Shown here in pieces: positions 1 through 64,000 of a stretch of DNA of 64,000 bases; position 1 is the stretch's first letter; the number at the start of each line of letters is the position of its first letter. A model generated the notes under the pieces. It had not been told where the DNA came from and did no database searches. It was given only the letters and a program-made list of their open reading frames with translations. The translations under genes were made by a program, and so were the position numbers. The DNA is taken from contig FN649736.1 in NCBI GenBank assembly GCA_000310025.1, positions 2,811,247 through 2,875,246 of the forward strand, written 5' to 3'. The stretch is from Ectocarpus siliculosus. Its lineage: Eukaryota; Sar; Phaeophyceae; Ectocarpales; Ectocarpaceae.

Positions 1-501
1 GTTAGACCCTTGACCACGCGGCCTCCATCGGACGGAGCATTGGACCGATCACCGATGGCCCACCGGTCCTTCCTACTGTTGCTAATGGTGGCTCACGTTT
101 TTCCCCCCCCTATCCCATGGAGGGCCGGAGGGGGGCGCGTGAGGTCCAGAAATGACTCGACGCCTACATTGAGGGGTGTATATACCACATCCCTCTGACC
201 GACATGAATCTCTCGGGTGTGACCGAAATGAAACGATGGTGTTGCGTCACCGACGTGGTGCTCTCGGCTGTCACGGGGCAAACAAAAGGCAGTTGAGTGG
301 AGCGACATCGTTGCTGCGTATGCAATGTGGATGTAGACAACTCAGCGAATCGAGAACACACAATGGAAACGCGACTCGCCGGTTCACTCTCTACGTCCAT
401 CTCTCTCTCTCTCTCTCTTTCAACCGCCAGCGAGTGTACGGGCTAAAGGGCATAGCGTCATGGCATATCGATCGCTATAATAGGTGGCGTAAGGTAATGT
501 A

Positions 502-720
502 CCGTAAGAGTCGGAGAGATGGCACCCCCGTGTTAGCGTTTTTGTATAGCGTGTTTTTCCACAACCAGGGGGGTACCACTGCCGAAAAGGGTAGTTTTGG
601 AAACATCTCGTGGAGGGCTTTCCTGAGAGGTATCGGTTGGGGTTCGCACCCTCCTAGTTGTGGAGAAATATGCTACAAAAAAACACTAACACGGGGGTGC
701 CATCTCTCCGACTCATACGG
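502..720. mobile_element. short inverted-repeat element (MITE-like), TA target duplication
   Basis: The left end (502-547) and the reverse complement of the right end (about 673-720) match over about 46 bases with only a few differences. Both begin CCGTA and continue through AGTCGGAGAGATGGCACC. TA dinucleotides flank both ends (500-501 and 721-722), which fits a Tc1/mariner-type TA target duplication. The interior contains further short inverted segments (TTCCACAACC and GTTGTGGA). It is too short to code for a transposase, so it would be non-autonomous. The larger element at 19559-20582 has the same TA plus CCGTA terminus. Confidence 0.7.
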
Positions 721-2900
721 TACACGGGTCCACGGCGATTACCGAAGATGGCTATCCGGCGCGAAAGAGCTACTCCAACACCAACTCATCTATATGCCCG
801 AAAACCCATGTATGTCTCTCGGCCATGCCTCTTCCTAAGCTGACTTTTTCAATGCTTGCGTTTTTTCCTGCTGTAGAGATAATCTCTCAAGGCCGACGAA
901 AAAATCAGTCCAGGACGTGTAGAGTTATGCTGCGACACACCACGGTGGGTGAATAGCGCACCTCTTTCAGTGTTTCGCGCTTAGCACTGCCGCGTGTGCA
1001 TGTGAAGCACCGCAGCTAAACAGACCACGTGCAGCGGAATCCGCGGACGATCGTCACGCCAACTCCAGCAGCGCAACACACGGATTTACCGTAAGGACGG
1101 GGAATTGGTTCTCTGCCAGATTGCTCACTCACTTATTTGGTACTTGGAGGTCATGTCGCCGCCGTTGACGCTGGCCTCCTGCGCTCCCCCTCCCACCACC
1201 ACCCTCGCCGCAGACGTGGCATGGTAGTCGCGCAAGCCCTGCGCGTTTGGTTGTGCACGTGTCGTATCGTCGTGTACATGCGTCGAGACGTTATTCGGCG
1301 GGGGTATAAAAACACGGCAAAGGTTGTTGGGCAGCAGAATTTACAGGCGGGGAGCAGACAACCCGTGCATGCATGCTTGCCTCAGCGTTCACTCGTGCGT
1401 GCACGGTGTCTTCGCTTGGTGAGCACAAGGGAGGACGGTGTGCAAGTGTTCAGGGTATTTCTGGTTGGTATTCGTTACTCATTTCTGAACACGTGAGGAA
1501 TACGTGAGGAAGGAACCCCTGAACCGGTACACTGGCAACACACATCAACAGCTGCCAAGGGTAGAGGGGGGGGGGGGGGTAGGGTTGCCAGGGCCCACTT
1601 GCTGGTCGCGGCCTTTCGCCATCTTCCCCAGTGGACAGATAGCGTGGGGCATACACTTGAGACGATGAACACCGAGCGTGAGACATAGCTTGCGGCACAT
1701 CATAGATCGGGCCGGACACGTACGCCTTGCTTAAGAATGATGAGGTAGTGCGGAGGTCGGGGACACAAAGAGATGAGGGAGAGATAAATTTCATCTGGTC
1801 TGTATCTGTATCTTCACGTCGACTGCTGTAGTACAGGTAGAGTCTCCGTTGTGCAAGTCCGAGCAGCAGGCCAAAATGGTGAATATGCTGCGTATTTGGT
1901 GCAGTTCGCGCTGTCTTCGACGAAAGCCTAGCAGGCGGCGACGAGGACAAGGAAGCACCCGTCAGTGGTACCCATTAAGAAACAGAACTCCCCCCGCTAA
2001 CCTGCTGTATCTACGAGCGGCAACACAAGTACTGGCGTACTGCTACATCAACCAGCCGGTGGGGTACGTGGGGGTGACAAGGGACAGCAGTGTCGCCGCA
2101 TCAGGAAACATCCGTTGCAAAAGAGGTACACCTACTGCTACTGCTGTAAGTACTGCTGTATAGCAAAGGAAGCAAGCGAGGCAGCACCGTGGAGGCGATG
2201 CAGTTCTGCGGGCACAGGTGTGAGCTGATGCGACCAAGAAGCACTATCCTCGAAGGTAGTCAGCATTTTGCCGGCCTTGGTTGCTGCGCTGGTCGAAATC
2301 TGCACCAAAACTCCACAACGGAGAGTATCGCAACACTCCACACACGATGTCGGGGGAAAAAGGGAAAACATACCGCGGCATCAGAGAGATTTCGCCGACG
2401 AATGCACAGTAAAGGCACAACAAACTAGCAGCCCCCGGTGCAACGGCCTACCTTGGTTGCTCTGGCGAGCTTGTGGCCGAGCCGTGAAGAGGAACGAAGC
2501 ATCCTCGATCAAACTTCAAATCTGTTTGCACAACCGAGCCCGAGTCTGCTCTGTCTCTCTCTCTCTCTCGCTTTTGCTCTCTGCGTCTCCGGTCTTCTCC
2601 TGGTTTCTGGCACCTCCCCCTTATGGAAGCCTGTCGATTCTCTGTGTTGCTATCACTACACTAGAGGATGAAGCTTGTGTTGCCTTCGGCGTCGCTTGAC
2701 AGCAGTTGGTCGTCGACTCTGTCGGGGGCTGGTCTGGTGGTGGTCTGTCTCTGGTCCTCCCTTCAGCAGGATCCCCCCATGATCACCTCCGCGGGGCCCC
2801 GATGTTATCCACAAGACAAGATCCGCCACACAACACGCTCAACACCCTATCGCGCATCGTATGCAACGTCGTACATACCTCCGACCCAAAAAAGGGAACT

Positions 2901-3540
2901 GCGTATCCGCGCTGAGCCGATCACGAAAAAGTTTGGTGTTTCGTGCCCAGAACGGCAAAATGCTACCAGTTCATGTTTGCCCGGAAATTCGCCATGCACG
3001 TCCAAAACCCCCCAAAAAGCGAACTGCGCATCCGCGCCGACCCGGCTACACAAAACCAGTAATGTTTCGTGCCCAGAACGGCAAAATGCCAGCAGTTCAT
3101 CTTTTTGCCCAGAAGAATTTCTCACGTCGAATAAACCAAAAGCGAACTGCGCATCCATGCTGGTCCGAGCACACAAAACCAGTGATGTTTCGTACCCAGA
3201 AAGGCAAAATTCAACCGGTTCATGTTTTTTGCCCAGAAGAATGTCGCCTGCACGTCTTACAGACTGTAGACTGAGACTGTATGTAACGGAAAAAGCGAAT
3301 TACTGCTGTACGATATCTGCGCATCCGTGCCGGTCTGAGCACACAAAGCCAGTAATGGATGTTTCGTGCCCCAAACGGCAGAATGCAACCAGTGTTCGTT
3401 CGTTCATGTTTGCCTGGAAGTTCGCCTGTCTAGCACGTCGAACAGCAAAAACAAAGCGAACCGCGCATCCGCGCTGATCATGCTGCTTGTAGCACACAAA
3501 ACGCAATGTATGTAGTTGTCGTGCCCAGAAAGAAGGTAAG
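2901..3540. repeat. diverged ~125-bp tandem repeat, five copies
   Basis: The landmark CTGCGCATCC or close variants recur at about 2901, 3026, 3149, 3319 and 3463, each followed by CACAAAACCAGTAATG-like and TTTCGTGCCCAGAACGGC-like blocks. Spacing is 125, 123, 170 and 144; the two longer intervals contain insertions. Frames across the array stay open for long stretches on both strands, so the apparent reading frames probably reflect repeat structure rather than genes. No known family is recognised. Confidence 0.8.
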
Positions 3541-4940
3541 ATACGGAAGTTTGCTTCTTTTTTTGACCATGACAACATTGTTGGCATGTGCGGTGGTCTT
3601 TGCCCGCAAAAGTCAATGGTCTGGTGTGAAGAGAGAGGTGCCACCTGACGGCTGTTGTTGTGAGAATCTGGGCGACAGCAAAACATGCACGTACGTAATG
3701 TGTGGATCTCAAAAGAAACCGGCACCATTCGTTCGTGCTGGGGTCTTGTCTAGACTGTCTGGCTGCGGCGCAAAAGGAAGACTAGGCGCATGATGCCCCA
3801 GGGTGCGATTACCGGCGTTCGTTCGTTTTGAAAACACCTTCATTCGGTGCAAGCAAAGCTTTGCCAGACCCATGAAAATTGACAGCAACGAGGGTCTGAT
3901 TGCCAACAAATGCACGACAACCACAATAAAAACAGCGAAATGGTGATGAAAGCCCTCGTCTTGCTCGTCAGAAGACGACCTAGAAACACTCACGGTGCGA
4001 CCAACGAATCAATGTAGATTTGGATCAAGTGTACCAATATACGCACAGGTGTGCCGGTAACGCAGGAGAGCCGCGAAGATGTTTCGAAAATACCAAAGAT
4101 TGATCTTTGTCAGTGTGCTGGTACGACGTCTTCGGGACCTTGGTCACCTTTGCGCTTGCTCGTTTGCCCGTGTGCGCGCGACAGAGCGGGACGGAAACAT
4201 GCCACGCGGAAACAGGTGGTCCTGACAAGCACTACGAGTAGGCCAATGGTCGGCCTTGTTGAGTGAGTGCTGCATAGACAGCGTGCCCTGCCCAAGTCGC
4301 TCGCAGAACAGTCTCGCGCATCGATCCTCACAACAACTACGGGCGACAACACGGGAAAGCAGCCTAAGACACGGCATCCATGTTGCACGAAGGGCTGTGA
4401 CCAGAGGCAAACTTTCTGGGATAATAGCCATAGGCACAGACCAGTGCACGTGCCCATAGAGCAGGCGCACTGAAATAAAGGATTGCCAAGAAAAAGTATG
4501 ACAACGTGAAGCACAGGTCGCAGACACCTTTTTTTTTGTTTCGTTTGCCGGTCCCGTCGATGACAGGGCCGGCTAACCTGGCACCGATATTCCAACGGTG
4601 CCAGCCACCCCAGCAGATACCACAGAACCAGCAGCAACCGACTCTAATCCCCGCGAACGAGCGGCCATTCACCAACCGGAGCGCCAAGACAACCAAGGGC
4701 ACAGTAACAACGGCAGCACTAGTTGCGGTCAAATAGGCCAACCGTTAACTCGCGTGACCGCCATGCTGTCGTCCTAAACGGGCGAGACAGAAAGATTCCG
4801 CCGCAGCCTGAAGGGCGAACCGTCCCCATGCTCTCCACGCCCCCTGGAAGAGAAAGAACCGCACACAAACGCAAGCCTAGCTGCTAGCCAGCCCGTGGTT
4901 AGCGACGGTTCCTCAGCCTCCGGGCCATGGTCGAGTCAGC

Positions 4941-7900
4941 CTAGTCGCGCTTGGGCCGGTGCCGCACGGGGGGGTCGCGGTTCCTGCGCGTTTCGGCGCT
5001 GCGGGAGCGCACGATCCGCTGGTGAACCGCGGCCTCCACGCAGTAGTACTGCTTGATGTACAGCTTGGGGAGGGCGTAGTTGTCGAACACCGACGCCTCG
5101 CGGATGTCACGGAGCGAGGAGGCGTCCACGATGTTCCTGCTCGGGGGGTGAGGGGTCAGGTGTGTGTGTGTGACCAACAAGGCCAATGCACGTACATGTG
5201 AGCGAGAGCACAAAGGGATCTCGTCACACACATGAAAAATGGGGTACGGGACCAGCGGCGAGGGAAGTTGGCAACGACCTTGGGCATGGGTGTGCGACGG
5301 ATGTGTTGAGAGTTATGAATTGCATGCGTGTGCACGAACGCTGCTCGTTCTTGTCACTAGAAGCACGAAATATGCGCGGTCGTTGTACGTGTGCAAGCCC
5401 ACACAAGAGTAGGTTGCATGCTGGGTATCGCGAGAAGAACTTAAAAACTCACCAACAGCAGACCCGTGACATGACACTCAGGTACACAACACACCACCAT
5501 CTATGACGGAAACAATCAGCACTCAACGGTGCTTGGGGATCAAATAATGCAAAAAGCACAGGTGCGCGTAGCTGCGCGTCAATAGGCCCCTTCTCATAGC
5601 CCGTTGTATGCATACCATCGTTTACAAGTACTTTTGTCATGCTTCCGACGACATGCGAGATGTCCTAACGTTTTCCTTTTTCCTGACAAGAGTTGATTGC
5701 AGTGGACATCCTGCAATATTCCCGGTCTCCTTGTTGCCGTGTCTAGGATTTCCCGCTTTGCATACTACGAACATGCAACAAAATACTATCCCACCGCCAT
5801 TTGGTAGACGTTCATGTTCTACATACATTCGCCATCTTGACGGAAGACTAACCTGACGATGAAACGCTTGATGGCCTTGTCCTTGGGGATGGCCTTAGCG
5901 GTGGACGCGCACCTGTTCGTCGAAACCACGACATTTGCAGGAAAAAAACAATTGGAAATGGAGGAGGGAGACATAAAACGGTCAAGAGCAGTGGGTCGCA
6001 AACAGTGGACCAAGAATGGAGACGCTCGCCAATACGTGCGACCAACGTTATCAAGCACAAAAAACAACCACACCTTGGAAGTGCAACACGTGAGGCGACG
6101 AGGGTTAATCTGTTGATCGGAAGCGACAACATCACCGAGCACGGTGACGAGTTTGTGCGCCAATTTCTGCTTTCGCAATTTTTCAATGTTTATTTGTCTA
6201 CATGATTCTTGGTGGCGCAGGCAAAAGTGCGAATTCTTGTCTGGAAGGCAACAGCAGTCGCGCTTGGTTGAGTTCCTTTCGGATAGAAAAAAAAGTCAAG
6301 GTTGTTGTTGGCATCGGGTGCTATCTGGGGTGTCCCAACGACTTCCCCTGTTTCTGGTCTGCGGCTCTATTTTTTCCTCCAAAAATGTTGTATGGGGTTC
6401 CCTGCCTTCCAAGACTAAGAGAAGTTCTGCCCTGGTGCTGTGGCCGGGAACAAAGAGCATCTAAGGCCCCGGGGGACAGCGATACTCCCGCAACGCACCC
6501 TTTTCGTAGCTCTCTCAAGATCCTGTAGCAAGAGATTTCCAAAAGAGAAGACGAAAAATTGCACCCTTGTCTAGCTGGTCTGACAGAACCCAAGCGACGG
6601 TACCAGTAGGAAACAGTGTGTGCATGTGTGCGTGTCATCCGTGATATTTTGATCCTCTACTTTTACTTTTATCTTTCGGGTTTTCTTCGGGTGCACCAGC
6701 CGGGGTCACACTATTTGATTATTTTCAGGTTCTTTATCCCATCTTTTGGGGGCTCGGCCGACGCTGTTGGGTGGCTTGGGCCTTGCGCAAACTCACGCGA
6801 TGTATCGCATTGTGTGTTTGGCTAGGCCGCACACATTGTTGCGGGGCTGCCACAAGCGACCCTATTCGCTCTCCACTTGACATCTGAGTATCGTTCACAC
6901 AGCAGCATGGTGAAAGGACAACCCCAGCAGAGCCAACTATGTACTACGGAGATGTTAAACGATGTATGCAACTGGTTCTGTGCTAACAAGGAGCAAACAA
7001 CGGGGTGGCGGGAAATGGAAGAGACGTGGGATCGCAGGTTGTGTTCCTCACCCGCCATTTTCGGAAATATAACCGCAAGGCACTGGTCGGGTCGATAAAT
7101 CGCCGCACGGCCTCTCCACCGCCGGAGACCCTCAATCATCTTAAAGAAACAGGAAATAAGCAACTTCTTGTCGCGTTGTCTCCACCTTGGGGTTCCCATA
7201 CATATCACAAAGGGGGATACATAGACGTGCAGGCTCGCACGCCTCGGCAGGTAGACTACGCCCACAAGTGGTAAACCAGACATGCAGGCATCTGGTTGGA
7301 GTCGTTGGTTGGCGCTAGGTTCGATGATATAGGTCCTGTTCGCATCTTCCACGCGTTACCCCATCTCCCAATACCTGCCGAGCGGCGGGGCATGTGGGTA
7401 CCTATGGCCCTACAGTCGCTGGCACTGTGCCGCAAGATACCACTCCCCTCAAACATTTTCGGAGCTTGGCTACTGCAAGACGAAGACGATGTAAAAAAAT
7501 CAACAATTGTTGTTTCCTATGACTATTCCAACGCCGCCATTTTCGGCAGCGTCATTGTTTTGCTGCAAGGGTAATCTACCATTTGGAAACCCATGTATGC
7601 AAATGGCGTGGGGAATCTGTGGCAAGTTGCTCGCAACTGCTGCGCGGCTCTGCAGAGTTGTTGAAAATTGAATCCCTGTGTCTGGTTGCTCTTACGACTC
7701 CCGTTGGTTGTACGACACCGGCAAATCAACCAGTCTTACATTGCTGTCACACATTCGCGCATAAGGCAAAAGGTGCGTCAACACTCTCGCTTCTGAACGA
7801 CTGCTTGGCGTCGGTACCTCAGCCAGCGGAAAAAGCAGCAGTGCGGCAATCTACAGTACAGCTGAAGGTTCCCTCTGCATGGACAAGGTATGGAAGGCGG

Positions 7901-8676
7901 CTACTGGAAGGTGTACGCGGTTCAAGAGCGCAGTTGGCGCGACGGAGATAAAGAGAGAGACAGCAGCTGACAGCCTTCACCCGGATGCCTCCAACAGAGA
8001 GGTTGCAGCAGTAAAATATACGGTCCATACAGCAGAGCTGATCCAACACTGCTGTCCCGGCTTCGTCAAGGACGGCAGTAAGGGGTGGGCGTGGGGTGTA
8101 TTGCGGACTCGCCGCAACGAGCACCTCCGCATTGTCGCGGAAGCTGCTGCCAGTGAACTGGTGAATCGATAGGATGATGAGCGGATTTCAACTAGACGTG
8201 CGAAACCGGAGACCTTGCATGCGGACAATAACCTATTGGTCCTGCTGCAGCAGCTGCGATCATCTGCTTTGGCATCGCCAGCGAGGTTTTCAGAACGCGC
8301 GACCTGCTGCTGCTGTTCACCTGGTATCTATGCTTGCAATAGTGTGTGGGGAACAGCAGGCTCTCCGAGGTTCGTGCTACCGGCACAAGAGACAACTGCT
8401 TCAAAACTATAAAACGGATTCCAGGTCGACACCGCTTGTGTTGCTTGGTGGTTCAAGGGTGCCGTTGTAAAAGGAGGCGGGCCTTCCTGGGACACCGACC
8501 GTAGCCTCCGCCCCTGCTGCTCTCCACTCCCTGACTGCCCTTTACTGCTGCTGCCAAGCACGCATCTTTTCTTTCCACAGAAAAGAGCGCCACGAACGCT
8601 TCTGCACTCACCGCACGCGCACGACGTGGCCGCGGCCCTTCTTGTTCCTTCCGTGGTTCCTCCTCTTGACAGTCAT
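4941..8676 (-). CDS. RPS26: 40S ribosomal protein S26 (eS26), three exons
   Basis: Structural protein of the cytosolic small ribosomal subunit, located at the mRNA exit region. Exons on the minus strand: 8612-8676 (start ATG at 8676), 5853-5912 and 4941-5136 (TAG stop). Donors are gtgagt and gttagt, acceptors cag and cag, and the phases agree. The product is 106 residues against about 115 in animals. Exon 1 gives the basic start with [14 protein letters not shown]; exon 2 gives the PKDKAIKRF block; exon 3 gives NIVDASS, EASVF, LPKLY and the arginine-rich tail ending RPKRD. Intron 1 is 2.7 kb, which is long for a ribosomal protein gene. Odd point: the two CxxC zinc motifs of eS26 keep only the first cysteine each (Cys23 and Cys74; positions 26 and 77 are Thr and Ala). 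Identity is very secure. Confidence 0.95.
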
Positions 8677-9634
8677 CCTGCTGCTGAAGGGCTGGGTGTG
8701 CGGCTACTGCTCCCTGCTGTGAGAGGCTCGGGCGAGGCCACACAAAAAGTTGCAAAGGGGACCTCCGGCTGGGATGAATCCCTATATACTCAGAGGGGTG
8801 TCGTCACGATATTTTTGACTTGGAGTTAGAGTTGCATTCGAGGGTGTTCCAACGGGTAGAAAATGAAGGCGTACGTAAGAACCAGTCTGAAACGGTCGCC
8901 TTGGTTGTTGTTTCCTCCGCGACGAGAGAGGAGGTCATCTCCTCAGCGCTTGCGTGTTGAGGTCAAGCAGCAAACCGTAGGATGTGGCGAAGGGAGACGT
9001 AATTATTGGTCTCGTGAGAAGGATGAGGTGTTTTTCCTTTCCTTTGTCGCCGCGGACGCACGGTGTGCAGTCGACGTGCGTACACACGAAAAACTCCCCC
9101 CGTCTTTCCGTCTTCTCCACTTTGCAACATCCCAACATTCACGCAACAACAGCGGCTGAGAGATTCAGTAGGAGGTAACCTCGCCACCTTCTGACTTTGG
9201 GGACATAGGTTTGGATCTCGGTGCAGCCACACAATGTGAGGTGTTTCGTCGCAAAATTCCCAAAGGCTACAGTAGTACCGTGTGGTGTATGTGTGCAAAA
9301 AAAGCGAAAACAAACTACGTGCATCATGCCGAACGTTCGAAAATTCGACTTTGCGGCAGGCGCGGGAAAGGAACAGCTAACGTTTCTCGCGAACACAATT
9401 GAGCCAAGCAAGGCAGAAGGCTGAGAGAAACCTTCTGCGCGGCCTTCCTCCAGTGTGACTCCCACTGGCGTGTCCAGATAATAATTAAATGTACCGAAAT
9501 GAAAGAGGCCGACGGAATGGGATGACACAAAACCCCCCGGTTGATACGCGGTAATAAAGTAAAACGTTTACATGTACTGCTGTAGTACTGTAGTCCAAGT
9601 GCAAACCCGCCGAAACAGGTGTTTGTGTAGTTTA

Positions 9635-9705
9635 GAACGAACACAAATATATTATTCGGGCATATTGCATGGAACGAACACAAAAATACTATTCGGGCAT
9701 ATTGC
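9635..9705. repeat. 37-bp tandem duplication
   Basis: Two copies of a unit beginning GAACGAACACAAA and ending TATTCGGGCATATTGC, at 9635-9668 and 9672-9705, differ by a single-base change and small spacing differences. Confidence 0.8.
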
Positions 9706-10013
9706 GAGACAGTTTCCCACCTCATATGACCGCGCCCAGATTAGATCCCACGTTCCAAACCTACGCCATCCAGAGGGTTTTCGGGAGGTTGCATCTAACT
9801 GAGCCAGCCCAGTTGTGTGACCAAAGCTACACGGTAAGATGCACCCCACAGAAATACATTTGTTCCTTTACATTTCAGCAGTTGTGTACGGTGAAACAAA
9901 GCAGTAAAAGGGAAGGGAAAGGTCCGCTGCTCCTAATTTCGACTTTCACAGGTGTTGTTGTTGATTTGATCAAGCAAAAACACTACATGTACCACTAACA
10001 AAAACAACAGGCA

Positions 10014-10047
10014 AAACTTCCACCTGCCTCTATGGCGGTGGAAGTTT
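10014..10047. repeat. short perfect hairpin
   Basis: AAACTTCCACC pairs with GGTGGAAGTTT, with GCC/GGC pairing further inside the loop. A similar half-site (CAACTTCCATC) occurs about 40 bases downstream. No U-tract or gene end is nearby that would make it a terminator. Confidence 0.6.
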
Positions 10048-10185
10048 GAACGACAGCAACCGCCATAGTGCATCACGGCAAGACAACTTCCATCTCGGCA
10101 GGTAACCGCGCGTTTTACGCCAATCCACGGCGGGGTGCGTGCATGTGTGCCCCGTCCTCCTTCCTCGCCCTTACACCCCCCTCCC

Positions 10186-10599
10186 TCACTTGAACCGAGT
10201 GTTCCACCAAAGTACCAAATCTCCCAACGGCCCAGCCACGACGCTCTCTCTCAACTTCTGGCTTTCCTTTCGCACGAATCCCTGCATATATTCTTCCAGA
10301 TCGGAAAACCCTCTGTCCCCCTCCCCTTCCTCTTCCTCCTGCACCTGGCCTCTCTCGCCTCCCCCACCTCCCTGCCCTCCCTCCCCTTCCCCGAACAACG
10401 CCTCCTCTACCAACACCACTGCCCCGCCGCCGTCACTTTCATCGTCGTCCGTCGTGAGCACCCCCGCCCCGAAGTAGTACACGGCTGATTCCGCTTCGCC
10501 TGGTGCTATGCCTTGTGACGAGGAAGGAGGCGAGCGTCCTTGTGATACCGCTGGGTCTCCCCCTGCTGCCGCCTCACCACCGTTCCGCTCCCGCTGTCT
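10186..10599 (-). CDS. possible terminal exon of an unrecognised acidic protein
   Basis: On the minus strand a frame is open from about 10599 to a TGA at 10186. It reads as Ser/Gly-rich, then strongly acidic (runs of D and E around 10300-10430), then an amphipathic C-terminus containing DLEEYMQGF and ending LVLWWNTRFK. The terminal 40 residues look like folded protein rather than repeat. There is no in-frame ATG, so it needs an upstream exon; candidates at 10640-10990 on the same strand would need an intron of only about 50 bases, which is unusual here. The strand is purine-rich, and that alone lengthens open frames. Function unknown. Confidence 0.28.
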   Translation of the reverse strand, partial: RQRERNGGEAAAGGDPAVSQGRSPPSSSQGIAPGEAESAVYYFGAGVLTTDDDESDGGGAVVLVEEALFGEGEGGQGGGGGERGQVQEEEEGEGDRGFSDLEEYMQGFVRKESQKLRESVVAGPLGDLVLWWNTRFK

Positions 10600-12723
10600 C
10601 CGACCTCATTGCCGCCAACAAATGCCCTCCCCGCCCCTCACGTTTCCTACCCCCGGAGAGAGAGCTCTCGCCTCCCTCTCCTTCTCCAGAGCAATGTTGC
10701 CGCTCCTGCTGTTCTTGCCGACATCGCCACCCGTCGGCCTCCGTCACTGCCGCGGGCCAACCTGTCGCCGTCCCGTCCCTTGCCAGCCCGAGAATCGAGG
10801 CGCGACCACCCCGCCGGCACTCCCGCCGCCACCCTAAGAGGCCAAACTTGAGCGGCGAGTTGGACAGAACCCGCATAGTTCCAGAGCATGCTGGAGGAGG
10901 CCGGGGTAGAAGGAGTGCCGGCCGGGTCTCTAAGCGATCCTTCTTCTCTAGCGAGCTGCCTGTACTCGGGCCACCACACTGGCTTCACTTGACCGGAATG
11001 CCTCGATTAGCTGCTCCAGCCCCGACCCGTCGCTCCTCTCCCCTCCTCAGGATGTGGGATAGCCTGTCCCCTATTCTTGTAGGCCCTGACAAGATTGTTC
11101 GGGACACTAACGTCGCAGCAACTATTCATTGCTCGTCTACTGGTCATGCGAGTATGTCGTCGTGACTCTGTGTGCTCAAGAAGGAGGAAATATCTCCCTT
11201 AAAGAGCAACGAGCAAGGTGTTGGAGTGAGTTCTCGTTTAAGCAACGCGCCCAGGCTAACAACGTTAGCACTGCAGGCACCACAAGCGTCGGATTCAGCT
11301 GCCCCAGACCATCTGATTTATCTGCTCAACTCACACCCCAAGCATGCGGGACGCGCGTGGAGCTGCACTTTTTCGCTGCCTCGACAGTCGGCAGTGTTCG
11401 TTTTAGTTTGGGAGCGCACCAAAAACAAACACGCAGGGAGGGCGTGTCAACTACCTCATGACATCAATATTGCACTAGCGACAAGAGGAGGCAATCGCGA
11501 GCCTCGACGTGCGCGTTTACAGAAGCCTAGGGTAGCCAGTCGGCGATACAGTCGAATAACGGGAGGGCTACATAATCAACGTACATCTGTACCTGCAAGC
11601 GAGCCCTGAGGGAAAGAACCTCCTGCCTGGCGGTGGCGCTGCGTCTCTGCTGGGATTGTATCCTGCGGCGACGAAAGGCAAGCAGAGATAGATGTCGACA
11701 TGCGAAGAAACGATCGAAGGACACCCATCAGGAATGTACAGACTGTTCACGATATCGTGTTGTTTGGGATCATCGTGTCGTCGTGTGATTGCGTCGTGAA
11801 GGGAAAACCTCCCTGGTAGGCCTGAGACGCGCAGAATCACTCCCTTGTCGTGTGACGAGAGGCGAAACCGATACATACACATGGGGTACAATCCAATTTA
11901 AGGTACTTTATGCCGAAACTGCTCTTGCGGAAGCATGTTGTTATTGATGTTGTGTTCGTCCTATTTAATGGAAGCATGCGAAGTTTCAATGAATGCAGCG
12001 AGCCGCCACGTCGTCAGTAGTACAGTTCGTAATCTACAGAATGTTGTTCTTGTTACTGCAGGAAACCTGTGAACGGGCGATGGACAGTCTCGACGACGTG
12101 CATGTGTCTTTACTACTAGCATCGACCGCGCTAACCGGCTGATCAGTGCCAACACGTCAAACAGGTTATTCATCTAAGAACTTGAGTACCATGTGTGAGC
12201 TCGTCTATATTAATTAGCGGCCGTACCCTAGCCACTACCCCAGCCCCCGCAAGAAGACTAGACGTTCCTAGGTGCGGAGGCTGCCTCCATTAGTCTTAGT
12301 CTTGCACTATTGTAGTCTACGCGTAAAAAAGAGTAGACAGCGCACGAAGTAGTGTAGCGCTCACCTGCGCTCGCAGTCACCGCATTACAGGGCCAGCGCA
12401 CGCACGTCTACCGTGGGTTCACGCACGCACACAGACCTCGCACTTCGGGCCGCGCACGCAGACAGACACTGGTACACTTGTCCGCCGGTCAACAAATTGA
12501 ACCGCAGCTTCACCCTTTTTTTTTTTTGACATTTTTGCCCACATTTTTGACATCTGTCGTGTCCATTGAGTCCGAATAACACAATGTGCGTGGGAAAGGC
12601 TAGCAGGGCCACCATGACGAGCGGAAAAACAAAGTTTGAAGGGGGTTTGTATGATACATGCAGCATATGCCACGAAATCGACGCCCCAGATTCGAGCTTG
12701 GACCGCTCCATGTTTCAAATCCT

Positions 12724-12735
12724 GGGTTCGAATCC
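12724..12735 (+). other. tRNA-like B box, possible SINE or tRNA relic
   Basis: GGGTTCGAATCC matches the RNA polymerase III B-box consensus. The surrounding 90 bases do not fold into a proper tRNA: the T-stem has a mismatch, the acceptor pairing is imperfect and no clear A box is found. A tRNA-derived short interspersed element or decayed tRNA is the simplest reading. A second, minus-strand relic with a paired T-stem lies at about 13005-13022 (GGTCGATTCCC). Confidence 0.35.
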
Positions 12736-12921
12736 GGCAGCTGCAACATATGCACCCCATCTTTTCTTTTTCTTTTTCTTTTCCTTTCCTTTCCAAATTA
12801 TCGTCTCTGTTTTCTTCTGTGAAGTACCAAGATTGAACCAGGGAAAAAACCTGGCCCGTGGTATTGGTTTCCAGTCCATGTTTATCTCATAGGCTAACTG
12901 TATGATTTCTACTGAATGAAG

Positions 12922-13344
12922 TGTTGACTTGGGGACCCTTTGGGTCCATTTGTATTATTGAAGTACGTTTTTTGTTTTTTATTGCGCAAGGTATGTAGCC
13001 TGTGACCACGGGAATCGACCGCGCGTCCAGTGTTAGACTAGTATGGACAGATGAATATGGAGGAGAACAAGCCGTACATGGTAGCTTGCTCCTAGGGAAA
13101 GGAAAAGGTAAATAAATGTCGCTTGACGCTTCATGATCGTGTAGGATGGGAAGTTGCCTGGTATTGTTGTTGAGAGAAGATCTGAGACGAAGTTACTACT
13201 GAAACCCGTCTCAAGTTCATCATTGAAACCAAGCACCGCAGGTGGAAAGATTTCTAAAAAAAAAGGTTGAGACAAAGGAAAAACTGATAGAAGTAGATAC
13301 TAAGTGTGACCCGGGTGCGCAATGCACCCAAGGGTGTAGGACAC
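12922..13344 (+). mobile_element. possible LTR of a retroelement (truncated)
   Basis: The segment begins TGTTGACTT and ends GTAGGACA, giving the TG..CA ends expected of an LTR, and is followed one base later by a primer-binding-site-like sequence at 13345. Near its start is a short palindrome (GGACCC TTT GGGTCC). I find no gag or pol coding sequence downstream and no second LTR in the window, so it would be a decayed or truncated element. The 5' border is a guess from the TG alone. Confidence 0.35.
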
Positions 13345-13454
13345 TGGCGCCCCGAACAGCTAGATGAGGTGACACAAGAACTTGGCAATTTTGGGGGATT
13401 GGCGCCCCGAACAGCTAGATGAGGTGACACAAGAACTTGGTAATTGTGGGGGTT
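13345..13454 (+). repeat. 55-bp tandem duplication carrying a PBS-like sequence
   Basis: Two near-identical units start at 13345 and 13400. Each begins TGGCGCCCCGAACAG and continues with CTAGATGAGGTGACACAAG. The first 15 bases resemble the complement of the 3' end of lysine tRNAs used to prime reverse transcription in several LTR elements. That resemblance is from family knowledge and was not checked against this genome's tRNAs. Confidence 0.75.
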
Positions 13455-14500
13455 CTCGGACACACATCAGTGATCTTCGGGACCTCCAGAGGCTATGTGG
13501 ATGTTGTGTGACTGTGATGGACCTTACGAGCGAGGTGCTTCTTGCCCTATCCATGTCTGGTCTGTCACTCCATAACCGCGTGAGAGTTTCTTTGCGTCAC
13601 CGGTGGGTGGCATTGATTGTTGTTCATATCCTACCCTGAAAGGCCCGCGTGTGTGGCCCCAAGCCCGATCCTCGTCTCTCTTGACCCATTTCCAGGACAC
13701 GTGATTTAATGTGATTTCGGAGCTGGAAGGTAGCCTACCGCTGATTCAGCTCTCTGTACAGCGCTGGTCGCTATGCAGTCCACTTGGCAACCTCGTTACC
13801 CTCTGACTTTCTAGATTGCGGGTTCTTCTCTCTCTGGAGTAAAAAAATCCCAATCAAGTGATGGAAACAACACAGCAGTCATGAACTAACCCCCAAAGCG
13901 GGGAGGAACTGCTGAGCCCTTACAAATGGAGCGTCCTGGGTCGAGGCTCAGTTCTCCCCTTCGTCGTCACCTTCAAGCAGAGGTCAATGGATTGTCACGA
14001 ATGGATGTTGTGGCGAGAAACCCATGAGCTGTGTTTCTTTCATGTGTGCAATCCCATCCATAGCTGTACGAAAATCACATCCTAGTTGTCTCGAAATGGT
14101 TATTCGAACCGATTACGATTCCCATCGGTCAGCGAGTCGTATCCCGACCTCCTTTCTAAGCTCTGAACAACACGAGCGAAAATGGCCATAGCACGTAATC
14201 TTTTAGCAGCTGACAGCAGGACGCAGAACCTGGCCGCCCCAAGCTATGGTGGCTGTCTCAACTTTCCCCTTGACAACGCTCCCTTCACAACCTCGCTCTT
14301 CTGTAGCTCCCGTAGCCGATTCATCTCCTGCCAATAGCGCTCGACTAAAATCATGCGAAGAGGACATCGGGGAAGGGCAGGGGAGGGAACGGGGGGGAGG
14401 TCACTTGCTACCTGCAACCACTACAATGCACGTAATCTGACCGATCTCAAGCTCTTGTCCCACATATCATGTTTCTGAGTACACTACCCGACAACGCCCC

Positions 14501-17500
14501 TTACTGAAAACGACGAAACAAGCAGCGGCGAACAAGCATCTGACGCCGGGACTGTTCAGAACAAACAGCACAAAACACACGACAAATAGAGTCGGACAGG
14601 TGAGTTGACACTCCCGGCCGCGCGAGCGGATTCCAGGTCATTTCTGTCACGAGCGATGGGGGGTAGGAAAAAAAGAAAAACCGCATAGGACAAAGGTCGG
14701 CGAAAACCGGGTGGATGAACATACATTCTTGCTCGACGCTGCACACGATTGAGTCTCGTCTAGCTCGTTCGTTCTCCCGCCTGCTGCCTTTCGTTGTGCC
14801 CACGTCACCACGGTCAACGTTTGGCGTTGTCGACAACGATCCCGCCCGTCCCCCAACCACGGTGCCATCACGGCTCGTAGTTAAGGTAGAAGCATCACCC
14901 CTACAGCCATTGCTGCAAGGAGAAATACATGGAGGCGCCACTGCTTCCCGGGCTGTCGGACCTCCACCAACACCATCATTGCCAGTGACAGTGTACGGAC
15001 GGAAGTTGTTTCGTTGGGGCAAGGCCAGGCCTTCCATTGCAGCCTCTATTCCTTCCACTACAGATGCAGCGTCTTGCAGTCTCGGCGGCATTGACGATGG
15101 TGTCGCAACACCCTTGGCACAATTTGAGGGGAAACGACACCGGCCCTGCTCTTGATATTCTCTCTTGCACCTTCCTCCGGCCACGGAAACCTTTTCCGCC
15201 CCCTTCTTTCCATGCACGGGGTGGACACCAGCCGTTGGTTGATCCTGTTCGCGTCCCCCGGTCATGACGGCAACAGCAACATCATCATTACCAACACCGC
15301 AGCTTGCGTTGGTGCGAGGGGAATGACGGTCATGACCCTCAGTATTCACGGTCGGCCCCGACGGCGGCTCAGCGGCAACAAACCGGTGGACGACAAGAAA
15401 CTCGGGCAATACGAACGCCTCGTTCAGTATTCGATACTCCTCCTCTCGGGGGAAGTAAACCGAGTCAAACTCCGCTTGCCCCGGCGGAGGGGTCGGGAGA
15501 GAGAACTCATCAGCAGGACGCCCAGCAGAGCGAGGAGACGACGCCCGCTGCCGTTTTTGCAGGGCGATTGAGTCCGTTCTATGTCGCGGGGACAAAGACT
15601 TGGGGTCATGGGGCGGGGTGCCGCCATTTCCCTTGCCTTGGCCCCACGTGGCAGGGCTAGTGGTTGCCGCCACGTGCGTGCTTCCAATCATCACGCGGCA
15701 GAGGGCGAGGAAACGAAGACCGGAAACAGCACCCCTCTCTTGCCCGTCTTCGTGCGACCCATCGCCAGGAACGCGGTGCCGTCTTTGCCGCTGTAGCGGA
15801 TGACAGCCCGAAGACGGCAGAGACCAGGACGCGTGGTGTTGCCGCATCCCACGGTCTTCATCGTCGCACCCACAGCTGCTCCTGTTGGCATACTGGCGTT
15901 CTTCTTCGAGCGTGCTGTGGCGGGAGAAGGCTCTCGGAAACTCCAAAGGCCGTTTGCCATTGTTCCCGCCGGAAGTTTCTCTTCCGCCAGACACTCCGAC
16001 CGTCGGAGCGCCAAGAAAGGAATCAATCGGATCTAGATCCCAGTCATACGTAGGCAAAAGACCCGCCTTGCCGTCTGTTTTTGAAGCAGAACCAGAGCTG
16101 TAACCGCCGCACTCATCCATCAGCGCGCCAGTGCCGCCCATTCCATACAAGACGACGTGCTCCAGACTTGCATCGGGAACGTGACAGAAAAGTCCTTTGA
16201 CCTTGCACGGTTCCCTCGCTTCGGCGGCACGTTGGAACCTATCCAACAAGAACCTGTTCTCCATCTGAGAGTAACGGTGGGGCGCACACGAGTAAGGCAG
16301 GACATTTGGCGTTTTCCTCACCACGGTGTGCACTTCCACGTGCAGACAAGACGCAAAGCACACGCCTGCAGAGGGTGCAGGTAGTGCAACACAGTGGATG
16401 GAGACGTTTCACTGACCGGGGCCAACATTGGAGGCTGTTGGCGAGCGAGGCAAGGTTTCGAGCCGTGTCCCTGCCTAGAACGTCAACCAAACACAGAAGC
16501 AATCATAGAGTCGTAAACGAGAGCGAGGACAGATAAGTATGACGTCTAACCGGGTCGGCTATTGAGCGTGAAGCCACTACATTCTCACTGCAACAGTCAC
16601 GTCCATGCTATGGGTGAACAGCCCAGCTGACCACCTTTGTACCTTGTAGATGTCCAGCACGCGTACTGCTCCGTACCGTGACTCGCTCGAAAAGAAACCC
16701 GGCCTCACGTTCTCCGTCGCTGCGCGCAAACACCGCTCGTGCTGCGGGTGGGTAGGCGGCAGACGCCTGAGCACGACGCACCCTGATTCAGATCGGTGAC
16801 AACGGGAATGCAGAAAAAGGCTCTTTCGGGGCTGTTTGACAACAAATAACACTGTGCAAACTATATCGATATCATGAAAAAGCGAATTCAAGAACTACTG
16901 AGTATTGTGCACCTCGCGTTCGATGCTCCGCAGTAGTGGCCAGCGAGGCCAGTCTTCCGGATATCTCGAGCCGTTCCACCTCCCTCCTGCAAAGCTCGCC
17001 TTCGGCGGCCATCTGAGCGTCTTCCGCTCCCATTTCTGCACTGGCTGCGGCTGCAAAGCTGTATTCACGCGGACGGCAGAGGTGGGCGGTGGCCGTCGAG
17101 AGCTGAAGCCCAGCGGATGGAAGGAGGCCGCAAGCAGCAATGGCGAAAAACACCGTGGTTGATCATGTTCATGGACCACAAGCAACCTGTTAACAATATC
17201 AGACTTGCAGGCATCTTAAATGCATAAAATTCAAGTAGGCGATGCCACATGCAGTATGAGAATGTCGTGGCACAAAGCAATACCGGTTTCAGTATACGTG
17301 ATGTACGCCTTTGTCGATAGCTTCAACTGTTACTGGACAAGAAAGTGCCTTAAAACAATCCACGGATGGATGCGGTAGATTCCGCAAAAGGGTCGTAGAA
17401 TGTTGATGTTTCCTGGAACGGGCACACGTTTCCTATAACCGTTCGCAGGAATGCTATTGGGTTAACTCCAAGATAAGGTTAGAACAGTTCAAGGACGGTG

Positions 17501-18644
17501 TCCGGAACAGCGTGTTTGGTGTCGTAGAAGGCACCCGTTTTTTAAAGAACGGCTCGGGAGGTATTACTTACTCGTCGGTGACCGACGGAAATACAGCTGA
17601 CCAGGCAGAGCGCACGAGCCTTGCTGGCACTCTGTTTCTAACCCGGCTCAACGATACAACAACAGCAATGTACGCATACGACATGTTTTTCTCACGTATC
17701 TACATATGAACCAAATTGCACTTGGTTTAGACTCATGGTTGTAGACTCATGGTTGTAGACTCACGCCTACACGCAGTCTACGTCCACACATCTGTCACAA
17801 GGTCTGGCAAGCGCGCTATTTTCATGTTTGCTCATATTTGCTGTACTCTTTGCAGTAGATCTGTCTATTTGCTGAAGAGCACACACCAACCAATCTCGCA
17901 GAGGTACCTCTATCAGGGAAATGCGGTTCTTGATTACACGACGGTCTGAGCAAGACCTCAAGAAGCCACGATGTTTACCACGACCTACAGTAATCCCCAC
18001 CTGAGCACAAGGCCGCCCAGACGACAGTCTAGCTGCGCGCGACTCTCTGCGCACCCTTCTCTATACCCTCCCACCGCGGCCTGAGCCGCGGCCAACCGTG
18101 CTGTCGCAAGGGATCCCGCGATCGCCTTCGAGGTCTTGAGGTAGTCGACCCTTCGCCGTCTGACAGAACGCCGCTGTTCCCGCACGCTCGACACGAGCCC
18201 GCACAGGCCACCGTCGGCGGGGTCGACTGCTCCGCCAGGTTCCGCCGCGTTGGACTCGGGATGGCAGAGCAAGAGATCGCGCAGCTCTCCAGACAGTCCT
18301 GCAAGGAGTCCCGTAGAAGGATGGCCAGAGCCCACATTGTTAGGGGCCGCCGGTGCACTATTATCAGTACAGGAGGCAGCGGCAAGTGTTCCCGACGCAC
18401 CGCTGCCACTGCACCTCGTCGCTCTGTTTGTCGCAGGTGCGGATCTTGCTGTTGACACCCCAACTGGATCGGCGCTGCGGCAGAACAACGTGTTCTGCGC
18501 CGATCGTAAGAAAATCTCCCCACTGACCATGAAAGGGGACCCCCTGGCGTTGTTGTTGGCGTGGGAGCCGCTCTGTTGCCCTGGTGGTTCACCTCGATCG
18601 CTGCTGACTTGCTCAACCGCCACATGCATATCATCCGCAGCCAT
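14501..18644 (-). CDS. PARP-type ADP-ribosyltransferase domain protein, four exons
   Basis: Predicted to transfer ADP-ribose from NAD+. Minus-strand exons: 18001-18644 (ATG 18644), 16913-17058, 16643-16782 and 14501-16264; phases 2, 1 and 0 agree, giving about 897 residues. Residues 1-214 are low-complexity, then a helical Arg/Ala-rich stretch; exon 2 looks coiled-coil. The catalytic domain begins in exon 3 (VLDIYK joined to MENRFLLDRF, the usual I-x-x-I-x-N-x-x-L-x-x-x-F start). It continues with LFCHVP (His338 in the place of the LFHGT histidine), RQYANRSS (Tyr435), LALCRVMIG (about 496-504) and FDSVYFPREEEYRIL (Glu586 aligning with the PARP1 catalytic glutamate), then LPEFLVVHRF. Long insertions separate the motifs. 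The last ~250 residues are low complexity and may include an unrecognised intron. Substrate unknown. Confidence 0.68.
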
Positions 18645-19556
18645 TTTATCCGCCTTCAAGAAGATGTGAAGATCGGCCGCTTTCGACCTGCTGATTTGTT
18701 CGATGGGATACAATTCGCGAGTCACCAACCCACGCAGAAACCGCCAAGCCTCCGCTAGGATTGTGCCCCATGCGCATCAAGGCATGCCGCTGGTTGCTGA
18801 TACGAAGGAGAACAGACGCAGGACGAGGCAGGTGTGTAACAGGACAACAGGACGAGGAACATTTGTCTCGGGGGCGACGGAGAATCGAAATGACCAAGAC
18901 AATACGCTGAGCCCCTGGGCTGCACTCGGCCGCACTGCACCCCCAGCACCATCACGTGGTGTCTGGTGTTTCCGCACGACAGTACTCGACGCTCAGGTGC
19001 AGGACGGAGACAAAACTTGGCGAGAAGCTCAAGAAGATCACATACTACAGGTGTGAGTAATTTGTAAGGGCAATGTTTTCCTTGGATGGGGGTATGTAGT
19101 CTCGAGTCTTGGCCTCTGCGGCCTGTTGTACACACTGTTGTCCTGCCGCTCCGGGAGACGAACTTTGACGCCGTGTTGCAACGATTAAAGTGGACCAAAC
19201 CAACCAGCGCTTGGACAGTAAAGAATTTGATAAGCTTAGACCTGAAATATCGATTCTAGAATTGTGGATGGTATCTATGAAAGCCGATGTAGACCTTCGC
19301 GCATCGATGCCTCGAAACGCGGCGGAACCTCTCAAAACGCCGCGGATCCGCGTCCGGTCGTGAGCCGTGAGTCTACAGCAGTATGCTGCCGCCAGTGCAA
19401 CAAAGTGCAAGCTTGTGTTCTTGTACCCGGTAAGCTTTCGTTGGGCATGCTATGCACTCAGTCGATATGCCCTTGATTTGCACGTCTACACGTGAGCACG
19501 TTGGGGGATGTGAAAAATTGTGTAGTCTACACAATCCGGGCTACGCTGTGCACGTG
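18645..19556. other. intergenic, upstream of the PARP-domain gene
   Basis: Expected promoter and 5' UTR of the leftward PARP-domain gene. No other gene is supported. Confidence 0.45.
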
Positions 19557-19973
19557 TACCGTAGGTGACACAAGATACCATACCCGTGTGATAACATTTT
19601 TGAAGGCCCAAAAGTTATCACACGGGTGTGGTACTCTGGAGGGGGTGTGATATCTCGTGTGATCCATGTGATAAACTGCTCTCAGAGGATTCCATCCCGC
19701 AGGGGGTATGATAAGACGTTTTTTTTTTTTTGGTGCGTGATAAAAAGGGGGTGTGATAATGTCGCCCATGGAATGAACTGCGCCTACATGATCCCACCTG
19801 CGGAGGTGTGTGTGGTAACAAGGGGGGGTGACAAAATATGGGGCGTGAAAATGTCACCCATGGGAAGAAGTGCGCCCACACAACCCAATCTACAGCGTGT
19901 GAGATAACGAGGGGTACAGCGTGTGAGATAACGAGGGGTATGATAATCATGGGGTTTAATAACGTTACACCTA

Positions 19974-20383
19974 TCATGAAGTGCTCCCACAAGATTTCTG
20001 GGTTACGGGTGGTGTCGTGTAAACGTCAGCAGCACGGGTGGTGCCAGGCACAGCAGGTGTTGTTGCGGGAGTGTCAGCAGTAGTAGGTTCTGCTGCGCGG
20101 ACCTCAGCAGCACGGGCGGTGCCAGGCACAGCAGGTGTTTTTGGGGGAGTGTCAGCAGTAGGTTCTGCTGCGCGGGCCTCGGCAGCTCGGGCGGTGCCAG
20201 GCACACCGGGTGCTGCGCGAGTCTCAGGCGCCTCAGAAAAAACGACGTAATTGGGCGTGCAGCTGCTGCTGGAGTCTGAGCCGCGATGCTTTGAGCAGTG
20301 TTGTGTGCTTCGTTCATCTCCGTGGTGTTGTCGGTCGCCATAGCTGGAGTGCAGGGTTGCGGCGTGCGCTATTTGCGTGATAA
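19974..20383 (-). other. open frame with 25/26-residue repeats inside the transposon-like element
   Basis: A frame without an early ATG is open from about 20383 to a stop at 19974. Its second half consists of repeats of VPGTARAAE-RAAEP-TADTP-TPA (26 and 25 residues), matching the 78/75-bp minisatellite unit. An overlapping frame starts with ATG at 20341 (MATDNTTEMNEAH). Whether either is translated is unknown; the preserved multiple-of-three repeat length is suggestive only. Confidence 0.25.
20041..20215. repeat. minisatellite, 78/75-bp unit
   Basis: GTGCCAGGCACA recurs at 20041, 20119 and 20194, with the intervening blocks (GTGTCAGCAGTAG, GTTCTGCTGCGCGG, GCAGC-CGGGCG) conserved. Period lengths are multiples of three. 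Confidence 0.8.
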
Positions 20384-20584
20384 CGGCCTACCACACCGGT
20401 GTGATAGGGGGCTCCGCGATATATGTTTTCCGCTCAACTTGGGGGGTGTGGTATCTTCTGTGACCGTGTGATAAATCGATATTTTTTTCCAGGACGCAAA
20501 AAATTATCATACGGGTGTGGTTTTCTGTACAATTTCGTTAAGGGTGTGGTATATTATGTACGTGTGGTTGTATCACCTACGGTA

Positions 20585-22611
20585 GTCAAGTGGGGTTAGG
20601 CGCTGCTGTACAACTACATAACGAGCCGACCAGGGCGTGGGTGCAAGCCTTTGGAAACGCCAGCAGGGCTAGCATAGCTTTCGCGCCCTCGCCGTGGCAC
20701 GCCAATGGGCGCGGACGCGTTCTTTCCCGGCCGGAGTGGCGGTGCCGATAATGTTGATGTAGGAACCGTCTCGTCAAGAGCTTTCCGACAACGTCTTGCT
20801 GGGTGTACGTATCATCTTCGACGTGGAGTGCTCGAGCTTTAATAATCGGTACAGGGGTTGTGGTATCTTACGTCACCTGCGGCAGACGTGTGCGTACGAC
20901 CCCCCCACTGATTTCGGATTTCGATGGTTTCTCTGCACAGAGTAACGCAGCAGCAATTAACGTAGCAGCATTTGCAAAGCTGTGTGTATGCAACGTCTTG
21001 TGTGTGGCGGCTAATAGAGGACACGGGGCCATAGGACCTACGGAAGCTGTGGTGGCGAGAGTCGGCATAATGCATGCATGCGAGAGAACAAAAAAAAAAA
21101 AACGCCACAAGAAGTCCTTTTTTCTCGTGACAGGCACTGGTTTGTTTCCAGGTGACCCCTCCCCACACATCGAAGCAGCAGCAATAACAATGACATCCAC
21201 CACGAGCTCTGTGTATGGCTTCCTTCCCCCGCCAGTGCTGTCTTCCCCTCCCAGCGGCGTTGCGTGTTTAGCTGAGTGCTTCCTCTGTTCCAACTGCGTG
21301 ACTACGTGTGTGTGTTGGAGATCTACGGTGGCTTGGCTTGCACTTCCTGTACAACTCCGCGGGGATCGGGGTGATCCCGCGTGAGTATCTCCTATGGTTT
21401 TTGGGTAGAAATGCGGGTGAAGCACGACCATCTGCTGTCGGAGTACGACCAAACCGGTGTGGTGAAGAGCGCCCTATTTTTCTTGTCGTCACAAGCCAGC
21501 AGGTCGTCAATCGGTGCTCTATAGCCCTCGCGCTATTATTACAGTCCAAAAGGATGGAAAATTCAGGCGGTCGTTTGCTGGAACTTGGGCCCCTGGTAAA
21601 TAGAGCCTGATTTTTCCCTCCTCGGACAGAGGGAAAAGAACGGCCGCGCTTCGCGCTCCGCGGCTCATTATTATGTTACAAGATGTCTGATGAACGTCCT
21701 CATCACCATCGATCGAGAGTCCGGCGGACGCGGATAGTAGAGTTGGGCAGAGAGCTCAGCACCTGCCTTTCCAACATGTTTCTCCTCTGTCTCTTCAACT
21801 TGGTCTCTGTTGTGTCAGATGTTTAAGAGACTCCTTGTTCTGCCTGTTATGGGTGGGTGCGGGATTCTTCAAGGTGTAGTTCGATCGGCGCGCGACTGCG
21901 TCTACTTGCTTGCGCAGAGCTCGTCACGCTCTTAACATTCACGCCGGGTATGCGTGGAACGCTGCAATATGCGAGGCCTTTGCATTGCGGTACCGCTGAG
22001 AACCTCCTGCCCCCCTACGCTCTTGATGAAGACAAGGACTACTATTTACTAGAATAGGGAGGGGTAATGAGCCGCGGCGACTCAATACCTAACAGTACAA
22101 TAGTCTATCTGCGATGCTTTGGTGCGAGACACGCTTTTCCAGGCAGCCAGCTCCCCGCTCGAGTGTCAAAATGCTGCAACACCAACGGCGGAGAACACGC
22201 ACACACACGCTCGCCCTGTTACAGCAGTACCTCCAAACGATCGGACACCTGACAGCACTGCCACCGGCATCAATCAACGGTAGTCGTAGCAGACGCGAAT
22301 GCACTAGGTAGTCGATAGAGTCCATTGGGCAGCGAGGTGTGGAAGGTGACCGGAGCACAGCCGTTCAAACAGGGCCAGCTCTTTTCAATATGGAGTAGCT
22401 GTGCGAAACTTCACGCGAGAAATCCCTTGTAGAGGTTGCGATTAGGCCTGCCGATCAAGTTAAATTGATAGCCAGCATGCGTTATGTAAGAACCTCAAAC
22501 ACGAAACTGCTTATCAACCTGGACAACATCACCGTTGAAGCGAGATACACTTTAGACCTCCTCCCTCCCCCGATGCATTTCGCAGGTGCGCTAGGAATGC
22601 AAGGGGTGAAC
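20585..22611. other. intergenic, upstream of the selenoprotein gene
   Basis: No gene is supported. Overlapping open frames of about 190 codons on both strands (20803-21452) have no recognisable domain and look random. The right end contains the promoter and 5' UTR of the selenoprotein gene. Confidence 0.45.
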
Positions 22612-25201
22612 ATGAAGCTTTTCGCGTTCGTGATCGGGGCACTTTTCGTGTCCCGGGCTTGCGCCCAAGCGGCGGCGATGAGGGGCCACATCGTGTCCTG
22701 CTCCGGATGAAAACTAAACAAGCTCCCCGAGGCCAAGAAATTCCTCAAGAATCCCGAGCACGCCGCAAGCTACGAGGATATCGAAGTGAGTTCCGCCGAT
22801 GGACCCAATGGGAATCCCGCCAAGGAACTGGTGTCGTGTACGCGGCGCAAGGTCGTGCGATCCTCAACGCACCCGACCTGCCGTTTCCTTCTCCGTGATA
22901 CCCTATGCCACGAGGATGTCCCCACGACAACAATAGTTACCGCTTCCCTTGTGGCCGGCGTATTCATCCCTCGCTCGTTGTCTTGGTTGCTCTCTTTCGC
23001 TTGCTTTCCAATCCCAGGTAGAATTCAAGGCCGGCAAGCCGCCGGTGTTGACCCTTTTCGACAAGGCCTCCGGGGAGGAGACGGAGAGCATCAACCTCGA
23101 GAAGTTTACCATCGATGAGGTGATGTAGTGACATGTCGTCTGCGACGAATGAAAGGCGAGGGCCATGGAAGCACTCTCGTAGGTTTGCCATCGATGACGT
23201 GATGTGATGAGGATGTTGCGTGCGACGAACGGAAGGCGAGGGCCATGAAAGTAGGTATCTTCGCCACTCGTGATGACTTTGTCCCAGGCGGAGATTTTTT
23301 TGTTTCCCGCCCTACGTCAAAACTGCAACGAGTTGCTTTCTCCTCAGCCTTTATGCATAGCTGTGCTGTTCTACGTGGACTCCTTGGCAAACTGTATCGG
23401 CCTGGTATGCGTCACTTCGGCGTCTCCGTTCGGACACGAGCGACAAACAAAACGTTTCCGAGCACGTGGTTTGGGCCGTGTACGCTGCAGTTTTCAAGAT
23501 CGATTTGCTTGTGCCCGTTCATCCGTTTGTTTGTCGGACGTTCTCTCTCAACCCTCTCGTGAATTTGTGGAACCCGATCTTCTCCCATGTAGCTCGCGTT
23601 GAACAGAGAGTATCGTGTTCAAGAACCTCGCCTATTTCCCTCTCGCACACAGTGAAGAGAGCAGCCTTGTGACCCCCTCCTCCTTCCCGTTGTCACGTTT
23701 CTGCTTGCTTCTCGTGCTGCGGGGTGTGACATATTCTCTCTTGCGCCGAACGAACCATTCGATCAGATGCACGAGCTTCTCGTGTCTAGGGGATTCGTCC
23801 GCCGTGCGGATGCCGCGGACCTCGCCGAGGTGAAGGCGAAGGAAGCCATCGCTGACGAAGCCGCCGCGAAGCAGAAGAAGGAACGGGCCGAGGCCGCTGC
23901 CAAGCGCAGGCTAGAGAGGGAGAACAACAGACCGGACAAGGGGGCCGCCAAGGTTGGTGCTGAGACGCAATGCGCCTGTCTTGCTCGCACCGTGTAAATG
24001 TAGTTCGATCACCTCGAAACGTGACCTTGGGGGCGTCCGCAAGACCGCTGCCTCCCCACCACACCCCTCCGGTTCATCTCCACCGAGCCCAGCCCGCAAC
24101 ACATTCGATGTCACGGGCACAACTAAGCCGCCGCCACGCACAGTGGAATCGAAGAATCCACAGCGTGGTGCCAGTCCACTCCCTCGCCGTGCTAGCATAC
24201 GTTTAACCGAAGTGGGTTTGGCAACCCCCACCGAGACCGCGTTCGGCAAGCCGCACGTGCAGTCCTCACCTGGTTACCTCCGGACCTGGGGGAAGACACC
24301 GACTTCTCCCACGTGTGGTCTGTTGTGGCCTCCAACCGACAGAATTGTATCTCCAATGTAGTCACCGTCACGGTAGCTACCTTCACGCACAGCGGCAGCC
24401 GCATACCAAAACAGGGCACACACCAACATTGACTGCGACCCGAGCCTGGCGCCCAAAGCGAGGGCGTCCTCCAGGTAGTTCCGGTACCACCTCGGCGACG
24501 CCGTGAANNNNNNNNNNNNNNNNNNNNNNNNNNNNNNNNNNNNNNNNNNNNNNNNNNNNNNNNNNNNNNNNNNNNNNNNNNNNNNNNNNNNNNNNNNNNN
24601 NNNNNNNCGGTACCGCCTAGGCGACGCCGTGAAGCTGATATCGCCAGCGAGCTTCCCCGCGTCGCGGAGGTGGTGCCGTAACTACCTGGAGGACGTCCTC
24701 CCTCTGGGCGCCAGGCTCGTGTCGCCGACTCTGTTGGTGTGTGCCCTTGTGTTGGTATGCGGCTGCCGCTGTGGGGATGAGAGCAGACAGGGCGTTAGCT
24801 TCCGCGACGTGACTACGTTGGAGGTGCCATTCTGTCGGTTGGGGTCCACGAAAGACCACACGTGGGAGAAGTCGGTGTCTTCCCCCAGGTCGCGAGGCAA
24901 ACAGGTGAGGACTGCACGTGCGGCTTGCCGAACGCGGTCCCGGTGCTAAACCCACTTTGGTACGTAATGGCTAGCACGGCGAGGGAGTGAGTGGTACCAC
25001 TCTGTGGACTCCTCGATTTCACCCACTGCGCATGCCCCACCGGAGGTTGAGACACCATGCTTTCGCGTATATTGGTCTTGTTCGTTCTTCTGACAGGCCC
25101 ATCAAGCGGAAGGTCGCGCCGCTATGGCCGAGAAGCGCAAATTTGACGCCGCGAAGCGGAAGGCCAGGGAAAGCGAGGCCGGCGGCAGCGGAGAGCTGTA
25201 G
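22612..25201 (+). CDS. SELENOM: selenoprotein M (SelM/Sep15 family), four exons, UGA = Sec
   Basis: ER-lumen thioredoxin-fold oxidoreductase. Exons: 22612-22785, 23018-23119, 23767-23952 and 25097-25201; all introns are phase 0 (gtgag, gtgat, gttgg donors; cag, cag, cag acceptors). The product is 188 residues including selenocysteine. Residues 1-20 form a signal peptide (MKLFAFVIGALFVSRACAQA). The redox motif is C-S-G-U, with the in-frame TGA at 22708-22710 followed directly by the family block KLNKLPEAKKFL. Then come the beta strand IEVEFKAGKPPVL, the FDKASGE region and the C-terminal helix MHELLVSRGF. The CxxU spacing favours SelM over Sep15. A highly charged ~90-residue C-terminal extension (Lys, Arg, Glu, Ala) ending SGEL is longer than in animal SelM. 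A reader treating TGA as stop would truncate it at residue 32. Upstream in-frame ATGs at 22573 and 22597 exist, but 22612 gives the cleanest signal peptide. Confidence 0.92.
23104..23246 (+). repeat. tandem duplication of exon 2 end and donor site within the SELENOM intron
   Basis: Bases 23104-23166 (end of exon 2, its donor and 47 intron bases) recur at 23183-23246 with about 15% differences: TTTACCATCGATGAG becomes TTTGCCATCGATGAC, and both copies end GGCGAGGGCCATG. The second copy keeps a GTGATG at the donor position. Confidence 0.8.
24141..25028. mobile_element. fold-back element with ~370-420-bp inverted repeats
   Basis: The arm 24141-24507 and the reverse complement of 24608-25028 align over nearly their full length with scattered differences and indels. 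Both arms begin CAGTGG and share GCACGTGCAGTCCTCACCTG, GACACCGACTTCTCCCACGTG and GAGCCTGGCGCCCA. A direct CGCA flanks both ends (24137-24140 and 25029-25032), consistent with a 4-bp target duplication. The 100-N gap sits at the centre, as expected when a hairpin defeats assembly. It lies entirely within SELENOM intron 3. No coding sequence is recognised in it. Confidence 0.75.
24508..24607. other. assembly gap (100 N)
   Basis: Exactly 100 N, likely a placeholder of unknown true size, at the axis of the fold-back element. Confidence 0.98.
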
Positions 25202-25475
25202 AAGGGGCGGCTGTCCCCACCTCTTCTATGTCAGCATTGAGCGAGAGCTTCATGTTTTCGGTCGTTGACTTAGCCGACCACAAGCTGTTTTCTCTCGGGG
25301 GATGTTTGGCTTCCGTAAGAGCATCATATGCAATGGCGTTACCGCTGGCCACACTCACCGAGAGCTTGTTGTTGATGCTGTCGACCGACAGCACCGCGTG
25401 TGCTGGTAGATCGAGTCCATGTAGCTCTCTCCCTCCGCAAGAAACCCTTGAACCAACGACCGTCTCTGAGGAACT

Positions 25476-25554
25476 TTCTTTGAGCGTAATGACGGATGCA
25501 CCTGCATAAACCCTTGTCCATGGGGATCAGGGCATCTTGAAGTGTCTCGAAGGA
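25476..25554 (+). promoter_or_regulatory. SECIS element (type II-like) in the SELENOM 3' UTR
   Basis: RNA hairpin that recruits SBP2 and the Sec-tRNA elongation factor to recode UGA. Visible parts: helix I CTTTGAG (25478-25484) with CTCGAAG (25546-25552); internal loop; quartet ATGA (25489-25492) opposite TGAA (25538-25541); helix II GGATGC plus CCTG (25494-25504, one bulged A) with CAGG plus GCATCT (25528-25537); apical AAA (25508-25510); and a small CCC/GGG helix III (25511-25524). It lies 275 bases after the TAG stop. Confidence 0.88.
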
Positions 25555-26711
25555 CTTTCCGGCGGCGTTATTGGGAATCAAGGGTCCGTCGAGGGTTTTA
25601 GGTTTATCACAGGTTTCGATACATACTGAGTATTAGAGTTATTTCAAATTTTCCCTCGATTGTGTCGTCGTGAAGGGCTGCGCCTTTTGGCAGTCGAGCT
25701 TGCTGTGTACCAATCGTTGGCGAAGTATTGGTATTTGTTTGGACAATTGCGGGGGCCTTCGCGGGTGTGTGTCCGTGTTTGCCCTTTGTTCCGAAGGGTA
25801 GCCTCATGATGTGCGCCCTTTCAGGTGGCAGATATTCAGGTGGAGGAGGCGTCCTTTATCCCCTGATGCGCACAACATAATTCCGCTGTGCATCGCAGTG
25901 GGAGGTAGGCTTGTGTCGCACTCAACGTGGCTTTATTTTCGGGACTCTGGTTGTGTGGCTGTACGGCACGGGTGTACTGTAAGGTGCAGGTAGTGCAAAA
26001 GCAACAGTTCCTTGTTGCGTATGCACTTGCCGCGGGTTGCCGTGCCTGGCGAGTGAAACCCTTGGGTCATGAAACAACAGTGATACGTGTATTGTTGCCC
26101 CCTGAAACGCGCCTGTCCCTGGCAAGCAAAGCGCGTCATGTCGATATATTGCGCCGTCTAAACGTTCCCACGCCAGCCCTCGCACCAGAACTGGACGGTG
26201 CATGCTTGACTCAAGCAAACATCGACCTCCGTCAGATGCCCCACGAAGGAGGCCGGTTCCAACCGGGCTATGTACAGCGCTTTTTAGTACACGTACCATG
26301 AAAGAGTAAAAACTGGCCCCGCAATGGCTGCTGCTACGCGTGGCTTGCTCCGCCCGAATCAACCCCTCCAAGGCACGCACAGGACGGCCACCGACGCAAG
26401 TCTCTTCGCCAACGACGTTGCTCGAAACCTACGAAAGGTGGCCTACTTGAGAAACCAGGGTCGCATGCTCACGCCACCTCAATCTTCACCGCAAACATGA
26501 TTGCCTTTCCCCAGTGAATCAACCCCGGTAGCCTTCAGTAGAGAGGACAACATACCTTTGTGATCGAAACATCAAGGTCATGCCTGCGGGCGAAATGTCG
26601 GGGCTGGAGCTCACAAGACGCCATCCCTTTCCCATAGCCTCTTGCCTCTGTGCTACTGCTAGGAGTACAAGACGCAACGCATGTCAATCACCAGTATCCC
26701 TACAAAATCTG
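25555..26711. other. convergent intergenic space
   Basis: Between the 3' end of SELENOM and the 3' end of the large minus-strand gene. A plus-strand frame ending at 26301 and an overlapping minus-strand frame (25922-26380) have no recognised domain. Both genes' 3' UTRs and polyadenylation sites should lie here. Confidence 0.45.
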
Positions 26712-29700
26712 TCAACGGGTGGCCCTGCTTCTCCTTCTCCTACCCGGGGGCGACGAGTTCCGTCCCCTGCGCGGTGGTGAACGAATGAAGTCGTCCCTGC
26801 CACCGGCCGTGCCGCTAGCACTAGAACGGGCAGTGTGTCGGGGACTCCGAGAGCGCGGGGGGGTCCTTTCGCGCACCTCGTGGCCGACGAACTCCAGGAA
26901 CTCGCGGTAGGATATGTTGTTGTCTTCCTCGGTATCCTATGAAGAGAGGGCACGGGCACGGGCACGTGGAAAGGACGGACATGACTGAGTTCATTTTTTG
27001 TCAGGGGTTCGAGGATCGATTGCAACATGGTGTGCCATTTTCTTCAGCTGGCCCAAGTTTGCGCTGAAAAAATGGTCTCGAATTTGCTATCGAAGGCCGA
27101 GCGATACTAAAGTGGGCGGCGCTTCACCACGCTTGGGTGGCCGCAAATCTCGCTAATATTCCGGTTAGATGACGGCGCGAGATTGCCTGTTTACCAATCG
27201 CACAACATACGCACCAAATACTCCAGCAAGGCTTCGCATTCGGCTTCGGTGAGATCAAGACCCAGCCCGTCCAACAGGCATCGCCTGAATGCCAGGGAGG
27301 GCAGCGTCCCCAGGCCTGAATGGTCGGCGGCTTCAAACACCTGGCGAAATGGTGGTGGGCCGTCTTCCTCCTCTGTCAACCGACCGATTTCCTGCCGTGA
27401 AAACGTAACGAGTGTATTTCAGGATTCGGAAGTAGCCCGGAAGCGCGCGACGTGCGACGTGAACGGGTGAGGCCATCAATATGAACCAAGAGTGCGCACC
27501 TGAGCCCATGCGCTTCACGTAGTCACTTTCGGGGCGGGTTGCATGCCTGGCTTGCATCTGCACCACACAAAACGTGTCGTTGTAGTGGTAAATCTACTTC
27601 TTTTTCGTTCTTGATACATACATGGTGTATACAGTAGTGCTTTAGTCTGGGCGGTGATGTGTAGCCCGACTCTTTGGCGCACATCTGCAACAACATATTT
27701 CACCAGCGACCTCTTGTGCGATGTATGAACCCACCTCCTTCAGCCTATCGACGAGGCGCTCGATGTTGCCTGCGCTGGAACGGCGGCGATGGCGTCTCTC
27801 AGATTTTCCTCCCTTTCGCCTGTCACCTGCGCTACCATTTCTGCCGCCACCTCCGCGGGGTGGAGGGTGTCCTTCCATTGCCTTGACAAAGTCTTTGTAG
27901 CAGACGTATCCGTACTTCCGGCCCTGTCCATACAAGTTCGGGGAAGACAATTAACTAACCCTGGATCCAGGCAGACACTGGCAAGCGAGATAGGCGAGAC
28001 CGCCAAATGTTTTCTATTTTAGAACAGCTTGAAACTTTGACAAATACTTCCTGCGTTGGTTGGCCATGCAGTTGGCAAGGACGGAATCATTTTTGATACT
28101 GCACCGTTAACTCTCGTTCACTCGCGCACAGCGTTGAGAATGAAGCATAGTTCACTTGCCGGCATGACTCATTCAACGCCAGTACCAACAATCCTAGAGT
28201 ATTAGTTTGGAGTGTAGTCCAGGCTCGAATGCCATGTGCCAGCAAGGAGTGAATGTTTGGTCGACCTTGGATGTGTCGACTCCACTATCCTTGTAGGGAC
28301 GACTCACAACCTCTTCCCTGGCACCAATTGAATGCCATGGCCATTTCACAAGGCGCACTTGCCTGGAAGGACTCCACGACGCGTGAGACGTCCGAACGGG
28401 ACAAGTCTTGTCCGAGCCCGAGACTCTGCAACCCTTCCCAAAAATCATCTTTGGAAACCTCTCCCTGCCGAAAAAGTACCGTCGAGAATCGGGTCAATAC
28501 CAGTCGCTGGCACCGCGACTGGGAGAGTATGGAGAACGACTGATGATTCTACACTCCTCCTCTTCAACTAGCCGGGGTGTCTTACAAAGCTGGCATCGTG
28601 GGGTCGGATATTGGATCAAGCACACCATGGAGGCGTCCGGATTTGAATAAGTGACGGCGCAGCATTCATTCGATCGGTTGGTGATGTTGCCCAGGGCCCA
28701 GGGCATGTTTGCGCAGGGCTTGAGGATTACTCATTATCTCGACCAGAACAGTTCATTGTGTTTCTGCCGGCGGGCATTCTAGAACAGCATTCCGCAACAC
28801 AAACCTTACCTGTCCACGACGATCAAAGTGCTCGAATGACTCCAGCAAGTCAACACCCCTCTCGCGCTCCGCGGCGCGGACAAGACCTCGAAGATCATCC
28901 AGGACTGCTGTCGCTGTTGACGCCGAATCTGTGCTCGAATCGTCGCTATCGGACTTTCCAGTCCAGGTATTTTGAAGCGGCAAAAACAATTTTGGATGCA
29001 CATATGTATCACGCAGAATGGTCGTAGGAAAGCGGGCGACGTGAGACATACGGTAGGCGGGGGAGTGCAAGGGGTAAAGGACTTCTTTATCCTGGGTGTC
29101 ATGCGGGATACTTGGATGATGGAGTCATGAGCACATCAGGCGTCGAGTAGGCGAACCTGTGTTACATAATAAGATGTCCTTTGGGCCAATTGGAGCGAAA
29201 CTGAAGAGAGGGGCATTCAGAGTTTGGGAACTCGAATGCATGCGCCCGTCACAATCCGCGGCAAACAATCCAGAATAAGTCAACCACGGCCTGGAGCAAT
29301 GCGATAAGAAGAACAACGACGGTTCCATTCAAATCATTGTGTTGGAAACAATTACCTCCTCCTCGGAGTTGCCTCTCGCGACCACCGCTCCACGGGTGAG
29401 TGCGCCCCGCACGTCCGACAGATGCACCCTTCCGCGACGGTCAAGGTCGAGGGAGTCGCAGAGAACAAGGATTTCCTCCTCCCTCAGCTTGGATGCACCA
29501 CCTTGCAGCTCGAGCGACCTACGCAATTCCCGGCGGCTGATCTCCTGAAAGCAAGTAGTAGTGAAATATAGTAGTGAAATGAAAGAACCGCAAAGCAACG
29601 GAGCTAGTGTGGGCGACCTATCGAGGGAAGCGCTTCATCTGAAGCGGGAATCGGCCAAGAACCCAGATTGCCTCCTACAGAAATCCGGAAAGGGGTGCAG

Positions 29701-32700
29701 AAAAGAGAAGGAGATCGGTGAGGTGGCTGAAGGTGTCGCGTGCTCCGAATGACACAGGTGGAGGTCGACCCCCCTTCCCCAAAGTGTCGGGTGCCCGCGC
29801 CCCCTTGTGGAGACCTTGACAAGGTCGAGCACCTTGGCGAAGACAACCAAGGCCAAAAAATTACCTCGATTTCTCCCTTTTCGAGGCCTTGGTTGTCTTA
29901 TCCAAGGTGTTCGACCTTGTCAAGGTCTCCACAAGGGGTCGAGGGCATCCGACATTTTGGGAAAGGGGGGTGGACGTCCACCTGTGGACCGACGTACAGT
30001 AAAAATTATTGCGGACCAGGATGTTCGGGGCAGTGTGACGTCGGATGTTAAAGGTTCTTGTTGTATCAGGCATGGTATGAACACTCGAAGGTGACATGTT
30101 CACGGAATTATTGCATGAAAAGGTTTGACACACTCGGGCCTCGCCCATGGACAGGAGAACATGGAGCGTTCCAAGGATGATTCGTCGTCAGCCTTGGAAC
30201 CACCTCGGGTGTGCGACGAGCGAACATGAACTCCATGATGGCCAGAGATCGCAAGATATCCTTACCCCTTAGCACACGTTCCTTTGACCTATGAATTAAC
30301 TCACGATATCCCTTGCGTGCAGCATGTTGCCTGTGCCCAATCCACAACTATATACAGACGTTTCGGACCAACTTCAAAGCGTCACCGCGGCAATTAGGCG
30401 AAACTACCCGAGGAGGTGCTCGCGTGGAGCTAGGCCAACATAACTCATTCTTCAAGACGAAAGAGCAATATCGCGGGTAGACGGCGGAACCTAACCCACC
30501 TCGCGGCCGTCAACGAATCGACCAAGGTCCGAGATGAACCCGTGAATGAATCCACCCCTCGCTGACGACGTTCCGCGCTGCGTGCGCGCCATTTCCGCGG
30601 CCACACGCTCCCAGACGTCATTTTCAACCTCTCGTGCCATGTACTCCACCATGTTCTGTACATGGTCCCAAGCACGTATCGGGAAGAAATGATATACGGC
30701 AAGAGGTGTCATTGTTTGCGTTCCCAATCCCTCTTTCAACCCCCCTGGGGTTAGACCACTCAGTAGGAGGTGGTCGTGAACGCATCAATCCTCACACCGC
30801 CAAAGACTGCCCGTCATCTTGAGTTATGCCACAAATCCTGTTCCGTCATGTAGCGGGAGGGTGGCAACAGTGACAAGCATATGGTACACTCATTTCCTAA
30901 TGAATCACTTGTGGGAAACGCAAGTGTCCGCGGTTTGTACTACTACGGCACGAACGTCAAGCCTACGTCCGGATGACCTCCTCATGACCACCCGACGATA
31001 TCAATGGTACTGCATCTTCCACAATGCATTATTGCATCTTTTCGCGTATTGTCTGTCCTTGTCTGTCCGTCTGTCTGTCTGTCTGTCTGTCTGTCTTCGT
31101 CCGCATCTCTCTCGCTCTCTCTCCTGCACCCCTTTCTCATTCATGACTACCTCCACGTCGATTTCGCCTGTCCCTCGCCGATCGAAGCGCCTCTCCAGAT
31201 CCCCCAGCAGGTTTGATTCCAATGGGGCGCCGCACGTCACCATCGCTCGACGGATTGTCTCCCGGTCGACGTGCCTGCTCCCTCTCCTTGCTCCCCGGGC
31301 ATCGGCTGCGATCTGTAGGGCCCGACGCAACTTGTCCCGAAGCCCGGGGCCGATCGCATTCCCTGCCCCGCCCCGCGACGCCACATCGTCGTCCCTCGAC
31401 GAAACCATGAGGCGTCGAAGGCTTGCACGTAGAAGGGCTATATTTTTCGAACGGGACTGGTGGCTGTCGTTACTTCCGTCACGGAAAGTCACTCCTTTGC
31501 GCCTGCTGTTGCAACCGCCGTAGCTGGCGTTAACGGCGGGTGATGAATATCTCGGTGATGTGTGGTACCTTCCCGCCCCTGTGACGGCGGTACTGTCGCC
31601 ATTGGAGGAGTGGCCACGCCCCCGGCGACCACCACGCCCCTTCGTCCGGCTGCTGCTATCCCTGCGGTCATCACCAGCAGGATCGTCGTTGTTCCCGGAC
31701 AGCAGGCAGAACGAAACGACCCTCTCGATGCTTGCGGTGCCGTCCTGCTCATATTGTTCCGCGTCCGTTCATGCGGTGGTCGGTGTGCAGGACCAGCGGC
31801 ACGCGTGATGTTGAAGGCGATAGCGCGTGTGTGTTAAGCTCTGTTTGGAACGCCAAAGGCTTACATCTGACCAAGCCAAATCAAGTGCCCGCAGAGGCTC
31901 CCCGAACATTGGGTATGACCACCCCAGCAACAAGTAAATGGTTATATCCAATGTCAATGCGACGATGACAAACTCACCATTCGTACTGAGTTGTTTCAGC
32001 CAAATCACTCCTGCCTAGCGGCAGAACACACAACGTTACTGGCTTCACCTCGTGAGCGTCGAAACGGTGCATTAGGCGACCCAAGTCGGCGCCGGCGAGG
32101 TCCACGCCGAAGGTTTCAAGAATGTTCCGTAGGGACTTTTCCGAAATCACCCCGGAACCAGAAGGATCCCTGCGCTCAAGCTCGCCTCGAATTCGAGACT
32201 CGGTCACCCTGTTCAACCTGTATGAGTCGACCCAGAAAGGGGCAGCGTCGGGCGGCGTGGTTTTCCCTCCCTTTTCTTCATGTGGTTTTAACTACTGCTC
32301 TCTGCATCGTTCCTGCATCGACCGGCACCCTTTCCAACCTTGAGCAATTGGGATTATGACAATTTTACGCGAGGGGTAGGTGTTTGACAATGCCTTCCGA
32401 TAGTCACGGAGCACCGTTGTCCCTGCTCATACGACGCGCATCAGCGGACTCTTTAAAGTATACAGCGAGGCTCAAACGTCGCGACGGTAGCAAGAAGTGC
32501 TAGCTCGCTGGACGCTTGTTAGCGACAATACATCCCAGTGTTTTGTACATCTATTGACGTCTCACGCGAATCTATCGGGTGGTTGTTGCCGCGGGTCACA
32601 GGCCCGCCGCAGAGCGCTGACAGAGTAAACAACTTACCGGCCAAGTACTTTGTCGCGTACGTCATGGTGGTTGGGGTCTCGAGCGAACACGACTAGATCC

Positions 32701-35700
32701 GGGTAGACCAAGAAGCCTTGGGTATCAAGATCTGCGACCGAATTGTGCACGAGACGTCCGCAGCATTGTAGCCTCAATTGTGTCTGAACGCACGAACAAC
32801 CGTAGTTGTATTCGTTTCGTCGCATAAGTAGCACAACTGGGCGAATTTGGGGCCCTCAAGCAACGTAGTCCTCGCGGGACCAAAGCCGAGCTCACACGCG
32901 TGCTCTCCCGAAAATCCAGTCCCAATGGAGCGAGCGCTGTACACAGTCACTGGGGATACCGCTTGGGTAGGGTGTTCGATGCTCTGGCGCGTCTTGTGAA
33001 CGATCAGCCTCCTACGATTTAGCAGCAAGGGGCGCCAACCTCGAAGTCGGTTTGGGCTTAAGGATCTGGCCATCGGTTCAGTGCTCTGAATCTACTGTCA
33101 TTTCCCGGACTCGTGTGCCCCTTGATAACCCCAGCAATTTCATTAGGATTGCTTCTCAATCTTGAAGGGGGGGCATTCGGGTATATTTGCTGCACTCGAC
33201 ACCAGGATCGCTGTACTCTCTTGAGACTGGATCCATACTCGACACGCCTCTCTCTTACCCATAGTTCTGAACAACCCTCGTTCTTGCCGTGTCGCCAGCT
33301 CCAATCCCAAGCGGCGTAAACCATCGGACAGGTCGGGCTCCGACACTTTGCCCTTACGGCGGGCGTCGAAGTGGCGGAACGCCTGCCGTATCGGAACAAA
33401 CACACGTCCCCCGAGGTTGAGAGGGGCGAAGCTTTGGGAGACACGTGCGAGTGTAGGAGTGGCCGAAAAATGTGAGGAATCGGCCGTCTAACACTACATA
33501 GTGTCCAGCCGGAAGCTGCCGTTAGAGTATCCCGACTGTTCCCCATGATCTGTACTCCCTCTGTCAGTCATTCACAACATGACATATCATTTAGTGAACT
33601 ACACAAAGTTCGGCTTCTCCCACATCACCAAGCAGTTCACTCTGCACAGTTATATCAAGTGGTTTGGTTCCGGAATGACGCTGATCTGCGATATATTACA
33701 GAATGTACATGATGGGTAGGACTGGTCATTTTCCGTTAAACCAGCGCTTTCGTCCACAACCCACCTTTTTGAGGGTCCCGGGAATCCAAATGTCAAAGCG
33801 CCGGCGGATCATCTGCCGGAGGCGTTCTTCCGCAGCCCATGTCTGCTATAGAGAAACAATACAGAAAGGAGGGAAACTCTCCTTGTCGTTGTTGCCCAAC
33901 GGAAAAATCACGTGGAGTGACTCGGAAATCACTCACACGGTACTTCATCTTCATCTTTCGATGTCGCACTCATTCGGCGCTCGTTGGTCGCAACGGTCTC
34001 CAGAATGAGTTCGAGCAGGTGAGAAACTATCACTTCAAGCATCCGCACTCGGCCGTTTGAGCGCGTATTCTTTGAAAAATCACAACGAGGCGGGGTCTCG
34101 GCCCCCGAAACTCCCTGGGCTCACCTCGTCGTCCCCGCCTCTCGAGTCGCCTCCCGGTGCCCCCCAGTGCAGCAGCTCCAAGTACCGCACGCCTGCCGCC
34201 GCGTTCCCCGCAACCCTCCCTTGCCTAGCGCTGAACGTGCCGACAAGGCCGCCGTCATTGGAAGAGGAGGACGAGGAGCTGACCGCAAATCGTTTCTCAA
34301 GGTCCGCCAGATCTCCTTCGGAAAGGTCGGCCTTGATTCTCTTCATGACGGCGCGAAAGCTGTCGGATGTGCCGGAGGAAAGGTGAGGAGGGGTGGGCAG
34401 ACGGATGCCAGAGCACGACGGATTCAGGCATGCCCCGGATCTAGTCTGATTGGTGCTACATGTAGTGCGCTTGCGAGGGCTGTCGGTGCTTACGCTCTTA
34501 ACGATTAGGCACCCAAGTACCTTTCGCCGCCACGTGGGACATGACTGGCACACGTTCATCTCCAGCTTCATAATCCAACAACCGGTGTGCGTGTTTCCAG
34601 AATATTATAGCAGCATCACGTGTTGCACGGCGTCTTACGATTCTCCTTACCTCTGCCGTGACACCACACCCTCCTTCATTCCCATTCCTCCCGCCGACGC
34701 TGACCGCCCTTCTTCCTCGAGCTCCATCTCGCGTCGGTAGTCAATCCCGCGGTCGATCGCCCGACTGAGGGAGGCCTGCAACCGTCCCCTTCCGCTCGTA
34801 CCACCACCGTCGAAGGCTTTCCTACCGCGAGGTGAAGGTGATCGGCGTACGTGGTCTCCCTCGCCCTCCTCGATCTCCCGAAGGAAGTCTTCGTACCGGA
34901 TGTTCCCGTCTCTGATGACAAGTCACGGGACACGGCGCGAAACATGTAAGCACGTTTTTTGTTACCATGTCACGCAGCAGTCTATATAGCGTCAATTCGC
35001 GTTATTGGCAAATCGGGCGTTGGAACTGTCAATTCGTCCGTTTTAGGAACGGGCGGGCAGTTAGGCGTGTCATAAGGTTAGCAAACGTTTGTGCATACGA
35101 TTGGATACATTTTCAGTGATAATCGGAATGACACGAACACCGTTTGATTTGAAAATGCCATTCCCACTTCTCTCTTAGTCCACCCCTACCTCTGGCGGTT
35201 TCTTTATCCTTTGTTCTGCTTTTTATCTATCTCTCTGTCTCTGTCTGTCTCTGTCTATCTCTGTCTGTCTCTGTCTCTCTCTGTCTCTCTCTCTCTTTCC
35301 CTTTTCCTCTCTCTCCTTACCCGTGAGGGTCGAAACGGTCCAAGATTTCGGCCGCTTCCTCGTCCCCCAGACGGTCGAACCCCAGCTCTCGCAGCGCGCG
35401 GCGGAAATCCCGGCGAGAGACGCGGCCGCTCCCGTCGCGGTCGAATGACTCAAAAGCTCTTAGCGTCCCCGGTTGTCCTTCGTCGCCGTCCCTACCGCGA
35501 TCGGCTGCTGCTGACGCCGTTGATGTGCGGCGCACGAGCCTTCTCAGCTCGGCCCGGATGCTCCGAAGAATGTCCCCCGGCCGGCCTGTGGCAGCGAAAT
35601 CGGCATGGTCTGTTTTTTCGGCATGAGACACAGGTATACGTCGCTTAAAAAAACTAGTATACCCCGCCAGGGTTGATCGGTGTCAAACGGAAGTAACAGT

Positions 35701-38700
35701 CGATTATTGGGGGCTGCTTCAAGCTTCGTAACGCTGCTTGGCGACGCAAACCACTTCATGCCGAGAGCCATGTGGAACAAAGTGGTTGAACAAATATCGG
35801 AACTTGTGGGTAGGAGTAAAGTTTCCCACATCTAATAATGGGTGTTTCCTAAAACCGCCCCATTGAAAAGGAGGTGACAACAGCACACACACCCTTGTGC
35901 CGCCCTCGGCCCCTCATGCTTCTTCCGTCACCCGCTCCCTCGATCGTCTCCTTACCTGAGCCCATGTTCCCCCCGTGTTCTCCGGTGGCGATGTTTTGCA
36001 GTAGGCGCGGGTACAAGAAGAACGACTTGGACTGAGGGTCGGTTCCCGTCGTGAATCTACGCATCAGACCCGCGACATCTGTGGCCGTAACGGGCAGGCC
36101 TAGGGTCGCCAGTACCTGAGAAAAAGAAGAAGCAGATCGAAGCTGAACGTTGGGAATCTTTCCGGGCGAAGGGCTATCGCAGTGCTCACGACGACAAACC
36201 TCAAGGTTTCTTGGTTCATATTTTCTTGTTTAGCCCTTGATTTCGCCCTGTATGCAGAAATTCTATGTACGTTTCTCTCTATCTCAATCGTCTTCCACGC
36301 CCACCTCTACGAGCTCCTCTTCTTGCACCCCCCCCCGCCTTCGCCCTGGGTCCATTCTCTCGAACTCTTCCCACGCCCTCGCGACGCCGTCCTCGCCCAT
36401 CCTCTGGAGGGCGGTGCGAACCTTCAGCTCCGCCTCTTCCTCTTCATCTTTTACCCCTCCCCTCCTGCTCGCACTCCTGCCTCCTTCCAAGGCGGAAAGT
36501 GCCGCTGCTCCTGGGTGTCGCTGGAGGCGGGACGCGGATTCTCCGGTGCCGCGAAGGTCTCCCCCTACTCCGGAGGCGGCGAGGCCGTCCGGCCCCGGCG
36601 TGGCCCAGGAGAGGAACGTCGGGTACGATACGTCGCTGCCGTCTCCGAAGACTCCCGCCAAGAACGCTGCCTGTTCATAGCGCAAATTAGTTCTGCTGAG
36701 CTAGAACGCTAGGTCGAACAACAAGTTCGTTGCATTGTAAGCGCCGGCCCATTCCGTCCAAGATGGACCTGTTGGTCTTTCTGCGAATACACCAAAGTTG
36801 TTGCTCGCACTTGCTTTGCGGAGGTGTTCGAGTTCCAATAAATCCTCGATAGAGCCAATCGTGAACGCTCCTTTCGACAATGTTGCCTACCGTGGGTGAA
36901 GAATTTCAGGAGGCATGGTTTTTTGTACACACCCGGGGTGCAAATTGTTCCGTATTTGCTCTGCAGTTGATTACACTAGACGCGAAGAAAATGATTCAGT
37001 GCGTTTCGGATCGACATGTGGGGCTATTGCACACACTTCGAGAGCTGGAACACTGCGACAAAGGCGACGCCTTCAACAGCAGCAAGGAGTGGAACCCACG
37101 CACAAGACATCAAGCGGTACCTGCGCACGGGTGAAAGGGAAGCCACACCGGACGGTGGACCGGACGAACTCCGCCGTCCCTACGCGTCCCGTCCGCCGCC
37201 AGTCGTAGCAGAGGTACGGCCGGTCGAACGCCTCGAAGTCGCTATCCATTCGCTGCCGAAAGGATGAGGCATACAACAGCGAAGGCCGGAAAGGCACGAC
37301 GTTTATTACGGGCTCTACGGAATAGAATGGTGAGAAACATATCAGGTCGGCTATTTCGTCGGCACCGGGTAGATCTGGGTGCGGGGTATGGAGGTATCGG
37401 GCAGAGAGGCCAGCATTGTTTCTGGGAAAACACAAAATCACCGAAGACAAATCACATCAACAGCAACAACCGCAGGTAGTGATCGAAGCATTCGGATGGG
37501 CACCTGCGCAGCCTCCACAATGGTTGCTTGCGCCCTCCGGAGCAGCTTTCCCACCCCTCTCTCTTCGTCTCGGGAAGCAACCGTCACCGCTCCGATTGCT
37601 GTATCAACAACACCGTTGTCGTAGTCCGCGGGCCCCTCGACGAATGCCACCAGATCGGTGCAAACTATCCCCGCGTTGCCCCCCGAGAGGTCTAGTCGGT
37701 TGTACAGAGCGCTCTTCTCGTCTTCGGTGCACCTGTGGGTTGGATTCGCAACCAAAACGACGAAAATTGTGGCGCCGGGAATGATTCACAGCTCGAGCAA
37801 CCGACTCACCGAAATTCAACATTTCACTCCGTACACCAGCGCGGACAAGGTCGGGAATGCTGCCGAGTTTCCCGTGGCCGGAAAATATGATGCAATAATT
37901 GCAATTTTTTCTCATGATTCACGACTTTACGGGGATGAACCTCGCAATCGATTCATCGGAATCGCCACGCACGTCAACGAAGACCTGGTCAACAGCGAAA
38001 ACTTCAGCTAAAGATAATACGCCAGAGAAATCTTCAGTCAACACCCAAGTTGTCAACAGCCGCGACACACATCTAATAGGCTTGGGGACACGCCAGCTAC
38101 GACACTATCACAGCAGTGCTTTTGTCCCACTATCGTCTGGACACGCACTTACTTGAAACCAAGCTCCCGGAGAGCATCTTCAAGTTGAGGTTGCCGTAGC
38201 ACACGACGACCACCACCTCCGCCATCATCAACGGCAAACGCTTCTAGAGTGGCCCGCAAATCCAAACCCTTTCCGTTCCTGACGGCGAGGAGGTGGCTGC
38301 GGAGGCGAGACACGACAGCCGCGGCTCTGCGGGCGGCGGGCTGTTCCTTGGCGAAGGCCACAAGAGAGGCGTAGTCTACCATGTCTTCGGCTTCCTCGAA
38401 CATGGTGGCGAGTTGTCGTAACTTTGTGTCCGGGCACGTAGTTTGTTTGGGGAGGGGGGAACGGGAAGATAGAGATGAAATTCGGCTCGTTTGGCGAGTG
38501 GGAGTGGGGAAGCAGAGGTCAAGCGGCTCGTTTGGGGAGGGGGGAAGGGGGAGGGAGAGAACAAGAGGGTAGCTCAGGGCTGTCGGTTTCACTTCGGCAC
38601 TGGCTGAGGTTGCTGAAAAGCAACTCGTTTGTGTCCGCACCTGCTTCGGAGGCGTTCCTGCAATGCCGAGCTCTCTCAAGCCATCGAACAGGTCCACCCT

Positions 38701-41700
38701 ACACACGAAGCCCGTCCCCAGGGTGTCCCGTCGCGCGAAGACGTCGAGGGCGCCCGGGTGAAGCGGCTTTTGCCCCAGGAGAGCCACGGCGGGAGAAACT
38801 TCAGGGTGGCGCCGCTCCTCGCAGAAGATTGTGAAGGCTCTGTGTTGCGACGAATGATTTTGCGCGCGGCACAAAAGATCAACTGAGCGTTGTTCTGTTG
38901 AAGGTTCGTCTTTGATGGGGTTGCAGCCGTGCTGGGTTGGGACTTGATCGCGGCACCAAGCAATGTTTCAAGAATCGGAGTTGAACTATTAACTTCAACC
39001 ATGCTTTGGAGCCGGAACATGTCTTCCACACCAACAGTACCGGAAACGTCGGTGAAGCAACACGCTACCTCTTTCGAGGACGAAACGTTCCACACCCACA
39101 CCTTGGTAGCGCGCCGACAAAGAACAGACTGTCGCATTACAGGGCCAGTTCTTGTCGCGACAAGAAGAAATACAGCAACAAACCAGCAAGTCCACGCCGA
39201 CCTCCGGGTCGAATGGTTGCCACGGGTACCGGAATTGAACACCGACGAGTTGAGATATGCGTATTCCGTGCGAACAGGCCACAGACACAATATACACCTC
39301 TACTGCGAGAAACCGACGCGCGAGAAAAGCAACAAGCTTGCTTTATTCGCGTAATTAAGGTTCCGTTCTTCGAGTGAGCGGGAGGGAGAGCCAATGTGTG
39401 CCAACAAGGGAGTGAAAATTTTCTCACCGTCTGATGTTCTGATCATCTCGTTTAGACTTATCCCCCCCCCCCCCCGCTCTCTCTGCCCCCCCTCCCCCAA
39501 TGTTGGCTATCGGGGTTGGGTTGTTCTCGCTTAACAGCGATGTTGTAAAACAAGCCGATCACTTCGTGAGCTCGACAACCTCGGTTGCGATTTTTGTTTT
39601 TTTTTCTTGCGGTAACCATGAATGGTGGTCGAGTAGATTATGATGTGCGGGGTCGAGATCCCTCACTCCGCTCAAAGGACATAATCGCACCACGTTGTGT
39701 TAAATTGGTCAAGCACTCTCGAGGCAGTTATACATCGCTTACAACTGTCTCTGGATGTGAAAGCACCAGAAAAACAATTAAGTCATACGCAGCTGTCATC
39801 CGTACGCAAGGAAGTAAGCACAAGATGCCGAACACCCTTAGCAGGATGCAGCGCACCCTTCATGCGACTCGCCGAATACGTCACGGCGCTTCGCGCTTGG
39901 TGATGTGAGAGCCTGGTCCGGTGAGAACCCAGCGTGCTCCGTCCCGGCTTTGTAGGGATGCGAGGTCAATGGTCTAACGACTACGGCATGCACGACTATG
40001 AGTACACCCCGCCCCCCACCTCTCTCTCTTTCGCTCTTTTTCATTCGACCCGACCTATTTCTGTCTCTTTCCCGCCCCTTGGTCCTTCGCTCCTAATCCT
40101 ACCACTCGCCTGTAGTCAATTCTGCTTGTTTGTCCACCCCCAACCCGACCCCCGCGCACAGCTGTAGAGTCTTCGAAGTACTCCATAGCTGCTCGCAACA
40201 GTTCCGGGGACAGCTCCAGAGACGGCCGCAGGTTCCGCAGAGCTAGCGCAAACCGTGGCCGATCCAGCAAGCCGGTGGACTCCTTGTCGAGTTTTGCGAA
40301 GGACGCGCGGAGATCGGGCGGGGGACATGTGCCCTCCAGCCTACCGAAAATAGATTCGACATAATCCTGGCCAGTGGCAAGGAGTACGGGCGAGCGGCGA
40401 TGCCCATCGTCAGAATGTAATCCGCAGTGAAATCGCATGAACTATCTTCAAATGGTTCGAGTGAACGGGGGAAAAAAGAACGACTATCGGTTTCTTCGAG
40501 GGCGTTTGGGTGGGGGTTTTGAAGAAAGGTGCGCAACGCGAAAAATGTATGGAACTCTTGGTTGAGCTCCAATCTTCCGTTCTACACCTTGTGATAGAAC
40601 CGAACTTGGGTACCCGCCTTCGCCAAGCGGCACAGGCATCTCTCAATACCCCTGTCACCAAGCGGTCAGTTGCATAGTCGTGTGTCAAACTGGACAAGTT
40701 GCACTGTGGTCTCGACCGCCGTGTTGTTCTGTCGCTAAGAAAACCTAAAGGAGCATGAACCACCAACTTTGTTCTTCAATGACTACTTTGCCCACCTCGA
40801 GGTCGAGCACGGAGCACTTTCCCTTGCCTTCGACACCATCGACAAGACCACCGTCTCCTGCTGAGACACCATCCGGCTGCCCCCCCGCCCCGCCTTTTCC
40901 TCCGGCGGTCAGACCCTCTGCTCCGCCGCCGCCAACGAGACTCCTTCTGGTGCGGTACCCGCGGAACCTCGACTGCACGAGAGAAGCGGCGGCGTCTCGT
41001 CCGAGCCCGCCACCGGCGGGTCCAATTCGCGCCTGGCTGTCTCGGGCGACGGTGGAGGACGGGTGTTGGTTCGGGGGAGCAAGACCCGTCCCGTTTCCGC
41101 TGCCGTCGCGGTCGCGGTTGTCGTTGTCGTTGTCGAGGTTGGCAATGCGGGGCTCGACTCCCTCTCCTTTCGGACCTACACCGCCGCCTCCAGAAAGAGC
41201 TTCGGCCGCGTCAATCTTAGCAAGAAATGGAGGTATCGCGTGACCATGCGCACATTTATTAACAGAGAGGGATGGGTGAGGAATCGGATGATTGAGAAAA
41301 ATAAACGCTGTGACAGAGGAAGTTAGGGTCTAAGCGAGAGACATCGTGGCCTGGTAAACTTGGAGGCTGATGTTCTGGATCGACAGGAAGAAACCGGACG
41401 TATTGTAGTATCTGCCCTTTGCGTGTGGTTCCATGTACACAGTGCGAGTTATGGGGTCTGGGTTATGATATCATTCCCGCAGCAAGCGGTAGAATAACTA
41501 ACCTTTTCTGCGGTAGCTCTCTCGATGCCCTCGACCTTTGCTCGGAACGCTTGCCTCCTCGCCTCGTCCCGTTCTTCTCCCTCCGCCCTTCTCAGCCTGA
41601 TCTCCTCGTCGGCGTGGGTCGCCGTTGCCGAGGCGGCCTCTTCCAGCATGTTTCCAAGACCCATGCCCGCTGCCCGTCCCCGCCCCCCCTCTTGCTCCGC

Positions 41701-42968
41701 TTTAAGCGCGCGCCACTGCTGATCGCCCCCCAACAGCCCTTCGCTGTTGCTCTCCGGAGCTTCGTCCACCAGGGCGAACCCCATCTCCCGCAGCGCACGC
41801 TTGAAGGCAGGGCGACCTACCCGCCCCGCGCCCTCGGGGTCCAGCTTGGCGAACACCTCGCCGGGGAAGGAGCGCCCCAACAGCCCGGCGTCCCGGCACT
41901 TCACGCGTGCTTTCACGAGCGCCCGCCGGGCAGCTGCGCCGCCGTCCCCCGGACGCACCGCGCCGATCCAGCTCACCCAGTCGCCGCCGGAGCCCGTGCC
42001 ACCGCCACCGCCACCGCCGCCGCCCCCGCCGCCGCCGCATGAGGCAAAGGCAGCTAGATGCTCAAGGGTAAGGCCGTGATGAGAACCAGTGCCTCCACCG
42101 CTGCCACTGCCACCAGCGGCGTGCGCGTACGCTGCGGCGAGCTCATCGGGGGACGCCGTGAGGCTTGCCGAGGACAGCAGGGCAGACACGAAGGCCTCCT
42201 CCGACAGCTGTGCTTTAGGGTCAGACCCTTTGTTTTTGATGCCAGGACGAGATTCGACGTGCAAAACGCCAGATTCCGGCCGTGTGATGCACATTCCCAA
42301 AAGCGGCAACACATGCGTTCATTGTGGGTTACGACACGTCGCATAGGGTCGAGACGGTAGGTAGGGTAGGAAGGGCGAACGACTGCGTGGCTATAGCTAC
42401 AGTACAGAAAGAAGATCAGGCGAGCGTGGGGGGAGGTCTGCCTTCCCTAGGATTCGAAAAAACCGGGAGCGAAAGGGGAAGAAGGTGGACCGCACCCTCC
42501 GCTTCTCCACAGGAAATGCAAACGTTTGTCGAGGGGTGCGTTCTGTTGCCGATTCGCTCCAGGCCAAGAGCGTTTCCAATGTGTGTTTTATCTGGCATGG
42601 CGCACCCCCCCACACACACGCATAAACACGACGTCGAACGCGATCCCACGGACCTCCTTGGCAGAGAATGAACGTACGTAGGAAGTGGGTACAACTGTGT
42701 GTACAGCGAATTGTTCTGAAAGCCAACGCCACCGCTACCACCACCACTACCACAATCACTATAAGAAAATGTGATGATAAACACAGAACACCTATCCCGA
42801 CTCGTGAAAAATAAAATCACCTTGTACACCCAGGACAGCCCCAAGGGCCTCGGTAGCGGAGAGACCATCCCGCTCGGAGGCATCGGCGAGGAAGGTCTGT
42901 ATCTGGCTCAGTGCCGCCAGGACGGCGGGTGGGGGGTCACTCTCCTTCAGGAAGGCGACATAGTTCAC
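26712..42968 (-). CDS. RPGRIP1L part 3: IQ motif and EF-hand array
   Basis: Twenty-six exons: 42821-42968, 41503-42227, 40796-41215, 40103-40366, 38641-38817, 38153-38421, 37471-37732, 37121-37252, 36305-36670, 35956-36115, 35321-35585, 34651-34911, 34125-34359, 33765-33842, 33259-33382, 32638-32731, 32049-32217, 31151-31744, 30500-30655, 29356-29544, 28810-28953, 28363-28464, 27735-27923, 27519-27557, 27215-27391 and 26712-26936. Many introns split EF loops, so the loop is seen only after splicing, for example DPHGDGNIRYED (35321/34911), DRRGQGEVSKDD (28810/28464) and DTEEDNNISYRE (27215/26936). DRDGSGRVSRRD in 35321-35585 is close to canonical; most other loops lack several ligands and probably do not bind calcium. 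An IQ motif (VQSRFRGYRTRR) lies near 40940-40980. A 13-residue poly-Gly tract is at about 42000-42040. The C-terminus is Arg/Ser/Pro-rich. The 27519-27557 exon is the least certain. Confidence 0.75.
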
Positions 42969-45900
42969 CTGGCGAAATTTAGGCAAGCAGGCAGATGAAG
43001 GTGTCGGAGTGATCGGGCGAGAGTGTCAGTACCATGTGGGGCATATTTTGCAAAGTCGGAAAATATTTGAATACGTTTGTTTCTTCACAGAACAACCGGC
43101 AATACTTGCATCCAACCAACAGAACCGATGCTGACTCTTATGACTCCACGGCCACCGTTCTCAGGTTACGACAGCATCAACCACGAACCAGCCCCGGTTT
43201 CCTCCCTGGAAGGGCTGAAAGACCCGACGGCCAACATTAGCACACCCAGACAAACAAACACGATCGCGGCAGACCGTAAGGCTCAATTGTACCCCAACGA
43301 AACGATGCACGTATCTTCAAGACTTCCCATTGAAACGGTTCGAGTCATTATATACCGCTGTACGCACAAAAAAAAAAAACTGAAAATGCTGATAGATGTG
43401 ATAATGTGCGTGCACACGCGATACGACCGATGCACGCGCCTGGCCGTCCTTTTCTGGCGAGAAACGCGCCATGAGCCCCTCCACCTCCTCCGACGACAGG
43501 CCGTGCGGGCCCGGATCACCTCCCGTCCGCAGTGGCTTCACCCAACGCGCGGAGACGCAGATCTTTCCTGCTGACCTCCCCGTGGCGTCCTCGACCGTGG
43601 TCCAGCCGGCAACCACCGGACGCCCTTCCGCCATGGGGGAGAGGTCGACCAGAGCCTCTCCGATCAAGCCCTGTGCTCAAGGGTCAGGCAGGAAGAACGA
43701 CATTGTGAGTTGCCGTACAGTAGATATTTTGCCGTTGACCGCACAACTCTCTCGACTGCGGAGCAAGGGAGTATTTTTCCTGAATTTTTGCAGGGGTTGT
43801 TCGGTAGGTAGACCTTTGGGATGTATTTGTAGGTTGGGACAGAATGCGCCCAGTGGTGTGATGTGTTAGGCGACGTGGGAAAAGTAGTGTACTGTGTAGA
43901 GGCGGACGGCCATTTTTTTCACGCACCATGCCATTACACTGATTTCTAGACTCTGGTTGGTGGTCATACTCTCGCAATGAAAAATGAACAAGACGGATGG
44001 TTGTTGGAACCGACGCAGCGCGCGCTGACGCTGGGTTGGTGTTGGGTGATCGCGTCCTCTGCTACTTTTCTTACCTCCGATTCGTCGTCATCTGGCCACG
44101 CATCACCACCCCCTTCATTGGCGTCCAGATCTCCGGGTGCGTTGGCGAGGTCGTCCATCACTGTGACGGTCAGGCGGTGTCTGTGAGCAGCAGTTTCAGG
44201 ATCAGAGGGAGGACGAGACGCCAGTCGGACACGTCGTGGCTTAGGAGAAGCCAAAAATCACACTCTTCAAAGCAGGATAATAAATCGGTTTGCGGCAAAC
44301 CCTGCAATAGTACTGCGCAGGTACATGCACCTGGGCTGTAGCGTTGGCCGGAGCCGCCAAGTGGGCGTCGTGAGCCCTTTCATGTCCCGTACATGCCGGG
44401 TGTACGCACGTTTCTGTTCCTTGAACTATCGACCAGTACGGACGAAAAATATAGTCAATGTTGAACCCACCTTCCTGCATTGTTTTCGTTGATGGTTTAT
44501 GGCGAAATGCAGGTATAAAGCAAAGGAGGAACAATCTCTGCTTCGGGGGCGGGTGAGGAGGCGGAGTATCCGAAACAGGGATGAAGTAGTCTTACATTTG
44601 AACGCGCGTCCTTGTTTCGTTCTAAGAGTTTTTGTGAGAAAAGGGTGCAGTCTATAGCGTACGCCCTGTATTTTCTGGACGGTCTTACTTCTTGTGGTCC
44701 ATTGGTCAGTCTGTGGCACCTTGAGTGAAGCACTTTGCACGAACGCGCTTTGGTCTGCGACAAATGTTTGCGCCTGGTGGACCGGAATCCTGAGCAAAGT
44801 CGGCGCGTGTTGACCATTATTTCCGTCACCGCCGCGGTCCATTCGTTGTGTTCTTTCTTTTTCAATACGCCTGCCATGGATACCTACTGTAGCTATCGAA
44901 CTTACCGAGAAAGGAAACGCAGCAGCTTGTCATCGGTGGCGACGGGGAAGGAGGTGGAGTGCCGGAAACTCGGGTCGCGCAAACCGTGCACCACCGGGGT
45001 AAAAACATCTTGGAACCCCAGGAGCTGAAGTCGGAATTGATCAGATGGCGCGAAGGGAGGGGATCAAGAGAGAGAGTGGGTGATCACGACAAGTGAACGT
45101 AGCGGTGTGATACGAAAACACATACGCACACACACGGTTGCTGCTGTGTTCGCTGGTAATGTACAATTGTAGCTGTTCCTTTATCGTCGTTGATGTTTAG
45201 GATGGCCTTTCTCATAGACTGTTCTGACGTTACTTCATCCTACGAAAATAGACTATGTCTAGAGTCGAGGCCACCAGAAGCCAACGTTTGTTTTTTTATG
45301 TGGGCATCCTTCGTCCGGACTAGATGGTGGAACCGCGCACGGTAATAGAAGTACTACGGCGGGTTCTCACGACCAAGCAAGAAGCATACGTGAGGCAAAG
45401 AGCGACGACAAATGGACCCATCGTCGAAATTTCTATTTCATCGTTCCCCTAGGCCACGTATTATCCAAGCGGCCTCCGTTGTGAGTGGGCGCGACCCCCT
45501 CATGCTATAGGTACTTGTCTCATCCACACGGCCATTTCTCAGCTTGTCGAGGTTTCGGAATTTGTCACCTGGTAGTGAACGTAGGCTGCCGGTGCAGCAC
45601 TGTCCTTGCCCGCATGTCCCCTCGACGGGAGGTCCCGACATCCAATGATGACCACTTCCAACTCGTTGCGCAGGCGCGTCGTGTCCCCCGCAAGGCCGAG
45701 GCCTCCGTGGAGTGTGTTACTCATCGCTCCGTTGCGAGCGGTGGCGGCAGCGGCGTCTGCTGGCGTTAGATATCCGTTCGCCTGTGCGATAGAAGGATAC
45801 CCCAACGTTTGTGCGATCACGAGTTTGCAGAAGCAATGGAGGATACGTCCAAACGATAGGCGGACGTAATAGCAACAGCAAAGCAGGTGCAGCTGAACGA

Positions 45901-48900
45901 GGCTAGGTTCATCACAGGCTTCAACCGAAACGGAAATACAGGAGAGACAGTGCTTCGTTGGGGTCAGGTGTGGGGCGGGTAGCCGGGTGTTCTGGCCTGC
46001 AAGTTGCCACCAGGGCCCATAACAAGCGTTTCGCTGTGGCTCGAACATGGTAGGGAAGCCTCGTAAAAACAGAAACATCTCGAGGCGTGGACAATAACGA
46101 GGTTATTTGCGCCCCGTCGTCGTGCGCTTCCATGCTTACTGTGTTGTTGGGCGAAAATTACCGCTGTCCCACTTCTCCGTGCCGAATTTCTCCCTTGAGT
46201 TTTTTGTTTTCGTTTTCTTCCAGCTTATCGAGCGTCTGTCAGCGCGCTTGGTCGTGTTGCTTGCTGTTATTCAGTGCCCCATGTTGATTTGACAGTCAGT
46301 TACACATCGAGTTCCTCTCGGGGCTGGTGCTCCACGTTCTTCCCTATTTTGGTCGCTGCCACGTTTACCTTGGCCTCCAGCAGCCTGGCTTGTTCTACCC
46401 TCTCCTTCTCCTCCGGCCTTCGCTCCAGGAAGAGAGCGTACAGCTCCGTCACTGGCAGAGCCATCCGGATCTGTCAAAATGATACAGGATAGGTGTGCGC
46501 GGAGGGAGTTATAAGCTTGGGTCTGGCGTTCAACCGTTTGGCGGAAATAAAGTGGTACCGTGTGTCAAGTTTTGACGAGAGTCAACGAGCAGAGCCGCGA
46601 TCGTTGTCGGCAAAGATGGCAACAGGAGAGTTGTTCAGCATGCCGTGCGGTCGATGTCGCACAGGGCTCGTTTCTCGTGTTGAAGACAAGGCGGATGGGT
46701 CAGCTTGGTCCTTGATGTAGCGCAACGGCTGCCAGACGGTCTCTCTGTGTCGTATCGTGAGGCCATTGGTAGAGAATGATTCAGAAAAAGGGAGGCGAAT
46801 AGGGCGCGGAACTGTGAAGCTCGAGAAGTGCAGTGTACGTTTGAGTCTCTCATGGTGGATGAGAGCTGACAATCACTCGAACGGCGGGCAAACTCGGATA
46901 GATCAGCAAGCAAGCGACGGGAGGTGTTTACAGAGACCAAAGCAATGCTTTGACTAGGTGCCATTGTACCGTGATCAGCCACCCGCAGTTCGGACGTGTG
47001 TTGGTTGAGCTGTTCGTGGTCTTTGCTGGTACGGGTGAAAGTGTTTCAGGTAACCAGGTACCCGAAGAGGCATTCAACCCAACACATCCGGTTTCACAAT
47101 TTTGTACCTTCTTGGCATTGACAACGACATCCACGGCGCCAACGCCACACCAGTTGCCTCAATCGCTACTTCAACTACTCACGACAGCGTCGACAACAAA
47201 AAAAAACACCGCAAGTAGCGAAGACATAACCCCACGATCACCACCACCACCACCACCACCAACGCCCAACGCAGCAGCAAACCAGGTGCACAACTAACCT
47301 CGATGTGCACGTAGCCCACGACCGCCCCGTCCCGCGTGGAGATGAGCGGCTCCCTCTGCAGGATGATCCTCGGCTTCGACGACAGGAGGCCGGACAGCGC
47401 CACCTGCCTTCGTCCGACCAGCTCGAAATCCGCGGCCCTAGCCTGGTTGAGCTCGAGCACGAGGCCCTCGGTGCCAAGGAAGCGCAAGAAGAAGTCGTCC
47501 ACGGTGACCTGATTGCGTGAAACAAGAACGTCGCTTGTAAGTTCGCCGTACATCTATGTATCTGCGGTTTTCAAAGCATGGCGTCTACGTTTGGAAATGC
47601 GCCGTGTAGAATGTATGCGATTTGCGTCGCCCGACGACGCGCATTCCGCGATGGCTGCTGTAATTCCGAAGTATGAACACCAACAGCGGTTCGTGACTGC
47701 TTCAGTGCTGAACGAGAGTGGCTGTGGCACAAACGTTTCTCGCCCTTTCTTTGTTTGACCTACAAACTCCCGGAAAACAGATTTCCGCCATCTAACGGAG
47801 ATTGCAGGTGTTCTCGCTCCAATAGGTTTGCACGATAAAGGCTTCCTGGTGGCACTACAGGCCGTAACAGGCCATGCTCGAGAACTCCAGTGCCTGAAAC
47901 AGCTGGACTCAAAGCGTGATTTATGTGTTTTCTTTCTGGCCCTTCGTCCATGCAACAAACCTTGAATGTCGTCGCGAAGTCAAAGGCCGGCGACACCCCG
48001 GGCAGCAGAGGGGTCGCCTGGCTCTCGAAGTCAAAGAAGTCCACGACGATGAAGCTCGACGATCCGGCCGAAAGCACCCCGGGCTCCAGCTCGGCACCGA
48101 CCACCCAAACCTGATTTCCCAGTCATGCGATAACGAACAAAGTCACACTCACACCGAGTAAACCTCGAAAACGCCTACGACGAGTGGTGTGAGGTTCGCC
48201 CTCGGCCTGTTATTTCCTCACTCTCGCTGTTGGTATTTCGGTGGTGAGTAGTGCTACTGAGAACGAAAGTGGCATCGGCGCCTTCGCTCTCCCTTGTCAC
48301 ATGCCCGGCAACGTCACGAAGAGCCCAGCTCACCACACCAACCAACACATCAAGAGAGCTCCTGTACCTTACGGCAACGTATTCAGGACATACTTCAGCA
48401 CACATCACACAACAAAAACACAAGCTAAATACGGCCACGATACAGACTTTCTACAAATACACTGATTTTCTTTTGAACGCCAACATGCGACAAGCACAGA
48501 CCTCGACGATGTTTTGGTCGGCGGAGAAGTCACCCTCGGCCAACTCGCTGAGCAGCGCGCTCTCCTGCTCCTGCTCCATCTGGGCCGCCGAGGCGTCGCC
48601 GGCGGCTCCCAGACGCTTCCTCCTCGCCGGCCCGTACAGGAGTTGCTTCACCTGCGCGTCGGAATATAGCCAGGTATGATACCCTGAATCGTCAAATAGT
48701 TCATGCCGTCCAGACGGACATCGCGCCAAAGATGGGTCGTGTTGCTGCCGGCTCCAACAGTTCTTGTGTGACGTCGAGAAGAACAACCGCAAGAGCTTCT
48801 TCGATTGCACAGCAGGCGCGGGTTGGCATGCAAACGGGTAGCCCCCCTCCACTCCGAGATAAACGTCGTTGGTGATAAGGGAAGACGGACAGATACTCCT

Positions 48901-51900
48901 CACGGCGACCTGACGTGTAGTGCTCTGCTCAGGAGAACCATGATCATGACCCCAATTCTTTGGCGCCACTTTCAGCAGTCAAAGACTGTCTCGGCAACCC
49001 GAAACTACTTGGCGCAAAATGCAAGAATTTCATACCAAACCCAACGAAATGCTACAGGAAGCCTCAATATACAATTCCATACCATACCCTTCGAAAAGGC
49101 GACGGTTTTCACCTGGGCCTCCAGCCGGTTAATCACGGCCAGCCGCTCGAGGGCGAGGGCCTCGAAGTCCCGCAGCTTCTGGCCTAGCTCTCCCCGGTCC
49201 AGGGTAGACCTCCGACATGCCTCCTCGAGCTCTACGTGCAAGTCACGGTTGATGCTCATCTGTTGGGGGCTCGATGACCAGCGAGGTCGCGAGAGGGATG
49301 CACATTGGGTACGGGTCAGAGAGGCCAAACGGCACGCCAGTTGGGTACGAGCCCAATCGTGATCGTTACTCGTGCTGAGGATCGACGTGCCAGCCGTCAG
49401 AGAGGCGTCAAAGAGCACGAGGAGAGAAGGTCGGGTGAAGGGTGAGCTGCCGTGAGCACGTGGCAGTTGAACCGGATCTTGAAGGGGGAGTAATCTGTAC
49501 CTGGGATCAGTCATACATGTGTACAAGTGAGATAGATGCTGTGGATTCGCATGCGGAATAGTGTCGCATAGTGTGACTTGCCATGTGTGGGACGATCACG
49601 CCATCCAACCCCGTTCACCCGTTTGTGATGCCATTGTTTTGTGTAAGCTAACATGTTGCTTTTGTTGAAACATGCCGCGAAAATGTCGCGATCATCAGTA
49701 AGGGCTACAGGCTTGTTCAGTAAGTACTGATCACGTGAAAAGCACCCCTCTCTGCGCATCAAGCTCCAGATAAAAAAACGGAAGCATTCGCGGGCGCAGC
49801 TCGTTTATTCACACAGATGGGTTGCGCACCCAAAAAAATCTCGGGCAGAATGGTACGGTAGTCGCACTCATTCACAGCGCACGAAGTCTTACCTGGGCCT
49901 TGAGCATGCGCTCTGCGCGCTCAAGCTCTCTCGTGAGGTTGAGGTTGGACACCTGCACGCGTTGCAGCTTACGCCGAAGGGCGGGGACGTTGTCCATGTC
50001 TTCCTCCTGGAAGATGGAAGGCGGGAAAGTAGTGGCGAGAGAATTGACTTCTATATTGCTTGACGCGCGCACGCACGCATTTGCATTCGTCTACCCGAAA
50101 CATATTCTCGTCACCCGTTTTCCCCAGACTGCCGCAAAGAAATGGACGCAAGGTTTTGAACCGATGCAAGGTTTTGAACACCGAGATTCGTCCGTGCCGT
50201 GAAATTGCTGTCGCCGGCCGCCGATCCATCGTAATACGCTAGCGGCGTCCAGGCGAGGACAGCGGAATGCAGCGAGAATCGCGACGTGAATACCTTTGCG
50301 GTAATAATACCGACGGAATCTAGACCCTTCAGAGCACACCAATATAACTTTTCAAGATTGAAAACGAGTGAACAAAAGTTGCCACACGTATCTAGAATCG
50401 GAAAGGGCTACGCTCATACTCTGGGGATCATGTACGGGTTGGTTCGAGGCGGCGCTTAACAATCCAGCCAGCTAGCCATCAGGATATCTGAAGATGCTGC
50501 CCCACCTTCCGCTCTCGTCGAGCGACAAGAAGAGGCGACTAGAGCTGAGAAACGTGATCTACCCGGAAGCAAGGGTGGCGAACAGGTCTCAAGGGTGTTC
50601 CCGCTCATGCATTTCCGCGGATCGGGCCCCCCCTTCAACAACCACCAGCACAACAATTCAACGAACCAGCCTGGCAGGCACGCAGACTCGACGCTGACGA
50701 ACCAAAGGACAAGAAAGGGATCAACAAGCAAGGACATATAACCTCAGGGTTTTCGAGGAAGCCCGGGAAGGCCGCGGGATCCGCCATCTTCCTCCTGACG
50801 ATGGTCAGAGCACGCTCCAGCTCCTCCAGGTCTATGTCCTCGTCCCCGGCGTAGAGCCTCATCTTGTCGGCCATAAGCTGAAACAATGAAGAAAAATAAC
50901 AAGATATGAGAGACTTTCCGCAAAAATATCCTTCTTTTCTTTCCACCTAATGGCGTTGCCGGCACGGATTCCCCTCTTGGTGTTGGGAGGAAACCGTTGT
51001 GTTGCGCGAGTGGGGAAGGGTTTGGCGGTAGCCTGTTACCTTCAATGGAAGAAGTGAATAGGTGGAAAAATGAGTAGGGTGACAACATCTAGATGAAGGA
51101 ATGCAACGGGAGCATCGGGTTCGGGCCGCACCTGCGAAACAGAAACCATTACTTGGTGACTCTCAAAAATCGTCCTTGCACGCATGTGAGGGACACTTGC
51201 ACCCTTCACTTATGACGCGATTCCCCAAATGTTTACGGGGAAGAATCATTCCCTCTTCCCCGGCCTGTCTCTCCCCCCTCTATCTCCGTCTGTCTCGCCA
51301 TTAGCAGCAGCGTTCCGTTCTCCTAGTCTGCGATCGCTTCGAACCCATTCTCTCCACTTCACTCTCATCATCCCGCCCCGATCTTTGCATATCTCTCGCA
51401 CACACCTGGGCACCGGCCTCTGTCTCGTTGTGCCTGACCCGCATCTCCTGAAGGGCTCTTTCTGCCCTCTCCTTGTCCTCCCGCAGCCGCACCGTCTGCT
51501 TCTTAAGCGTGACCAGTGCCGCGTGGTGCGTCTGGGCCGTCTCCTGAAGTCGAAATAGTCAAGGACAACGCGGGAGGGGGAAAGCGAACAGAGGTTCCGA
51601 GCTTTACTCTTTGGTCTAGAGTTACTGGTCTACTGCCTCCTGATGCATCGACAACAATGAAGTATGACGTGGAAGGGGGGGAACGTACAGAGGCTGAAGG
51701 TTCGGAGCGCTACTTGTCACTAAGAGATACTGGTGAAACATTGAAGTAGTTGCACGGATGCAAGCACGTACCCGACAAAAATCGCTAAATAACTTCTGCA
51801 ACGCTTGTCACGTACCGATGATATCACCGGCTGCCCCTGCTTCGAAGATCACTTGCCGAAAACACGGCAGTTAGATGGTTTGAGGAAATAGCGGATATGG

Positions 51901-54900
51901 TTGTTATTTCGTCATTCCCTTGGGTTGCCGTCGCTCGCAGGCTCAATCGATCCTATCGTCTTGCCTCAATATGTGAAGAGCTCTTTTCCTGGGTCACCAT
52001 GAAACTTGAGTGATAAAGGTTATGTACTGAACAAATCGCAGGTTTAGCAAGAGTGCGACCAAATCCGTGAAAGTTGTTGTTGGGTGGGCGAGCATGCACT
52101 TCTAGCCACAGGGCGTGATATGGAGCGAATCTAACTTGTGAGGGATCCAACTAGGTTTATTTTGGCATCTTCACTCTACCTTGGTTTGTATTTCTCAGCC
52201 CCAAGAAGTGTCAGTGAATATGTTCAGGTATGGTATGATAGTAGTATGGGAGGGGGTACTATTCGTGTTTCTCTCTTGCAAAGTTTCATCTTCCATGTCT
52301 GCAGCCAACCTGCAGGTGATCGATCTTGAGCTGGGCCGCTCGGCTCCCCTGCTCCAGCTCCAGCACGCGCTCCGATCGCTCCTGGTCGCGGAAAGCCTGG
52401 GAGATGAAAGGGTTCTCGCATAGCCTCGTCACCTGCAACACAAGGGTGTCATTGAGCACAAAACCTTGGTTTAGCTGCATAGTGTACGTGCAGTGCCAAG
52501 CATTCTCCGCAAAAGAAGATATTATCTCCACACCGCAGTATCTAGGGCATGATAGCCTTATTCGTACCAGTTCCATGATAATCGAAGTTGGTATCGTTCA
52601 CAGCCTTGGTACACGTGCGTGCTGATTATAGCTTGGTCGGGGGGATGCATCTCCTAGAATACTGTACTGCATAGGTTACCACCGAGCCAGCTTGGTGCGA
52701 TCTCTATTCGCCTGAAGCTTGCGGTCATTTTTTCCCGGTGCACAACCAACAGCTGCGATATATCTAGATTTGGAGTGTTAATGTCTTAGGGTATGAAATC
52801 TATATAAAACTCGTCCATCGTGGGAAAGCGAAGCAGAACTTCTACTCCCTGCCAGATTCGTTGCTGTGGAGTGGTTTCATTTACCGGGACATATCAAGCA
52901 AGGTTTGGGCTCCTGGCTTTGCCAAAGTACCCATCGCCACCAACACTCTTTTGACGGCGTTCTCTGCACGGGAAAATGTCTAGCTTTACCGACGGGAAAC
53001 TGAACTTAGGTCCCCTCTGATTGTCGCTGTGTCCTTCAACACACGAACCAAGCACGCTGCTTGCACTTCTTCTGCTACCCACCGCCTTAAACGGTCATGC
53101 GGAGAACGTGTACGCTGGTCTGGTCACCTGATCCTCGAGCTCCTTGTTGTGCCGCCTTAGCTCGCTGACCGTTTCCTCCAGGTCGTCAACCCTACCGCAT
53201 TTAGCAACGGCTACGTCGCGCTCGTGTAGAGCATCTTGCAGCTCTCTCCGCACATCTCGGAGCTGGAGAAAGACCGAGGGAGAAGACGAGGGAAATGTGG
53301 GAGCGGTGAAGGTGGGGGGGGGGGGGGGGGGGGCCAAACAAAAAGGGGAAAAAGGCCTTTGAAAAGGGGGGGGGGGGGAGGGTGCTGGGGAAACCCCTTG
53401 CTATTGGGGGGTTTTGGCTCCCGGGCGTAAGGCGCGGGGGCCCCCTAAAAACCCGAAGGAACTCCACCCTTTTACCCCGGGAAGGCTCCCAAAAAGAAAA
53501 GGTAAGAANNNNNNNNNNNNNNNNNNNNNNNNNNNNNNNNNNNNNNNNNNNNNNNNNNNNNNNNNNNNNNNNNNNNNNNNNNNNNNNNNNNNNNNNNNNN
53601 NNNNNNNNGGGGGGGGGGGGGGGGGGGGTGCGAGCGATGAGGGGTAGAACGGCATTGGAGATGGGCGGGGGCGGGAGGTTGCTGGGTAACCTCGTTGCTA
53701 TGCGTGGTTCTGGTCTCCAGGCCGTAGGCCGCGGGGTCTCCTTAAAACCCGGACGGAGCTCGACCTGTTAGCCGCGGGAGGGCTCGCAGAGTGAAAGGGT
53801 AGGAGGAGTTCAATGTCCTGGAACAGGGGTTGTTTCAGGGACCTGATCGTCAATGCTATAGGATCTGCCTGTTTTCCTTAAACATTTCCTTCAAGTAGCG
53901 CACTCAGTTTAGACATCTGGACGTGTGCCCCTCAGCTTGTCGCCTCTGTCATCGTGAAGGTGCGGCTGCGCAAGCAAGCCATGCCATCAAAATAGTTCTG
54001 TAAACTGAACCGGGTGCACAAAGACTTGAAACGCGAAACGATTTGGAGCGTATGGGGTGACACTGCCCCCCTGTGCTTAGAATTTTCGGTCTTCAGAATT
54101 AGAGCTATACGGGACCGGCGAGAAATCATGCTTGACAGTGATGCACACGGAGTGTCGGAGCATTGGTGTCAAAATTGTCGAGATACTCGTGGAAGAGTAT
54201 GCGAAACGTGAAGTGCCTTCGTGCAGCTTCGTTTTCGAGCCACAACGAACGTACTTGTCTGTTGGTCTCTTGCAGCTTGTCGACACTGCCCTCGTGAAGG
54301 TCCGCCTGCGCTAGCGTCCGAGCCTCCAGGTGATCGAAGCGAGCCTGAATCAACTGCGCTTTGGCCTGCGAATAAACAACGCACAGCACCGTTCTCAGCT
54401 ATAGCGCGGAGTCCACGGAGTTGAGGCTGTTCGCGTGGAAGGGGAAAGAGGGATACGCAATAATACCACGTCCCCATAGTTCTTGCGCTGGTGGAGCTGG
54501 TGCAGCACTATTGTCGAGATGGCATAGTCGTCCCTGACACATGAATAGTCATAGCGGTGTGCGTGGGGCAAAGCCCCCATGACCATGTACCTGGCATGGC
54601 CATTGTTTCCTCACCAAGCCTTCGGTAGGCAATGCCATGGAAACAGTTGCTGCTTGCGAGATACTTGCCGTCGGCATCGATATTATCAAGGATAAGGGCC
54701 TATCCGTCAACTTTTGTCACTCCAAAGAACACGTTGACCGATACCTTCGTAACACTCTAATGAGGGCGGCGAGATCTGCGACGTTCCGTACGTAGTCAGG
54801 CCTGCGATGGATGGTCTTTCCTCCAGCAGGATTCAATCGCCGACTGGCACATCAAACAATAAGCACCACCACCTGTTGTCGACTCGCTCGTTTCCCCCCC

Positions 54901-57900
54901 TACGCGAACGAAAATTTGGATTGTGTTACCGCTAAGCGCGAAAAGGCCGCATCCTGAGGCTAATTTCCCGTGTTTCTTGAATACGATTGAAGAAACGTCT
55001 TGAAGTGGGAGCATTTCTGTGCGTTATCAGCTTGGCGCTACATCCACAAAGGGCAAGTGTGCAGCTGTTGGGATGTTGCCACGCGCATGATATAACGACG
55101 GTTACAGGGGTTAGGCGTTTACCTGCGCCTCCCGAAGCTCCCTGTGCAGGGTTTCCACTTCCTCCTGACTGCGTCCCCGTCCCCCCGGAGGTTCACGGTG
55201 CGCGGCGGCCGCGGCAGCCATGGCCTGCTCGTGGGCATCCTCGGGGGCGCATCCCGCGTCCAGCTGTTTCCGGTCACGCACAATCCAAAGGGCATAGTTT
55301 TCGTTTCCGCCAAACGTTGTGCGCGCGGGAGCGTGGGGCGGGAGCGCGGAGGCGGGTTGGCATTGTTTCGTTGCGACTGTGTTTCTGGGAAGCCTCAGTT
55401 CAGAATCAAGGCGCAAACATTGCTGTATTGCAGTCAAGGCAAAGATTGCTGGATGGTTAGTTTCGAGCTAGCGTGGGCCTACTCCATGACTACTCAACTT
55501 GAATCTTGCGTGTGTCAATTGGTTTAGACTTCCATTCAAGCTACCGTCATCGTTGTTATAGTCTGCTGCTTTTCTGTAGACGGCATGTGCGTTGACTTCT
55601 TTCTTCCCCGGTTCCGGTTCATTCGACGAGAGACCCTCCAGAAGGGTGGCGTGCTACGCCGAACGCTAAAGAATAGACAATTTTAGGCAGCCGACGCCGC
55701 GTTCTGCTTCCAACACTGTTCATGAAACGCATTCTGCTTCCAACACTTTTCAAGAACGGCCTCGGCTCCGAAGTCACTGGAACACTCAGGTGACTGTTGC
55801 CGACGCGCTGCGGGACAAGCAATGAGTGCCCCCCGGGCTCATGATTCTTTCGCTTTCCGCACACCTTGTCTTGCCGAAGCCGCTGGTTCTCGGCCTTAAC
55901 CCCCTTGAGCTGCTCCTCGGCGCTCGAGACCCGTTGCCGAAGCTTGTCCACCAGTTCGCTGAGCTGATCAGGGGAGGACAAACGCGACCAATCGATTGTC
56001 TCGAACCAGTACGAGTACAGTATTTGGAATTAAATCTACGAGGGCAAGACAGTGTTGGTCGCTGCCTGCTAACTTGACGGCTACGAGTCTTCTGACGTGC
56101 ACGCGAGCTTTGAGTGCCATGTCCGGAAAAAATGTGGTTGTTTCTTGCGCTAGCGCTAGCCTGAGCGAAATCAAACGGGGAACGAAGGCCAAACCTATCT
56201 CCTTTCGTGGTTTCATCTCTTTTCGTACCAGGGACACATACCGGACCGACACACTGTATTTGCGTTGAAGACGGCTCTCTACATAGAGCTTGGATGTGGA
56301 CCGCTGACGTCTGGGATAACGAAAAAATGGAACCACACCTAACCTTTCGATCATCCCTCCGTCTTGTCGCTCCCATGTCCATGTCGTCGGCGGAACGCTT
56401 TTTCGATAGCTGGAAAAAAGTTTGAGAATCGGAAAGGTTTCAAAACACGCCAAGACCCGCATGTCAAGTGAGGGCAGAAGTTGGGGTCATACGAGAGCAG
56501 GAGTCGGATATCGCCAGGAAATCATTTCGCTTCGGGCGCTTTGAGTGAAAGTCCCAAGTGTAGCCAGCAATAAACCAATATTGCACCATGAGACGCGGGA
56601 CATCTGTTGAAACGCAGAGCATGACTGCTGTAGGATGTGTGTAGTAAGAGAGATGCAGCTGTATTATTGCTGTATGCAATCATACGTCGATGCGTTGTAC
56701 TACGTAGGTAACGTTTGGTAGAACGTAACATATAGTGACGAATTAAAGCGAGGAGCTCGCGTATGAATTGATAGTTTATCGGAGGAGATCGTAATTGTAG
56801 CGCGATCACGAGGTGTTGCGAGCCCCACCAGGCTATTTCCCACCTATCCCTCAACATCTCAACTCTGCAAGCAAGCTGTAAAGTGAACAAGACGGAAAGG
56901 AAGTAAGAACTCCACAAGCGGCATCTAGCAACAATATCGACTTCGGTCACTACCTCAATAGACTTCTGTCTGAACAACACACAGACGTCTGTCTGAAACT
57001 GCACAAAGGTTTGACCGCCTCCAGACGACCCTTGGGTACAGGGCACCTCGACACTACATATTTCTACAACATCTTCCTCTTCTTCCGACACCGGTCACGT
57101 CTTTATGTCCTCTGGGTGTTGGCCACTTCCCTTAGGCTTTTAGTAGGCCGGTGGTCTCTTCATCTCTTCATCAACTATGAAATCTCGTGTATGCAATAGC
57201 ACAGGTGAAAATTCAGGCAAGCACAGAACACCGCTTCTGTGGGTGCCGTCAAACGTACACCGGCCCGGTGCTTTGCAAGCCCAAACTGCATTTCCGCGTG
57301 AATGCTGTTGGAACTTCCGGGACAAAAAACAAATACGACAGCAACGGGAAACAGCAACAGCAACCAGGACGACATCGACGACGGCGACAAGGACGACAAT
57401 CAGCTGTTCGAAATGCCAACCGCCAAAACATACCTGAACGTGTCGGCTTCGCATTCCGACGGACCGCGCCGCGGGACACGGGCTACGAGGGCCCGGCGGC
57501 CCGGCCCCCACCGCTCTCGTCCTCGCCAGCCTCGCGGCGACCAGTTCCTTCTTCTTTTTGGACAGGGCATCGTTGAGGGACTGTGCGTGCGCGCGGTAAG
57601 GTGGACAGCAGAAGAGCACTGCTTGAGGTCATGATATGCTTTCTCTGCTGCTGAATTGTGTGTTTGAGGCATTGGTACGATTGGCCCCAGCACCGCAGCC
57701 TATTCTGCGCAGCCTACTGGTTGTGCCGCAGATGTTTTCGCTTTGCGATGAGACCTTGGAATCGCAATAATTGAGGGCGGTCTCCACCACGGACCACGAC
57801 GTTTTTCTCTGCTTGTTTTGGGCAGCAGACAAGAGATCGAAGGCAGAGTCACGGGTGCCCTTCCCTAGTCATACTACATTTGGCGAAGGCGCACCAGCGA

Positions 57901-59047
57901 TAGCAAAATTACCCCGCCGTCCGGCACTCCTGGGTGGTAAGCGGGAGATACACTAAATAGGAGCGAGCACCATCGTGTTAGTAGGGTAACACGTTGTTGT
58001 CATCGGCGAGAGCAGGCTGCGTCACCTTGATCTTCGTCTTTAGGTCCCCGTTCTCCCGCAGAAGGACGCTGTTGTAGCGATGCAGCTCCTCCACGAGCTG
58101 CTCGTTCTCCCTGTTGCGAGGGTGACCGATGCCGCCAACGTCAGCGCCACCGCCCCCGCCGGCCGACGGCGCACCGCGTTGGTCGTTTCCGCCGTTGTTC
58201 TCCAACCGATACTTGAGCTTGAGGCTCTTTTCGATCTGGGAAAGCTTTGTATTCATCCTGGATTTTGAGAAAATATTCGCAACAGCAACACGTAGCAGTT
58301 CGTACAGGGTGGGCGAAAAGGGTGGCGGTGGTGACCGTGTTGGTGACTGATACAAGAGTCGGCCGTCAGTGAACGTACAGTGATCTTGGTTTTAATCTCA
58401 ATCTACGGGGGCTCCGGGGGCTGTGCAGTCGACGCATCGTGTCTTTGGGCCAAAGGGTTTAGGGTACCACAGACCAAGAGAGACGCTAATTAGACATTTT
58501 CGTGTTCCTTCAAGCTACAGTATGATCGACCGTCTTAACGGTGGTAGGTACAAGTCTAGGCATGAGAAATCGAGGGCACCAAAGCTTCGTTTTTCAGTGA
58601 TGGATCATCGAGTGTCATAAATACCGGTTGCGACCGGGGGGAAATCTAGAAATGTGGTATCTGTAGACACTGATGATGTTGCGACAAGCTCTGAGGTTCT
58701 CTACAACGTTGCTCATTCGACTATTGAAGTCGACTGCCTTCGGTGTAGACAACGGTATATACCATCCGGTGGGTACAGCATACCATGCCATTATATGTAC
58801 GTACTTGAATAATAACAAGCGTACCCGCTGGATTCATGTACCAGAACTGCAACATTCCTTGCGCACTCTTGTTTGTTATGCATGTCGCCATGTATCGTCA
58901 ATCGTACATGAAGAGATCACGGTACACCACAAGATACGGCTTGTCCCACCGTCGAATAGTATCATCTTGCTCGTTAGCCTTGTGCGTGAGAGACGTGTGG
59001 TCGTCCCGCAGCCGCAAGTACTTCTCCTCCCACGTCAAGCCTTCCAT
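26712..59047 (-). CDS. RPGRIP1L: giant RPGRIP1L-like protein fused to an EF-hand array (46 exons)
   Basis: Predicted scaffold of the ciliary (flagellar) transition zone at the basal body. Start ATG at 59047, TGA stop at 26712-26714, about 2,950 residues. Order: N-terminal coiled coils (exons 59047-48502), two C2 domains (48110-43440), then an IQ motif and about 25 EF-hand-like units (42968-26712). The first ~960 residues follow human RPGRIP1L closely in order and spacing. The C-terminal ~2,000 residues resemble EFCAB6-type EF-hand repeat proteins instead of the RPGR-interacting C-terminus of animals. Exon-by-exon phases agree through 45 introns. Most introns are GT-AG; two donors are GC (at 28362 and 43439). 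Introns are mostly 200-1,100 bases. The second N gap lies in an intron. An upstream non-coding or coding exon is possible, because human RPGRIP1L has ~60 residues before the match begins. The main alternative is two separate genes; I favour one because the frame is continuous and an EF loop spans the boundary. Confidence 0.78.
29753..29986. mobile_element. 234-bp near-perfect hairpin element in an intron
   Basis: CACAGGTGGAGGTCGACCCC at 29753 pairs with the sequence ending CACCTGTG at 29986. The arms are about 100 bases with few mismatches (shared CCTTGTGGAGACCTTGACAA, GACAACCAAGGCC) and a loop of about 25 bases. It lies between exons 29356-29544 and 30500-30655 of the large gene. No clear target duplication is seen. 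Confidence 0.75.
31051..31096. repeat. (GTCT)n microsatellite
   Basis: About ten GTCT units with one interruption, just downstream of the donor of exon 31151-31744, in the intron. Confidence 0.9.
35226..35298. repeat. (TCTG/TCTC)n microsatellite
   Basis: Irregular TCTGTCTC units over about 70 bases in the intron directly after exon 35321-35585. Confidence 0.85.
43440..48110 (-). CDS. RPGRIP1L: RPGRIP1L part 2: two C2 domains
   Basis: Seven exons: 47961-48110, 47299-47508, 46369-46470, 45569-45781, 44906-45024, 44075-44180 and 43440-43670. The first C2 contains VVDFFDFESQATPLLPG and VTVDDFFLRFL, the diagnostic RPGRIP1-family pattern (FYDFE-Q-TP; VxVDDLFLxYL), and ends with RMALPVTELYALF (human RLRVPMEQAIRLY). 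The second C2 begins NELEVVIIGCRDL, with DPSFRHSTSFPVATDDKLLRFL and GEALVDLSPMAEG matching the human second C2. Exon 46369-46470 could instead run on to 46306, which also keeps phase. The last exon has a GC donor (CAG then gcgcgt) and already contains the first half of an EF-hand (SSEEVEGLMARFSPEKDGQ). Confidence 0.88.
48502..59047 (-). CDS. RPGRIP1L: RPGRIP1L part 1: N-terminal coiled-coil exons
   Basis: Thirteen exons: 58950-59047, 58026-58257, 57434-57580, 55865-55963, 55123-55263, 54255-54365, 53128-53262, 52310-52432, 51406-51543, 50743-50877, 49893-50006, 49113-49259 and 48502-48651. The start MEGLTWEEKYLRLRDDH aligns with the human EDRFLRLHDEN region. The exon 1/2 join yields IRRMNTKLSQIEK, matching IKRMATKLIRLV. 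Later landmarks include RLYAGDEDIDLEELERAL (human KLYNQENDINADELSEAL) and the LEAQ-VKQLLYG junction (human LEAQLKDIAYG). Residues are heptad-like, rich in Glu, Arg, Leu and Gln, with a poly-Gly interruption in exon 2. These coiled coils hold the protein in the transition-zone scaffold with nephrocystin partners (family knowledge). Confidence 0.88.
53509..53608. other. assembly gap (100 N) with artefact-like flanks
   Basis: Exactly 100 N between G homopolymers. The left flank (about 53360-53508) reads like a low-quality copy of the right flank (about 53672-53812). It lies in an intron of the large gene. Confidence 0.97.
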
Positions 59048-59681
59048 GGCGCTCGAGGTACCGATAGCTTCTTTCCATTCGCGGCCTATTGTACCCTCGC
59101 AGTGTTTAGCTCATCGAACAGCATGTTGCGTGCTGTAGTCTAGACTCCAAACTGTTTCCTGGGTACGATTTCGAGAGCAAGAAGGTCCACGTACAAAATC
59201 CAGGTGCATATTGCACAATATACGCCGATAATGGTGATGTCAGGGACAGAGCGAAAGTAGCAACGTGGCATCAGAGCGTGCGGTACGGCAGAGTATCTTT
59301 GCACAAGCCATCGCGACGCCGGCGGGTAATTTGCGCCCGCACAAAATTCATGTTCTTCACAGCAGTCGAGGCATTATACTCCATCATTGAGCATCCAGCG
59401 CATCTTGGCGAGGGCTGAAACACCGACCAAAGGGCAAGACCTTTCGGTAGTCAACAGCATACCTGTTGATCCGGTTGCTGGCAACGGCTGTCATCGCCAA
59501 GTGTGTGTGCGCGGCTCTCAAAAGGCGGCAAACCAAACCGCGCGCGCGGGGGATGGCACTGCCGCTGGAACCGATGGAAACCCCAAATCTTGGAGAACCA
59601 AGAACGCCCCGCCCGCGCCATCCGCGACCCCTTTGCACGCGCCACTCTCCCGTTTCCACGCCAACAAGGCGAGCTCCAGCG
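59048..59681. promoter_or_regulatory. divergent promoter region, RPGRIP1L-like / argC
   Basis: The two start codons are 634 bases apart and point away from each other, so this interval must hold both promoters unless an upstream exon exists for either gene. No clear TATA box is placed with confidence. The stretch 59095-59150 has an in-frame stop upstream of the RPGRIP1L start codon, which supports the chosen start or an acceptor there. Confidence 0.5.
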
Positions 59682-62600
59682 ATGGCTCTCTCTTATCTTC
59701 GTGTTGTCCTTCTTCTTGGGTTTCACCTGACAGGAGGAATACAGGCGTTCATGACGACTGGAGCCGGGATCGTGCGGGTGAGTCCGTGGCAATCACAGGT
59801 GGCGGTGCTTTCGTCTCCGTCTCATGCACGCAGCAACATCTGCTGTGCGGATACATGGCCTGTGCCTTTTGCAGAAGGGTCGAGGCTTCCGCGTCGGCTG
59901 GTGTTGTTAGCTCAGGGAGTGACGCTTGATCGGCTTCATCGCGCCCGTTTGCCTACTGGTGGTACTTGCTACAAGCAAGCGTACGTAGCTGCAGCAAGCG
60001 TTTGGTATATATGCATACCACACGACGTTACGTCCATGGCACGAGGCTCTTGTTCGGTTGGCACGGCTGTGTGCTGCTGCCCAGCGCCGATGCGTGCTGC
60101 CACCGTGGTGCACACAGCAGCACAGCGGTCTGCGCCCGGCGTGCTTCCTTGTGTGGCACTTCCGCCGGTAACAGTTTTACATGGTGGTGTTGAGCGACGA
60201 GTTTAGACTACGATGCGGTCTGGGAAGGAAGGTCGTACTTGTTCACATGTTTCTTTTTTGCGGTTGCACCTCTTTTAGCTCCCCAGATTAGAAGACAGTA
60301 GTTGTTTTGCTGTGCCCGGTAAAGACAGCAGTGCTCCTACCACCAGTGCATAGGTAAGTGTGTGTGTGTTCTGGTTCCAGAACGTTTGACATTGTTGTAC
60401 ATATATTGTATCAACTATTTTCATGTCTGAGCTATGTAGTACAAACAAGGGAGACCTTCTGCCCCGCCGCCCGTTCCCTGTGGCCAAGGAACCGCCGCTT
60501 GTCGTCCTCTGGGCCAATCAGAATCGTCCCTGATCGCATTTGACAGTCACTTTCATGCTGGGCGCCAAGATCTCTTCTTTTCCGACTTCTGCACTTTTGC
60601 GCCCGCTCTTCTTGGATCACCCAAACGTGTTCAACTCATGCGAGACACGGGGACGGACGGGTGGTGTTCTTCGTGCCATCAACCGCCTGGTCATTTTAGA
60701 TGGTTGTATTTTCGTATTTTCGGAGACTTTCGAATATGAACGGCTTCCGGTCGAAGCTACGATGTACGTAGGTGCAAGACTTTGCTACACATACCTTTGT
60801 GCGATTGACTTCTTCCTGAGCATCTCATGGTAACATTTCGAGTCCCGCATTTTCGCTACGCCCAGCCGTCCGCCCGTCGATGTGTCGGTTGTAACAAGAT
60901 ACCTAATAATTCGAAGTTTTAAGATTCAAATGTGCACCGCTGGCTGGGACCGCCATCGCGCGATCAATAAGTTTATGAGGAGTTAGAACAGGGAGGAGGG
61001 ACACACAGACCCTATTCCCTAACCCTATCCCTAACCCGACTTCCCCGATTGTATGCTTTTTCCAACATGTTTACTTAACCCCTTTGGGTCTAGGCTGGAC
61101 TTGTCAGATTTTTTTTTTTGCGCCAAAAAAAAAAATGAGAGCGAGAGCGAGCGGGAGAGAAGTGCAGAGAAAGACACCAGTGTACTTCTGCACACGCAAC
61201 AGCTATCTCCACCTGTAGGCCATGAGGGAAGCCGGCGACAGGGTGGTGGCCACAGACAGGGTCGTAGAAGGGTTGATTGGTGGTCGCGCTGCGGTCAGTA
61301 GGGCAGGTTAGCTGTGTAGACTTTGAAATGATCAGTCGTCTAGCTGCCTCAACTAGTCTATTTTCGGTATAATATTGTAAATGATCAGTCCAGAGAGGGC
61401 AAAATGATCAGTGAAGACCCATAGCTGGTATTTGTACTTCTGTACTTCTCTGTCCTCTGTCCCCCCCCGAAATATGCCCTGCCAGCTCTCTAGAGCTCCT
61501 GTAATTTTCAAACAAGCACATCCACCCGCACACACCCGTGCCTCGTGGTTTCCTAGGTACGGGCGAGGGTGGTATGTGTGGCGCTACGAGTGTGGATGTG
61601 TTGCTGATATGTTTTACTCGTCTACAGCAGTGGTAGTAGTGTTGTTGTAGCATTCGTTGTAGCTCCTGACACAATGACTGCTCGATCTTGGGAACGATTT
61701 TCAAATTGTTGGGAACCACGATATCCTCGATATCTGTGGGCTCCGGCAGGGCTTGCAATACCCCTCCCTTTGGCTGCCCTCTGCTCTTTGCAGCAGTGGC
61801 TTCCTACGTTCGGGCGAATGTATGTGTGGTGCTGCGAAAGAACACACATGTATGTATGTATGTATGCACACACGCGTTCATGTACATACGTTAAGAGATT
61901 CATGATTTGGCATATTGATTAGCCCCATTCCCGAGACCTTGATATTACCCGCTGTCACTTACGTCTCTTCATTGGTCAGCTGGTTAGCGCGGGTGCTAAT
62001 AATCTAGACACACCTACCTATGGACTTGCCAATGCACGGCGCGAAGGGCTGCAGGGCGGCAACTCCACGACTTGTCACTACACCAGCATTTGCAAATGAT
62101 CAATCAATGATCAGTGAGAACGCCTGAAGACTCAAAAGGGTTAGTACAAAAAGCTTGCGAAGGATACTGACTGGCTGCATACACAGGCAAACATTCTCCA
62201 CCATATTCGGAACGGCACAGCAGTGCCCTGTCTCCTGTCTCACTTGACGATGTGCTCCCTCAACTGCCTCCCGACACGAAAACCAAGCAAGCGAGTTGTA
62301 AGATGTACGTATTTCCCCCGTCCCGACCTAAATTCGCAGCAGCACCGACAGGCACCATTCACAACCGCTAGCGGCCTGGGTCGAGCATCTACGCCGCTCT
62401 CCATGGGAGCGGCCGGAGCGGAAACGAAGCCGGTGCGGGTGGCCATCCTGGGGGCCTCCGGCTACACGGGGGCGGAGCTGGTGCGGCTGCTGCTGGGCCA
62501 CACCGGAGTGGAGATCACCGTGCTCACTGGGAACACCCAGGCCGGGCAGGAGTTCTCGGCGGTTTACCCCCAGTTCCACTACGCCAAGGTGAGCGAAGAA

Positions 62601-63892
62601 GCAGCAGTATTGGAGCGTTGACATAGATGGCTTGTCGCTGGCGCGAACAGGTGTTTCTTCCCGCCTCCCTCTCTCCGTCCCTCCCTCCGTCCTCCCTTGC
62701 ACACGCTTGTCTGTCTTCGTGGAGACAAATGTACTCAAGCACTTTTTGTGTTTGTGCTCGAGTGGAAAGGCGTGCACGCTGCTATGTAGGCGCCTTGATG
62801 TGCTCGTGCAATTTTGACGGTCCCTTTTTTTTGCTGTTGTCTTGTGTATGTATGTGTGCGTGTGTGAGAGAGAGAGAGAGTAGGCGGAGCGAACAGAATC
62901 CCACAACTGGGCAGGCTTCTTCCTCTGTTCACGGTCTGCTCTCGATGAAAATGTTCTGCCCCAGGGTGAAAGGAAGCAATGTGCTGTGCGTACACACCAG
63001 CAGTGACTAAGGCTAAACGACGAAACGGCAGTGGCTGCATCTTGGCAACACAACAACCACTTTGTGTATCAAGGGGTGGAGACAAAGCGTGGTCGGAACC
63101 TACTGTGCGTCTCCAGAAATAAGAAAGACAAGTATCGTAGCGGGTAGGGGTAGTGCTGTATGCGGCCCGCCGCGACGGAAATGTGTGCGGCGTCGACAAG
63201 GCATGCCGACCGTCGCCCGTAGCGTAGCGAATGTGAAGTCACGCCTTCGACATTGAACGTATCCTGTGTGCTAAGTGCTAGCCGGAATAGGCCGCGCCCC
63301 AGGAGTCCCCTTCGGACGGAGATGGTGGGCCCCGGCTTACACAGGCAAGAGGTGTAGGCGTATGCACGTGGCCCCTGGCCTCGGAGGAGTGTGCATATGG
63401 GTCATGACGGTACGCCGTGTTCCCTGGAGATGAACTCCTGCGCCCAACCGCTGTAAATGTGTGTGTATGTGTTGTTCTTTCTCGAAACTGCATGGACCGC
63501 TGTAGCCGGTTGACCAATGGTCAACACGACGCCAGTCTAAAGTGCAGCTAAAAACAGCGAGCGCTTCTAGAGGTCATGGTCTGGGGTCAGGGGGGAGGGA
63601 GGCTAAGTAATTCTCCGGACTAAGAACAGCAAAGGTGTGTGCGTGCAAGAACAGCGATTGTTGGAAGTGTGCATTTCGTTCTGTTACTGCCTCTCAACGG
63701 GCTGGCTGGCATGTGCTCCTCGGTTGACTCCCTTTTGCGCTTTTTTTTTTTTGCCACTGGACGGACGGACAGGACCTGCCGGCGCTAACCCGGCACGAGG
63801 ATCACGACTGGAAGGACGTGGACTGCGTCTTCTGCTGCCTGCCTCACGCCACCACGCAGGAGATCATCTCGCAGCTGCCGGAACACCTCAAG
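59682..63892 (+). CDS. argC: N-acetyl-gamma-glutamyl-phosphate reductase, plastid-targeted, 5' part
   Basis: Third step of arginine synthesis: NADPH-dependent reduction of N-acetylglutamyl phosphate to the semialdehyde, expected in the plastid. Exons so far: 59682-59777, 62340-62588 and 63773-63892; all introns phase 0, and the gene continues past the right edge (a donor gtgaaa follows 63892). Exon 1 encodes a signal peptide (start MALSYLRVVLLLGFHL) with the cleavage context GGIQA then FMTTG. Exon 2 continues with a Ser/Thr/Arg-rich transit-like stretch, then the Rossmann motif AILGASGYTGAELVRLLLGH. Exon 3 gives DLPAL and DCVFCCLPHATTQEII, typical of plant-type ArgC. The Phe after the signal cleavage site matches the ASAFAP rule for secondary plastids. 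The alternative start at 62223 in exon 2 would lack a proper targeting signal. Confidence 0.88.
61010..61037. repeat. interstitial telomere-like repeat
   Basis: CCCTATTCCCTAACCC followed by TATCCCTAACCC: about four degenerate CCCTAA units, inside argC intron 1. Confidence 0.6.
62867..62880. repeat. (GA)n microsatellite
   Basis: GAGAGAGAGAGAGAG run in argC intron 2, preceded by TGTGTG units. Confidence 0.8.
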
Positions 63893-64000
63893 GTGAAAGG
63901 GGTGACGCGTTTTCCTTGCCTCCTTGCGCCTGCGGTTGGCGGGGGGGGGTCCAAAGCACAGTGCTCCCCGCGCTGCGTTTTGGGGCATTGGGCAGGGAGC

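Follow-up and report, generated by a model that had tools for sequence, protein, structure and literature searches.

The gene and its model

The window analysed here is a 64,000-nt stretch of contig FN649736.1 of the brown alga Ectocarpus siliculosus. It carries, on the minus strand, a 46-exon gene whose predicted product has the domain order coiled coils, RPGRIP1-specific C2, second C2 and an EF-hand array bearing an IQ-like motif. The features are listed below in window positions, with the basis for each in brackets; P-numbers denote homologous proteins.

26712..59047, minus strand: whole coding region, RPGRIP1L plus EF-hand tail (46 exons, 2,978 residues, end-to-end alignment to P0003)
48502..59047, minus strand: N-terminal coiled-coil region, exons 1-14, residues 1 to about 600 (sequence; predicted long helices in the part covered by P0025)
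46453..48531, minus strand: first C2, RPGRIP1-specific C2-C2_1, residues about 603-738 (PF11618; human fantom C2 2yrb)
43542..45673, minus strand: second C2, residues about 803-955 (Pfam C2 below cut-off; AlphaFold2 C2 fold in P0025)
43440..43670, minus strand: exon 21, spanning the final strands of the second C2 plus the first half of EF unit 1 (gene model; homologs cross the junction)
26883..43490, minus strand: EF-hand array, 20 EF-like units, residues 973-2922 (unit count; EF-hand_7 at 146 bits)
42969..43439, minus strand: intron 21, GC-AG, CAG/GCGCGT ... CCAG/GTG (P0002 and P0003 continuous here, with no insert)
40946..40978, minus strand: IQ-like motif VQSRFRGYRTR, residues 1360-1370 (Pfam IQ below cut-off; motif match)
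38840..40109, minus strand: intron 25, GC-AG (DYRAFTIFCEE uninterrupted in P0002 and P0003)
35407..35442, minus strand: sole EF loop fitting the canonical calcium-binding pattern, DRDGSGRVSRRD, residues 2027-2038 (pattern match)
27924..28362, minus strand: intron 43, GC-AG, CAG/GCAAGT (46-exon model)

The coding sequence of 8,937 nt, with one stop, runs from 59047 to 26712 in a model edited by hand with homologs as a guide. Start, end and exon count are exactly those of a first-pass annotation made from the letters of the window, including the 43440/42968 junction; the GC-AG type of the intron at that junction is absent from the annotation. Three of the 45 introns (21, 25 and 43) are of this type. 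The protein aligns over residues 1 to 2971 with P0003 (2,952 aa), at 69% identity.

Judged from its domains, the gene product is supported as RPGRIP1L, an organiser of the ciliary gate that is found mutated in human ciliopathies. The Pfam scan, carried out on an earlier 2,736-residue model rather than the 2,978-residue one, placed PF11618 over profile positions 3-143 of 143, scoring 151.9 bits where the cut-off is 29.2. When the 189 Mb genome was searched with the same family, there were two matches, both within the first C2 of this gene, and none outside it. The family profile matched the human fantom C2 (2yrb) at 2.5e-23. The second, central C2 of RPGRIP1 and RPGRIP1L has a counterpart as well, at 16.8 bits, below the Pfam cut-off (2,736-residue model), and the AlphaFold2 model of the Ectocarpus homolog P0025 contains two C2 folds. 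Coiled coils ahead of the C2 domains were judged by eye from the sequence, and AlphaFold2 predicts long helices at P0025 46-119 and 134-151, immediately ahead of the first C2.

The first-pass annotation had named the N-terminal part RPGRIP1L and proposed a profile search of the spliced protein. That search returned PF11618 and EF-hand_7 (146 bits, 2,736-residue model), and with the fantom match and the end-to-end homolog alignment the name stands. No RPGR-interacting domain family appeared in the Pfam scan of the 2,736-residue model at E up to 1. In the same genome, four contigs carry B9-domain matches and C9 has matches to meckelin, so MKS-module genes are present. The CEP290 profile PF16574 had no match in the genome, nor in any control.

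One gene across the C2-to-EF junction

The reading of the locus as an in-frame fusion has one competitor, in which the prediction has merged two neighbours, an RPGRIP1L that stops with the second C2 and a distinct EF-hand gene. Such an arrangement would suit the NCBI Ectocarpus models, which fall short of the whole gene (P0025 extends no further than the IQ region, and P0001 is a partial model), and the GC donor that is required at the junction. However, P0025 and P0001 themselves cross the junction, and both domains lie on exon 21. Our own gene finder, run when homologs were not yet known and seeded with peptides chosen by eye from open frames, also had as its optimum one unsplit gene, 59047..26740 in 47 exons, although it spliced 43485 (a GT donor) to 42968, where the hand-edited model uses 43440/42968.

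Of the 38 listed homologs, 33 read across the junction. Brown, yellow-green, Triparma and pelagophyte proteins are among them, as are single predictions 2,000-3,100 aa long and an MMETSP transcript product, P0014. Marked complete, P0014 starts with coiled coil and continues past the two C2s to the EF-hand units. Because exon 21 is shared, so many homologs cross and the transcript-derived P0014 does so too, the two-gene reading was rejected and retains only a negligible probability; the fusion described in the first-pass annotation is upheld.

The EF-hand array and its relatives

There are 20 EF-like units within residues 973-2922 and none upstream, and 20 shuffles of the sequence gave 0 or 1 such unit; one of the units has RDPNH (residues 2317-2321) at its end. 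The run of about 2,000 residues of EF-hand-like units said to follow the second C2 is thus confirmed. Canonical loops, which a calmodulin-type protein would carry in most units, are represented by one loop against 20 units, the pattern used being PROSITE PS00018. Twelve of 30 long homologs have no canonical loop (at least two of these 12 are truncated proteins), and Triparma relatives have up to 13, given which calcium binding may be ancestral. The IQ motif (PF00612) scores 15.1 bits against a cut-off of 20.3 in the 2,736-residue model; an IQ-like match is found here and in 16 of the 38 listed homologs. NCBIfam labels for XopAW, a deiodinase relative and SMC were rejected, with scores far below their cut-offs.

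These counts bear on the role first proposed for the tail, that of a calcium/calmodulin sensor through which the transition zone would respond to flagellar Ca2+. The EF-hand fold family, the recurrent IQ-like motif and the canonical loops of Ectocarpus and Triparma are what such a sensor could use. Against this, 19 of the 20 Ectocarpus units have no canonical loop, the IQ score is below cut-off, and, in passages of PMC7093003, a Paramecium RPGRIP1L without its EF-hands still supports Ca2+-triggered deciliation. We consider sensing as the main role rather unlikely.

The homolog set comprises 38 different proteins among the matches listed by a word-based protein search, which is insensitive. Those named by organism are all from ochrophytes, and no ciliate, oomycete or animal homolog occurs by name among the matches listed in that insensitive search. 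The first-pass annotation had pointed to brown algae, flagellate diatoms and oomycetes as places to look for the layout; it was found in brown, yellow-green, Triparma and pelagophyte relatives, with no named oomycete among the matches listed. By sequence comparison, the passage from C2 domains to EF-hands is real and conserved across several algal groups. An exception is P0022, a long homolog with a C2 domain and no EF-like units.

Conservation within the tail is uneven. Identity to P0003 is 0.96 over the first C2 and drops to 0.62-0.73 for stretches beyond residue 1040, and across 27 homologs the count of EF-like units varies between 7 and 33. With the EF part dispensable for both localisation and deciliation in Paramecium (passages of PMC7093003), this could indicate a loosely constrained accretion, grown by duplication and contributing little to the transition zone. 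However, array-bearing members occur in all four supported tree groups, tail exons 35, 36, 42 and 45 keep 0.85-0.95 identity to P0003, and an open frame has been maintained across some 2,000 codons of tail, all of which make mere accretion distinctly improbable.

Proposed role and comparison with known systems

The best PDB matches of the family profile were EFCAB6 (5.3e-85) and CFAP115 (1.6e-55); calmodulin and further axonemal EF-hand proteins were also matched. Both EFCAB6 and CFAP115 belong to the microtubule inner proteins found in axonemal doublets. We favour a mainly structural tail, because the array resembles these two proteins and has only one canonical loop. In this proposal, to which we give a probability of roughly 60%, a single 46-exon gene encodes an RPGRIP1L whose array acts as a strap. 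The coiled coils would anchor the protein at the transition zone, where it would organise the gate, as in published work on other organisms, and the EF-hand tail would run alongside the zone's doublet microtubules. It would most likely bind either tubulin or a partner associated with the doublets, largely independently of calcium, with at most local calcium/calmodulin regulation through the single canonical loop and the IQ motif.

Some observations run counter to the strap. EFCAB6 and CFAP115 may rank at the top partly from being long EF-hand arrays, and P0022 lacks EF-like units. According to passages of PMC7093003, Paramecium RPGRIP1L can localise and support deciliation without its EF part. 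The structural model of P0025 (AlphaFold2) covers just the beginning of the array. Separately, three weak matches to a made-up EF-hand consensus lie on C16 and C51 of the Ectocarpus genome, and a search there for a separate EFCAB6 gene gave no match, in a search of a kind that is uninformative when empty.

A bolder version of the structural reading, which we hold to be improbable, is that the giant-array RPGRIP1L is an ancient form shared by stramenopiles and alveolates, and that its array acts as a molecular ruler lying on the doublets of the transition zone. According to passages of PMC10105768, Chlamydomonas FAP115 (26 kD) has an 8 nm repeat, and 32 nm is expected for the four-domain TtCFAP115 (110 kD). 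If the array pairs lay along tubulin as in FAP115, an array of some 1,950 residues would reach over about 65 nm. If the ruler existed, the array would fix the zone's length or spacing, and unit number (7 to 33) would track transition-zone length. The occurrence of such a tail in algae raises the question of whether it serves to measure the transition zone or to brace it, and why animals manage without one.

EFCAB6 and CFAP115 share with the Ectocarpus protein the tandem EF-hand pairs in long arrays. The family profile matches them through the EF part alone, a likeness rather than membership, and they sit inside the doublets, whereas RPGRIP1L belongs to the transition-zone scaffold and is not known inside doublets. 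Chlamydomonas RPG1 is likewise an RPGRIP1L at an algal flagellar gate, but about 450 residues of its final third are predicted to be disordered (passages of PMC6215392), and the terms 'EF hand' and 'calcium' are absent from the text of that paper. In C. elegans the coiled coil is enough for localisation (passages of PMC4794247).

The closest parallel is Paramecium RPGRIP1L, where EF-hands in place of the RPGR-interacting domain were termed Paramecium-specific (passages of PMC7093003, 2020) and the protein is sited nearer to the microtubules (passages of PMC8535419). The tails are compared by description, which does not imply their homology, and the passages on the Paramecium protein do not mention an IQ motif, whereas Ectocarpus has an IQ-like one. 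Literature on RPGRIP1L with Ectocarpus or stramenopiles, and part of the wider listings, yielded no published account of the layout outside Paramecium. Because the algal relatives have the same domain order, the sequence data contradict the term for the layout: this is a known kind of protein with a wider distribution than those passages state. Animal RPGRIP1L and RPGRIP1 (fantom, NPHP8, MKS5) share the PF11618 C2, the coiled coils and the second C2, but end in an RPGR-interacting domain; at least two distant lineages carry an EF-hand tail where vertebrates have that domain.

One gene across the C2-to-EF junction

The minus-strand RPGRIP1L gene at 59047..26712 is practically certainly one unit. 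The first-pass annotation proposed a single in-frame fusion of an RPGRIP1L part with an array of EF-hand-like units, and this is what we find: both parts share exon 21, and the junction between them is crossed in 33 of the 38 homologs compared (BLAST with residues 931-1030; E of 4.6e-5 or better, each value against one sequence).

Features named in the text
43670-43440, minus strand: exon 21, with the last second-C2 strands (GKICVSARWVKPLR), followed by GLSSEEVEGLMARFSPEKDGQ, which opens an EF unit
53509-53608: N gap of 100 bases within intron 7

VNYVAFL, encoded by the following exon, completes the EF unit begun in exon 21 by GLSSEEVEGLMARFSPEKDGQ. P0013, one of the 33 crossing homologs, has the first EF half missing from its model. 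The five homologs without a junction-crossing match are P0022 and four pieces of 225-274 residues (P0028-P0031), while P0001 and P0023-P0027, which are shorter or partial models, nevertheless cross it. By precomputed Pfam labels, PF11618 and EF-hands occur together in 26 of the 38, and P0021 has C2 and EF-hands with the PF11618 label absent. P0014, from MMETSP transcript data, is marked complete. Counted against one gene, P0001 and P0025, both Ectocarpus models, use a different donor near 43440, which inserts four or five residues, and P0025 ends past the IQ-like region, where it apparently reads on into the intron that follows. The junction is found without an insert in P0002 (Scytosiphon) and P0003.

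A gene finder, trained on the window's own codon usage and splice sites and seeded with open-frame peptides picked by eye, was run before homologs were used. It gave one gene from 59047 to 26740 in 47 exons, joining GT donor 43485 to 42968; splitting was permitted, and none was made. The edited model, which has hand-set boundaries guided by homologs and is hence not independent of them, has 46 exons, 8,937 nt and 2,978 residues, with the junction at 43440 and the end at 26712; the first-pass start at 59047, end and exon number coincide with it exactly. It aligns with P0003 (2,952 residues) over residues 1-2971 at 69% identity. In this alignment 40 of the 45 exon joins are continuous, with gaps at the joins after exons 6, 7, 26, 29 and 31, and exon 7 is absent from P0003.

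Phase 0 is found in 35 of the 45 introns of the edited model, including 17 consecutive ones (introns 2-18, 45025-58025, in the coiled-coil and C2 part); phases are mixed in introns 19-37. Introns start with GT (42/45) or GC (3/45). The three GC-AG introns of this one gene lie at 43439, 40109 and 28362, and the one at 43439 is bypassed in two public models for Ectocarpus, which insert residues there.

Elsewhere in the window, a plus-strand open frame at 62145-62618 carries a semialdehyde dehydrogenase NAD-binding part (PF01118, 2.5e-11) and resembles N-acetyl-gamma-glutamyl-phosphate reductase (ArgC). On the minus strand, 14501-16408 is stop-free for 635 codons and, at E up to 0.01, matches no Pfam family. 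A tandem repeat at 2937-3256 (123-base unit, 2.5 copies) lies inside two overlapping plus-strand open frames.

Domains and homologs

The predicted order of RPGRIP1L-type C2 and EF-hands was borne out by Pfam on the initial 2,736-residue model, where PF11618, the first C2 of RPGR-interacting proteins, scored 151.9 bits over nearly the full profile and EF-hand pairs 146 bits; the second C2 and the IQ motif were both weak, below Pfam cut-offs. Our own EF-hand profile, which favours these proteins because it was trained on them, placed 20 EF-like units in the edited model, all past residue 972; 20 shufflings of the sequence yielded at most one unit each. Across the genome (189 Mb), both PF11618 matches found and all four matches to a 168-residue array segment fall at this gene; the PF11618 result is in line with the single RPGRIP1L-like sequence given for non-metazoans in a 2014 survey (PMC4092220). 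AlphaFold2 on P0025 (987 residues, 28 aligned sequences), which reaches no further than the first part of the array, gave a mean pLDDT of 67.2; the two C2 stretches were mostly above 80, and structure comparison placed both among C2 domains.

The same C2/EF order, sought in other algae, was found in brown and further ochrophyte homologs among the 38. The named sources, all ochrophytes, are Ectocarpus, Scytosiphon, Phaeothamnion, Tribonema, Triparma (three species) and the pelagophytes Aureococcus and Chrysophaeum. Over 386 columns the C2-to-EF stretch is 99% identical to that of Ectocarpus sp. P0001, which places the genome in Ectocarpus or a very close relative. A quick tree built on the stretch (36 rows, human included) gave supported groups of brown and yellow-green algae with Phaeothamnion, of Triparma, and of sequences containing Aureococcus and Chrysophaeum. 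Eleven EF-hand proteins (P0016, P0018-P0021, P0032-P0037) form a separate supported group. All four groups have EF-hand-bearing members; P0012, P0022 and P0038 are ungrouped, and the root is untrustworthy because the human row fills 27% of columns and has a long branch. P0022 (1,996 residues), the only long protein among the 38 with PF11618 and no EF-like unit, may represent loss of the array in its lineage. It retains a short junction-like stretch, NAITATQANAVFKRFSRELSG (E 0.094).

Possible role of the tail and known systems

The coiled-coil part of C. elegans MKS-5 alone suffices for transition-zone placement (PMC4794247), and Paramecium RPGRIP1L lies nearer microtubules than NPHP4 (PMC8535419). 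By analogy, the first third of the algal protein would most likely place it at the transition zone.

For the tail, a family profile built from 28 of the 38 homologs found, among the best 60 of 230 PDB matches, EFCAB6 (5.3e-85) and Tetrahymena CFAP115 (1.6e-55). Behind these, within the same 60, ranked the axonemal CCDC81B (6.7e-34), RIB57 (4.7e-31) and radial spoke protein 7 (3.7e-24), as well as a calmodulin-calcineurin fusion (2.8e-23) and calmodulin chains (near 5e-18). In mammalian doublets EFCAB6 is described as a microtubule inner protein of the inner junction (PMC8595878), and CFAP115 is described as a microtubule inner protein in Tetrahymena (PMC10105768). The array resembles the EF-hand arrays of both, a likeness that is no proof of descent because the score of long arrays grows with length. 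The window's protein has a single loop of the canonical EF pattern, at residue 2027. Such loops are absent from 12 of 30 long homologs and number 13 in P0011 (Triparma strigata).

The likeness to axonemal arrays and the single canonical loop favour a mainly structural tail, which would bind tubulin or a doublet partner; judged from sequence, this is our best guess, at a probability of roughly 0.6. Of the Ca2+/calmodulin sensing first suggested for this protein, local control of the tail may hold, and the single canonical loop and an IQ motif under the cut-off speak against more. That the array serves as a ruler along the transition-zone doublets is a long shot.

A search of the open-access literature, outside which most subscription papers lie, found no paper on RPGRIP1L with Ectocarpus or stramenopiles. 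This kind of fused gene is already known: a 2020 PLoS Biol. account (PMC7093003) records RPGRIP1L with an EF-hand tail in Paramecium, so the architecture is on record in a ciliate. To this are added here its occurrence with a conserved junction across several ochrophyte algal groups, the array's size, its IQ-like motif and how few of its loops are canonical.
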